A DNA stretch of 64,000 nucleotides from contig OU342637.1 of NCBI GenBank assembly GCA_910589415.1, positions 42,686,162 to 42,750,161 of the forward strand, given 5' to 3'. Positions 1 through 64,000 of this stretch are shown piece by piece. This DNA is from Malachius bipustulatus. Taxonomy: Eukaryota > Arthropoda > Insecta > Coleoptera > Melyridae. The translations under genes were made by a program, and so were the position numbers. Numbering within the stretch: position 1 is the first letter of the stretch; each line of letters starts with the position of its first letter. Below the pieces are notes generated by a model. The model was not told where the DNA came from. It saw only the letters and a program-made list of their open reading frames with translations, and did not search any database.

Positions 1-2530
1 TATGAGAATGTCTATAAAATATAATTTATAAAACACCTTTTGTTGTTAGAACATTTCTGCAACACTTAAACAGCAGCTATAAACGCAAAATGGGCACAAT
101 TTATAAAACATCTTAGTATTGTATGTTGATTATACAGGGTGTCAATTTGAAAACTTGCCACCCCCGAATTCTTCCTTGTAAATTTTTTTTCAAAGAAATC
201 CCGAAACAGGTCAATTTTTTATTGTAATTTATGTTCTATTGGCGTAAATAAAATGTATACAGGGTGTTCCTTGACTCAGTGACGACGACATGGTCTATTT
301 TTTTGAATGGGACACCCTGTATATTGATACAATTTCAGATTGTCCGAGAAAATCCAATATAAATTGTTTTTACAGTTACAGTTTAAACTGAGTAGCTTAC
401 GAGTTATAAACAAATGAAAATCGCAGTTTTTCATTTTCAAAGCAGCTTGTTTTGAAAACGGCTACAGATATCGGAAAACGGCTTACATGTTCCTATCTTA
501 ACTTTTCAAGCGGTATCCTATTGTGTGGATGAAATTTTCATACAGGGTGACGAAAATTATCAGACTTTTGATGACCCTGTATAAAAATTTCATCTACATC
601 ATAGGATATCGCTTCAAAAGTTAAGATAGGGACATGTAAGCCGTTTTCCGATATTTAGAGCCGTGTCCGATGTACACTGCTTTCAAAATGGAAAATTGCG
701 ATTTTCATTTGTTTATAACTCATAACCTACTCAATGTAAGCTGCAACTATAAAAACCATTCCTACTGGATTTTCTCAGACAATCTGAAAATGTAATAATA
801 TACAGGTGTCCCATTTAAAAAAAATCGACAATGTCGTCATTACTGAGTCAAGGAACACCCTGTATAAAATATTTTTACGTCAATACAACATAAATTAAAT
901 TTAAAAATTGACCTGTTCCGGGATTTCTTTGAAAAAAAATTTTCAAGGAAGAATTTGGGGGTGGCAAGTTTTCAAATTGACACCCTGTGTAAAGGTTGTG
1001 GAACACTTCTGTGTAACAGTTTTATAAACATTTACGCCATCCTAATAAAATGAAACAAATAGCAATTACAAAATAATATTTGTACCAGGAGACTTTATGA
1101 AACGTAATTATTCTATAGTAAGGTATCTTTAAAATAATATTTGCAACTTGCCCTGTTCACTGCCATTGCCATACCATATTACAGTACCTATACCTACTTA
1201 CTCAAAGATTTTACCTTCTTGTGTTATGAACGCTTTTTATTATAACATATTATGAGTACCTACCTATCTTCCAAATTTTTCCAGCGGTGAAAAATTTATT
1301 GTCGATTATATAGCATTTATATCGGAAAATTTTGATGCCCCACGGATTTGATGAATATTAAAAAAAGAAAAAAAATTTGAAAATAAGAAAAAAAATTTGG
1401 ATTCTTAATTTTTATGTTTTTAGAATACAAGGGAGCTTTAAAGTAGAAATATATAAAATTTGAATAAATTCAATTGATATTTAACTTGCATGTTAAAAAA
1501 TTTTAATATTATTTTCGAATGATAATAATGGCTACCGTTTGTTCTTGGTAGGGGTGTGTTAAGCATGGCGGCCTTTTCATAAAACCTTTTTGTTGTGTAC
1601 TATGCACTATATGACAATTTTGTGCATTTGTTGAGCTTTATAAAACTCCAACAAATCATTCAGAAAGATCGCCATGCGGATGAACATTGATGTTTTATAA
1701 AAGTAGTATGGCAACATTTATAAAATTGATTTGCCTTTTAATCACTTATAAACTCTGTTACACAATTAATAGATTTGTGTCATCCGAAATAAAGTATTTA
1801 CAAAACATTAGTTGTGTATGCAAATTATTTTTTTAGTTTTCTTCAAAGATTATACGTATTATATTGTAGGTACAGATTTCACATGATTTGTATTAGGTAT
1901 GTTAAAACTTAACTGCTTCGACTTGGCTTTACTTTTTACTCTTTGTAAGTATGTATACCTCTATTTCGAAGATTTGATTATTTTTATAGAACCTCTGCTT
2001 CTTAATTATTGGATGTTTGTCTTTTTCGTTTTAGGTATTAGGTTCTTGATAAAATTACTATTTTTTCAAAATATTTTTATATAAATGAAATTATTTGTTC
2101 TTTTGAGGTTATACACCTAGCGCATTTGCTTTATAAATGTTTTAGTGGTAACTTGAAGATATTTTATTGAAGTACCTTTTGGGATTATAATGCAACAGTT
2201 TTATAACAGTCTCGACTGTGTGTAATTTGCTGTGGAAATGTCATTTTTATAAAAACATTATTATATAAATGCTTCAAAAAGTCTTTAAAAAACAGTTTAA
2301 TAAGAGGTGTTTATAACTATCGTCAAACATCTCTATAAAATATTTATGAATCAGTTTTGTTTTTTAGCAGCTTGGATGCTCTATAGGCATGTTGTATAAA
2401 CTACTATAAAGTAATTTTTTAATTATTATGGAAGATGTTTTATAATTTTATTATAAGAACATTCTAGAAACAGGCTTATAAACCCATTTTGTTTTGTAGA
2501 ACAAACAATCGTATTCACAGCTGCTATGTA
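1..2530. repeat. TTTATAAA-rich non-coding field
   Basis: No credible gene is present. The stretch is AT-rich and contains well over a dozen copies of a short palindromic motif close to TTTATAAAAC/GTTTTATAAA, for example near 26, 100, 1018, 1577, 1632, 1690, 2190, 2380 and 2440. The motif becomes rare after about 2530. It surrounds the foldback at 133-989. This is the layout of the subterminal motif fields of the E1-E5 elements, so it may be the right part of another such element whose left end is outside the window. I found no convincing CCC-type terminus at the right edge, so this is inference. Confidence 0.4.
133..989. mobile_element. Palindromic foldback element FB-1 (TACAGGGTG ends)
   Basis: The left half from TACAGGGTGTCAATTTG is repeated in inverted orientation up to CACCCTGTGTA, so nearly the whole 857 bp can fold on a centre near 563. 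Internal TACAGGGTG-like steps recur at about 258 and 540 and in mirror positions. No ORF is present. The flanking TA is compatible with a mariner-type target duplication. It shares inner motifs with FB-2 and with the core of the giant foldback at 56632-57630: a GAGTTATAAACAA block at 401 and an ACATGTTCCTATCTTAAC block near 486. Confidence 0.85.
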
Positions 2531-2801
2531 ACTAAATTGCATTTGAGAAGCAGTAAGAAAACAGCAATAAAATCTAAAAGTTCTGTAACTTCAGAATTAC
2601 AAAACTAAATTGTTAGTTGGGTAGGCAATCGATGGATTTAAAAACTTGCCCATTCGTTCAATTACTAATGACAAAAAATTATTATTAATTATGATTGACT
2701 GCAGCAGCTGTCAAAAACCGTGAAAAGTTACCTAACTTTGAATTTAAAAACAGCTTAGTGGCCCCAGTTCCTGCATGAGGGCGCTGTAAAAATGGACGGA
2801 G

Positions 2802-3605
2802 TAGGGAACCTGCATTACCCCGTTTTACTAGGGTAGCGCATTCACTTTTTGACGTTTACTAAACACGGTTATGTTTGAACAGCTGGATGTCATATTTTTG
2901 GCACATTTGGTCACAGGCGTAGGTATCAAGTGGAAAAAAGCGAAGTTTGAAAAATGAAACAAAATAATAACACGAATAAAATTCAAGGAATCCTCTTTGC
3001 AGTGGGTATTAAAAACATAATTACGGGTTTATAGGATCACGAAGCTATAGACTTTAGTATTAGGTATAATTTTTATCTCGATATCTAACGTAGTTACTGA
3101 TAAAAAGCGTTTTCGTAGACACACGAACGGCAGTGTGATCTTAGTACCCATAACTGATCCTTAAAAATAAGATTCATCAAGATGTAATAAAACCTACCTG
3201 ACCAACTTTCAGGAATTCGGAAATTCTGATCCCCGTCGAATATTTTCTGCAATTGTAACTGTCTGCTGGGGCTGGATGCATTTTTTGTTCAGAAGATCCT
3301 AATAGTAACAGGTAAGTATTGATAGCAGAGGACTATAATGAGTTTAAAATATTAAGAAAGTCACATTTAGGCAACCGCGAACAAGTGGAAAGCCCACTTT
3401 TTATTGTTAAAACATTTTCTAACGCATCAGCAAAAGTTTACCATTTTTATAAAATACGCAGACTTAATAACAAATAATTATGGAATTTTTAGACAGTTGT
3501 ACGTTCATGGAAAATCTGACGTTTTCGAAGTCAAATTTGACATTCCCAACTTTTTGTGAGAATGAGAATGCGCTACCCTAGTAAAGCGGTAATATAGGTT
3601 CCCTA
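2802..3605. mobile_element. hAT-type non-autonomous element (MITE)
   Basis: The termini are TAGGGAACC and GGTTCCCTA, and the inverted repeat extends about 45 bp inward through an ACTAGGGTAGCGCATTC block. An exact 8-bp target duplication, GGACGGAG, flanks it at 2794-2801 and 3606-3613. An 8-bp duplication with YAGGG-type ends is the hAT signature. The 804-bp body has no transposase ORF, so it would depend on a transposase made elsewhere. Confidence 0.88.
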
Positions 3606-3689
3606 GGACGGAGGTTTTGAGAGGAAGTGTCCGGTATTAATATTTTAAGGTATTTGGTATAATAAGCAAGGTTTATTTGGGTCACATAT

Positions 3690-3862
3690 TCCACACAGAG
3701 CAGCACACTTCCTGTTGTTTATTTTAATTAAAGTAAACTGAACTGAAAACCAGAATATATTCATGAGTTTTAACTTCTGCGGTCTGCCTACCATCCTATA
3801 CAATTTAATTTATACAATTTTTTTTTTCAATTTTCAATTTTATTAACGGACTTGCCATCTTA
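3690..3862. repeat. Left part of a TTCTTTACG-family repeat, split by E1
   Basis: The segment with a GAACTGAAAACCAGAATAT block followed by TTTTAACTTCTGC is homologous to 30045-30115. In that second copy the sequence runs on directly to a field of TTCTTTACG motifs. In this copy the continuation is only found after 19672. The repeat was therefore cut by insertion of E1 (3863-19669). Confidence 0.6.
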
Positions 3863-4792
3863 CCCAAACAGCACAAAGTAGTCCCATGGACGTCCAATGG
3901 ACATCCCTCTATGTACCAACGGACGTCCGTTTTTGTCCTATGGACGTCCATGGGACGTCCACTCAGTGTCCATTTGTCACAACTTTGGACATCCGCAGGA
4001 TGTCCGTTACCGGACGTCCATAGGATGTCCGTTATCGGACGTCCATAGGGAGTCCGTTATCGGATGTCCATAGAGAGTCCGTTATCGGATGTCCACAAAG
4101 CATTTGCTGATAAATATCTTAGTGAGGAACAAAAGACAGAAAATATTCGATAAGTCTTGAAATTTAGAGTTTTGAAAAATCCAATAAATGTAGTGATAGG
4201 TATAGGGTATAGGTATACGGTAATTTTCTGTTTTGAAAACAACGTTGATAACGGCTAAAGATACAGGAAAACGACTACCCCAGTAGCACAAACATATTGG
4301 TTAAATATTATCACCACATATTGGCCCTTGATGCCCCGCGACAGACATTGCCAAGATTGGCAACATATATGAAAACAATATTTATCCTATATGACGTTAC
4401 AAAATTGGCCCAACATTGGAATGTTATATTGGTGAAATATTTTTTAACCATGCTCGAACGATATACGTATTAAATATATCACCAACATGTACCTGTTATA
4501 TTGATCAAATATTGATTATACTTATAAACTTCAAATGCTTTTACAATATAAATATGTCAATAATATGATCAATAATTGTGAATATTAGTAACATGATCTA
4601 TTCGACAATGCTGTAATAAATAATAATAAGTAATTTACCAGATTATATGGGAATAATGACTGCATTTAAAGGTATGAAAATACTCTGTTAGTCAAAACTT
4701 TTAATATTTATTTCTAGTCAAGCTTGTAGAAAAACTCTGTATTAATTTAAAAAATAATCAAATTCTTATACTATTTTTTTAAACTCGAAGTA

Positions 4793-5650
4793 TACAGCGT
4801 GTTCAGTTAAGGGTACGGAGCGGCCATATCTCAGTAACTATTGGTCCTAAAGCCTCAAATAAAAAATTTTCTATACATAAGTGACCATGAGAAATTCAAG
4901 GAAAATATTTTCAAGATGGCCGCACTTCCGGAAATACCGGAAGTTGATATCTAGTTCGTTATTTCAACGGGAACACCCTGTAAAATATTATATTTTTTAA
5001 ATGTCTGAAGAAATCGCATACAGGTGGTTTTCACTATTGGAATTTAGATTGAGCGGTTTATGAGTTATAAACAAGTGAAAATCGCAATGTTTCAACTTCA
5101 AAGCAGTGTAGAACTAGAACGGCTCAAGATGTCTAAAAACGGTGTGCATGTCCCTATCCTAACTTTTCACATTGTATCCTACTATGCGGTTTAAATTTCA
5201 ATACAGGGTGATGAAAAATCGGATAATTTTCATCACCCTGTATTAAAATTTACTCTACATAGTGGGATAAAATATGGAAAGTTAGGATAGGGACATGTAA
5301 ACCGTTTTAAGACATCTTGAGACGTTCTAGTTCTACACTGCTTTGAAGTTGAAACATTGCGATTTTCACTTGTTTATAACTCATAAACCACTAAATCTAA
5401 ATTCCAATGGTGAAAACTACCTGTATTCGATTTCTTCAGACATTTAAAAAATATAATATTTTACAGGGTGTTCCTGTTAAAATAACGAACGAGGTGTCAA
5501 CTTCCGGTATTTCCGGAAGTGCGGCCATCTTGAAAATATTTTCCTTGAATTTCTCATGGTCACTTATGTCTGAAAAATTTTAATTTGAGGCTCTAGGACC
5601 AATAGTTACTGAGATATGGCCGCTCCGTACCCTTAACTGAACACGCTGTA
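4793..5650. mobile_element. Palindromic foldback element FB-2
   Basis: This is a near-perfect 858-bp inverted repeat, TACAGCGTGTTCAGTTAAGG outward-in on both sides, centred near 5222. It is flanked by TA at 4791-4792 and 5651-5652. Internal TACAGGGTG steps and the GAGTTATAAACAAGTG block (5062) match FB-1. It has no ORF and lies inside E2. If transcribed, it would form a long hairpin. Confidence 0.88.
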
Positions 5651-6211
5651 TAATGTTAGTTAGGTAAACTAAAAATAAAAATTAATATGGAAGATAATGA
5701 GATGATGGCAAACAAATTATAAAATTTCAAAATCAATAAAACACTGATTTTCACATTATAGATCGCTAAATTCTAAAACCCTACATAACATAATCAAAAT
5801 AGCTACGAACAAGCATGTATAAAATGATAAAATGGTATAAATCTTAACAAGATAGATAATTTAAATTATTGTCAGTATTGTCACTATTAGGCATGGCATA
5901 TTAGTCCTCTGCATTTCTTCCTCCGCATCCACTCAGGTAGGTACACAGCATTTCATCCTAGAACAATTAATATAACGTAAGAGAGTAACTGAAAATTAAT
6001 TAAAATAACTTCTCTTACCAAAGAATTAAATTTACATCTTGGTCAGTTAAAATTTCCTGTTCTATGTGTTGGTGTTCAACAACTGTAGATGAACTCAAGA
6101 TCATTCAGCTATTTTTTATTTACAAAGCTCACTTAGTGTGCCTGCGCTTACCAATTTTTTTTTTTATATTTGAAAAACTGCAAAAAAAATTAATTGTTAG
6201 AAACACCAAGT

Positions 6212-8891
6212 TGCAGCGTGCCTTGCACGCTACGTTTTCTTTTTCAAAATTTTGATTCTCGATTTAGAATATTTTTATAAAGTTCAGAAGAGTTATGATT
6301 GACTGTACATTTTTGCTGGTGTAAGAGGCTGTATTAGGCAAAGATCACGAACGAACATCTGGCAGCTATTAAGAAATTCCTGCTTTTGTTATTTAAGTAA
6401 GACGTAGAAAACATGTCTGGTCGATTTTCTGTCCCGGTTCTAGGTTTTCAGAGTTTGAAAAATATATCATCTTATGCGAATTAATTTTCCGCGTCTAACG
6501 AGACCACTCTCATCTTGCTACTCTAGATTTCCGATTAGTTATCCAGATAAAACCTAAAATATTATTTCTTTGGGTGTGGGTTAAAAAACAGGAAGAGATA
6601 GTTGAGAAGACCCATAAAGAAACATATAAAAAAACTTGCATTTCGTTCTGAGACACGACAGGCCTCGAGTATATGCGGATTCACGATTGTGAAATTTAAG
6701 TTTGGATAGAGGGAGAACGGAAGAGGTTGGTCGTACTGCCGAAAGTGTACCAAAGTATATCGATCCGACAACGTCGCGTGCGAGTTTTAAGTGTTGCCTA
6801 CCGTCAATGATAAGATTTGAATTTGAAAGTAGGTCACCAAGTTCGGTTAGACAGTGGTTAGGGCGCATGCGATAGCGTCATCCCAAAAAATTATAAATGG
6901 AGGTAAAGGACGCTTCAGGTTCATTTTCCGGTCTAAATTCGACAGTTCATGTAGTTTGTCTTCAATTAGTGAATTAATATTAGTCCCTTGTGTAAGCACA
7001 CAATAGATATGGTGAAGTTATTTCTGTGAAAGATGCAGTCTTACGTAAGTAATCTTCTGAATTTAATTTTGGTCATTATAACTAATATTCGCTTTCTTGT
7101 CTTTACAGACAAGGGACTTACTAAGGGACTTACTTAGGGACTTACTTATTATTGGATTTAGTTTTAAACTTATTTTGGAGTTTCAAGTTCTAGAATGTTA
7201 GGTCCCGACTTCCAGTTTTGATTTTTAACTACTAATTTCCGATTTCCAGTTTTTGATTTCGATCTTTGAATTTCTAAGTTTTAACTTTTGATTCCTGAAT
7301 TTTAATTTCGAACTTCTAGTTCTGAGTTTTGAGTTCCAATTTTCAAACTTCTGATTTACACGAAAGTTTACATAAAGATTCGATCATGTGGAGGCTTATG
7401 TAGGTACCTACCTAGGTAGGTACACTAGCCTATGTGAAAGGTGATATTTGAAGAAGCTTGGAAAAATAAAGAAGAGTGGTGGAGTTTAGTTTGTAGACAT
7501 GGAAGGTTTCATCAGGCAGAGGTCCTAGCACTTTGATATTTGGTCTTCACAAGGTAGCAGGGAGAGCAGTCCAGCTCATCCGGCACCTAGAGCACCAACC
7601 AAGGTGTGCTAACACCAGCACAAAGGCAGTTCCAGTAACCATGCCGGCCTATGCTTTGATCATCGCGCTTAGGTTAGAGGAACCTTAGTTCGTCAGTTTT
7701 GAGATGGAGTTTTGAATAATAAGGTATGTCTTTATGAGTGAATAAACTTTTGCTATTTTCCGATAATCAAGAAAATTAAATAAATTCAAGTACAGTGTTT
7801 AATTGATTTCATCACCTATGACTTTCTAAGTGAATTTGATTTTTGATAATATGTTATGAACTTTTATTGTGGTCAACAAGTGACTAATGTAATGGTTATG
7901 TGTAAAAATAATTTATTAAATTTATCGTATGTGTTTAGGATTTCGAGTTGGAGATGATCATTTTCTAAATTAAATTTTGAATTTCAGATTTTGTAGGTAG
8001 ATACCTGTTTTTATATTGAAACTTTTGCTTAAGATAAATTTAAATTTTTGAGAAATAACTTCTGATTTAACTCGGAGTTCTATTCAGAATCATACCTATG
8101 TGTTATAGTTTAGAAATTGTTTAATAGAATTTGAACTTTAGAAATTTTTATCTGAACTATTGAAATGATATAGGTACCTGTTTTGAATTTTAGTCATGTA
8201 AGTTTGATATCTTTGGTAATAAGGTAGTATTTATGTTTGAAGGTTTGAATCAGGATTACTGATTTTGATTATTAGATTTATTGTTTAGGTATAAGATCTA
8301 TTGGTGATTACCAGCCTAGTCTATTGTACTGATGAAATTGATTTTAATAAATCTTTGTATTAAAATTCAACAATTTTAGAGTATTAAGAATCAACCCTCC
8401 TCATGTTCTTTTAAATTATTTATTCAATCAGTAGAGTAACATCAAGAATAAGGCGATATATCCTGGTATATTTTGGTGAGGTTTATTAATTTTTGGTTAT
8501 TGTTTTTAAAATTGTTAGGAGTTACTACGGGTCCAGTCTGGTTCGGTGAATGCTGGATTTTCCAGAGGAAGGCCACATTTATCTGTCCCGGGCTGGATAA
8601 TCACAACGAACCTTTTGGTGAAGTTTGGTTTTGGTTTGATACTTTGGAAATTTTAGACGATCACTTTTCAAAATTTAAAATTTATTTTTCTTCCGACATT
8701 TAGAATATTTGGGTGGGGCATTCGAAATTTGATATGTCCTACTCGACAGGCCAATGTGGCTAATGTTACAAATTTGCCTAGTCACATTGAGATCTGTCAA
8801 TAGCCACCTCCTTTTTGGGGTTAAGGTAAGTGAATTATTTTTTATTAATCAACTTTTTGAGTGGGAGTAAGCGAGGGGGAGGAAGGCTCCA
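6212..8891 (+). repeat. 5' LTR of the LARD-like element
   Basis: This is a 2680-bp direct repeat starting TGCAGCGTGCCTTGCACGC and ending GGAAGGCTCCA. It contains a triple GGGACTTACTTA repeat near 7110 and TAGGTACCTACC runs near 7410. A 76-codon open frame at 8473 lacks an ATG and any known domain, so I do not call it. The DNA directly downstream (AGCGGTGCGTGACC) does not look like a normal TGG-starting primer-binding site. Confidence 0.9.
6891..6897 (+). promoter_or_regulatory. Candidate TATA box of the 5' LTR
   Basis: TATAAAT lies about 680 bp into the LTR. A CGCTTCAGGTTCATT stretch sits roughly 25-30 bp downstream and could serve as an initiator. The same block occurs in the 3' LTR near 13998. 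This is inferred from motif and spacing only. Confidence 0.4.
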
Positions 8892-9441
8892 AGCGGTGCG
8901 TGACCAGGATAAATCAATCTCCTTATTCTTTTTTCGAAAACTTTCTCAAACTTTGAGAAGAATTAATGAACATGAGGTGTTGGTGTTTTAATAATTTTTG
9001 AGAGAAAAACTTTTTCAAAATTTAGACAAGTAAAGACAAATACCTTTCTTAGTTGCGTAGAGTTTACAGATGGACTAAAACCAAAAGGTAAGGTTTGAAA
9101 TTTTCAACGAAGGACTTCGAGGGAATTCAGACCTGTGGTATTTGAGTCCGTGTTGTTTTCTTTTTGACGTTTCAGCTTTTTAGGTTCCAGCCAAGACGGT
9201 GTGGTAAACCTGAAGATGTGGTTTTCGAGTTCGATAATTTTTTAATTTTTCAGCTTAGGTGGAGTTACAGATAGAATCAGCAACAATCTGATTTTTGAAT
9301 TTTGGGTTTTGGATAATTCTGTTAGGTCAGGTCAAGTCAACTAAGAAAAGAAACGGGATTTTCGTTTTCTTTGTTTCAGGTGGAGTTGGTTGAAAAGTCT
9401 TGTTTGAGAATTTTAAGGTAAAAATTCTTTTGAGATAAATA

Positions 9442-9705
9442 GTGAAAATGGATTTTATTGAGGAAAATACTACAGTCGGTTTTGAGGTCGTTGATCTCAA
9501 GGTAGATGAGATTAAGTATGAAATTTTATTAAGAGGAGAAGTTCCACATTGGAACGGAAATTATAGGCGGACCCAATTAAGTCAACTTTTGAGAATAAAT
9601 GGAGGAGTCACTGTGACTATCTCTCCTTTCGATTTTAATGAGGGTTCTTTTGCGTCTTTTTCCGCCCTGCACCGTCTAAAGCGAAAACTGACAGTCCTTT
9701 TTTAG
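9442..9705 (+). pseudogene. Truncated Gypsy gag N-terminus
   Basis: This is an 87-codon open frame. Residues 13-55 (VEVVDLK-type start, KYEILLRGE, then an R-rich QLSQLLRINGG segment) resemble the N-terminal motif of many insect Gypsy Gag proteins, which is a short helix pair of the form YEL.IRG followed by RK..L..LL. No capsid core or zinc knuckle follows. The frame runs into a repeated GC-richer segment (CCGCCCTGCACCGTCTAAAG) that recurs twice more in the interior, so the last 25 or so codons are not original coding sequence. It is a remnant of the autonomous parent, and this call rests on motif resemblance alone. Confidence 0.45.
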
Positions 9706-9895
9706 GACAATATAATGAGCTTATCCTTTAACAACAATCTTGGATAATGCTTCTTTGGTTTAGAGGGTTCTTTTTCGTCCTTTTCCGCCCTGCACCGTCT
9801 AAAGCGAAAACTGACAGTCCTTTTTTTTAGAGCAATATAATGAGCTTATTCTTTTTTGGTTTTTGGAGATTATACGGGTGTGTATCGTGTGACCT

Positions 9896-10303
9896 GTGAA
9901 TGGTAGTTTTTATAAGGATGTTGATTATAGTTCTTTTGACCCAGTTGATTTTTCCAATCGACTTAAATGGCAGTCCGAAGTGAGCAAAGTTCCTAAACTT
10001 TATCCCCAAATTCAGGAGAAAATTAGAAAATCTTTTGAGAAAAATGTTAAGAGGTATAACCTTCGTAGGCGAGAAGTTAATTATCAAGAAGGTGATAAAG
10101 TGTGGAAGAAAAACTTCGTTCTTTCCAAAGCGGTTGATAAGTTTTCTAAGAAATTAGCTCCGAAGTATGTCCCGGCTATGATAAAGAAAATTAAAGGTAC
10201 TGGTAAGGTTGTTGTTCTTTCAGATCTGTCAGGAAAAATCCTGGGAGATTTTCACGTAAGTGATATTAAACCATTTGTTGAGATCCAGAATAGCCAGTGT
10301 TAG
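9896..10303 (+). pseudogene. Gypsy integrase C-terminal domain remnant
   Basis: A 135-codon open frame reads through a Gypsy-type integrase tail. Around residues 47-85 it has RYNLRRREVNYQEGDKVW, the usual 'YN..RR...GD.VW' entry to the C-terminal beta-barrel. It then has KLAPKYVPAMIKKIKGTGKV, equivalent to the 'KL.PK..GP..I' GPY/F module, and ends HVSDIKPF, the typical close of this domain. The catalytic DDE core and everything upstream in pol are missing. There is no dedicated start; the ATG at 9896 is simply the first in frame. It identifies the parent as a Gypsy-group LTR element. Confidence 0.72.
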
Positions 10304-11261
10304 TGTAGAGCGCGCTTTAGGGGTGACCTAGTTGTGTTGTATTCAAGTTGGCGCCCCTAGTGTAAAGCTCCGTTCACACGCAAAGGCGAAATACATCCTA
10401 TTTGTTTTTAGTTTGAGAATTTAGAAAGAATTCGTTTAGTGTGTCAATAGTAAGTTTTTCAGTAAATTTAGTTACGGTTTTGGAGAAAAAGTAAAGGTTG
10501 TTTAGAGTCAGGAGTCTTTGTAGAGGTTGAGTCGAGTTTAGAGAAAATCCTTTTATAGGTACTTAGGTTAAAATAATTTGAGACTGATAACGTTAGCGTA
10601 CAAATTAAATAAATTTAGCTAACCTACCAGTAATTGTTGTTGAGGTAGAGGTTGAGTTACACTTTAGTCATGGCCAGACTAATTTGTAAAATATTTTTAA
10701 ACGGTCGCGTTAGAGCCCCATGCAAATAAGTGAGCTACGTGACTAGGCGTTGGGTTGAGTTGATTTAGGTGAGTTCTTAATTGAAAATTTCGAGTTCTGT
10801 TAGAGTTGATAATTGGCATAATCTAAATATAAATCTGAGCTGTTATCATCCTAACAGTAACTTTCAGGAACGATCCGTTGAGTAGAGTTGAGAATTGAGG
10901 TAGTTATAAAACTTTTAGGTTGAGATCTTGAATAAAAAAAAGCTCCTGATGATAAAAATCTTTTCCATTCCTTTGATTAAGGTTAAGTCGAGTCAGTATT
11001 TTTAGCTAGAGTTTGAGATTCAATAAGTACAGTTAGTTTAGATTTAAGAATTCTTTCAGTTGACACATTATCTCGAATATCTTTGATGGTGTTTAATTTT
11101 GGCGGAACAACATTAACCGGGTGGTTAATGAGTTATGATTGGGAATTAACTATACAGATTTTGACAAGGAATTTTGAGTTTTAGAAGTGTCTTCATTTGT
11201 AAGAACTTTTCAAGTTTGCTCTTTTGAGAACATTTGAGTAGTGTGACAGTTAAAAGTAAAG

Positions 11262-11625
11262 ATCTTTCTTTTTGAAAATCTTTATTCTTTAATAATTGAG
11301 ATAGAGTTCGTTGGTAAGTAAAACCACATATAGGTCCAACGTTTGAGATTTGATTTTCTTTTCGAAAAATTTTTATTCTTTAATAATTGAAATAGAGTTC
11401 GTTGGTAAGTAAAACCACATATAGGTCCAACGGTTGAGATTTGATTTTCTTTTTGAAAATTTTATTCTTTAAGATAGAGTTCATTGGTAAGTAAAACCAC
11501 TTCATAGGTCCAACGGTTGAGATTTGATTTTCTTTTTGAAAATTTTATTCTTTAAGATAGAGTTCATTGGTAAGTAAAACCACTTCATAGGTCCAATGAT
11601 TGAGATTTGGTTTCTCGTTTGAAAA
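11262..11625. repeat. Tandem repeat, ~80-90 bp unit x 4
   Basis: Four consecutive units contain a GATAGAGTTCRTTGGTAAGT block, then AAAACCAC, TATAGGTCCAAYG and TTGAGATTTGATTTTCTTTT. Units 1-2 carry CACATATAGG and units 3-4 carry CACTTCATAGG, so the array grew by pairwise duplication. Confidence 0.85.
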
Positions 11626-12369
11626 TTTTCTTTAGACAATGACAACATCTTTGGGGTTATTTTTGGTACTTTCCACCCTGGTGTTACCTAAAGAGAAAGT
11701 ATCCAGCCATTTTTGAAAATAGGTCCAGTGGCTGATTTCTTGTATATATTTCTATGTGCTTCTTTCTTTTTTCTTTTTCACTGTTTACAGTATACATCTA
11801 AGTTCGCTTTTGATCTTTTATCTCTTCTTTCGGGTCCTTTTTCGTCCTTTTCCGCCCTGCACCGTCTAAAGTGAAAACTGACAGTCCTTTTAGGACAATA
11901 TAGTATGTTTACCCTTTGATGACAATTTTGGATTGGGAAATTATTTCCAATTTCTTTTAAGTAAAGTAGGGACTTTACTCCCTATATTTTGACGTCGAGT
12001 TCCACCTTGATCAACATAATAGTATAATTCTGAAGGTCTAACACATTTGTGTAAGTTTTAGAGTAATAATTTGGATTTGAGATAGTTTTGAGTCTTTGAG
12101 TTTAGGTGTCTGGGTAAGTCTCGACGGGTTCTTGAGTAAGAATGGCCGCACAGTTCCAGTACCACTTTGAGTCATTCAGTAGAGAAATTTAGTGACGTAG
12201 GTCTCAGTAGAGGGAAATCTTGGAAAATTAAATCTGTCTTACTACTGATTCTTAGCGTTCGCGTTAATGAATTTTGAGAAATAAAATCCGAGTTGGAGTT
12301 TCAGAATTTCATCTATTCTTGTGCTTTTGATAACCACTTGACTGAATCTTGTTGAATAATTTGGACGTT

Positions 12370-12560
12370 TTTTGGAAAACAATTTTGACATTTTTGAGTA
12401 TAGATCATTTAGATATCCCGATTTTGACATTTTTGAGTATAGATAATTTTAGATATCCCGATTTTGACATTTTTTGAGTATGAATATCTTCGATATTTCG
12501 GTTTTGATATTTTGAGGTATGAATAATTTTGATTTGGAAGTGTCCAGATCAAAATACTTT
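12370..12560. repeat. Tandem repeat, ~52-bp unit x ~4
   Basis: The unit runs TTTTGACATTTTTGAGTATA, then GATAATTTAGATATCCCGA. It is repeated about four times, and the last copies are diverged (TTTGATATTTTGAGGTATG). Confidence 0.8.
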
Positions 12561-13307
12561 GAGTATGAACAATTTTAACATTTAACCCGATTTAGACGTC
12601 TTGGAGTTTGAGATGTAGGTAGAACTCTTAGGTTTGAAATTTTGTTAGGCTTTTCTAAGTAAGAGGTTAGTTTTGATTCTTTTGGATAATATTTTTAATT
12701 TTATTTTATGGATGAGTATGGTGGTGGAGGTTATTGGTTCTGGTATAGTCTGTTCAACCAGAGGTTAGGGAAAATATTTAGCTTTCTTTTGAAAAATCTT
12801 TAGTTACAAGGTAGTGTACTAGAGGGGTGCATTATGTCATTTCCAGCCTTATAAATGGAAAGGGCCTGCCGTTTAGTCAGTTGTGGAGCCCCGACTGATG
12901 AAGTAGGAGGTATAGTCACGTGACATGCCAACCACAGGGGCCAATTATTTGAGCTTCGCTACATAGGCAAATATTGCCACCATAAGAGTTTTGTCCTTTT
13001 GAGTCCCTTTGTGTTCTCATAAGACTCAACTTATTTTGATAAGTTATGTGTAGAGCGGAGTTAGTTTCCGAATAACGGCAGTCAGGTTTTCCTTTTGGGA
13101 GCCTGTTTAACCTAGTTTTAGTAACCAGAGTCCTACTGGCGGTTTCCGAGGTCAGGGCTCGCCCATATTGCTTTGTGTTTGAAACATGGAGTGTTTAAAA
13201 CTTGTTCTTTCTGTCTTTTCTTTCGGTTTGTTGGGATTTGTTGATTGTTGATTCGAGAGGAGTTCTCTCGGAAAAGTTTCTTGTGGAGACTTTTCCTTCC
13301 TTTTTAC

Positions 13308-13318
13308 AAGGGGGGGTG
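13308..13318 (+). promoter_or_regulatory. Polypurine tract of the LARD-like element
   Basis: A purine run (AAGGGGGGGTG) directly abuts the 3' LTR start at 13319. This is the expected position for plus-strand priming. Confidence 0.7.
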
Positions 13319-16002
13319 TGCAGCGTGCCTTGCACGCTACGTTTTCTTTTTCAAAATTTTGATTCTCGATTTAGAATATTTTTATAAAGTTCAGAAGAGT
13401 TATGATTGACTGTACATTTTTGCTGGTGTAAGAGGCTGTATTAGGCAAAGATCACGAACGAACATCTGGCAGCTATTAAGAAATTCCTGCTTTTGTTATT
13501 TAAGTAAGACGTAGAAAACATGTCTGGTCGATTTTCTGTCCCGGTTCTAGGTTTTCAGAGTTTGAAAAATATATCATCTTATGCGAATTAATTTTCCGCG
13601 TCTAACGAGACCACTCTCATCTTGCTACTCTAGATTTCCGATTAGTTATCCAGATAAAACCTAAAATATTATTTCTTTGGGTGTGGGTTAAAAAACAGGA
13701 AGAGATAGTTGAGAAGACCCATAAAGAAACATATAAAAAAACTTGCATTTCGTTCTGAGACACGACAGGCCTCGAGTATATGCGGATTCACGATTGTGAA
13801 ATTTAAGTTTGGATAGAGGGAGAACGGAAGAGGTTGGTCGTACTGCCGAAAGTGTACCAAAGTATATCGATCCGACAACGTCGCGTGCGAGTTTTAAGTG
13901 TTGCCTACCGTCAATGATAAGATTTGAATTTGAAAGTAGGTCACCAAGTTCGGTTAGACAGTGGTTAGGGCGCATGCGATAGCGTCATCCCAAAAAATTA
14001 TAAATGGAGGTAAAGGACGCTTCAGGTTCATTTTCCGGTCTAAATTCGACAGTTCATGTAGTTTGTCTTCAATTAGTGAATTAATATTAGTCCCTTGTGT
14101 AAGCACACAATAGATATGGTGAAGTTATTTCTGTGAAAGATGCAGTCTTACGTAATTAAGTAATCTTCTGAATTTAATTTTGGTCATTATAACTAATATT
14201 CGCTTTCTTGTCTTTACAGACAAGGGACTTACTAAGGGACTTACTTAGGGACTTACTTATTATTGGATTTAGTTTTAAACTTATTTTGGAGTTTCAAGTT
14301 CTAGAATGTTAGGTCCCGACTTCCAGTTTTGATTTTTAACTACTAATTTCCGATTTCCAGTTTTTGATTTCGATCTTTGAATTTCTAAGTTTTAACTTTT
14401 GATTCCTGAATTTTAATTTCGAACTTCTAGTTCTGAGTTTTGAGTTCCAATTTTCAAACTTCTGATTTACACGAAAGTTTACATAAAGATTCGATCATGT
14501 GGAGGCTTATGTAGGTACCTACCTAGGTAGGTACACTAGCCTATGTGAAAGGTGATATTTGAAGAAGCTTGGAAAAATAAAGAAGAGTGGTGGAGTTTAG
14601 TTTGTAGACATGGAAGGTTTCATCAGGCAGAGGTCCTAGCACTTTGATATTTGGTCTTCACAAGGTAGCAGGGAGAGCAGTCCAGCTCATCCGGCACCTA
14701 GAGCACCAACCAAGGTGTGCTAACACCAGCACAAAGGCAGTTCCAGTAACCATGCCGGCCTATGCTTTGATCATCGCGCTTAGGTTAGAGGAACCTTAGT
14801 TCGTCAGTTTTGAGATGGAGTTTTGAATAATAAGGTATGTCTTTATGAGTGAATAAACTTTTGCTATTTTCCGATAATCAAGAAAATTAAATAAATTCAA
14901 GTACAGTGTTTAATTGATTTCATCACCTATGACTTTCTAAGTGAATTTGATTTTTGATAATATGTTATGAACTTTTATTGTGGTCAACAAGTGACTAATG
15001 TAATGGTTATGTGTAAAAATAATTTATTAAATTTATCGTATGTGTTTAGGATTTCGAGTTGGAGATGATCATTTTCTAAATTAAATTTTGAATTTCAGAT
15101 TTTGTAGGTAGATACCTGTTTTTATATTGAAACTTTTGCTTAAGATAAATTTAAATTTTTGAGAAATAACTTCTGATTTAACTCGGAGTTCTATTCAGAA
15201 TCATACCTATGTGTTATAGTTTAGAAATTGTTTAATAGAATTTGAACTTTAGAAATTTTTATCTGAACTATTGAAATGATATAGGTACCTGTTTTGAATT
15301 TTAGTCATGTAAGTTTGATATCTTTGGTAATAAGGTAGTATTTATGTTTGAAGGTTTGAATCAGGATTACTGATTTTGATTATTAGATTTATTGTTTAGG
15401 TATAAGATCTATTGGTGATTACCAGCCTAGTCTATTGTACTGATGAAATTGATTTTAATAAATCTTTGTATTAAAATTCAACAATTTTAGAGTATTAAGA
15501 ATCAACCCTCCTCATGTTCTTTTAAATTATTTATTCAATCAGTAGAGTAACATCAAGAATAAGGCGATATATCCTGGTATATTTTGGTGAGGTTTATTAA
15601 TTTTTGGTTATTGTTTTTAAAATTGTTAGGAGTTACTACGGGTCCAGTCTGGTTCGGTGAATGCTGGATTTTCCAGAGGAAGGCCACATTTATCTGTCCC
15701 GGGCTGGATAATCACAACGAACCTTTTGGTGAAGTTTGGTTTTGGTTTGATACTTTGGAAATTTTAGACGATCACTTTTCAAAATTTAAAATTTATTTTT
15801 CTTCCGACATTTAGAATATGTGGGTGGGGCATTCGAAATTTGATATGTCCTACTCGACAGGCCAATGTGGCTAATGTTACAAATTTGCCTAGTCACATTG
15901 AGATCTGTCAATAGCCACCTCCTTTTTGGGGTTAAGGTAAGTGAATTATTTTTTATTAATCAACTTTTTGAGTGGGAGTAAGCGAGGGGGAGGAAGGCTC
16001 CA
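13319..16002 (+). repeat. 3' LTR of the LARD-like element
   Basis: This 2684-bp repeat is almost identical to 6212-8891 and differs mainly by an inserted ATTA-type 4-mer near 14153. It is followed at once by the AAGT target duplication. Confidence 0.9.
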
Positions 16003-16006
16003 AAGT

Positions 16007-16963
16007 TTATGTATATTTTATGTTAGATTATACCTAGTTGCTAAAGTACCGGGATACCTATTCGACCACGAGTGTTTTTGCAATTATTTAATAGCGACAT
16101 GATCAAAATTTTGCAAGAAATGTTACCTCCCCAGACAGATGTTGAGTCTCAAAGCGATTCAAAAAACCTGTCTTCTCCACTTTTCCAATTCAATATTAAC
16201 TCACATGATATAATAACACATAGAACATTTTGAGGATTTGATATACCTATATACATTTAATTGAATCACTTTGATATAAAATAAATATTGGCTCAATATG
16301 GGGCCAATAAAATGACCTGTTTAGAGTTTAGGTAAAATTTATCTTAATTTGAAATTACGCCCGTGTTAAATAATCATAAAAACGGGAAAATAACAACTGT
16401 AATTAGGCTTCTAGACTTCTAGTAATAATAATTGAAAATTTTACGTTCTACAACCACCAAAAAAATTATTTATTATTTGCCTTTGGCTCACACGTTGTTA
16501 GGTGAATAAAGTACAACAATGTTATCAGCACTATAGCAAAATCGACACTAATAATTATATTAAATATGTACTTACTTACAGTTCTTCTTGACTTGTAGTC
16601 ATCAGTAGTTGTTTTGTTTCTTATTCTTATGTATAAATGATTAATTTATACTTAGTACACACGAACGCACGGAGCACGCGGTACAACTGCGTGTAATACA
16701 TAACCTATTTTGTTTAGACAATACAGATATAGGTAGTCAATGTACAGCCAATATGGAAGATATAATGGAAATGCGGATGGACTATTTTGCACCCGTACAC
16801 ATTTTTTTTACAATAAATATAATGTAAGCTTAACTATGAGTATATCGTGAATTTTGAAGAAGAAAAACTTTGTGGTACTAAAAAGATATCTATTCATAAC
16901 TTATATTTAGCCAATAAATCACCTATATTGATAAATATGTAGCGCGTATGCAATATGAGTCCA
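16007..16963. other. E2-derived DNA without genes
   Basis: AT-rich, with no ORF of note. Isolated E2-type motifs (GGCTCAATATGGGGCC at 16288, GCCAATATGG at 16748) support its belonging to E2 rather than to the LTR element or E3. Confidence 0.45.
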
Positions 16964-16965
16964 AT

Positions 16966-18894
16966 CCCAAGTAGCATCAGAGGGTACAACCACCTTCTCA
17001 TTTTATACCGGAACTTTGAGAAAGTGACTATCACTTATTTTCCACTCAATTTAAAACTTTACAGTAGAAAAAACTATATATCCTATATTCATAGTGGTAA
17101 TCACGGTGCATTCATACCAGCGTGGCCACTTGATAGTTTCATAACATCTTGGTGCTACTTTAGGTGCTCAAAACGTTATTTTTCCTCCTAATAACCACTT
17201 GAAAGTTCTACAACTATGAAGTGGAAAGTGAAAGCTGCAGTCACCAACAAAGAGCACTAAAATATCACTTAAAAGTGGCGAAAGCTTTGAAGTGATATAT
17301 TAAGTGGCCGCATCGTTCTCAAAACTTCTGTAATATCTTTGAAGATTCATCACACTCTAGTGGCATGCAGCACCGATCGTCACAATTCTGCCACCAAGAA
17401 AAGTAACTTTGATAATTTGAATAAAATTTGAGCCACCAAAATGTGGCAAGAACTTGCGAAAATAACTTTTAAGAAAAAATAACCTACTGGTGACTGTTTA
17501 GGGTTAGAATCAGACTAAGTAGGGTTAGGTAGGTATATTGTATAAAAGTGTCAGCGTTGATTTTAAAATCCTTTTCAACATTATTATAATAATGGATAAT
17601 AAAATCTCAGGCAAGAAAAGGAGTTTTCGACATTCAACAACGTTTTATAGAAAATAAAAACAACAGTTGGAAAAAACATCGGTTAAAATGGTGGTCTTGT
17701 AAACAAACCACGATCACCTAAACAATTTCAACCATCATGTAGGTAGTACTTCGACCATTCATTTCGTTTATTTAAGTAGAACACGGAGAACCTAAACTTA
17801 CCTATACCTACGTCAATTCTTTTCATTCATTTTTCAAGTTCCATTATTATCAACGACAGTAATTATTATTGTAGGTAGGTACTATTGCAAATAAATATAG
17901 TGACAGAATGGTTTAAATAACTGTTCGAAATCACTTTCATGTGACGAAGAAATCGATTGGCTTGTTCTTTAGTTCATATAGTTCCCTTGGCCACTTGTTA
18001 TTCGAAAGCCACCTAGAAGTGAAATATTTTCAGTTTTGCCACTACGGTTTGAGTGATGAACCCTTTATAGTCGTAAAATGTGACAAACGCCACTTTTAAG
18101 TTATATTCTCCTAAGGCGGCCATATTTACGGATAAACCTCTTGCCGCCATTACCGCAAAGATTATGTAAACGATCTGATAAATAGTAAATGTTGATCAAT
18201 ATGGCACAGAATTAAAAAAAAAATTGCTTTTGCGTTTCTTGTAAGTAATATTTATCGATAAAAAATAACTTCTTGCCGCAGACAGCTTATCACACACTAA
18301 CCGTACGTGAAATTACGTTTCAAGTTTTTTTTTTTAATGTCGTTTTTATGGCGGCGCTTAGTAATATTTCGATTTATTACATAAATGTTTCACAATAAAG
18401 TTGCGTTCGTTTGTAATTTGTTGGGCGAGTGCAGACGCACGCTCCTCCTTAATAATTTTTGTATACCTATGTAGATTCAAGGATGAGTTGAGTTCTTCAT
18501 TTTCCATGCCGTCCCGATCTTGTTTTGTTTAGCAAGACTAGGTAGAAATACGATAGGAATAAGGAAGGTAAAAATATGACATTGCGGCTGTAAGACAGAG
18601 ATCGAAAACCCAACAACAACTAGTATGTGCGCGGACTGTGCGAAGATGCAAGGGATAGAGCCCGCCACCATACATCCAGGGTGTGGCCACGTGACCGTGA
18701 TGTGGCCAAACCGTGGCACGGTCAGATCTAATCACGTCGCCGGAACTAGATAACCACTTAAAAATTGTTCCCCATTTTAGTGGTAACCACGTAATAGAAC
18801 CGTTGCTTTCATGTGGCCACCACTCGTGGCGGGAACTTTTAATGTATCTTCTGCAGTGGCCCTCACGTTGTCTCCACTAAAAATGCTACTTGGG
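16966..18894. mobile_element. TIR element E3 with AAGTGG/GTGGCCAC motifs, nested in E2
   Basis: The ends are CCCAAGTAGCAT on both sides, flanked by AT at 16964-16965 and 18895-18896. Both arms are studded with CCACTT/AAGTGG and GTGGCCAC-type palindromes (17115-17420 and 18000-18100, 18650-18880). Open frames around 18477-18735 are shadows of this motif field. No transposase is visible in 1.93 kb. Confidence 0.78.
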
Positions 18895-19671
18895 ATATAT
18901 ATCAAATATAACCAAAATACATACTAATTTAAATCTGCCGTTCATATATTGGGCCATCATGTGAGACATATTACCAAACCAATATTGTGCGCTAGTTCTG
19001 ATCCAGTATAACGCCAATATTGGCTAGATAATCCACATATTGGGCCTAATTAAGATATGCTGCCCATATCGATCCAATATTGGGACAATGTAATGTGCTG
19101 CAGGGGTAGGTACTTACCTACTTATGTGTTTCTATCATTAAGTTTTACGTAAAATCTGGTAATTTTCATTGAAAAGTTGTTAATTATATTAGTTTATCAT
19201 AATATTGATAAACTTAATGAAAATATTCGTTTTTGGATTTTTCACAAACTCTAAAAATTAAAGATTCATCGAATTTCTTTCTTTTGTTCACTGTATAATG
19301 CAGATGTCTCTCATCTTCACGCTAGCAGTCTTGAGTTTGATGGGAATGGCGGAAGTCTTTCCTTGGGACGAATTAATGTATAATGTAGGAATGTGGATTG
19401 TATGATAGTGGAAGAATGGAAGATGGGGTGGTTAGCGCGTGCGTGCGCACTTGTGCTGCTATTCTCTTCCTGTCTGCGACAGCACGTCATGCGCAATAGT
19501 CAAAAATAACTCGATGGACGTCCAATGGACGTACTTTTGTGGACGTACATAGGAAGTCCGTGCGGAGAAGTCCGTAGGACGTCCATTTATTGTCCATGGA
19601 CCAATGGACGTATAATGGATACTCAACGGACGTCCATAGGACACTCGGTGCTATCTGGGTACATATAAGCG

Positions 19672-20145
19672 CACACTTACAAAATATATGAATAAAATAA
19701 ACTAAACTAAACCAAACAAAAACTAAAACTAAAATACAAGTATAAATAAATAAATAAAAAATCCTAAAACTATTGTGTGAGGTGGTGGGATTCCATGAAC
19801 ATTTAATAATAATTAGAAACATGAACAATAATTATTATCCAAAATATCAAAACAAACTTAAAATATAACCTTGCTTTTTGTTCTTTACGTCTTTCTTTAC
19901 CTATTCTTTACATTTTTTACGTATTGTTTACGTATCTTTATATTGTTTACGTCGAATGTAGAGAATGAACTATTTACGCATAAAGGCACATGGCACATGG
20001 CCAGTGATGTGCCGTATTCTTTACCTCTATTCCTTACGCGATTCTTTACGGGTAAAGAATTCATTCTTTCATGGATTTTTTTCGGGGTAAAGAATGTAAA
20101 AAAAGCAAAAACGTAAAGAATGTAAATAATGCTCAGTGTCACTGT
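19672..20145. repeat. Right part of the split TTCTTTACG-family repeat
   Basis: This continues the repeat begun at 3690. It has an A-rich CAAAACAAACTTAAAATAT segment, then clustered TTCTTTACG/CGTAAAGAA motifs and a GTAAAGGCACATGGCACATG block. The same order occurs uninterrupted at 30010-30370. Short ORFs here are motif shadows on both strands. Confidence 0.6.
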
Positions 20146-20404
20146 CATTACTGTCAGTAGTTATTGTCATTACTCATTTTAGTTTATTATATTAATTATG
20201 TATGAGAGCCTGGCGTGGCCTCGCGGTTAAGTAGCGGAAACTGCTTGATCGTTGGATCCGTCGGACTGAGTTCGATTCTCGGTGAAGGCTCTGGGTGTCT
20301 GTGTTGTTTCTACTATTTATTTGGCATACTTGAGGCTGGGTGTATGAGCAAGAGGCTCCAAACTACGAAGGCGTGGAAGGGCCATGTAAAGTTTTATTTT
20401 TATA

Positions 20405-20606
20405 ATAGACACTTGCTCTGTCTACTAGACAGATGATCTGTCTATTAGACAGATGATCTGTCTACGAGACATATTATCTGTCTACTAGACAGATGATCTG
20501 TCTATTAGACAGTTTATCTGTCTACGAGACAAATCATCTGTCTAAGAGACACATCATGTGTCTAGTAGACAGATCATCTGTCTAGTAGACACATATCATT
20601 TGTCGA
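20405..20606. repeat. Palindromic minisatellite, left array
   Basis: About nine ~20-bp units are of the form CTGTCTACTAGACAGATGAT. Every unit contains the self-complementary core GTCTACTAGAC or GTCTATTAGAC. The array is mirrored at 21985-22150. Confidence 0.85.
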
Positions 20607-20779
20607 CTAGAAAGCTATTGTAGCTGTAATCATACATTTAATACAACAAGACTAGGTCGAGTAGAAAAATTGGTGTGCTACAAAGGATTTTACACCGAAG
20701 AACTTTGATAACAAACAACAATTCAACAAACTTCTTCCTTCATTTTATTTCTATTGATTATCATTTAAAAAAAAGATTA

Positions 20780-21190
20780 ACAGCCAATATTATAAAGGGT
20801 CATTAGACTAACGGGCAGATTTCTGTGCTCGTTTTTGAAGGTAATATTGACATCAAATTACTTTTATTGACAATTGTTCAATTTAGGATAGGGATGTAAT
20901 CTTTTTGTATACTTTGTACTTTGTAATTAATGATGCTTTTAACTGCAACCTCTGTGACATTGTTACATCCAAATACAAAAGTCTGTGACTAATTGGGTTT
21001 CATTAAACCCCGAGGTCATATCACCACCACCACCACCACCACCACCACCATACTTTTATTGACGTTTTTGTAATTACTTTCGTGTCAAGAATAGATAAAT
21101 TTTAAAAAATTCCACTTAGACTCGATACCTTCTTCAGAAATGGCCACAGAAATCTGCCCGTTAACTTAATGGGCCTTTATAATACCCACT
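20780..21190. mobile_element. MITE copy A (ACAG...TATTATAAAGG ends)
   Basis: The left end AACAGCCAATATTATAAAGG and an AACGGGCAGATTTCTGTG segment are found inverted at 21145-21190. A second copy lies at 22563-22795. A (CAC)n run at 21023-21050 is inside this copy. Confidence 0.75.
21023..21050 (+). repeat. (CAC)n microsatellite
   Basis: About nine consecutive CAC triplets, located inside MITE copy A and absent from copy B. Confidence 0.9.
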
Positions 21191-21984
21191 GTATATGAAA
21201 TCTTTTATTTTCACATAAGTACGCAAAATAATAGAGTCGATATAAAATCCTTTTTGCTCGTCCAATTTTTTCGCTTTACCATTTATGGCTCAAAATTTTG
21301 TGTATATGCTGTAATTGAGGCTGTAGTCAAGTGCATACTATAATTAGATCTTTTTTAGCACATAAAATTGTAATTTGATATAAAAGTAAAGTATTTCTTA
21401 GTATTACGTAGGTACGTCACCTTAGCTCAGTTAGGTATAGATAAATATGTGGAATAAAAAATGTTCTATTATTTAATATTTATTATAATAAATCATATAA
21501 CTTTTATATACTTTATAACTTTATAAATTGCTTCAGCGGGTATTAGGTAATTGTAAATACGTTTTGGTTCCGTATACTTCTGGCAAGTAGAACATATCAA
21601 ATGCGGCCTTCCGGTAAGGGGAAATGCTATTCCTTGACCGTGAAATGTGGTAAATGTCCCATTCTAAAGCAAGTGTGTCCAATTCTTCCTAAAAACATTA
21701 TCTTTTACAAGTTTATTATAGTCTTGTTAAGTCTTATTACGAAAGTATAGCAAAATTTATTTTTAAAAATTAATCGGAATCGGCTTTTAAATCTCTTGAC
21801 TTATGAATATTGAATCTCTCGATTTCTGAAAAAAGAATGAAGTTTACTACTACCTTTATTATTATATTTTTTTTTTATACAATGTTAGTTTTAATTCTTG
21901 GGTGGCCTGAAGCCAGGTCACCCAAATTATCCGAACTAATTTGAATTTCAAAATAATTAAGAATTTTAAAAAACACTAATAGAC

Positions 21985-22150
21985 AGATAATGTATCTAAT
22001 AGACACTTGTTGTGTCTAGTAGACAGATGATGTGTCTACTAGACAGATGATCTGTCTAATAGACACTTGTTGTGTCTAGTAGACAATTGATGTGTCTACT
22101 AGACAGATGATCTGTCTAATAGACACATGATGTGTCTAGTAGACAGAGCA
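21985..22150. repeat. Palindromic minisatellite, right array
   Basis: Units such as AGACACTTGTTGTGTCTAGT and AGACAGATGATCTGTCTAAT are repeated about eight times. This is the inverted counterpart of the left array of the same TIR element. Confidence 0.85.
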
Positions 22151-22294
22151 ATAAGTGTCTATTATAAAAATAAAACTTTACATGGCCCTTCCACGCCTTC
22201 GTACCAAACCCATATTACCGGTGTGGAGCGACTTTGTCTTACCTACATAGGGAAGACCGATTCTCCCCCTTTTTTTTTAATTAATTATGTATGA

Positions 22295-22560
22295 TAATTA
22301 GTAATTAATTACTACATAATAAAAGTAATAAATAATTAAACAATGTATATGCCTCATTTCTTATTGATGGAATGAGTATTATTATTAATATTCATTGAAT
22401 AAAGAAGAAAATTTTCATTGATATTGGTAACCCTAACCCCACATTTTAGGTCACCTATTTATTTTGAATCTTATTGTGATTATCTGGAGTGAAATTAATG
22501 TTAAATAAGGTTGAGTAAAGAAGTAAAAAGGCAGGTTTTCTTGGTTTATTTATTTAACTC
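22295..22560. other. AT-rich stretch, nothing recognised
   Basis: No ORF, repeat copy or RNA gene seen. Confidence 0.5.
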
Positions 22561-22562
22561 AG

Positions 22563-22795
22563 TAACAGCCAATATTATAAAGGCTCATTTAGGCTAACGG
22601 GCAGATTTCTGTGCTCGTTTTTGAAGTATCGACGTCAAATTACTTAATAACATTTTTGTAATAACTTTCACGTCAAGCATAGATAAATTTAAAAAATTTC
22701 CACTTAGACTCGATACCTTATTATTCAGAAATGGCCCATTCACATAGAAATCTGCCCATTAACTTAATGAACCTTAATACTCGCTGTTACACTAT
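22563..22795. mobile_element. MITE copy B (same family as 20780-21190)
   Basis: It shares the left end AACAGCCAATATTATAAAGG, the CGGGCAGATTTCTGTGCTCG block and the inverted right end with copy A. It is shorter because it lacks the central (CAC)n region. Confidence 0.75.
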
Positions 22796-22799
22796 TTTA

Positions 22800-23505
22800 T
22801 TTGTATTCAGTATAATTAGTTAAAATCTAGAATTTTTAAAGACACATGGAACCGTTTTTAGATCGGTTAAATGTTAACCGATTTAATCAACATGCATTGT
22901 GATTGTTAGATTTGCAATTGCCTACTGTGAAAAATTTCAACAGTACGTCCCTTTGTAAGCATAGCTGACGGCATAAACTGTGCTAATATAAAGTTTCTTT
23001 GCTAACTGAATAAATTCATTTACGATTTCAGTTAGTTTGTGTTCCCCATTACATCCCATGCATGGAAGAGGCGTGTGAACCAGTTGAGTTATGTGTAGCA
23101 TTGATAAAACCATTTTTGAGTTTCTAGACGAATTATCCCACCTGTCAATAAGCAGTTCTAAAGTCTGTACACTGAGAGTTGTCTGTTGTGATAACTAAGG
23201 ATACATATCATCTCGTTATGTTTCTTACTCCTTCTATTGCATTGCATAGTCAATCCAGTTAAAATGGAACGTATTGTCAGAAATACGTTTGAATCGTCAG
23301 CAATTCTAAAAAGATGAGCGAGAATGAGACGGAAGTATCGACTCGCGTCTTGATACGCTTAGATTGATACGATATTACGATAAGATTGTCGTCGCTACTG
23401 TCAGTAGTGTCAGTGTCAGCGCTAAATATACTAATAATAAGGTTTGTGTTGTGATTTGAAACGTTTTTAATACGAAATTAGCAGAATTACCTGTAATATT
23501 GTACG
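22800..23505. other. Unassigned single-copy DNA
   Basis: No gene-like frame longer than about 50 codons and no local repeat, apart from a small CAGT-rich stretch near 23395-23425 (ACTGTCAGTAGTGTCAGTGT). Confidence 0.45.
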
Positions 23506-23507
23506 GT

Positions 23508-24583
23508 CCCAGGCAGCAAGGAATGTTCACTGAATGTTCCCTAAATGTTCACCGAACATTAAACATTGCTCTAATGTTAAACAGACTTTCCGAATATTCA
23601 GGCAACGTTCAGATTCTAATGTTCGTTTTCAGACCTTGAATAAACATTCATTGAACATTAGATACTGAACATTCAAAATGCAATGTTTAATTAACATTCA
23701 TACAATGTTTAAGATGAAATGTTTATTGCACGCAATTACATACAGGTACACTGACATCAGGTAAATAACATATACCAAAAAAAATTGGAAAATTACATGC
23801 TGAAACGAAAATATTTGGCTTAAAAATTGATAAAAACCAGAATTATATTTATTAGGTATAATTATTACAACGAGGTGTTGCGCGCGCAGCTCTCTTGTCT
23901 ATTGCATGCATCATGCATTCCCAGTATTCTCTTGCTTGTGTATATGTCCGCTATTCTTGGCATGTCATCTTCATCTTGTTTTTCTAAACTATGAATATAC
24001 CTATGTATAGGTATAAAAGTCACAATAAATTATCAGCAAGCTAAGTATTTTATGCTTGTCCTGGTCGGAGAGAGAAGGTGCAGAGAGTGATGCAAACTAA
24101 TCTAATTCTTCATCACAGGTATTATATAGGTAGGTAGGTATTATGATGTAGACAGGAACAAGAAAAACAACACGGAAGAGCAAATGTGACCTTATAATAA
24201 TAATAATAATTTATATTGTTCACTGATGGATTGATAAATGGAATACACCTACATAGTAAGTATTATTTTTTTCAGCTTTTCAGCTCCATATAGGTAATAC
24301 AATTCTTAGTGATGATCAGTTTGATAAAAAAAACAAACATTCACTCAACATTTAAAACTAATATTCATTGAATGTTTACGAATCTGTCGTTTTTCACATT
24401 GGCTGAATGTTCATTTTTGAATGTTCAGTAAACATTCATTTATAAATGTTCACTAAAGCTTAAATCTGAACATTCACTGAACATTTAAAACTAACCTTCA
24501 TTGAATGTTCACGAATCTGTCGTTTCTAACATTGGCTGAATGTTCATTTTTAACATTCAGTGAATGTTCGATTGCTGCCTGGG
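23508..24583. mobile_element. TIR element E4 with GAATGTTCA/TGAACATTC arrays
   Basis: The ends are CCCAGGCAGCAA on both sides, with GT at 23506-23507 and 24584-24585. Dense arrays of GAATGTTCA, TGAACATT and AACATTCA motifs occupy the outer ~250 bp of each arm (23521-23720 and 24335-24570). The middle has an (AAT)n run near 24195 and no ORF. The length is 1076 bp. Confidence 0.85.
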
Positions 24584-24596
24584 GTGTGATAAACTA

Positions 24597-26789
24597 CCCA
24601 AGCAGCATTTTAGGTTAAATTTACGTCGATTCGACGTAATTTAGGTATACTAATCTAATTCACCTAACCTAAATTACGTAAAATTTACCTCGAATTTACG
24701 TCACGAAGACCAAAGTGAGAGTAGATATTACGTAAATTCGTCGACATATTTGGAAATTATTACTATGAAGTTAAGTCAATATTGCTATAATACTTAGTTA
24801 AAATAGGTAATATAAACCTCGCGAGTGAGAGAGAGGCCAATAGCCGAATAGCCATGGCTTAGTGCACTAAGCAACAAGAAGCCGTGAATTTTAAATAGTT
24901 TATCTCTTTTCAAGTCTTTCTATCGGATTCTGTTCCGTCTGATGCGCTCTGAATTCTGAACACGCTGTTGGCGCGCAAGTCTATTATTTCTAGTCGTCAC
25001 CGTCAGTCAGTCATCTACTCACACAGCATAAAATGAAGAAGGGAGGTTCTCAAATAATATGGATACGGATGTTGATTGTTTCTGTTTGGAAATAACGTGT
25101 GCAGGTAGGTACGTGATGCCAAGTGCCAATTTACATGCCAGTGAAATTTTCCGAGGAAACTTATGATTATAGGTGGTAAATAACAAGCGCGCCTCGTGAA
25201 TTAGGCAGTTTAAAGCTTTTTTTTTCAAAAGAAAGAACAAAAAAAAAAAAAAAATTTCAGATTTGGAAGGTAGGTTTTATGTCATTATTTTGCAGTAATA
25301 TTGTGTTTTTGTATTTCACTTCTTGGAACGTTATACTTCATTAATTGTAACAGCAAAAACTATTGATTAATATTAGGATATAAACATGGAGTCCTTCGAA
25401 TAGGTAGGTTAGGGCGGATTTTACGTCTGAAGTTAGCGCAAAGAACTAGCACCGATAGTACTGTCTACTGTTTATTCCAGTGCACTGTTGCCAGACAGTA
25501 AAAATTAATTTCGCATTTAAAGATATGGGCGAGGAATAAAAAAAAATTCTATAATATCTCCGTCCCTGGACATTTACGCACCGCTGTTTGTCGGAGGTAC
25601 ATCTAAAACAAAGACTAATTTGTAATAATTCGAGGTTCATTGCCAATTAAATGCATGAAACTTGTTTTAAAATCCCACTGAACTGCTTGTAGAATTTCGT
25701 GGCAACCGTGTACGGGAATATGCTCTATCGACCTCTCGGCACTAGCTCTCGGAGCTATGTTCAGGCTCGTTGGTCAGGTGTTGCTTGTGTACCTGCTGGA
25801 CTGTGGAGTGCATTGTTGACAATTGACATGTTGTGATTATGGTTATTATTTGTACCTTATCTTATACCTATATGCTATAAATAAAAATTACTTGAACCAG
25901 CTTCAATTTAGAGGAGTACCTGTATTATTTTAAATTAGGTATGTCGGTAGGTACCTATCAGGTTTACAAACGAATGTAATAATTTGATATAAAATTACTT
26001 ATTAACATTAACCAATTAATGGGATTCCACATAAGGGGGAAACAAACAAAAAAATCTTCCTTCACGGGCCGGAAAGGGTCCACCTACTCCACATCAAAGT
26101 GAGGTTACGTTACATACACATACATACGGAAGGGGAGGAAAATAAAATTGCACTAGGTAGGTACTTCTTCTTTTGGATTTAAAAATTTATACTGGCCTTT
26201 ATTAGTTCAGTACATCAAGCTAAATTACCAAACTTTTCATTGAATGTAGGTACTTGGAATTTAATTACGATTTACTTGTCATTAATTTCTTTTTGTTGCT
26301 AGTTGAAAAACTTGAAGTAAAATTACGTAAAATTTATGTTTATTTCACCCAGAATCATTTGACTTGAATGATACACTTACTTTGAAGTAAGATTTTTGTG
26401 AATAATGACTTAATTGGTCTATGTCCATTAATATGGATAACTGTAAATGAAAAATTTTCCCATTTGTGGCCTTCAAAGTCATTTTTACTTTCAAGGCGAA
26501 TATAGGGAAATTAATTACCAACCCTAATTTACTTATTATCGACTGTATGGTTAATATAACTTTGAAGTCAGAAATTGGTAAACAATTTGGTCAAATATCA
26601 AATAGTCTTATGTAATACCCTATATTCACCCTGTTGGTAAACTTTACCATAAGGTATTTTTATTAGTCAAATTACCTATTATTTCCTACAACATTTACTT
26701 ATAAGTTAAATGTCTTCAAAGTAAAAAACTGACTAAAATAGGACAGAATTTCCTAATCTTCGCAGAAACGACCAATTTTGCTGCTTGGG
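24597..26789. mobile_element. TIR element E5 with TTACGTAA/AATTTACG motifs
   Basis: The ends are CCCAAGCAGCAT and, reversed, CCCAAGCAGCAA, flanked by TA at 24595-24596 and 26790-26791. It lies only 11 bp from E4. The left arm has repeated AATTTACGTC, TTACGTAAA and ATTACGTAAATT motifs. The right arm has AAATTTACTT, TTACTTATAAG and AATTACGTAAAATTT. The arms are less symmetrical than in E4, so the element may be partly replaced internally. Short ORFs at 25019 and 25446 on the - strand look random. Confidence 0.7.
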
Positions 26790-26791
26790 TA

Positions 26792-29700
26792 TGAGTAACT
26801 TATTAATTGCGCGAATGCCTAAAAATCTATTTCCTTGTTTTGCCTGGGAAACGATTGAACTCCCTAGTACGTAGTCTTGTGGTTAAATTGTGTGCCGTTC
26901 TTTCGCACACTTTATAAGTTGGTCTCGGCTAGCTCGTTTTATGGCACAAAAGGGAGTGGGAATAACTCAGATTTGAATAAATCTCGGATCTCGAAATACA
27001 AACCTCTGCGATTCGGCTGGAATAAAAAAAACTTGGTGCTAGAAGGTCTAATGGGCGCCACGCTGTTACTTATACTTAAAGGTATGTTTCAAGCGATCAT
27101 TATTGTTACAACAGCGAAGGGAACAATAAGTTTACCATGGCAAAAGCTGCGCAATAAAAGTGCTGGCTGAATACACCACTGGGTCAGGCCTAATAATTAT
27201 TATTCTTACTATACTCAGCACTCTAACCCTACAAAGTTTCCCAGTCTAGTATTATTAACATTAATATTATCGCAATAATTATCAATTACTATTTCAAAGA
27301 ATGAGAAATAAACTCTCAGTAACATTAACAATGATTATTGTTATCACTGACCAGTTGTCTGATCTAATCAGCACTTGGATTACCTATTTAATCATTAATA
27401 GGAGAATGTCGAAAGGATCAACTACCTACTTCAATAATATAAATTTAATGGTATAATATAAATTTTAAATAAAGTAACAACGGTATAAAATTACATCTGG
27501 GTATTTGTACTCCGTCTTCCGTGCACGCAAGAGTAAGTTTACAAGGCCAATATCACAGCCAATTTATCATGAATGGTGGTTCAAGAACTAGTGATTTAAA
27601 GAATGTAAACTTTCAGGTTAGCTGTGGTCGTAACACTTTATCACCTATATACATGAAATAAACAGTATGGCTAATCGTGACTAGAATAATTGAAATCAAT
27701 AAAAGAGGAAATAGTTTGACTCAGCCTGGATCCAGCGGTGGTTGTTCGGCCGTTCGTTGGTCGAGGGATCAGCTAGAGCTCGCCAAGCGATAATAACTTG
27801 TATAAAGGAACTGGTGTGCTTTGGGTCTCAGACCAAGGTGTCTAATCCGGTACAGTGAGACAGTGACAGCTTCCAGGAAGGGCCTTGCTGGAGTGGATGG
27901 TGAAATTGCAAATTTGAGGAATGGACGAATCAAATCCTGGTCAGTAGCCGAACTGCAGGCCACAATTACTTGGCTAGGGGTGCAATTCAATATGTAACCT
28001 TAACTAAAACCCTGCAAATACATCACATCTATGCAGTTCTATGCTAGCAAAAATAGGAAAGCTTCAAGAAGACTTACCTTAAACTATTAAGGGTTCCCCT
28101 TACCGAATCACAATAGTAAAACAACTAAAGTGGCCAATCTAACTAGGAACTACTGCCAATATTATTATTAAGTGTCTTTTGTGAGAATTTCCTAGTCAAA
28201 CTTCATGAATTCTACACAAGGAAAATGCAATTCCTACTTCTTCAAGATGGCTACCTTCTCCTCCTTATCAGCACAACCCACAAAAAAACCTCAGCTTATC
28301 AAAAGTTCCACTCCTGAAATCTTAACTCTAGTGCCATACAGGGGGATCCAAATCTCATGAAGGTGGATGAATAAATAACCAGTAACAACAATAATAACTA
28401 GAATAATCTAGCAAATGGAGATAAATAAATAAATATTTATATAACCCATAATATCTACAAATTATGATACCTATAATAATAATAGGAGACATAATAAATA
28501 TATACAATAATATAATAATATTACATAAAAGAAGAACAATAATAGCCTGTGATTTTTCACATGCTATAATTGCTAGAATATTTTACTTGCAGAATAAGAA
28601 AACGGAGGTGTTATTCTTTCTTTTAAACGGCAACAAGCAGGTATAGGTGACATGATATTTCTATCATGATGTTAACAATAATTATTATCGTTCTTATTTA
28701 CTTGCATTATATATATATATATTTGTTATCAAAAAGTTGCAAGGCTCTACTTCGTCAATAACTTGTCGAAATAATATATTTGTAGGATATTCATTATTCC
28801 TCAACACACGCCACTGACACGAACTGCGATACCACATCTGGTTCGACTTAGAAATAAGTGTACGATTCAAATCGAATTAAATGAAATTGTTTATAGTCAG
28901 AATCAGTGTGACATGACAACGGACAATTAACTCTCAGTGGACAGATAGTACATATGTCGAATGATCCGCAGATGTCTTCTCTCGATACATTTCTTGTAAG
29001 CATTTTCCGGTAAATTAGTTTATGCTGATATACTTTGTGACTGGATAACTTAGATCCTTATGATGGATTGCTGGATCCATATTGTTTGATGATGATGCCA
29101 GAGCTAACCTCACCAGATCAGAAAGTGGTCTAGCGAGATTAGAGATGGCGACTGCAGTGAAACGTCAATTAAATGACGTGTGTTCTATGTCGGTGGTGCT
29201 GGTGATGGTAAAAACTTGAAGCAAAACTGTTGGGTATGATGGTATTTCGTACTTTAAATTATATTATATTTGAATGTTCCCGCCTTAACATGTTGAACAA
29301 TGTATTGGTAGGTTGGCAGTACTGATAAGTTGTATTTAACCAAAATAAATCACTTCTATTTCGTTTATCAATTGATGAACATCGTATTAATTAATACTCG
29401 CTACTATTACCTAGGTAGCATACATAACAAAAACCCTAAAATAAATAAATAGTAATCAGTGCTTCACTCATTTTTTTATAGCTGAAAGTTTCAAACATAC
29501 TTTATATACCTGCTCTGTTTCCAGCTCCACCTCTACTTCGACATATATACCAGTGTTTTCATGAAAATAATTTCTTCACAAAACACTTCTCTAGGTGGTT
29601 CTCAGGTGTTCTGAAGAAATATATTCGTAACTTGTTGTTGTATTAATTCCCTCTTCCAAGCTTCACTCACAAATTAGCAGTGGTACGATAGATACGAATG

Positions 29701-29990
29701 ATCGGAATGTTTCATTGTTAGAATGAATTTTGATTTTCGCTGTCCAATGTTCACGTTTTTGAACTTTTCCTTCTGATAAATCATAATTACTACTCGAAGT
29801 AGTGGGAATTATATTAAATCTGCTGAAGGGAAAAATCATGCTTGAAAGTGAAGTGCGAATAAAAATCAAGACCTAAATATAAATACAATATAATATATCT
29901 CACTCAGCAACGACTTGAGTTTAACTTACGTATTATTATGTTATGTGTGCCTTTAATCTAGAAACTGCAGTATTAGAAAGGTATTTCTCA
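26792..29990. other. Large unassigned intergenic stretch
   Basis: No recognisable domain is present in any frame. A slightly GC-richer block at 27720-28010 has a 73-codon - strand frame (MNCTPSQVIV...) with no family I know. A 97-codon + frame at 26877 is also unrecognised. A (TA)n run lies near 28710. Neither frame has splice or repeat context to support a gene. Confidence 0.4.
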
Positions 29991-30009
29991 CATATTCATA
30001 TTCGCATGC

Positions 30010-30370
30010 TCCACAACACATAAAGCAGCATACCTAATTTTTATTGTTACCTATCTATTTTAATTACGGTGAACTGAAGCTCAGAATATTCCTGAGTTTT
30101 GACTTCTGCCAACCATTGTAATATATTGTGTGTGGTACTGTGGTAGTCGGATTTTATAAAATTAATAATAATAAAATAACATAATAATAATTTGTTATCA
30201 AAAAATCAAAACAAAACAAACATAGAATAGAACATAACCTTTCCAATTTCCATTGTTTTTCATTCTTTACGTATTCTTTACGTATTCTTTACATTCTTTA
30301 CGTCAAACGTAGAGGATGAATTCTTTACGCGTAAAGGCACATCACGCACATGGCACATCATAAAGATCAC
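30010..30370. repeat. TTCTTTACG-family repeat, intact copy upstream of Mob1
   Basis: This has the same order of blocks as 3690-3862 plus 19672-20145: a GAACTGAAGCTCAGAATAT region, a CAAAACAAAACAAAC run, four TTCTTTACG/CGTATTCTTTACG motifs (30262-30305), a CGTAAAGGCACAT block. Here they are uninterrupted. It ends about 430 bp before the Mob1 start codon, so it may contribute to or perturb the promoter. Confidence 0.6.
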
Positions 30371-30795
30371 GATACAACAATGATGGATGAGTGACTGATC
30401 ACTGCCAATAATTAGCTGTCAACAATCATAATTTTTGTCATCTGTTTTCTGTCAATCAAAAAATGGAATCGCAATCCCCAAAGTAGAAACGAAAAATGTC
30501 TATTATTATTCTCATTCACCAATAAAGTTTTATTTTAAAGTTTATTATTTTTCAATGAAATATGTTGGGTGATGACACTGATACTTTTCCCTAATCATCA
30601 AAAGAAGAATAAGAATAAAGATACTTTCACGTTCACGAATGAAAACATCAAACATCTGTGTAGTCCAATCCGATTTTTACAAAGGTCATTGACAAAACTG
30701 TATTATTGCTTTTTTTTTGGTGTTAATTATTGTCTAAGCAAAACTAAAATCGGTGTTTGTTTTGTTAATTACATTATTCTGCATTATAAGTGAAA
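30371..30795 (+). promoter_or_regulatory. Probable Mob1 promoter and 5' UTR region
   Basis: This is unique DNA between the upstream repeat and the Mob1 ATG. It includes AT-rich stretches and a T-rich tract just before the start codon. The start context AGTGAAAATG is acceptable for insects (A at -3). I cannot locate a transcription start from sequence alone. The 74-codon frame at 30569 overlaps the ATG region and is not a known gene. Confidence 0.4.
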
Positions 30796-30809
30796 ATGAG
30801 CTTCCTATT
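30796..30809 (+). CDS. Mob1: Mob1 exon 1 (codons 1-5a)
   Basis: ATGAGCTTCCTATT encodes MSFL plus two bases of Phe5. The donor is GTAAGTACG at 30810. The exon holds only 14 coding bases, so ORF finding misses it. It is recognised because MSFLF is the invariant MOB1 start. Confidence 0.93.
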
Positions 30810-33800
30810 GTAAGTACGATCTCATTAATTATTATGCTATTTTTATCTACCTACCTGTTTACTATTTTTGGAAAACATGTAGTAGGTACCTAGGTATTGT
30901 ACCTACCTACCTATGAAATGCCCTTTGTTGTCCACAAAACTATGACACGTGAAAATTATACCTTATCTTGATCCAAAAATTCGTATACCGTCCCTGTTTT
31001 AGTGGAAGCCGTTCTTCAAAAACATTCAAACCAAAGAAAAATATACCAGAAGGCACCCATCAGTATGAACTCATGAAACATGCCGCTGCAACTCTGGGCT
31101 CGGGAAATTTAAGACTTGCTGTTATGCTCCCTGAAGGAGAAGATTTAAATGAATGGGTGGCAGTAAACAGTAAGTAAGCTATTAATGCTACCTTATATTT
31201 CATTTGGTGATTGTTGACATTAGCGGCACGGGTATACCGGCGCTAATCTTTGGTCAGGGTGGTTTTTTTTTTCATTTTACTAACATTTCAAGGAAAAAAA
31301 AACCTACCCTGATCAAAGACCTGACTTACTGCAGCAATAAGTGTTTTAAAATATACATATACCTACATATGTTCGAATATACGTATTAGGGCAAGGATGA
31401 CACTTTAAGGCCTTATTTCTCGACTATTGCTTGCCGGCGCAAAAATTCAATGGTACCTTGATACTTCTAGCGACACGAGCTATCCGATAGTATAAGCCAT
31501 TTCGCCCCATACCCATGCCGCTAATGTCAACAATCACCTTTCATTTTTATTTTTGCCACTGTGGAGAGATGTGTGGTTTGTGACAGAAACCATACCACTA
31601 TCAGATTTCTGTGTAGGTAAAATCAATCAGTACATGCCATGGTTTTAAAATATTTGAAACGGAATCTGATGGCTACTCTGACAGTTTGCTGGTATCGGCC
31701 CAGTGAAGAATAGGGAATACTGCGACAATGTATCGACTCGTCAGAGAGTGGCTTAAGAGAGAAAGCGGTCATTATTTACATCCGCGGCTCCTACAGTATG
31801 ACTATGGCACCTATATAGGGGTGGAGAACAAACCTATAGTAACACCAGGAAGGTATTCATTTGCTTTGCAAATGAAAGGGAGGAAAGCCACAAAACGGCC
31901 TAAAAAAACGGTTTTGAGAGTGCGGAGAGAGTGCGGTCCTGACAAGAGGCGCCGATTAGATGCCGCGATCACGGATATAACCACTTCACGATAATTGCCA
32001 AGCGCTTCGAAGCATAACAGAGGCGGACTGGGCGATATATCCGCTTTCACATATCGTGTCCAGTCCACAGGAATTGATGCAATTATTTTTGGAATATAAA
32101 TGCAAAATTCAAAATAAAAATTGTGCTACAGTCAAACCTGGATAACCCGGAAACGCCTGGGACCGAAAATAAATTCGTCTTATACAGGTTTCCGGCTTAA
32201 ACAACAACAATTGTCTAAACCGGAAACAAACCTGCTTAACTCGGAAAATGCCCAACAGTACGTACATTTTTTTTTAGTATCGATAGAATGTTTTCCCTCG
32301 AGCCAATCTGATTTTATTTTGTCCTTATTCATCAAAATATCATAAACTTGTGTTTTACCACACTTATATTTTTCCGCGAGAAGCTTAACGCTAATTTTTT
32401 GTTTTTCATAACACATAATTAAATCTATTTGATTTGATACAATGATGTTTCAGATAGTAAGACACTTACTTATTATGCAGTTTTCCAACTTTCTGGGACT
32501 TACACAATTCAATTATGTAGTAAATGTTAATGATCGCTTACTTGAATAGAATAGAATAATTTTTATTTCAATAATTTTGTATACAATGAAATTGCATCCA
32601 TAAAGTTGAAACAAGTCAGTTACAAGCATAGAGATAGAATAGAGAGGAGCCGCTATGATCACCTAATAGTACATTAAAAAACGGCATCAGTGGGTGGAGC
32701 TTATAGGAGTAACAATATGGCGACTCGACAGGGTCAGACTTAATTTTTATTTGCAAAATTTTCATAAATAAAAATGTTTCTCACATTTCATACATATTTT
32801 TAACACGTCTTCAGATGGATATTGCAGACCTTTTCTGTTTTTCAAGTCAATAAAAGAATATAAAATATCCGGCAAATAATCATGGTCATTTTCAATTTTA
32901 GATTTTTAGTGTACTATGCAAGTAGGTACGGTCCTGTATATTGTTGATACTTACCTATGGAATGTTATTCCGGACGTTTTTTTTTTTATCAGTGCAGTCT
33001 CTACTACAGCAGGTACGAACTGCACAAGAAACCATCTTTGGCTTTTCAATTTAACACCAAAGATCTTAAAGACAGTCCTTTAATCAAATGAAATTCAATA
33101 AAAAGCGTTCACTTATGTCATAACATAAGTTTGACATAAAAGTGGTATCAATATGGCGGACCTGATCCCATTTGTGTCACGTCATGTCGTCTCCTCTCTA
33201 TTCTATCTCTATGGTTACAAGTGTGCTTATATATATATTCACTAATACAGGTCTTACTAACAGTGTGACACAACAAAGTCGATACTGTGATATCTGACAA
33301 TATTTATTGACACCTTATCTGCTTAGAATATTCCGACAGATTATATGGTTCAATTTCACATAATATGTACTTACAAAGAGTTTTTTTTTAATTCTGAAGT
33401 ACTTATTCTGAGGTACTTATTCGCTTGATATGGTCTGGAAGTAAATTATGAAACTTCAAACAGGAGTAATGACTACCTTTTTCTCTAAGACTTACGCCCG
33501 TATTCACAAACGATAATTTCCTAAATAATTACGTAATCAATTATCCCCATCTCATTCTATTGCAAAAAAACTGCATATCTCCATCTCACTCATTTAAATA
33601 ATTACGTAATTATTTAGGAAATTATCGTTTGTGAATACGGGCATTAGTCTGTGTAAGGGATATCTATAAGTAATAACATTACGTGTGCTGTAATTGTGTT
33701 CTACTGTATTTGATTCGAACATCTCTGGGTGTCGTTTTAGAAAAATGATGCACTCGTATATGTATACCCCTTGCTGCTAGGATTCCATTTTCTCTGAATA

Positions 33801-36800
33801 AACCCCTGCAGGAGTCCCTAGGACCCATTTTAAGCATCGTTCGTAGAGCTCTTTTTTGAATTTTAAAAACCAAATCAAAATGTGCGGATTGTCCCCAGAA
33901 GATGATTCCGTATCTAAGAAGCGAGTAAAAATTACTGTAATATGCAGTCCTTACAATATTGAAATCTAAATATTTTGTCAAAATTCTCAGTGCATAACAA
34001 ACCGATGATAGTCTATTGCTTAAATTTTGTATATGTCATTGTGTCTGCCAAACTCAAGTCGGAATCGATGTGGATACCGAGCAGTTTTGTGGCAGCCACA
34101 ACTTCAATATGAGTATTATTTAAATGTATGTAGGAAGGAAAAACACTCGGAAAAACAGTTTTGCTGTGTGTAGTTTTAAAGAGCAAACACTGAGTCTTAT
34201 CAGCATTCAAACACAAACAATTTCTCCGATACCATGCTTCGAGTTCCCTAAATTGTATCTCACTCAGGAAAGATACTTCTTGAAAAGTCTCTGCTGTAAT
34301 TAGTAAACTATTGTCATCAGCATAGCTGATCATAGAATTTCCTGGATGTGTAATAGAATCTGATAGGTCATTTACATATATGACAAATAACAGTGGTCCG
34401 AGTATGCTTCCCTGAGGGACGCCCAAATCTGTATACATTCTCTCAGAGAAAGTTGTCTTCGAATCTTTTCTGAGAATCACTCTTTGTGACCTTCCTGATA
34501 GGTATGACTCAAACCAAGACAGTGCTATGCCCCGTATTCCATACCGGTACATTTTTTCCAGCAATAAACCATGATTTAGACTGTCAAACGTCTTCGAGAG
34601 ATCAATGAACAGACCGCATGCAAGTTGTCCCCTATCCAGGGAGTCGAAAATTTTTTCACTGTAATTAAATATTGCTGTCTCCGTGGATTTCTTGCTTAGG
34701 AAACCATGTTGAAAGGATGAAAACAGCTTATGTGAAAGAAAGAAATTAAATACTCTATCATAGATAACTTTTTCAAAAAACTTCGAAAAAGATGGCAATA
34801 GACTAATAATTGGTCTGTAGTTTTCAATATTATTCACCTCTCCCTTTTTGTACAGTGGCAGAACTAGAGAGTTTTTTAATTGATCAGGATATTTTCCCTG
34901 ATCTATCGAAGCATTAATAATATGTGTGAGAGGTTTGGCAAACACTACAATGCATTGTTTCAGTAAAAATATCGGAATCTCATCCTCACTGGCACATCTT
35001 TTGTTTTTCAGACTCTTTGCTACATCAATTAGTTCACTTTCCGTGTATTTGCCAAAATATACAGACTGCGAACTCATCTCAATCCTGTCACACACATTTT
35101 GAGAAGCAGATGTCTGATTCTTCAGTCCCAAACTGACAAAATAACTGTTGAAATCATCAGCAACTCTATATAAATCACCAGCTGGAATATTTTCAACATT
35201 TTTCCGTTTTTTTACCTGTTAATTCCCTCACTATTTGCCACGTAACCTTGGACTTATTGTCCGCTACATCTATCTTATTTTTGTACTTGTTGGATCTCAT
35301 TTTCTTTGACAATTTATGATACTCTCTGATGATGAGGTCTTTGTATATGTATATGTTTACATTCGTTAAAATAATGTGAAAGGATGCTATACAAATTAAG
35401 TTTGCTCTTTATATTTTCCATTTCTGGAGAGTTGATCTCCTTCTTTTTCGGATTACTACCATAATAGGCCTTCCTAAGAGGAAAATATAAGTCAAAGTAA
35501 CTCCCAAAGATGCGACAAATTCACTCCATTTAGAGTCAACGTCCTTTAAAGCTAAAACTGAATTCCATGATTCTACCTTTAAAGCTTCATAAAACAACGA
35601 TATGTTTGTATCAGAGAAATTTCGTCTAATAACATGTTTATCTTTGATACTCAAATTAGTGTCCAGAGTTACAAGCTGTGCTGTGTGGTCAGATATATAT
35701 GTGTTTCAAAAACATTGACTGAAAATGGTGTGAAATCGTTTATAAAAATATTGTCAATGCAACTTTTTTTTTGACTTTGTTATTCTTGTTGGTTGTTTCA
35801 CAGTATTAATCAAATCATATGAATTTATGAGATTTAGGAGGTCCTTTTTTCTTTGGTATTGCCTAATAAATCCACATTAAAATCTCCTGAAATGGACAAC
35901 TATTGAATTTTCCCGACTCAAGTTTTAAAGCAGTTGCTCAAACTTGTTTGCAAAATCATTATAATTTCGGACCTCTGGAATCCTATAAATACATATCACA
36001 ACAATGTTAGCTTCTTTGTATTTATATTCCGCGGCTGCGCATTCAAAAATATTTGTCTCTGATAACACTGTTAAGTCACTTCGTTCGGAGCACTGAATGT
36101 CGTTGTTACAGAAAACTGCCGCTCCACCTCGTTCCTCTGAATTCCTGCAGTATGCGGACACTAATTTATAACCCTCTAGCTGAAATATCTGAATCCTATC
36201 CTTGGTAAGCCAATGTTCTGTCACACACAGGAAATGGGGTGAGTACTTCTGCAAGTTGGCATCCATAACGTCTTTGCAGCTTTTTAATGACATGACGTTT
36301 TGGTGAAATATACTAAGCTTTAGCAGCCTATTTTTTGGTTTTGTCGTGAACTTTTCATCTGGTTCCTTTATGTTAAAAAAGAGCTCCTTAAGTCATATTC
36401 TCTTACGGAAATACCTTCATTCCAGTAATTGGTATCAAACACTTTATTGTACAGTTCTTCTGTGGGAAACCTATAAATATGTATAAACCCATATACCTCT
36501 AATACATATGGGTATTAGAGGTACAGCATTAAATTGGTTGGAATCATATTTGATTAACAGAGAGCAAAGAATAATAATAAATGATTTTGAAAACAACAAG
36601 ACATTTTCTGATTGGAAAAAAATTAAATGTGGTGTTCCTCAAGGTTCCATCTTAGGACCACTCTTATTCTTATGTTATATTAATGATTTACCTGCTTTTT
36701 TAAATATTCCAACTTTACTTTATGCTGATGATACTTTTCTTGTAATTTCAATTAGATCTAACGATAATATTGATATTAATTTTAAAGTAAATGAAATCTT

Positions 36801-39800
36801 GGAAAAATTATTTACTTGGTGTGAGTTGAATAGGATTAAAGTTAATTTTCAAAAGACAAAATTAATTCATTTTTCAAATAATAATAGAAATAAAAATACA
36901 ATTCAATTAAATAATAAATTCAATATTGAAAACGTAGAATCTTTAAAATTATTAGGTTTCAATTTAGATAGAGTTCTTAATTGGAAATTACATATTAATA
37001 CAATATCAAAAAAACTGTGCAAAGTTTGCTTCCAACTTCGATTTTTAAAGAATAAAGGATTAAAATTAGGAATTTTAAAAACAGTGTATTATTCAAATTT
37101 TTATTCTATTTTAAAATACGGAATAATACATTGGGGGAATTCTTTTGATTGGTTAATTATTTTCAAAATTCAAAAAAATTGCATAAGAATACTAGGCAAT
37201 GTTAATCGCATGACATCTTGTAAAAAATTATTTAAAAATTTAAAAATTTTATCATTTCCAAGTCTATTTATATACGAATGTCTCTGTTTTGTACATAAAA
37301 ATAAAAATTTGTTTACTTTTTTCAATTCTAATACCAGAAAATTCTAATAAAATTATTTTAAACAAACATAATACCACTCATTATGAATTATCTTCTGAAT
37401 ACATATGTGCCAAAATTTATAATCATTTACCAAATAATTACAAAAAGTATAATTTAAAAAAATTTTCAAAAGAAATTAAAAATATTTTATTACAAAAATG
37501 CTACTATAGCTTAAATGAATATTTGAACAATTCTTTGGATTTATAATTTCATAACTTTATTTCATAATTTCATAATTTTATAACTTTATAACTAATTTTA
37601 CAATTTATTATTTTCCACAAAAAATACAATAATATGTATTTATAATACGGAAATAAATGTTATTATTATTATTATTATTATTATTATACAGAATGCTGAA
37701 TTATTCCCCAGAGTGTCTATTTTTTTAACACCGATGTCCTTATACCCCTTGAAGTCTTTCAGGTCATTGAGGTAGTCCCAGATATCTTCATCAGAGACAT
37801 CTTTTCCGACTATTCTGCCAACGTAAATCCATTTCCTCTTAATCGCACCTGTAATCTTGCCAGTTTTCTCGCTGTTCTTTCCTGTAGCAATTTTTGTTTC
37901 TGATATCTTGCTTTTCATCTGCTTTTTCCTTTGGCTCATGACTGAGAATTATCTTCATTGGAGCTACTTATCGACCTGCCCATTTTTAATGGGTTTTTGT
38001 TACCATTTTCTTTTGTTAAATTGATCACATTGTTCATAATGGCATTCTGGTTTGTTAGCAAATCCTCAATATTGCCTGGTGGCTGATACCTCAGATCTGC
38101 ATTTTTCATTTTTCTCGTTGAAGACTGAACAATCTTGCTGTATGTGGGCACTGATTCTTTACCGTGTGTTACTGTACTTTCTAATCTTCCATTTACTCTC
38201 AAAATCTGATCAATTTTGATTTACTCTCAAAATTTGATCCTGAAACCTGTGCTTGGCCGGTATTCAAAGTCGCTACACTATATTTTCATGATTCTGCTCT
38301 TCAATTTCAGAACCCGGATTTCTGTGGAGGATATTCCCAAACATCTTGCACAGTATGGTTCGCTGCAGAAATCGCAAGGAATTAATGCCACCTCCTCCTT
38401 GAGGTTCTCTTTCCTGGTTTTGCAGGAGACACACTCCATATCTCTGCACGCACCACACGTCCTTTACACCTTAACACTTCCCATCCATATACCGAGGAAT
38501 GCAATTCAAGCAGTCACATCAACACCACCGACATCCAAAAGTCACCAGAAACCAGGAAACAGCAACCAAAGAGGCAACACTGTCAGATCAGAAGCTCAGC
38601 AACCAGTGTTTATTTATTTATGATTGCCAGATAACTGTTTTTTTCTTTATTTATTTATTTATCAGCTGGTGTATAAATGTTCACAATTTAAACTTGTTAT
38701 CACCCTACACTTTATCTCTCTTATCCGAGTAGTTCACAAAAAATAGCTTTCAGTTTCCAGCAAGAAAGTCTATCAATCACTGTTTTCACCAATAATTAGC
38801 AAACTACAACTAGAATAAAAACCTCCATTGTGTAGACTGCATATTCAGCTTCAAGTCAACATCACTTTTACATTTTTACTTCGCTTTTTAACCATACAGT
38901 TTATCAAAAACACTCCAGCTGAAAACTCACTTGTTTTCACTCCAACCAACCAACTTGATTTGGTTTATTCTAACATCGGATGTGAGATGGTCGCTGATAG
39001 TGAGATATTGGTCCCTCTGGATGCTGGGCACCGTAACTTTCCACCGTGGTTTACTGGGGACATCATTGCAAATATCGCGCAGAAAGCCAAGCATCGTGCA
39101 AGGTACAGGGGTAGTGGTTCGGAATATCACCAAAACGCTTTCAGAACACAGCGTGCCACAAAAAAAACACAGATATCCATAGCTTATGATAACTACCTGA
39201 ACAGTGTTCAGGATTCTATAGGCTCCGATGCAAAAAAGTTTTGGAGTTTCATCAACAATAGAAAAAGATGCAGTCGCATACCTTCTTCCATGACCACACC
39301 AGATGGTGAGACTTGTGACACTCCCCAACTGATTGTGAACAGCTTCAGTGAATATTTCAAGAGCGTCTACCTCCCTTTTACTGACAGAACCTCTACAGTA
39401 CCTATTCGTGAATCATCTGAATGAAATTATTCTCATTCAGTAAACTCCTCAAATTTCTCTTTCCGACATAATCAAATCCTCCAGAAAGCTTAAGGATAGA
39501 ATGACTGCGGGACCTGACCAGGTACCGTCTTTCCTGGTCAGAGACTGCGTGCATCCCCTGTGCACGATATTCAACATGTCACTTAAAACCGAATTGTTTC
39601 CAGCTGTCTGGAAGGTTGCGAAGGTGTGTCTAGTCTTTAAGTCAGGCAAGGTCTCCCTAATCTCTAATTATCGCATTATTATTGAACTTTGCTAAAGTGT
39701 TTGAGGGGGCCATATATAATTTAATATATCCATCCGTAAGGACACAAATAACATCATATCAGCACGGCTTCATGGAAAAAAGATCCACGGTCACGAAGTT

Positions 39801-42800
39801 AACTTGCTTTTCCCAGTTTGTGTCCGGTGTTCTGGACAGGAAAGGTCAAGTAGACGTACTATACACAGATTTCTCGAAGGCATTCGATCGCATAGACCAC
39901 TCTGTTCTCATCGAAAAATTACCGGGTTTTGGTTTCGCACATTCCCTTGTGAAGTTCTTTGAATCCTACCTCTCAGACAGATCTCACTATGTGTATTGTA
40001 GTGATTATAGATCTCTTGAGTTTGTACCCACTTCGGGTGTTCCGCAGGGATCGAATTTGGGCCCATTACTATTTTTGCTTTTTATCAACGACTTGAGTTC
40101 GGTAATCAATAGCAATCATCCGTTTTTTGCTGACGACCTAAAGATCTTTTCCAAAATTACAAACCCCAGTGACTGCGTAGACCTTCAGCTTTGATCTGGA
40201 TTGAGTCAGCAGTGGTGTCAACGTAATAATCTCTTATTGAATGCATCTAAGTGCTGGGTGGTTACATATACTAGGAATTTATCTTCGATAGTATACCCGT
40301 ATGCAATCGATACGTCACTGCTGTCTCGTAGCAGTTTGATCAAGGACCTAGGAGTGTGGTTTGATTCTAAACTTACATTTTTGATAGTCACATTGACTCA
40401 ATGATTGCCTCCTCCATTAAAATGTTGGGCTTCATAGTTAGGAACTGCAAGTCATTTAATAATATATCGGTGCTTAAGACCTTGTACTACGCATATGTTC
40501 GATCCCGGCTAGAATATGGAAGTCTGATCTTTTACCCACACTATGAGGTACACCAAACTAGAATTGAATCTGTTCAAAGAAGGTTTCTTAAATATCTGAA
40601 ATTTAAAGTGGACGGAATCTACCCACCAACTGGCTTTGATCATTGTACTCTTTTGAACACCTTTGGTTTCCACAGTCTCGAACTAAGAAGAAAGCTGTTG
40701 TGTGTTACATGCTTGTTGAACGAACCTATATCTAAAATCTCCTATTTATGTAATGTGTACTACATTCAACAATATCAGTCATGCTTGTGATATATTTTTT
40801 GATAGCTTGGGGAAGTTGATTGGTATAGCTGCTGATTTACTTTGAGGGTTGTGTTGTTTGTTGGATAAGATGTCTTGACCGCGTTTGTATCTCTGTACTT
40901 ATATATTTATTACTTTATATTTGTTACTTTGAATTTATTACTTGAGTTGTTTTAATTGGAATGGTATTGCAATTGTAAAATTCTGTTTGGTTGTCCTGTA
41001 ATTGGGTATCTACCTGTTGGGCAATAAAGACTTATTATTGTTATTATTATTATTATTATTTTAGATTTCAGTGTTAGAGTGTTGATTTTTTTATTTGCAG
41101 ACATATCGAATATTGTACCTACTAAAAATAATTTGATGCTCACAGCTCACAGTTGGAGAGTTTAGAATTGACTAAAATTGAATCCGAACAGGACTATACA
41201 GGAAGTGCATAAGTACCTACAGACAGTTTTCATTGCCGCAATAAAAATTCCGAGAAGTGAGAGTAGGATAGACGCGCGAGAACATGCGGAGGTAAAGAGT
41301 AAAGGGCGGCGACGTCGGTCCGCTTCCGTCTTATGCAGGTGAAATTGCGTGCATAAGGTTAAAAAACGTGTTCTGTCTCCGCGTTACGCAGTTTCCGGCT
41401 TGAGCAGTGTAAGTTAACTTGTAATGTGTATAGCTTAATTCTGGACCGGGAGAAATTTCCGTGATAGACAGATTTCTGCCTTATTCAGTGTTCGTCTTAT
41501 CCAGGTTTGACTGTACTGTTAATCTCGAAGGTTTTCCTTGCCCTGAAAGTGAAGAAAAAAGTAGAAATTCGACCGTTGTGTCAAAGAGGCCTTAGTTGTG
41601 ACCTTAATATTAGTTTGCAATGGCTGTTTTTAGCTTCTTACCCACCCAGCACTCCTATTTCGCTCCTCGGTCCCGAAAAAATTGATGAAACTTAGGAGCC
41701 GCGGATGTAAATAATTACCGAGAAAGCTAGTCGCACACAACATTTCTTTGTCATAGTCATCTTTTATAAATAGTGTCGCGCGTGGCGCGTGACGTAGCTG
41801 TTATTTTGTATATAGGGGGTAAATGGGAACACAGAGTACAAAATACATCCAATTTATTTAACTTAAAAAATAATACAATTACCTCTGCTCGGGGAGGTTC
41901 CTACTAATTTATTATAGCCCTGACTAATATTAGGACAATTGTTATAATTCAAAAGGGAGCAGTACCACAACACTGAGTGTCCTGGAATGTCAGCACCCTG
42001 AGATTACCCTATTCTCAGGGTAATTTGTGCCCGTTCGCCGGCTTGTCCGGAGTGGAGACCAGATGATTCAATTCTCAGTTTTGGGGGATCTGATTCAAGT
42101 ATATGTCCAAAAGGGCAAAGACACAACACACCAACTTAACTAACTCCTTTCGCGAGCTTCCTGGATCCGACTGCTGCGGAGTCCCCCCGGGTCAGAACTT
42201 TCCAGGTCAGAACCTCCGCCGGGTCAGCACTCCCGAGGCGCGACCGACGAAACCTTTTATTACTTCCCCCCCGTCATTCCGTCCGTCGCCCTCGTTTCTG
42301 GTGTGGGGTCGGTCACTTTGCTAGATCAAAGTCCACGTGCGAGCTCTAAAAGTGCAAGTCTGCATTTCTAAATTCTGGCACGGCCTTGTTACACTGCCTT
42401 CGATTACTTGCTTGTAATAATAACATATTTCCAAAATATGGCTCGTGTCTTGAGTAATTGCAAGCTTGCACGTTGATAGAAATAACAAATAAACTTTGCG
42501 GTAAGTAGTTCGTGTGTTGGCCTGAATAACTTTCAATTTGTTGTTGTTACACAGGGTGAGTCCCCTAAGGTGGAAAGCTCGATAACACCTACACCATTAA
42601 AGATATCGAAATGAACCGAAAAGTGCTGTAAATGGGAGGGTAAAGTACAGTTTGTAAAATTATTTTCAGATATACAGGTGGCCCAATATCGCTGTACGCC
42701 ATACAACTTTGTTATTTTAAATAGGACACTCTCTATATTATTACATTTGCATATTGCTTGAGAAGTCAAAAAGAATGGTTTGTAAAGTTGAAGTTTGTAA

Positions 42801-45800
42801 TGAGCGATTTCTGAGTTATAAACAAATGAAAATCGCCATTGAGATACAGCATTGAATATGTCTCTCTGTTCTCGTTCAGTTTAGAGTGGTATTACCGAAT
42901 TATATTTGTTGAAACTTATATGGTTGAGTAAAGTAATCTTCACAGATTTTGATCAGCTGTGGTCTGGTTCTGATTTACTATTGTGAAATAAGTTATTTTG
43001 GATATTTGAAATTGGTCCATTCAGTGTTTTATCAGATCATTATCCTGAGTTGATAAACTTTTTACTGCTTGAAGATAACATTTATTGCAGCTTGGAGGTA
43101 GCCTGTTAATGAAACTCGAAGTTTCCAGTTTGATATCATATTATCAATTAAGGTGACAACTCTTCTGCAATTAATGGTTTTGTATAATTTGTGAAGAAGG
43201 CCATCTTTCCAAACAGTATCATATGCGAATGTTAGATCAATTATCAAGGCAATTCCTGTTTTCAGTTGTTTTTGAAAACCTGTTTCAATGTGAGTAGTGA
43301 GTGATAATACTTGATCACAACAGTTTCTGTTTGGACGAAAACCAGCTTGTTCTTGGGGAAGCATACCATTTATCAAAGGAGAAATTCTGTTGTAGATCAT
43401 CCTCTCCATCACCTTATAACATACACTTAGCAATGATATAGGCCTATAATTGCTTGGATCATCTGCTATTCTCCCTGGTTTCAAGATTGCAATAACCTTT
43501 GACTGTTTAAACTCGGTAGGTAACTTCCCCGAAAGTAATATGTCATTGAAGAAGGACAGTAACCAATTTTTTGCAAAATTTCCCATGTGTTTCAAAAATT
43601 CTAGGTAAATTCCATCAAAGCCAGTAGCTTTTCTGATTTTAGTTAACTTGATGGCTGCTTTCAGTTCTTCAAAGGTGATGGTAAATTCAAATAGGTTGTC
43701 CTATTTCATCGGAAATCTCTGTTTGCTTCTTTTGTTTTTGTATAGTCCTTTTTATTTTATTAAATTCAGATAAGAGAGATAAAGACGAAATATTAGTTCG
43801 CTTTGCAAATGATCCACAAACAAGCTTACAGCGACTGTCTGCAACCACAGGGATCAGTAAGACTTCAATTTTTAAAGTATTGCACGCAGAAAATTTCCAT
43901 CCCTTCCATTTTACATCTGTACAGAATTTATTGCCTGTGGATCTTCCATTAAGATATCAGTTTGCTCGAAATATTCGGAACATACAAGATAATGACCACT
44001 CGTTTGTCAATAGGATACTTTTTACAGACGGAAGCTACATTTTTACTCGTCTCGATATCTACAATTTGAGAAACAATCATTTTTAGGGATTTGCAAGTAC
44101 CTACTTATAAAACAAGGGAAAGGCATTTTCAGCATGAATTCAAAATTAATGTTTGGTGTGGACTTATTGGAAACCATTTTTTACCACTAAATTTGAGACA
44201 AAACATGTGGTACATGCAGGACGGGGCTCCACCACATTACACAATGCGAGTACGAAACTACTTGAACACCCTGTTTCCTGAACGTTGGACTGGTCGTGGT
44301 AGTCAGTTTCCATGGCCACCACGCAGTCCAGATTATAACCCTTTGGATTTCAGTATATGGGGCAGCATGAAAGAGCTCGTTTACAAAAACTATATGAATA
44401 CTCGAGCCCAACTTTGGCAAGAAATCAGAGCTGCAAGAGAGTTTTCTGATCCGATAGTATTGTTTAATACGAGACGTTCTTTCATGAATCAAAATGTACC
44501 TAATTAGGCATAGATTGCAAACTAGAATTAACCAAAAATAAACCGAGCCATACAGAAACAATAGAAAAAAACTGAATGGCACCTACCTGGTGTCCGGGTC
44601 GTATGGAGCTTGACTGGATGAGTGTTTTCTGGAGTCACTAGTATTCTGGCGGGATGATTTCATAGACACAAAATTTCGGAATAGGTAATCTAATGAGTAA
44701 TTACACTTGGACTAACGATAGGCGAGAGATTTTTCGAATGTAATGATACTGTGCCGGGTTGGGTCTCCGCCGAGAGGCCTTCTTCTTCTTCTTTTCATGA
44801 GGAGCGGGGATATCTCCTCTTATCTTCTCGGCGCCATTCGGAGATCGAACCTGTATGGCTTTTGATTTACCGCGAATTTACGAATTTAATTTTCAAAGAA
44901 ATAAACAATACTAATTGCCTGTACACGCATTGATACAAGTATCCAGGTTAATGGCGGACATATTGAACAATTATTATAAAATAGCATTACATTTTTGTTG
45001 GTTCACTCTCCATTTTTAATTAAATTTTATTAAGTTGTTCTTCAATGTTTTCTTGAATGAAAGTTAGCAATTGGATAGTGTTTGCTTTTTTAATATGTCA
45101 AAGTGAAAAATGTTTAATTGCCAAAATGCTGGATATTAACTGCGTTAAGATTTCTGATAATAAAAAAATAGAAATAATGCAGGAGATTATTAAAACGTGA
45201 TTATCTCGAAAACCACTAACTTTTGAGACGGACAATTGGTGTACCTTTTTTTGTAAAGAATGATGTAGTTTTCACAATAAAATGCGCGATAGCCTGAAGG
45301 ATAAAAAAGTTATGTGTTCATTTACGTCGTCAACATGACCTAAGTGGCTACTTTTGTACTCTATAAAATACATCGAAACGGATGTCAAATTATCATTTCT
45401 CATACCGTAAAACATCTATCCCTAAGTTTTCACGTTCGTAACTTTACAATTTTTCAAGATATTTTGAAAAGCAAATTTTTTAATCTCAACTTTGCCACCC
45501 TGTATCTGTTCTATTATCAAGATTTTGTTAGAGCAAGTAGTGTCAGATCGTAATATTTTTATACCAAGAATCTCTCATTTCACCACGGACCATTACTTAC
45601 GAGACACCCTGTACATAAATCAGCCTAATAATGATTGTAAATAGTAAGTAATAGTAAATAGTAAAAATAAAACATCGAATGTTGTCTATTTTATAAAAAA
45701 TGTCACATAGTGCCGAGTCCTGTAATGAACTTTGCATTATGCCTTTATGTCATTGTCCCGCACACTTTTATAAATGGTGAGAAATCTTATAGCTTGCGTA

Positions 45801-47244
45801 CAAATAATGATGCGCAAAGTAATACTATGTACAGTAATCGTAGGAAAACTATTTTTTATACCCCTATGTGATAAGGGTGGCCCACCCCAATTATTTTTTT
45901 TTTCTTACAAAATTTCCTCTTTCTATTTTTTATGATTTGGCATGAAAAAGTACATATAACCCTTTATTTTCACCCTTCTACCTCCAACCCCCTTTTTTTA
46001 ATAGCGATATTAGTACTGTAATAATCTTCAACTCTCATCAGTGGTAATAATCTAGAAATTAGGCGGGTAGGTGAGGTGGGGTAGATGAATAGGTGGACTA
46101 GGTGGGTGGATAGGTGGGTATGTGGGTAGGAGAGTAGGTGAATAGGTAGGTAGATAGGTACCTACCTACCCACCTACCCACCTATGCTCAATAAGAAATG
46201 GCAACACAACGTTTGCCGGGTCAGCTACTTTTAACACAATATTTTCTCTGAGTTTGCACTCCCGACATTCCCGTGCCCCCAGCAAAAGCCAACTATGCCT
46301 CCCCCTAGCTATTGCTCAGGACACACCTCTCATATGTCCTCACACCAATATATTTCAAAAATGTTTGGCTAGATTCAATAATCTTTTTGAACCCTTACCA
46401 GGATGCAACTTTTTCATAAGTAGTATTTAACAAAAAATGCTTACAACATTTATCTATAAATTCAAAACTTTTTTGCAGCTGTTGACTTCTTTAATCAAAT
46501 CAATATGTTGTATGGTACCATCACTGAATTTTGTACAGAAGAAAGTTGCCCTATTATGTCTGCTGGTCCGAAATATGAGTACCATTGGGCAGACGGACAT
46601 ACTGTCAAGAAACCAATAAAATGCTCTGCACCCAAATACATTGATTACTTAATGACATGGGTGCAAGATCAATTAGATGATGAAACGTTATTCCCTTCGA
46701 AAATAGGTAAGTCTTTGAGATATTCCATGTAGAGTGAGTATCTAATCAGTTGATCATTTTAAATTTCAGGGGTACCGTTTCCAAAAAACTTTCTCTCTAT
46801 CGCTAAGACAATACTTAAGAGACTTTTCAGAGTGTATGCCCACATATACCATCAGCATTTTAGTGAAGTAGTGCAATTAGGAGAAGAAGCCCACTTGAAC
46901 ACATCTTTCAAACATTTTATATTTTTTGTACAGGTTTGTAAATTTCGTTGTCACTTTGTCCACCTTTATGTCGTAGAATCGGTTAATCATAAACACATTT
47001 CTTTCAAGTTCTACTGAAGCTTACTTAAAAGATTATTTAAAAAATAATATTTATGTCACTGTCGGTTGATGTAGGGAGACGTATCTCCAAAAAACCTTAG
47101 TTTTGACGGAACCTTTTATGCATCAATAATTTTCTGCGTCGCTAAAAGTAAGTTATTTTGCAGGAATTCGTTTTGATAGAGAAACGAGAGCTGGCGCCTC
47201 TCCAGGAACTGATTGATAAACTGACAGCCAAAGAAACACGATGA
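30796..47244 (+). CDS. Mob1: MOB kinase activator 1 (mats), 5 exons
   Basis: Exons 30796-30809, 31003-31169, 46479-46706, 46770-46933 and 47164-47244 join to a 217-codon frame plus TGA. All four introns are GT-AG and phases match at every junction. MOB1 is the small adaptor that binds and activates NDR/LATS-class kinases (Warts, Tricornered) and is phosphorylated by Hippo/MST. The sequence has Thr12 and Thr35, the known MST target positions. It has the zinc ligands Cys79 and Cys84 (FCTEESC) and His161 and His166 (HIYHQH), all at canonical numbering. Length matches the family (216-219). The C-terminus ([13 protein letters not shown]...) departs mildly from the usual EFNLIDRREL. Intron 2 is 15,309 bp and nearly all transposons. 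The gene looks intact and functional. Confidence 0.97.
31003..31169 (+). CDS. Mob1: Mob1 exon 2 (residues 5-61)
   Basis: Acceptor CTGTTTTAG, then T completing Phe5 and [13 protein letters not shown]. The exon ends after the first base of codon 61 with donor GTAAGTAAG. It carries both Hippo/MST phosphothreonine positions. Confidence 0.95.
31206..31538. mobile_element. MITE with 8-bp target duplication, Mob1 intron 2
   Basis: Inverted ends start GGTGATTGTTGACATTAGCG and run for about 30 bp. An exact 8-bp duplication, TTTCATTT, lies at 31198-31205 and 31539-31546. It begins just 36 bp after the exon 2 donor. The 8-bp duplication suggests hAT or P-type mobilisation. No ORF. Confidence 0.85.
31547..32126. 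other. Intronic DNA with one arm of an interrupted inverted repeat
   Basis: A 23-bp perfect inverted match links 31771-31793 (ATTATTTACATCCGCGGCTC...) with 41693-41715 on the far side of the Pogo-like element. An 88-codon + frame at 31728 overlaps it and has no recognisable domain. This looks like one arm of an older element invaded by the Pogo-like transposon. Confidence 0.5.
32270..32446 (-). pseudogene. Pogo/Tigger-like transposase N-terminal HTH fragment
   Basis: The - strand frame reads [20 protein letters not shown], then [20 protein letters not shown] and IKSDWLEGK. This is the classic psq/CENP-B N-terminal helix-turn-helix: a K..I...E....V..LA.KY..GK..V..I...K..I pattern. The match stops near SIDTKKK and the frame then runs into unrelated residues. 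The second HTH_Tnp_Tc5 domain and the DDE domain are missing, so this cannot transpose. Its orientation puts the 5' side of the gene towards the interior of the Pogo-like element, where LINE insertions replaced it. Confidence 0.72.
32627..33213. mobile_element. MITE with 8-bp duplication in the LINE-A 3' UTR
   Basis: Inverted ends CATAGAGATAGAATAGAGAG (23 bp match) and a perfect 8-bp duplication GTTACAAG at 32619-32626 and 33214-33221. 587 bp, no ORF. Probably hAT-related. Confidence 0.88.
33400..35190 (-). pseudogene. LINE-A ORF2: reverse transcriptase and C-terminal region
   Basis: The main open block at 34013-35131 (372 codons) contains the RT fingers and palm: [57 protein letters not shown] and the catalytic YADD at about residue 270. 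After a frameshift near 34020 the frame continues as 33679-33981 ([19 protein letters not shown] thumb-like segment) and, beyond the 149-bp MITE, to a stop near 33410. Frameshifts upstream of 35131 separate it from the endonuclease. The motifs place it in the Jockey/CR1 group of non-LTR elements. It is a relic. Confidence 0.88.
33495..33643. mobile_element. 149-bp palindromic MITE, copy 1 (TGCCCGTATTC family)
   Basis: The element is nearly a perfect inverted repeat, starting YGCCCGTATTCACAAACG, with TTA at 33492-33494 and 33644-33646. It sits in the LINE-A ORF2 C-terminus. Removing it with one TTA joins [18 protein letters not shown] to a [19 protein letters not shown] frame without a shift. 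Other copies: 48116-48264 and 51510-51658. Confidence 0.92.
35409..36330 (-). pseudogene. LINE-A ORF2: apurinic-type endonuclease domain
   Basis: The - strand frame begins upstream of the first ATG as [14 protein letters not shown], the QN motif of APE-type LINE endonucleases. It continues with FLCVTEHWL (catalytic Glu), RGGAAVF and VICIYRIPE. The open block is 35925-36293, and a decayed continuation is recognisable around 35409-35654 ([19 protein letters not shown]). Several stops and frameshifts fall between 35670 and 35925. The domain nicks target DNA for target-primed reverse transcription in intact elements. Confidence 0.8.
36486..37686 (+). mobile_element. LINE-B: 5'-truncated non-LTR element inserted in LINE-A ORF1
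   Basis: A + strand LINE 3' half: reverse transcriptase from the [14 protein letters not shown] motif onward, a short 3' UTR, and a (TTA)n tail at 37660-37686. It splits LINE-A ORF1 between NNSAF and FPTEEL. A small inverted duplication near its 5' junction (ACCCATATACCTCTAATA at 36487 versus TATGGGTATTAGAGGTA at 36507) is a common scar of target-primed integration. Confidence 0.85.
36508..37543 (+). pseudogene. LINE-B reverse transcriptase (C-terminal half)
   Basis: The 279-codon frame at 36508-37347 carries [20 protein letters not shown] (RT block 4), LLYADD (catalytic palm, about residue 74), [11 protein letters not shown], and [20 protein letters not shown] frameshift near 37330 moves the frame to 37289-37546, which ends [20 protein letters not shown] and a stop. 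The N-terminal RT fingers and the endonuclease are absent because of 5' truncation. Codon use is strikingly AT-rich (many Asn, Lys, Ile), unlike LINE-C. Jockey/CR1-like. Confidence 0.87.
38830..41065 (+). mobile_element. LINE-C: 5'-truncated non-LTR element
   Basis: A + strand LINE begins within the endonuclease-RT linker, runs through RT and the C-terminal region, and has a ~250-bp 3' UTR ending TTGGGCAATAAAGACTTATT with a (TTA)n tail (41032-41060). It abuts the 5' end of LINE-A and lies inside the Pogo-like element. Confidence 0.85.
38864..40790 (+). pseudogene. LINE-C ORF2 (linker, reverse transcriptase, C-terminus)
   Basis: The frame at 38864-39424 includes the post-endonuclease linker [20 protein letters not shown] and [24 protein letters not shown] residues. 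39501-39695 has [15 protein letters not shown] and [14 protein letters not shown]. 39682-40194 has [41 protein letters not shown] and a FADD palm motif. 40201-40404 and 40401-40790 carry the C-terminal [20 protein letters not shown] and [14 protein letters not shown] segments. Four frameshifts or stops separate the blocks, so it is dead. FADD in place of YADD is common in one insect LINE lineage. Confidence 0.87.
41516..41815. other. Right arm of the element invaded by the Pogo-like transposon
   Basis: Contains the 23-bp inverted partner (41693-41715) of 31771-31793. It also contains an ~85-bp segment (41632-41717, with CTCCTATTTCGCTCCTCGG) that recurs in direct orientation at 61923-62010. 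No gene. Confidence 0.5.
41632..41717 (+). repeat. Dispersed ~85-bp repeat, copy 1
   Basis: It shares CTATTTCGCTCCTCGGTCCC, the following GAAAAAATTGATG and CGCGGATGTAAA blocks with 61923-62010. The shared edges look like element termini. Confidence 0.7.
41815..42330 (-). repeat. Possible solo LTR or LTR fragment
   Basis: A GC-richer island (CCCCGGGTCAGAACTTTCC, GCGCGACCGACGAAACC) sits in AT-rich surroundings. On the - strand it leads to a GTTAAATAAATTGGATG segment that resembles the polyadenylation region of Gypsy LTRs, near TGGGAACACAGAG. No second copy or clear target duplication is in the window, so boundaries and identity are uncertain. Confidence 0.3.
42548..42860. mobile_element. Half foldback element (single arm)
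   Basis: It starts ACACAGGGTGAGTCCCC and contains a second step ATACAGGTGGCCC. It also contains the GAGTTATAAACAAATGAAAA block (42813) shared with FB-1 and FB-2. The mirror arm is absent. It stops near 42860, before the LINE RT fragment. Confidence 0.6.
42861..43061. other. AT-rich spacer
   Basis: Nothing recognised between the half foldback and the LINE-D fragment. It may be a decayed LINE-D 3' portion. Confidence 0.4.
43062..43700 (-). pseudogene. LINE-D reverse transcriptase fragment
   Basis: The - strand frame extends upstream of its first ATG as [19 protein letters not shown] and [15 protein letters not shown]. It then runs through [53 protein letters not shown] and [20 protein letters not shown], and ends at about residue 177 before the palm YADD block. 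The EQAGFR and AYDTVWK motifs mark a different LINE lineage (RTE-like) from LINE-A to -C. It is truncated on both sides: the 3' part is lost and the 5' side abuts a transposase relic near 43790. Confidence 0.8.
43798..44507 (+). pseudogene. Mariner-superfamily transposase relic with internal deletion
   Basis: A + frame starts [20 protein letters not shown], a helix-turn-helix, then [11 protein letters not shown] and the first catalytic block [11 protein letters not shown] (Asp). A stop or frameshift near 44085 is followed by [14 protein letters not shown]. About 50 residues normally present between the WCG and NVRQN motifs are missing. The second Asp is in [13 protein letters not shown] and the third acidic residue is in [16 protein letters not shown], 36 residues after it. 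This QDGAPPH...[13 protein letters not shown] pattern belongs to a Tc1/mariner-superfamily branch common in insects. It is inactive because of the frameshift and deletion. Confidence 0.82.
44508..45195. other. Intronic spacer with a possible - strand SINE-like block
   Basis: Mostly unassigned. On the - strand near 44855-44750 an AGGTTCGATCTCCGAATGGC block resembles a Pol III B box, followed by GGCGCCGAGAAGATAAGAGG. No convincing A box or target duplication was found, so this is only a hint of a truncated SINE. Confidence 0.3.
45200..45612. mobile_element. Half foldback element ending in ACACCCTGTA
   Basis: Single arm with two inward steps, GCCACCCTGTATCTG (45496) and GAGACACCCTGTACAT (45600), the complement of the TACAGGGTG foldback terminus. 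No opposite arm nearby. Confidence 0.5.
45613..46470. other. Distal part of Mob1 intron 2, with a TAGG microsatellite
   Basis: No gene. Mostly simple AT-rich DNA, with a (GTGGGTA/GTAGGTA)n tract at 46060-46190 that turns into its own complement (TAGGTACCTACCTACCC) at 46155-46185. Confidence 0.6.
46060..46190. repeat. (TAGGTGGG)n microsatellite with palindromic end
   Basis: Degenerate TAGGTGG/TAGGTAGG units for about 95 bp, then GATAGGTACCTACCTACCCA, which can pair back on the array. Confidence 0.85.
46479..46706 (+). CDS. Mob1: Mob1 exon 3 (residues 61-137)
   Basis: Acceptor TTTTTTGCAG, frame [19 protein letters not shown] onward, donor GTAAGTC. It encodes the Cys79/Cys84 zinc ligands and the strongly conserved [20 protein letters not shown] segment. 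Confidence 0.96.
46770..46933 (+). CDS. Mob1: Mob1 exon 4 (residues 137-191)
   Basis: Acceptor AAATTTCAG, frame [19 protein letters not shown] onward, including the HIYHQH zinc-binding histidines and [12 protein letters not shown]. The donor is GTTTGTAAA. Upstream intron 3 is only 63 bp. Confidence 0.96.
47164..47244 (+). CDS. Mob1: Mob1 exon 5 (residues 192-217, stop)
   Basis: Acceptor TTATTTTGCAG, then 26 codons ending LTAKETR and TGA at 47242-47244. It encodes the C-terminal helix of the MOB fold. Confidence 0.94.
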   Translation, partial: EFVLIEKRELAPLQELIDKLTAKETR

Positions 47245-48115
47245 GTAAGGAGTGTTGCCAAAGCAACGGATGTACAATAGCAGGTTTCCACTGTTGCATT
47301 TACTTCGCTTTTTGATCAACGCCTTATTTATTATAATAGCTCGTGTAAATTCAAGAGCATCTGCTTACATAATTATTTTATATCATATGTTTTAAATAAT
47401 GTTCGTCTATTTTTGGATGAAAGCTGAATAGTTCAGTGCAATAAGAAGAATTTATTATTTTATAGGTTAGGAAGTATCAAAGTCTATTAGTATTTAGCAG
47501 GAGCCTGCTTTTATTTGTGAGTAGCTACAGGTTCAGGAAAATATTATGCTTAGAATATTTTCAACTAGGAATCCAAACATTCACCTAATTTGTTAATAAT
47601 CAATTCTTAATGATATAAAAGGGTAAGGCCCTTATTTTGTAAGCCTTTATATCGATCGTGACTAAATCGTTTCTAAGAAAAAGCCTTTCCATTGATGATT
47701 GCCTACCATAACGATGTATTTTAGGAATGATAACATGAAAAGTAAGCCCATAAAACTAATATTTTGTCAAGAAAAGTGGAACAGCTCTGTGAACTTATCA
47801 AACTTCTACCTTCTAATAATAATAAGAAAAAATGCTGTATATATTTTTCATATCGTTTCACTCAAAAATAGACAAAGCTTAGATCCTACGTTTTAGTTTT
47901 ATCCAACATAATCAAAAGATCTCTCTTTAATCATACCTCGAGTGACGAGTCTGTTTTATTACTTTTTTAACTCATATTTATTTTCTGTTTGCAATTTGCA
48001 GTTTATGTTTTTTGTCGCACTTGTTTACAGGGTCCTCGTGTATGTTTAATTACACGAATTTTTGTATTGCATACTGTATTTTTATGTCACAAATAAAGTC
48101 ATTTAAAAACATTTA
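47245..48115 (+). other. Mob1: Probable Mob1 3' UTR
   Basis: No ORF of note. An AATAAA at 48092-48097 is the best polyadenylation signal in the stretch, and a MITE begins at 48116, right where cleavage would be expected. The exact transcript end cannot be read from DNA. Confidence 0.5.
48092..48097 (+). terminator. Candidate Mob1 polyadenylation signal AATAAA
   Basis: Canonical hexamer about 850 bp past the stop codon, with no other strong hexamer in a comparable position. Confidence 0.45.
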
Positions 48116-48264
48116 TGCCCGTATTCACAAACGATAATTTCCTAAATAATTACGTAATTAATTAAATGAGTGAGATTGAGATATGCAGTTTTTTTGCAAT
48201 AGAATGAGATGGGGATAATTGATTACGTAATTATTTAGGAAATTATCGTTTGTGAATAGGGGCA
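48116..48264. mobile_element. 149-bp palindromic MITE, copy 2
   Basis: Same family and exactly the same length as 33495-33643, with TTA at 48113-48115 and 48265-48267. It begins 18 bp after the candidate Mob1 AATAAA. PIF/Harbinger-type MITEs use TWA triplets, which fits the TTA. Confidence 0.92.
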
Positions 48265-48340
48265 TTAGAATCATATTCTTTAAATGGAAGCAATTTATAG
48301 TTTTCGTGTGTGATGTATTAATTTATAAAGGAACTAAGAG

Positions 48341-48509
48341 TGTACGGCGCAAGCGAGAACGTTATCAAAAGCCTGTGCCGGCGAGAGACAGTAATGGGGG
48401 GCAGTCATGGTTATCTTAAGAGGGGTACCTACAGAATGTAATTATTTTCCAATAAAATAAATGGTGTCATAATTATATCCAGAGGGTGTGATTTATTCGC
48501 AACATTACA
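48341..48509 (+). repeat. Short 5' LTR of a Mag-like Gypsy element
   Basis: It starts TGTACGGCGCAAGCGAGAAC, has AATAAAATAAA near 48455, and ends CGCAACATTACA. TGGCGACGAGG follows (48511), a standard Gypsy primer-binding site. About 170 bp, the short LTR size usual for the Mag group. The left boundary is chosen by the TG rule. Confidence 0.65.
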
Positions 48510-48632
48510 CTGGCGACGAGGTAAAAAGAAATTAGCGGGAGTGATGTAAACTCAGAAATCTGCAAGGTACCTACCTATACATTTTTATAGTGCATCGTGA
48601 TTGTGAATCGAACAGTTCAGTGAGAGTTTAAA

Positions 48633-48920
48633 ATGGCTACACCGACTGATACGCTAATCGGCCACTTGAGAGAATTCGACCCTGCAAATTCAGACTGGTC
48701 GATTTATAATGAGCGGTTGGCCAGTTATTTCGTAGCAAATGGCATCACAGATGATAATTGGCAAGGCGCGATACTGTTGAACGTTTTAAGTGAAGAAGCG
48801 TATAAACTTTTATATAATTTATGCCTTCCATCCGAACCAGAAAGTAAAAAATTTTCCGAAATAATACCATTGTTGTTGAAAACGGGTGTTGAATTAGATG
48901 AAACTGGTATCGAGGTGTAG
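48633..48920 (+). pseudogene. Mag-like Gypsy gag, 5' fragment
   Basis: It starts with an ATG 120 bp after the primer-binding site. MATPTDTLIGHLREFDPANS, DWSIYNERLASYFVANGI and ILLNVLSEEAYKLLYNLCLP match the N-terminal third of Gag in the Mag/K02A2.6-type Gypsy lineage (pattern FD....W..Y.ERL..YF..N.I). About 80 codons in, the homology stops and the frame ends at IEV. Capsid, zinc knuckle and all of pol are absent. The fragment lies between the Mob1 3' end and the next Gypsy element's LTR. Confidence 0.78.
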
Positions 48921-48999
48921 GTAAAAATTAGGCCTATCACATAGAGTAATAATTGGTGAACCTGATAAATTGCATACTTGAGTGAAAAGACTGTTATAT

Positions 49000-50690
49000 T
49001 GTTACGGGTCTCACAATCATAAAATCACCACCACTAAAGTCTGCAAATTCCTTTATTGACTAACACAAGTAGATACAACTTATAACTTCTAAATCTAAAT
49101 AATCAATAAACACAGCTGTCCTCTTGTCTCCACTCACAGATACATACTACACCACTTGTCTATTCTAAACAATTCCATTTTAATGTCCCGCCCCGGATAA
49201 CTTTTGTCAGTGACCTTGAATCAAAAATTGTTTGGTACAAAAGTTGTACAACTTGGAGGGGGACATTCGATGGCACTAATACTTTTGACCTTGGGTACAA
49301 GGTTCAAGGTCATTCAAGGTCAACTTTGCTTTTTTAAATGGAACTTCCTATGTTTGACATCGGCAATCGATTGCGCGTGAAAAAATATGAGACTTGTCTG
49401 AAACTTTTTTTCTGAAAATGCAAATTTTCTCGATTAATTTAGCCTTCAAATTTGAAAATTTTTGAATTTTCAACTCGAGAATGGCGAGGTTTAGAAGAGA
49501 ACCACAAGTTAGATTTTTCATCAAGAAAAGTTTAATTATTCCTTTGGTACAAGCAGCTCAAAATTAACAATTTTTCATCAAGAAAAGTTTAATTAAGTAT
49601 TCCTTTGGTACAAGCAGCTCAAAATTAACAATTTTCCATCAAGAAAAGTTTAATTTTTCATTCGGTACAAATAGCTCAAAATTAACGAAAACTCTGTTCT
49701 TAGCGCCTGTGTTCAAAGAGTTCACCATTCACTTGGATACATCCATGAATTCGATGACGGAAGCTATCTTGAGCATTTCGAACCATTTCTCCAGGAACAT
49801 TATTGAATGCGAGACGAATTCTCGGCCTCATATCAGTTTTTTTGGGATAAGGAATGGGGCACAAATTTTGAAATTTTCAATTTTAACGTTTGGAAAAAAT
49901 GCAATAATGCAAATTTCGTTGCACCGATAAGTGCATCGAAAAATTTCAAGAAAATTCGTGAAGGTTAATTCCTTGCGCAAATCCAAGCACTTTTTGTCTC
50001 TTGCGGGTTTTATTAGAAAGCCACCATTCTCTAGTTAAAAATTCACAAAGCTTAAAAATTTTTAATTTTGGCAGCTGCATAAGTCGATTAAATTTGCGTT
50101 TCCAGAAAAAAAGTTTCAGACAAAAGTTTCATATTTTTTCACGCGCAATCGATTGCCGATGTCAAAAATGGGAAGTTCCATTTAAAAAAACAAAGTTGAC
50201 CTTGAATGACCTTGAACCTTGTACCCAAGGTCAAAAGTATTAGTGCCATCGAATGTCCCCCTCCAAGTTGTACAACTTTTGTACCAAACAATTTTTGATT
50301 CAAGGTCACTGACAAAAGTTATCCGGGGTGGGACATTAAAATGGGACAGCCTGTATCACTATTGGCTTCCTTACTTCAGACTTCACTGCACTTCTACTTG
50401 CAGTAACTACTGCTCTGTCTTCCTTACTATACTTCATCTTTCACTTTCACGTGTTCCACTTTTATAGCATGGCCATGGATTCTGGAAATGTCAGATTGTT
50501 CGGCGAGACCATTCTAGTACTTAATAGAACTCACAATTGTCCGTCAATGTGTCATGCGTCGAATTGTAGCGAAACTGTCATTGTCTTTAATGGGCCAAAC
50601 CATTACAAAAAAAATGTAAACAAACAAAATGGTGAAACTGGAGTTTCTAAGAAACAACTAATAGAATTTTTCGAGAGTTGTCTCGTTATA
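49000..50690 (-). repeat. 3' LTR of the defective Gypsy element, split by a palindrome
   Basis: The + strand end is TGTTACGGGTCTCAC. The other end reads, on the - strand, TATAACGAGACAACTC, apparently TG changed to TA, just after a GAAGGGGGCAG polypurine tract (50691-50702). Without the inserted palindrome the LTR is about 0.5 kb. A GTCAATAAAGG polyadenylation-like signal lies near 49055 on the - strand. Confidence 0.7.
49173..50355. mobile_element. Palindromic foldback inside the Gypsy LTR
   Basis: The arms CCATTTTAATGTCCCRCCCC and the following GGATAACTTTTGTCAGTGACC are inverted at 50310-50350. The right end continues to GACAGCCTGTA, the TACAGGxTG type. The left terminus has lost the last few bases. 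A ~60-bp tandem triplet (TTTTCATCAAGAAAAGTTTA...CAGCTCAAAATTAAC) lies at 49510-49685. ORFs at 49709-50467 are shadows of the inverted arms. Confidence 0.85.
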
Positions 50691-50825
50691 CTGCCCCCTT
50701 CTATTTTCGAGCGTCTCGCTCGAACGAACTTATTCGCTGTCTCCACAGTAGGGTGCCAGACGATTCAGGTGGACTGTCTTCATATTGCACTTGGGGGCTC
50801 CGCTTCGTTGGATGGGGACGGTGCA
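50691..50825 (-). pseudogene. Gypsy integrase C-terminal tail beyond the foldback
   Basis: Reading on from the interrupted integrase frame across the TGCA duplication gives VVVHRPHPTKRSP and about 30 more codons, to a stop next to the polypurine tract. The tail of a Gypsy pol normally ends shortly before the polypurine tract, so the arrangement is as expected. Confidence 0.65.
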
Positions 50826-51509
50826 TTATAGCTCACTCCGATTTTTGGATTTTTTTTGCATGAGTCGTTAATTTACGTTCAATTTAGATGATATCTTGAA
50901 AAAAAATTGCGAACCGTTAATAAAATATCGAGAAAATTGAGTTTGAAATATCGCAAAATTGCCCAAAAATGACACTTCATGTCCAGTTAAATTCACTAAA
51001 CTGACAGATTCGTAGAACTCACGATACACATATACACGGTATGCCGATAGCGTTTTCTATTTTGGTCAACTACTGCGCAATGACGTCACGTGGATCAGAT
51101 ATTACACATGGAGATTGCTCATATCTATTTTATTGTTACAAATAAGTAAATAATTTTTTGTACACATTGCTTTTATGGCTATTTCTGATATTGGGGTAAA
51201 GGTGGAGGAGGAGATTTATGCTATATTTAATCATTTATTTATTTATTTATTTTTATTTATTTATTCTAATTTCAACAGGGCAAGCCCCATACAATGAAAT
51301 AATAACTTTTCATATGAAGTGCTTACAAATTCATGACTTGTTCAAATCGAATACAGGTGTTTTGCAATTTAATTATTCATATTTTAACAATAACTTTGAG
51401 AGTTTTTTCATACAATATAAAGAAGAGTTATGCAAATCAAACCAAGCAGTATTTTCGTTACAAAGCTCAGACAACCTATAGACAATCGACTTCCCCTGTC
51501 CCATTCTAA

Positions 51510-51658
51510 TGCCCGTATTCACAAACGATAATTTCCTAAATAATTACGTAATTATTTAAATGAGTGAGATGGAGATATGCAGTTTTTTTGCAATAGAATG
51601 AGATGGGGATAATTGATTACGTAATTATTTAGGAAATTATCGTTTGTGAATACGGGCG
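51510..51658. mobile_element. 149-bp palindromic MITE, copy 3
   Basis: Same family and length as 33495 and 48116. The flanks are TAA (51507-51509) and TTA (51659-51661), so one copy of the duplication has mutated. It sits in the LINE-E ORF2 C-terminus after YYFLIPTL. Excision restores a frame that continues RMGQGKSIVYRLSELC. Confidence 0.9.
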
Positions 51659-52648
51659 TTAGTGTTGGAATTAAAAAATAGTAACTGTTATGCCTTAAAG
51701 TTCTAGGAGGACAGTAAAAGTCGAAATGCCCAAGTACATCTGGACAATCAATGAGATTGTTATGTAATTTGAATGCAAATATAATATCGGCTCTATTTCT
51801 GGCAGACTCTAAAGTAGAAATTTGGAATAATTTATAAGTTGAAGAAAAATCGTGATCAGTATGATGTGTCAGTGTATCAGTGAAATGAAGTGCATTTCCA
51901 GTTTTGAATGCCGCATAACGTAAAAACAAAGTATTTAAAGATTCTAACTTTTTTATGTCACCTCTCTCACTTGGTCTCCAGATCGTCGAGGCGTACATCA
52001 GTTTTGAGTAAATATAAGCAAAATATATACTGCGGAAAGTACTTATAGATCTAAATTTAAAAGAAAACCTCTTAACAAAGTAGATTTTTTTACGAACGTT
52101 AATATCCAGGTAGTCAATATGAAACTTAAAAGAAAGCTTAGAATCAAAGACAACTCCCAAGTCCCTAATATGATCAACTCTCTCCAATATATTCCCTCCA
52201 AGAAAATAATCGTAAATAGGCTGATGGGATTTACCAAATCTAATGGTGAAGCACTTTTTTTGTATTACACTGAAGTCCATTAAGATTGCACCACCTTTCA
52301 AAGGAGTTAATATCTAGTTGAAGGTTCATAGCATCGGTTGATGACTCGATAGACTTAAAAATTTTTGTATCGTCTGCAAAAAGAGAGATCTCACAATATT
52401 TGATGCAATATACTATATCATTAATGAAAATTAAAAATAATAAAGGGCCCATATGTGTTCCTTGGCCAACTCCTGAAAGAACTTCAATAGTAGTTGATAT
52501 GTAGTTTTTTATTTTAACCATTTGTTGGCGTCCATTTAAGAAGGATTCAAACCAAACTAAGAGATTGCCAAAAACACCAAAAGCCTCCAATTTTTTTAGC
52601 AATAAATTAAAATTGACGAGATCAAAATGCTCTTGTAAAGTCTATATA

Positions 52649-53391
52649 CCGTGTGTCCCCGGATAGGTGAAACGACTCTTATAAAAGACAAAAAATTTTT
52701 GATTTTAATTTTATTTTTTTGGGGTTCAGCTCTGCTTGGTTAAAGAGTAATTTCTAACAAAATTTTAGTTTTGAAAAATCAAGCATGCCCTGGAAATTAA
52801 AAAAAAAAACATTTTTCTGTGGAGTAAAGTGCCTTCTATGTGGCAAATACGAAAAAATGTTATTTGAAAAAGTTGTTCAGAATCAAAATTTAGGTCCGTA
52901 TACCAAATTTCAAAATCATAGGCAACTTTGATCTTTTACATTTACTTTTATGTTTATTTCACAAATCAAAGAATTTCATTTGTAACAAAGACTGATGTTG
53001 ACAGATTGCTATTGCTATGGATACAATTTGGTTTTTCCATGGCAGTCTTTGTTACAAAATGAAATTCTTTGATTTGTGAGATAAAACATAAAAGTAAATG
53101 TAAAAAATAAAAGTTGACCTATGATTTTGAAATTTGGTATAGGGACCTAAATGTTGATTCTGAACAACTTTTTCAAATAACATTTTGTCATATTTGCCAC
53201 ATAAAAGGCACTTTACTCAACAGAAAAACCGGTTTCTTTGAAATTTCGAAGGAATGCTTGATTTTTAAAAACTAAAATTTTGTTAGAAATTACTCTTTAA
53301 CCAAGCAGGGCTGAACCCCAAAAAATTAAAATTAAAATCAAAAAATTTTTGTCTTTTATAAGAGTCGTTTCACCTATCCGGGGACACACGG
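52649..53391. mobile_element. 743-bp palindromic element in the LINE-E RT palm
   Basis: The ends CCGTGTGTCCCCGGATAGGT are almost perfectly inverted over the whole length, with TA at 52647-52648 and 53392-53393. It interrupts the RT motif that contains the first catalytic Asp. Removing it plus one TA gives codons for DSIYIDF in frame. A mariner-type TA duplication is the simplest reading. No ORF. Confidence 0.92.
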
Positions 53392-54079
53392 TATATAGAA
53401 TCAACAACTTTGCCACAATTCAACTGGGATGTAATGTACTCGGAACAAACTGATAGGTTTGTAACTGTAGATCTAGACTCAAGGAATCCATGTTGATGAG
53501 GAACTATATATTTACGAAAATACGGAAGTAACTTAGTGTACATAAGAAAGTCCAACATCTTCGCAAAAACTTTATATTTATTAATCGGTCTATAATTGTT
53601 CACATCGAACGGATCCCCTCCCTTGAAAAATGGTGAAAGGTAAGATAATTTCCATGTTTGCGGGAAAATACCCAGTTTAACTGAAAGATTGAATAATTTC
53701 AGTAACCAATGTTTGATGGCTTCACTGCAATTAATAATTATAATTGGATGAATTTTATCTGGACCAGGACTTTGGCCAGAATTCAAATTATTTATGCACG
53801 TTTCAATATCCTCCAAGGTGAATACAATACTGCCGATAGAGTCATTAAACTCGAAAGGTACAGCTGTTTTGCTAAGATCAACATTACGATAAATGCTTCT
53901 AAACTTACCAGCAAAAAGATTGACAATATCTTGACCGTTATCAGCCGTTTGATCATTTAGGTGAAGGGTTGACGGTATCGAATTATTAGAACTGAGATTG
54001 TTAACATACTTAAAAAAATTTTTAGAGTTACATTTTATTGATTCTTCCGTAGATTCAAGATATAATCTTTCATCTCTAT

Positions 54080-54244
54080 TGTCCGTATTCATCAAACTTC
54101 AAAATATAACTCTGGGGTTATATTTTGAATTTTCTGACAGCTGATTGGTCTAATGCTCAAAGCCTACGAACGCTATGAAGTTTAAACCAATGACATGTTC
54201 CAAAATATAACCCCAGGGGTTATATTTATTGATGAATACGGGCA
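54080..54244. mobile_element. 165-bp MITE in the LINE-E ORF2 linker
   Basis: The ends TGYCCGTATTCATCAA resemble the 149-bp family terminus (TGCCCGTATTCAC) but the body differs (AAATATAACYCYRGGGGTTA). The TAT duplication lies at 54077-54079 and 54245-54247. Excision joins KLLAH to RDERLYLES in frame. Confidence 0.9.
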
Positions 54245-55340
54245 TATGAGCTAATAGTTTAGAATAAGCTCTATCCCTTTTAAATCTATTAAAGAAAAAC
54301 CTGGACTTGTACCTTTTGTATAGTTTGTGAGAGATTTTCTTATTAATAATTGCCGCTTTCAGATCATTTGAGTACCAGTGAGGAAAAGTTCTAGATTTAG
54401 TCTTTAATGTAGGTACAAAATCATCAATCAACGTCTGAAAAATTAACTCAATATTAGTAACACATTCATTAAACTGAATCTCACCTGAAATGCCATCAGG
54501 AATAGCGATATCATTCAACTTCTCAGAAATTTCAGTGAAATTTGCATGTTTAAAATCTAAAATAACATCATTGCATTCACATAAAGTCATAGCTGATGCT
54601 TGGAATGAAATAGATAAGGGATGATGGGCCTCGTCGCATTTTATCAAAATGTCATTACACAAATTAATGTCGGAGTTATAAAAGTTAGTAAAAACTAGAT
54701 CTAAAATATTACCAAAAACGTTCTTATTATTATTTAGTTGAATAATATTGTATGATTTACACCACTCAGACATAATGTGAGCAGCTTCTCTAAAATTGAC
54801 ATCTTTATTATAGCCATAGGCGGTAGAATAACAAGATTCATTAAACCATTCGTATCCTGGAATATTAAAGTCTCCCAGGAGACAAAACTTAGTTGTATTA
54901 TCATTGACTAGGATATCACAGAGAGATGTTTGTAAACATTCTATAAATTCAGAATAATATTCTGACTTAGAACCGGTGGGAATGTAACAAACTCCAAAAA
55001 TAAAGCAAGAGTCAATAGTAAATACTTTTACAAATGTTAATTCAAAAGAATTATCACTAACGGCAATTTTCTTAAATTTAAATTTCTTATGGAGGGCAAT
55101 GAGGACGCCCCCACCATCCCTTTTATCACTAGTGAACAAAGTTCTATCACATCTTATAATATTATAATTAAATAAACCTAATTCTGCGTCGTTAATATCC
55201 TCGCTTAGCCAAGTTTCCGTTAGGGCAATGATGTCGTATTCCTCCAACAGACCGATACCACTCCGAACAACGTTGAGTCTACCGCGGATACTATGAGCAT
55301 TTTGATAGTATACATTAATTTGTACGGGGCTTGATAATTC

Positions 55341-56174
55341 CTATTCGTGATTACTGCTCGATGATGTTCTTTTCTTCTTATGAGATTTATCGGTGACAAT
55401 GGTAGGGAGACCACAAATATATTTGATAAATATACCTTCTTCACCTTTGCTTTTACGAGTCTTGAGCTCTTTCACGACTCGAGAACGATTGTCTCGTTAT
55501 TTCTGTGTAAGGTCAGCTGACATCGATAAGCCGCCTTCGCAAATTATCTTCTTATTGTGGAAAAACCAGTGAACACCATCCTTGTTAGGAAGAGTGACCT
55601 TGAGCGGACGCTTGGACTCTTTGGAATATTTACTTCCCAATCTTGAAACAACAACATCATTGACGTTAAATAGTGGAACTTCGCCGCATTTCGAAACCAA
55701 ACCAACAACCATTTTTTTATCTGTAGAGTCCGCATTTTTGGAATCAGCTGCTTTATAAATGATGACGTTATTCTCACGATATTTCTGATCTTGGATTTCA
55801 GCTATAACTTCATCGGCGAGAAAGAGAGAATTATCCTCAATAATGTCGAGTCTACTTTCAATATCAGTTATCTTATACTTCACTTTGTTGATAGCACTAG
55901 AAAACCTTTTAAAGTTGTAATCAATTTTCTTTGATAAAAGTTTGTACAATGCTTTGGCGCTAGGATCTAAATCATTGAGATCATTTTCATCTTCCATAAA
56001 AGACGATTCATCTAGTTCTTCATTTCCGCAACAAGTCGAGAAGACCATGTCTCGATTAGGTTTAGCCCTTAACGCGCAAGAGGAATGGTAATAAGCACCA
56101 CAGTTAGTGCATTTAGATGCATCACTTGACAATGTTGCACCCTTTTTGGGACACAAAAAGCACTTATGAGGCAT
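55341..56174 (-). pseudogene. LINE-E ORF1 with PHD-like zinc finger and coiled coil
   Basis: It starts at the first true ATG (MPHKCFLCPKKG). Residues 5-50 form a C-x2-C ... C-x2-C-x4-H-x2-C ... C-C finger of the PHD type found in Jockey/CR1-group ORF1 proteins. A charged, heptad-like helical stretch follows (KLLSKKIDYNFKRFSSAINK, ...). Then comes a compact fold with VIIYKAADSKN and DVVVSRLGSK. A TAA at 55499-55497 interrupts LTQK|RDNRSRVVKELK. Beyond it the same frame continues through GEEGIFIKYICGLPTIV and ends at TAG 55343-55341. The TAA therefore looks like a single CAA-to-TAA mutation. ORF1 proteins bind element RNA and chaperone it. Confidence 0.82.
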
Positions 56175-58651
56175 TACACTGAGGTCCTTAAATCTCAACT
56201 GTTTGTTTACAATTTCTTCCTTTTTCTTATTTACCTTCAATGGAGCAATTTATTTATTTCTTTAAATTCACTTATCACCACTGATAATTATAATCAGCAA
56301 AAAATTACAAAAAAACAACAGTATCTCATTCCACTCCACCATTAGGAAATAATTGAAAGTCTATTTCCTTCCTATATACACCTCCAACTAGTTTACAAAC
56401 TATTTACAACTAAAGATCCAATTTTTAGCTACAATCTGATACCACTTTCACCCAATCTTCACCCTCAAAACAGCACGAAATCGTGATAAAACCAGAGAGC
56501 CAATAACTGTGACACTCACTCTGAATTCATGAAGCATGATATCATAATAAAATATTGATAATTATGTTGGGATAGCAGCCAATTAAACAATAAAATAAAT
56601 TAAATAATTAAATAAACAAATTTTTAATCATAATCATAGGTTAATTATTTTAAAAAAGGGAATATTTTAAAGAAATATAGGATATAAATATGGTGTCCCA
56701 GCTTATTCGAAGCGATCTTAGTAGGCGAAACGATAAATTTTGAATTTTGCAAATTCAAGCACAGAATCACAATGGCCATAATTTAAAATTATATTGGAGT
56801 ATACAGAGTGGCCCATATGACAGAGTGGCATATCAAAGTTATGTTTTTTTTTAAATGGAATGCTCCTATGTTATTGCATTTTTAGATTGTCTGAGAAGAT
56901 AAAATAAGATTGGCTTTTACAGTTGGTGTTTAAATTCAGAAGTTTTTGAATTATAAACAAGTGAAAATCGTCATTTTTCAAGTTCAAGGCCCTGTACGAC
57001 GAAAACGGTTCGAGATAGAGAAAAACGGTTTACATGTCCCTATTTTAACTTTTTATGTACTATCCTATGGTATAGAAACATTTGTACTTCCTTTAGTTTT
57101 TTTATTTGGTGACACGTGGAGAAATCTCAGAATTTTTCAAATTTTTTATCACCCTGTATAAACATTTCATCTACATCGTAGGATAGTACATGAAAAGTTA
57201 AAATAGGGACATATAAGCCGTTTTTCTCTATCTTCAGCCGTTTTCGTTGTATAGGGTCTTGAACTTGAAAATGACGATTTTCACTTGTTTATAATTCAAA
57301 AACTTTTGAATTTAAACACCAACTGTAAAAGCCAATCTTATTTTCTCTTCTCAGGCAATCTAAAAATGCAATAACTTAGGAGCATTCCATTAAAAAAAAC
57401 ATAACTTTGATATGCCACTGTCATATGGGACACTCTGTATGCTCCAAAATAATTTTAAATTATGGCCATTGTGATTCTGTGCTTGAATTTGCAAAATTCA
57501 AAATTTATCGTTTCGCCTACAGAGACCGCTTCGAATAAGCTGGGACACCATATTTATATCCTATATTCCTTTAAAATATTCCCTTTTAAATAATTAACCT
57601 ATGATTATGATTAAATATAGCATAAATCTCCACCTTCACCTTTAACCGAATATCAGAAATAGCCATAAAAGCAATGTGTACAAAAAATTATTTACTTATT
57701 TCCAACAATAAAATAGATATGAGCAATCTCATGTGTAATATCTGATCCACGTGACGTCACAAGACCGGAACGCAGCCTGCGCGTCATCGTCTATCGGCAT
57801 ACCGTGTATATGTGTATCGTGGTAGAACTGAGAATGATCATGTTGTGCAGCGTTGTCATGTCTATTATTTATTACTAACATCTTGTGAAATAAAAATATT
57901 TGGTATAATTTGCGAAGGTTATTGTTTTAATTATTTTAAAATTTCAAATATTTCTATTCAGAAATACATCAAAAGTTATAAATGGTTCATGCGAGAGGGC
58001 AAGGAAAATATTACAGAGGCCGTCAAATAGATAATGGGCCATAAGACTGGTTATTAAAGTTATGTTTCAATATTTTCAGACTGATAATGTACCAATTCAT
58101 AATTAACTAAATAAAACACATTTTTGATTTTTATTTATTTCCTCTTATAAAAAATCACATCATAAAACATGAGTTTTTAATTTTAAAATAATATATTATT
58201 GACCATAACAACGTGACAACGTCGCAAAACATTATATTTTATTGAGAAGTGTCCATGAATGGCATTGTTGACATTTCGATTATTGCCTCACGGCTTTGTT
58301 GTGAATTATTCAACTCATTAAAGGTTATGTCAGTTTAACTAATTATCATCGAAAATTAAAAACCATTTTTAGAAGTTATCCTACACATTTAAGAAATGAA
58401 ACTGTTAAAACAAGTTCAGGGAATGTATACTAGCTACTTATTTAAGGAGTGTTGACAGTGCAGCGTTATATTTTGCCTAGAAAATCGTGATAAACGATCA
58501 ACAATTTGGACCAAAAGTTGAGCTTTAAAGTGTTTTTTTTTGTAAATTTATGGACCGTTCACAATTTTTTTTTGCTTATATCGTCTATTTTTAAGGTAAT
58601 CTTGCCCCCTATATAGAAATTTTCCCAAAAATCAGAGTGAGTGATAATGCA

Positions 58652-59690
58652 CCACAACCCGTTGGATCTTATACACCACGTCGTTTATCCTTTTAATAAT
58701 TGTGTAAGGCCCTTCCCAGGATGGCATAAACTTGTGCGACAAGCCCTTCTTCCTAGTTGGATTATAAAACCACACCTTGTCTCCTTCTGTGAAGCCACCG
58801 GAGTTTGCCTTCAAGTCGTACCTCGCCTTCATTCGATAGCTGGCCAACGTGATCTTCCTCCTGACAAGGGAACGCACTTCTGCCATGGAGTTCTCAATTC
58901 ATCGACATAGTTTGTGATCTCGGATGGTGGACTGCTTGGTGAACCGTACACCATGTCACAGGGTAGCCGAATCTCTTTGCCGAATATAACCTTGGCCAAT
59001 GTCTGCCCCGTACTCTCATGGATGGGTGCTCTGTACGACATTAGCAACAAAGGCAAGTACTGGTCCCAGTCTCTCTGATTGTTGCTCATCACCTTCGATT
59101 GATGCTCCTCCATTGTCCGATTAAACTGCTCCACCTTACCATCAAACTGTGGATGGAGAGGTGTAGTTCTTGTCTTCTTTCTCCCGAGCAGTTTACAAAT
59201 TTCTGCGAAAACTTGAGATTCGAAGTTTCGTCCTTGATCGGAATGCAACTCTAAAGGTACGCCAAATCTGCTAATTAAATTATCCACCAAGACTCTCGCA
59301 ACTGTAGCAGCTCTTGGTTCGGTATGGCGTATGCTTCAGGCCACTTGCTGAAATAATCCATGGCAACCAGGATAAAGAGGTTTGCTGCTGTCGCTGATCG
59401 GAAAAGAACCTGCTACGTCCATACTATGGCTATCGTCTCGAATTGGGCTCCGACGTTGTACTGCTTCATAGCACCTGTCAGTTTTCTGCTTGGGCCCTTG
59501 CTTGCAGCACATTTCTCGCACTTACGGCACCAGGCTTCGACATCATCCTTGCAGTTCACCCAGTAGAACCTCTCTCGAACTTTCCCTAGTGTCTTGTTCA
59601 CTCCGAAGTGAGCTCCTGTTGTACCCCCATGGATCATTAAGAGAATCTTCGGAACTTTACTCCTTGGAACCACCAACTGCATGACGATCT
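58652..59690 (-). pseudogene. Gypsy integrase: H2C2, DDE core and start of the C-terminal domain
   Basis: The - strand block at 59682-59413 holds the zinc-binding H2C2 module (ILLMIHGGTTGAHFGVNKT ... CRKCEKC). After a frameshift the first catalytic Asp lies in FILVAMDYFSKWPEA (59390-59340). A one-base frameshift near 59315 precedes VDNLISRFGVP. The second Asp is in LHSDQGRNFES and the Glu, 35 residues later, in DGKVEQFNRTM, a DD35E triad. The C-terminal barrel starts GFTEGDKVWFYNPTRKKG and reaches WEGPYTIIKRINDVVYKIQ, the GPY/F module. There the giant foldback interrupts the frame. Integrase joins element cDNA to host DNA, but this copy is broken. Confidence 0.88.
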
Positions 59691-60362
59691 TCTTTCCGTT
59701 GGCACTCTCCCAGGCTCTCTTCAGCAGACCATTTTCGATTCACAGGGACTCCCATCATGACCATAAAGCTTTAAATTCTGGGCTACGTGGAGAAACCTCT
59801 GCCCAAGTTAGTCTCGGCTCATTTTGGGCCTCTGACGATGCTCCGATGACCTGCTGTCCTGCTCATCATTGGTCGGTGGCGGGTTTCTGATGAAACTGCC
59901 CCTGTATACTTCACCCCGGTGCTCGAATCGCTTGAACGGGCTTCTTTCTCCGTCCCAGTTCTGTTCACGGTTGCGACCATGATCACTATTACCACCAAAC
60001 CGCCAGCAGCCGCCGCCACGTTTGAAGTCTCGCTCACCCCTCGAGAATCCTTTTGCTCTCCGCTCGGAAGCTGGGCCTTTCGCTCCCGTTTTATGTCTCG
60101 CCACGAACCTGACGTCCTGGATAAATCTTGTCGCCCTTCGATGTCTTGGCTGTCTACATGACGCTGCGGTGTTCTGGTGGGAATGATCTTAAGGGTCTTG
60201 ATGTTGTCAGCCAGTATTTGCCTCTCCACATAGGCTGAAGTTAGTTTTCCTGCCGACGAGCTTCCCGTTCTCGAGAGATACTTCTATCTCTACTTCCGCT
60301 TCTGTCCCTGCCTGATCTTCGTTCCAGGGATCCACTACGTCTCGGAGTCTCACCAATCTTAC
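59691..60362 (-). pseudogene. Gypsy gag-pol junction with protease/RT/RNase H deleted
   Basis: On the - strand, basic Gag-tail residues (RRSGRDRSGSRDRSISRERG-like, 60300-60250; ERRAKGFSRGERDFKRGGGC near 60030) lead within a few hundred bases to the pre-integrase linker (NEPRLTWAEVSPRSPEFKAL near 59800). Protease, reverse transcriptase and RNase H motifs are absent. A full Gypsy would have about 2.5 kb here. + strand ORFs in this part are antisense shadows. The deletion probably lies between 59850 and 60000. Confidence 0.7.
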
Positions 60363-61414
60363 AGTCATGTATTAAATGTGAACTGAATCCGCAACGGTAG
60401 GACACTGTCTCTTGGTTTCGTCTCTTCTAGGAGTCCAACCTCTTTTTTCCTCATTCAAATGCTCAGAGATCTTATCCATCATCTTATTCAACTTTTCCAA
60501 TATGGCAGTCAAATTATCTTCTTTTTCTTTATTAATTGTTACTGCTCGTACCTTGGAAAAGGTTTTACCGTTGGACGCCTTGATTACTGCTTCTATTTCA
60601 AGCGCTCTAACTAACGCTTCGCTGGACTTCGTCAAATGTGACATGCTTTTGTATTTCAGTGTCTCGTATCCGATTGACTAAGGATTTGCGAGGCTAGTTG
60701 TTCTTTAAAATTCTGCGGCGAGTCCGGATAGGCTTGGTGCACAATCCTGTTTGCATCGGCTTCAAGCTCCTGTAGTGATTCGTTCGGCTTTTACACTCTG
60801 CTCATTAATTGATTTTGGAAAACCTGCTCCATAGATTGCCGAATCGAAGTTCTAATGCTGCCTCAATTGGTCGTAATTCGAGTGCAGTTCTACCGGTAGT
60901 GCATGTCTACAGCTTGCCCCCGAAGAGCAAGAACCAGTGCCGTTGCCTTCTCTGCATCGTTCCATCCGTTGGTCATGCAGGCAACCTGAAATTGCATCTT
61001 GTATGCAGATGGGGAGTGCTTCATCTCAGAACTTTCGAGAGTTTTAAGTTTATTCTCGAAGTCGATCTTCATCTCTTCTACCAGCAGTTTTGTTTTATGT
61101 TCCACCAGTTTTACTTCATCACGAACACCATCAACGTCTTGTTTTACTTTGTTTAGTTCACACACATAATCGTCTCTTAGCTGCAGAATAACTTTAAGCA
61201 GCTACTCTCCATTATCCTTCTGCTGTTGCATCAGCTTTTCTTCACTATCTTTTTGTTGTTGCAGCATCTTCTCTTCACTTTCTTTTTGTTGCTGCATCAA
61301 TAATCTTTGCTGTTCTTGGCTGTCTTCTAGCTTCTTCAAGATGTTTTCCTACTCTTCCTGGCCGTCTTCAAGCTTCTTCAGAATTTTCTCTACCGTTTTC
61401 TCAGACTCAGACAT
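60363..61414 (-). pseudogene. Gypsy gag polyprotein (decayed)
   Basis: It starts MSESEKTVEKILKKLEDGQE at 61414. A coiled-coil-like Q/K/E-rich repeat follows (QQQKESEEKMLQQQKDSEEK; 61330-61205) with two in-frame TAGs, then the open block 61165-60890 (VCELNKVKQDVDGVRDEVKL ... ALRGQAVDMHYR), the capsid N-terminal part. Decayed capsid sequence follows, then 60644-60372 (SEALVRALEIEAVIKASNGK). A retroviral zinc knuckle of CX2CX4HX4C spacing ends the block at 60405-60363, with a one-base shift after its first Cys. Gag forms the particle in active elements. Confidence 0.8.
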
Positions 61415-61920
61415 TTTTTTTTCGCAATATTCCCAGAATTTCCTGAAATATCCTGAAAAAACTTGAAACATGCAGATTTATTATTTTAACCATATCTTCT
61501 TTATTATTGAAAAGAAATTATTATTTTTTGTAGGTTTACATAAGCCGTAATGAGCTACTTATTTGACGTTTCCAAAAATTTCCAAAGCCGACTAGATCTT
61601 CGGATTTTCAAAGTAAACTTTTGTTTATCTTACAGCCGATATGTTGTTTTTCATGCCATTCGCTATAGAAAAAAGCAAGGAAACCAAAAATACATCACAT
61701 TGCAAATAATTTTGAATATTTTTTTCTTTTTTTCAAAAATAGAGAAATTTTTTTTTACCGAATGTCAAAAAGTGCATTTTTTAAGTGTTGCCATAGGTAA
61801 TAATATGTAAAAAATGACACCCTATATTAACTTATGTTGTACTCGTTGTAATTTAGAAGTCGTTTTAAATTTTCAACAATAGTAATTCAACAATAAAACA
61901 TTCGGTAAATTTTTTTTTTT
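61415..61920. other. Sequence right of the Gypsy gag, no LTR seen
   Basis: The expected 5' LTR and primer-binding site are not found. The DNA is AT-rich and has an 86-codon + frame at 61550 without a recognisable domain. The Gypsy copy is presumably 5'-truncated here. Confidence 0.45.
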
Positions 61921-61922
61921 AT

Positions 61923-62010
61923 TTTGCCTCTTACCTACCCAGCACCCCTATTTCGCTCCTCGGTCCCGAAAAAAATTGATGGAACTTAGGATACGCGGAT
62001 GTAAACATTT
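61923..62010 (+). repeat. Dispersed ~85-bp repeat, copy 2
   Basis: Direct-orientation match to 41632-41717 (CTATTTCGCTCCTCGGTCCC and the neighbouring blocks). Confidence 0.7.
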
Positions 62011-62029
62011 ACCAAATTTTTTTTATACA

Positions 62030-63130
62030 GTTTATACAGCTGGCCAAAAGTTGATAACTTTTCAAATTTCAACTTTTTGGTTATTTTTTCTTAGTGAAAT
62101 TTTGAATTCCAAATATTTTGACTGCGGTATTGGTTAATATTGTTCATAATAATTACTAAAATTAAAAAAATAAAAAAATAAACTAATGACAAGCGAAATT
62201 TTTTACCTAAATTAAAAAAAATTCTGTCGCATTTTTCTATATTTTTGGTGCAAAGTGTATACGACACGAAGAAACCATATCTAAGAAGTTGGAGTATATT
62301 TTCTGTTTAATAATAAATGAACATAAAGCAACATTTAAATTCCATTAGGTCACAAAAATGTTCACTTATCATATTTTATAAGGTATTATTTTGATAATTG
62401 GGTTTTAGGTTCCGGCTTACTATTTTCGAAGGTACCGATCGAAAGTTCAACGTTTCGGGACTGATTAGTCCCTTAAGTAAAGTACAAATAAAAATTAAAA
62501 AGTAAAATTAAAAATGGACTAATCAGTCCCGAAACGTTAAACTTTCGATTGGTAACTTCGAAAATAGTAAGCCGGAACTTAAAACCCAATTATCAAAATA
62601 ATACCTAATATACTTCATCAGAGGCAATTATGGTTCAATCTCTACAATTTTCTAATTTTATCATTTATATTACCTTAGAATAGGCAATAATAATACTTCA
62701 CTTCAATTTGATAAAACTCTATTTCAAAAAAATATGTGATTTTAACAACTTTAAAACATACTCACCGCAATTCACAAATACATAATCACATTTGATGTTC
62801 AATTGACCTAAAAGCTCAATTTACATTTATTTTTTATCAACTTGAAAATAAACTTGATCTTGTTTTCTTCCTGTTAAATACACGTTGCACCAATTACATA
62901 TAGAAAAATGTGACAATTATTTTAAAAATTCGACAATTTCGCTGCTGGTATCAATTTCTATTGCTCCTATGGATTTTCTAATTATTATAAACAATATAAA
63001 CTAATATCGCAGTCAAAATATTTCAAATTCAAAATTACACTGAGAAAAATGAGCAAAAAATTTAAATTTCAAATCCCATAAAAAAAAATTCCATTCATAA
63101 CTGACACATTGGTTGAATATCTAGGAGTGT
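62030..63130. mobile_element. AT-rich foldback element with a second palindrome at its centre
   Basis: Arm segments CAAATATTTTGACTGCGGTA (62110), GCATTTTTCTATATTTTTGG (62230) and GTGCAAAGTGTATACGAC are inverted, with mismatches, at 63000-63025 and 62880-62920. The arms are more decayed than those of FB-1/FB-2 and the ends are not sharply defined. Confidence 0.65.
62381..62606. mobile_element. 226-bp near-perfect palindromic MITE
   Basis: AGGTATTATTTTGATAATTG and the following GGGTTTTARGTTCCGGCTTA run inward and are mirrored from 62606. The inner arms include ACGTTTCGGGACTGATTAGT. The centre is a short A-rich loop near 62490. It lies within the larger foldback. Confidence 0.85.
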
Positions 63131-64000
63131 TGAAATTTTTACAATTTTTTACAAAATTTTTACAAAATTTCTACATTTAAAACACTTCTAGTTATGTAAA
63201 AAAAAATATTATATTAGGTATATTATGTTAAATATGATGTTTTTTGTGATTTTGAAATTAAAAAAACTTTTCCTAGTATTAAAGAAAAACCTAGGAAATC
63301 AAAAATCTGTCAAAAATCTGTCAAAAATAATGAGGTTGATATGACGTGATATTGCTAGCCTTATGATTTATTATTATTACATTAGGTGAAAAAAATTTTT
63401 TTTTTAAATAAGAATCTAAGTTTGAAAAAAAAAGAATGACAGATCTTTGGTTTCATTCTACCGAAAGACATGAAAAAACAATATCGCAGCTACAAGGGAA
63501 ACAAAAGTAGACCATGAAAACTCTGGTCGGCTTTGAAAATTTGTGAAATGCCAAAAATGGGAAAAAAACAAGACAATAACTTACGAAAAATAATGAATAA
63601 ATTTTTAATAATAAATAAGATATGGCTAAAATAAAAAAAAAGCTTGTGCATGGGTTCTAAGGTTCATAGAAAATAAAAAAGGCGATCCACGAACTTTCAT
63701 TTTACTATCCGTCTAATAATGTTTTGCTTTAAAATAAAAAAAAATCGATTTTCCAGTTTTTTTTTCAGGATACTTCAGCAAATGCTGTAGTTTTGTCGAT
63801 TTTTTTCAGATTCTTAACGTATTCTTAACTTGTGCAACTTTTCTCTAATTTATTCGACCTCATACCTATCTCTTACCGTATCAGAGATACCATGTAGTGA
63901 TGAGTATCGAATTGTTAATCACCCTGCTGTACAGCAGGTATAAACTGGAAGATTTTCCTAAAAAATGCATGTAAAAACCGAAATACATTTAGTCTCAAGA
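63131..64000. other. AT-rich flank, nothing recognised
   Basis: Long A and T runs, no ORF over 60 codons, and no match to other repeats in the window. Confidence 0.5.

Follow-up and report, generated by a model that had tools for sequence, protein, structure and literature searches.

Nested and neighbouring elements share one terminus

The window, a 64,000-nucleotide stretch of Malachius bipustulatus contig OU342637.1, was found to contain five elements, E1-E5, in part nested (E3 within E2 within E1):

3863..19659, strand not given: E1, ends CCCAAACAGCAC / CCCAGATAGCAC, duplication TA; outermost layer of the nest
3888..4095: left array of E1, GGACGTCC-type palindromes, 12 sites at one mismatch or fewer
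19516..19635: right array of E1, GGACGTCC-type palindromes, 6 sites at one mismatch or fewer
4278..19106: E2, ends CCCCAGTAGCAC / CCCCTGCAGCAC, duplication TA; word CCAATATTGG; inside E1
16966..18894: E3, ends CCCAAGTAGCAT, duplication AT; word GTGGCCAC/AAGTGG; inside E2
23508..24583: E4, ends CCCAGGCAGCAA, duplication GT; word GAAYRTTC
24597..26789: E5, ends CCCAAGCAGCAT / CCCAAGCAGCAA, duplication TA; 13 bp from E4

All ten ends (10/10) start with CCC in an inverted repeat and all five elements (5/5) are flanked by 2-bp repeats (TA, TA, AT, GT, TA), showing that E1-E5 are inserted elements with target duplications. An earlier sequence-only reading had given the same flanks and the same coordinates for E2-E5, but its right end of E1, 19669, was 10 bp off. 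Two copies of E1 (L004 and L018) stop at the same bases as E1, and both carry the empty site of E2 with a single TA. E2 itself contains one LTR element in addition to E3. We also found copies of E3 (L012, L015, L020, L030) and E4 (L007, L017) and a relative of E5 (L009). Alignments of the E1, E3, E4 and E5 copies reach the terminal base and then stop, so for these four the ends do not lie outside the CCC 12-mer. As had also been reported, no transposase frame was seen in the copies of E1-E5 in the window.

Exact matches to CCCMNNNAGCA numbered 11 in the window, where 10 first-order simulations led us to expect 1.8; all but one of these matches are ends of E1-E5. Genome-wide, the 12-mer produced 3,202 matches against 336 in the reversed control. 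Inverted pairs with 2-bp duplications, anticipated elsewhere in the assembly, were indeed present: 33 of 36 distinct paired copies carried a duplication. Nine different dinucleotides were represented; TA was the commonest, yet it made up 8/33 among distinct copies. Fetched single ends L034, L036, L037, L043, L047, L052, L053, L054 and L060 showed coding sequence or other repeats and were judged by eye not to be elements of the CCC type. Phage records searched with the E1 left end gave no match.

The terminus is of the animal TRC type

The superfamily of the terminus is animal TRC-type CACTA/EnSpm. In the portion of the source available, animal TRC elements of the CACTA superfamily, including SmTRC1, are described as having a CCC start, a 2-bp target duplication and a Transposase_21-type protein, and the Tribolium TRC terminus CCCTAGTAGCACC is nearly identical to the terminus found here (DeMarco 2006, PMC1636069). 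Unlike here, that portion describes no family-private palindromic subterminal arrays, register or DUF4806 gene (PMC1636069). Spongebob / EnSpm-4N1_HM, which the accessible text assigns to TRC/CACTA, has CCC ends (CCCAGCCAACATTGAC) and a 2-bp duplication in common with E1-E5; it is presented there as a single family and, unlike here, with no motif array (PMC4298943). Because their CCC terminus and 2-bp duplication are as in TRC elements, we regard E1-E5 as probable non-autonomous members of several TRC-type families. This supports the earlier view of non-autonomous families of one superfamily with a conserved terminus, and that superfamily can now be named.

Another superfamily with 2-bp duplications (ISL2EU, Tc1/mariner) would share the length of the duplication and, in part, its commonest form, TA, but we consider this extremely improbable given the nine dinucleotides and the tnp2-like transposase encoded by the full element described below. 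ISL2EU (PHIS), which has GG ends and duplicates AT in A|AT|T targets, was ruled out by the CCC ends and the range of dinucleotides. Tc1/mariner in general duplicates TA and was ruled out by the small share of TA. PiggyBac, which targets TTAA and duplicates 4 bp, was ruled out by the 2-bp flanks of the window elements and of the paired copies.

The full element of the F3 family measures 6,834 bp, with one length in the four copies examined. Within its CCC ends lie a 694-aa frame for a tnp2-like transposase and a second gene, of the DUF4806 type; GGACGTCC sites are found at both of its ends. The transposase frame was recovered using TRC protein L062 (E about 2e-24); PF02992 matched it weakly (E 0.0019, under the cut-off). 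TRC transposases are marked by an [LVI]-D-x-[LM]-H-x3-L-G motif plus CxxC. The frame has DPMHLLYLG and CFKC, the residue preceding D being A, not L/V/I. F3 is a deletion derivative of this element, matching it over 294 bp at 88% and over 475 bp at 83%. Judged by word and terminus, E1 probably belongs with the full element as well. F1 copies retain a piece resembling the TRC transposase N-terminus, for which a protein search gave no match at E 0.001 and a search of viral contigs confirmed no relatives. The predicted structure of the DUF4806 homologue P0085, a weak model good for about residues 1-80 only, had no PDB match at E 0.001, and no DNA-binding fold was found in it for the second protein.

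Subterminal words differ between families

We then counted the words inside the ends. GGACGTCC has 9 exact sites in E1, CCAATATTGG has 2 exact sites in E2 (5 within one mismatch) and GTGGCCAC has 3 exact sites in E3, each with 0 in the rest of the window. For GAATGTTC there are 9 sites in E4 (0.03 expected) and 2 elsewhere in the window. The TTACGTAA array of E5 is concentrated at the left end and is weak, since its 3 sites (0.3 expected) stand against 9 elsewhere in the window; automatic word choice for E5 gave CTTCGAAG, not TTACGTAA. The array of E3 is moderate. In plain counts of palindromic 6- and 8-mers, a clear excess over shuffles was observed in E1 alone (8-mers); the enrichment concerns particular words, not palindromes generally.

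The sequence-only reading had proposed a private palindromic array for each element. Words do differ between families, and most families have theirs at both ends, but E1 and F3 have GGACGTCC in common, F8 has an AT-rich word alone and the commonest word of F1 is non-palindromic (the palindrome TGTCGACA recurs too). A palindromic motif finder yielded nothing usable for E3 or F8, and its word for F1 was diffuse.

Most of the different words share one register

Across differing words, site centres were found near 17.5, 28.5 and 39.5 bp from the terminus. A site centred at 28/29 (two mismatches or fewer) is present in 16 of 21 ends. Over ten words, 44 of 150 adjacent spacings are 11 bp, compared with 8.2 expected, a count inflated by tandem units in the E1 and E4 arrays. 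Spacings of 13/14 bp (24 versus 13.2 expected, maximum 25 of 300) were not clearly above chance. Hold-out ends gave p 0.013 by sites and 0.11 by ends, at one mismatch, which is modest support for the register. It is not followed by E3 or, at its right end, by E5. One shared register from the terminus under different words is what is new here, and the sequence-only reading had missed it.

Left out of the final register count were F3, represented by full element A, F1 and F8, which had no usable palindromic word, and H51 (L051), for which the automatic choice yielded no word. For H35 and H39 the scoring word was GATATATC earlier and AGATATCT (automatic choice) in the hold-out and final counts, and E5 was scored with TTACGTAA despite the automatic choice. 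By eye, H51 has AACGTA centred at 28; F1 has one TGTCGACA site, at 39.

The register bears on what the arrays are. Sites for host factors such as bZIP proteins, captured by each family separately, would suit the ACGT core in 5/10 words and the F5 word TGACGTCA, which we take to be the CRE site of bZIP proteins. We consider this very unlikely, as it gives no account of one register and 11-bp steps over words as unlike as CAAGCTTG, CCAATATTGG and GGACGTCC. Slippage or satellite-like growth, leaving functionless by-products, could explain the tandem units of E1 and E4 that inflate the spacing counts, and an unrelated element at 20364-22203 also has a palindromic array, with a 20-bp period; but slippage does not put words of unrelated sequence at one shared distance from the terminus, and most families carry their word at each end. 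This account is likewise highly improbable.

The VANDAL elements of Arabidopsis belong to the MULE superfamily. Their dense, family-specific short motifs, which the dense words found here resemble, evolve with the element protein VANC and have an anti-silencing role in the part of the source at hand; they lie in one orientation within non-coding DNA, and both this and the role differ from our reading (PMC5735166). Arrays serving such an anti-silencing or regulatory protein, for expression and not end synapsis, are an unlikely explanation. VANC motifs accumulate by tandem repeat formation, and the E1 array includes a 25-bp tandem unit; however, the strong E1 and E4 arrays lie within 250 bp of the terminus at either end, and sites kept in a set register relative to the cleavage position are what end recognition would predict, not an antagonist of silencing spread over non-coding DNA.

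A second protein may read the words

Plant CACTA elements are already known to combine a conserved terminus with subterminal words that have diverged. Soybean Tgm and maize En/Spm, in the available part of the source, have a conserved 13-bp terminus and subterminal repeats that differ by family; the repeats are recognised by TNPA, a protein separate from the catalytic transposase, and divergence of both repeats and TNPA was proposed (PMC2613891). The full F3-family element likewise has a second gene. The sequence-only reading's repeated switching of transposase specificity is not demonstrated here. The plant elements differ in having CACTA ends and a 3-bp duplication (here CCC and 2 bp) and longer motifs of 12-20 bp in direct and inverted order; that part describes two soybean subfamilies, against ten words here (two of them weak), and no shared register, unlike here (PMC2613891).

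We propose that the transposase would cut at the terminus common to the families, while the palindromes inside it would be putative sites at which a DNA-binding protein encoded by the element attaches as a dimer. The likeliest candidate is the DUF4806 protein; the alternative is another transposase domain. This protein would coat both ends in 11-bp steps, uniting transposase and ends. Between families the recognised word would be replaced and the geometry from the cleavage site retained, which would make the families mutually private. TNPA binding to diverged words is a plant precedent for this explanation, and the shared register and 11-bp spacing across ten words support it. We put the probability of TRC-type families with such a binder, the word replaced on a fixed geometry, at roughly 0.78; binding and co-evolution are its inferred parts. 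More tentatively, and less likely than not, one superfamily in one insect genome may have repeatedly replaced its end-binding word with position kept within a base or two. This would give at least eight private systems that have their catalytic terminus in common, the DUF4806 protein being a rewritable reader.

In the literature compared, the division of end recognition among CACTA-type proteins is known from a few plant elements. With a family series of one geometry and many words, one could find out by which protein the word is read, how specificity shifts while function persists and whether privacy shields an element from the non-autonomous copies it has given rise to. The full element, with its four examined copies of equal length, offers an experimental entry point, and the DUF4806 family gains a candidate role.

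Partners of E2-E5

A longer copy with a transposase had been suggested for each cluster; F3, with the word of E1, has one, but no full elements were found for the E2, E3, E4 and E5 families. The PF02992 search gave 4 matches, two above cut-off (L061, L062); both were dropped as partners because the surrounding 9.5 kb contains no CCC end that matches this type exactly. Nor was an exact terminus of this type found 0.5-2.3 kb upstream of the match at 12 further transposase loci, or in the flanks of four more (L083-L086), and the looser CCCNNNYARCA had no match over these loci. Five of the 12 had a one-mismatch terminus string with an unconvincing array; the L100 string CGCAAACAGCAT, following TA, may be a decayed end. 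Strings of the CCC[AT]G[CT]NA type occurred in 7/16 transposase loci, and one of them, CCCAGTCAATTG at L097, resembles the Aedes TRC terminus.

The five elements and their terminus

CCC-ended inverted-repeat elements of the window, with one inserted retroelement
E1: 3863-19659
E2: 4278-19106, inside E1
LTR-type retroelement: about 6200-15900, within E2; its long direct repeats lie 7,107-7,111 bp apart
E3: 16966-18894, inside E2
E4: 23508-24583
E5: 24597-26789, 13 bp from E4

All five elements proposed in the sequence-only reading exist as described, except that the right end of E1 lies at 19659 and not at 19669. Its claims of a common terminus and of 2-bp flanking repeats held: CCC[AC]NNNAGCA fits 10 of 10 ends, and a 2-bp repeat flanks every pair. 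One further exact match was found in the window, unpaired, at 41641 (1.8 expected). The direct repeats of the LTR element were 100% identical in both 300-bp pieces reported. E2 also contains a near-perfect long inverted repeat (4757-5686; arms of 355 bp, 93%, 9 bp between them), and a diverged relative of it lies at 130-992.

The terminus, which had not been placed in a superfamily, is of the animal TRC type (CACTA superfamily), because the SmTRC1 paper describes animal TRC elements with CCC ends and 2-bp duplications (PMC1636069). In the same paper a Tribolium TRC element starts CCCTAGTAGCACC and the duplication is present in 7 of 14 copies. A Hydra EnSpm element is described in another paper as starting CCCAGCCAACA, with 2-bp duplications (PMC4298943). 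ISL2EU was ruled out by its ends and target, as given in PMC4482050.

Genome-wide copies and target duplications

We counted the terminus pattern over the 544-Mb assembly (52 contigs), using the same pattern reversed as control. Two proteins of this genome have beetle sequences as their nearest named relatives, which makes a beetle the probable host. CCCARRYAGCAH gave 3,202 matches (1,607 + 1,595) vs 336 (175 + 161) for the reversed pattern. Families were sampled from the first 100 match places, all of them within 7 Mb of the start of contig C1: 20 stretches, then 20 more, of which 10 were chosen as unpaired ends, then 20 single ends. Alignments of copies of E1 (L004, L018), E3 (L012, L015, L020, L030), E4 (L007, L017) and E5 (L009, which carries an insert) reached the terminal base and then stopped, confirming the CCC terminus as the true end; identity was 81-99% over the main pieces.

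Equal flanking dinucleotides were found at both ends in 16 of the 20 stretches of the first set (exceptions L006, L009, L010 and L012) and in all ten pairs from the first ten stretches of the second; a scripted pair search in the ten chosen as unpaired ends returned none. Counted jointly by family, with L009 and L019 left out as the script assigned them no family, 34 of 37 pairs carried a 2-bp duplication. With L001 and L071 merged as one copy, the count is 33 of 36 distinct copies. The duplications comprise nine dinucleotides, most commonly TA, AT and TT. The E2 insertion site was empty in two E1 copies, with a single TA instead of two. E1-E5 are mobile elements. Copies of F3, a non-autonomous family of about 1.1 kb with the same terminus, abut or sit within other F3 copies (L006, L003); related elements nest repeatedly, as in the E1, E2, E3 series.

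A full element with two genes

The transposase was reached from PF02992 through a TRC protein of the same genome (L062), which was then used as a genome query and gave at least 54 matches. A 694-aa open frame was present at no fewer than five places. Around C1:13039388 it belongs to a full element of 6,834 bp with CCCAAACAGCAC at both ends, TT/TT flanks and GGACGTCC sites just inside each end. In three further copies of the frame (201 bp fetched per end), each end was exactly where this geometry predicts, with CT, TA and TT as duplications. That four copies have one and the same length suggests that the element moved recently.

The transposase matched Transposase_21 weakly (E 0.0019, under the curated cut-off) and carries DPMHLLYLG and CxxC. 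A second gene, on the same strand and 3' of the transposase, has six predicted exons with GT-AG borders. DUF4806 (PF16064) matches the predicted protein over its cut-off, with E 1.6e-7. A search at E 0.001 gave five relatives, of which two, from Phaedon, are full-length.

The sequence-only reading proposed looking for a longer, transposase-bearing copy of each motif cluster; the F3 family has one, the 6,834-bp element, and none with another word was found at the loci examined. F3 aligns to it over 294 bp (88%) at one end and over 475 bp (83%) at the other, and is therefore its deletion derivative. E1 (copy L004) has the same word and terminus as the full element, yet at E 0.001 only the last 33 bp are in common (85%), so E1 is probably a cross-mobilised relative. 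Family F1 gave 23 genome matches, several being fragments of one copy; its retained piece resembled the TRC transposase N-terminus at E 4e-7 (vs L085) and 0.005 (vs L086), values from one sequence against two without composition correction.

TRC transposase frames elsewhere in the genome
L061: C16:8566973, 667 aa
L062: C2:59139539, 857 aa

A 500-aa frame at C2:60678887 is identical to part of L062. Exact CCC ends of the E1-E5 type were sought in 9.5 kb at L061 and L062, and none was found; these frames could be domesticated or could belong to another TRC lineage. At twelve more TRC transposase loci (L089-L100), the 0.5-2.3 kb read upstream of each match contained no exact CCC terminus. Termini of another type, end decay (L100) or longer leader regions could account for this.

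Subterminal words

Words repeated just inside the ends of further families of the same genome (H: hold-out ends)
F2: TTTCGAAA
F3: GGACGTCC
F5: TGACGTCA
F13: AAACGTTT
H35 and H39: AGATATCT
H58: CAAGCTTG

Each of E1-E5 had been credited with a dense private array of short palindromes. E1, E2 and E4 showed strong enrichment, E3 moderate and E5 weak enrichment. F8 has only an AT-rich word (TTTTAAAA, 13 vs 2.25 in shuffles). The commonest word of F1, GACACATT, is non-palindromic; F1 also has TGTCGACA, with 5 sites within one mismatch. When 22 ends of 11 families were compared, similarity at E 0.001 occurred only between ends of one family.

A common register of different words

We measured site centres from the first C of the CCC and found that different words share positions 17/18, 28/29 and 39/40. 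At one mismatch, E1-E5 had 7 of their 32 sites on the register (circular-shift null 1.3, p 0.0006), and the F families had 7 of 29 (null 1.2, p 0.0002). The register was spotted after both groups were examined, so these statistics are not independent of the choice of positions. Position 28/29 alone held 13 sites vs 1.7 (20 ends, two mismatches). E3 was off register, and E5 was on it at the left end only.

Among the hold-outs H35, H39, H51 and H58, the first two already part of that 20-end pool, the sites on register at one mismatch numbered 4 of 20 (null 0.8, p 0.013), and 2 of 4 ends had one (p 0.11). With two mismatches allowed, the counts by site and by end were 5 of 31 (p 0.020) and 3 of 4 (p 0.038). 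H58 was clearest, with centres at 18, 29, 40, 54, 62 and 73. The pooled test covered 21 ends in 12 sets. The sets have ten words between them, since one word is common to E1 and the full element and another to H35 and H39. The top 2-bp bin was 28/29, with a site in 16 of 21 ends (at most two mismatches).

Adjacent sites were 11 bp apart in 44 of 150 cases vs 8.2 expected (maximum 17 in 300 random placements), a count to which tandem duplication within arrays, such as the 25-bp unit of E1, adds spacings that random placement leaves out. The 13/14-bp spacing was not decisive (24 vs 13.2, maximum 25), and those of 24/25 and 35/36 bp (10 and 6) were inside the null range.

Comparison with plant CACTA elements

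PMC2613891 ties the catalytic protein of plant CACTA elements to conserved ends, with TNPA binding subterminal repeats that differ among families; both proteins are required. The present elements likewise combine conserved ends with family-specific subterminal repeats. If the role of TNPA is transferred by analogy, the CCC 12-mer would be the target of the transposase, and the palindromes, spaced by about one turn and phased to the cut, would be bound by a protein dimer. The simplest candidate for that protein is the DUF4806 protein. A constraint on the assembled complex would then preserve phase and step even as one word replaces another.

TRC elements of animals were already known, with CCC ends and a 2-bp duplication, as was subterminal word divergence in plant CACTA. 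Searches of open-access papers did not find different words placed on one register, private arrays of palindromes in TRC elements, or a DUF4806 gene as the second gene of such elements; a beetle paper mentions DUF4806 and transposon once each (PMC13270666). On this weak evidence, all three may be new.

Other repeats of the window

A separate inverted-repeat element at 20364-22203 has 51-bp perfect ends (TACGAAGG...) and a 6-bp duplication, CCAAAC; with its TA..TA ends, the latter resembles IS3EU. It has its own palindromic array, GACAGATGATCTGTC, in 20-bp steps, and subterminal palindrome arrays are therefore not unique to CCC elements. ATTCTTTACG words are repeated in two stretches, 19881-20120 and 30262-30340, perhaps the ends of another repeat family.
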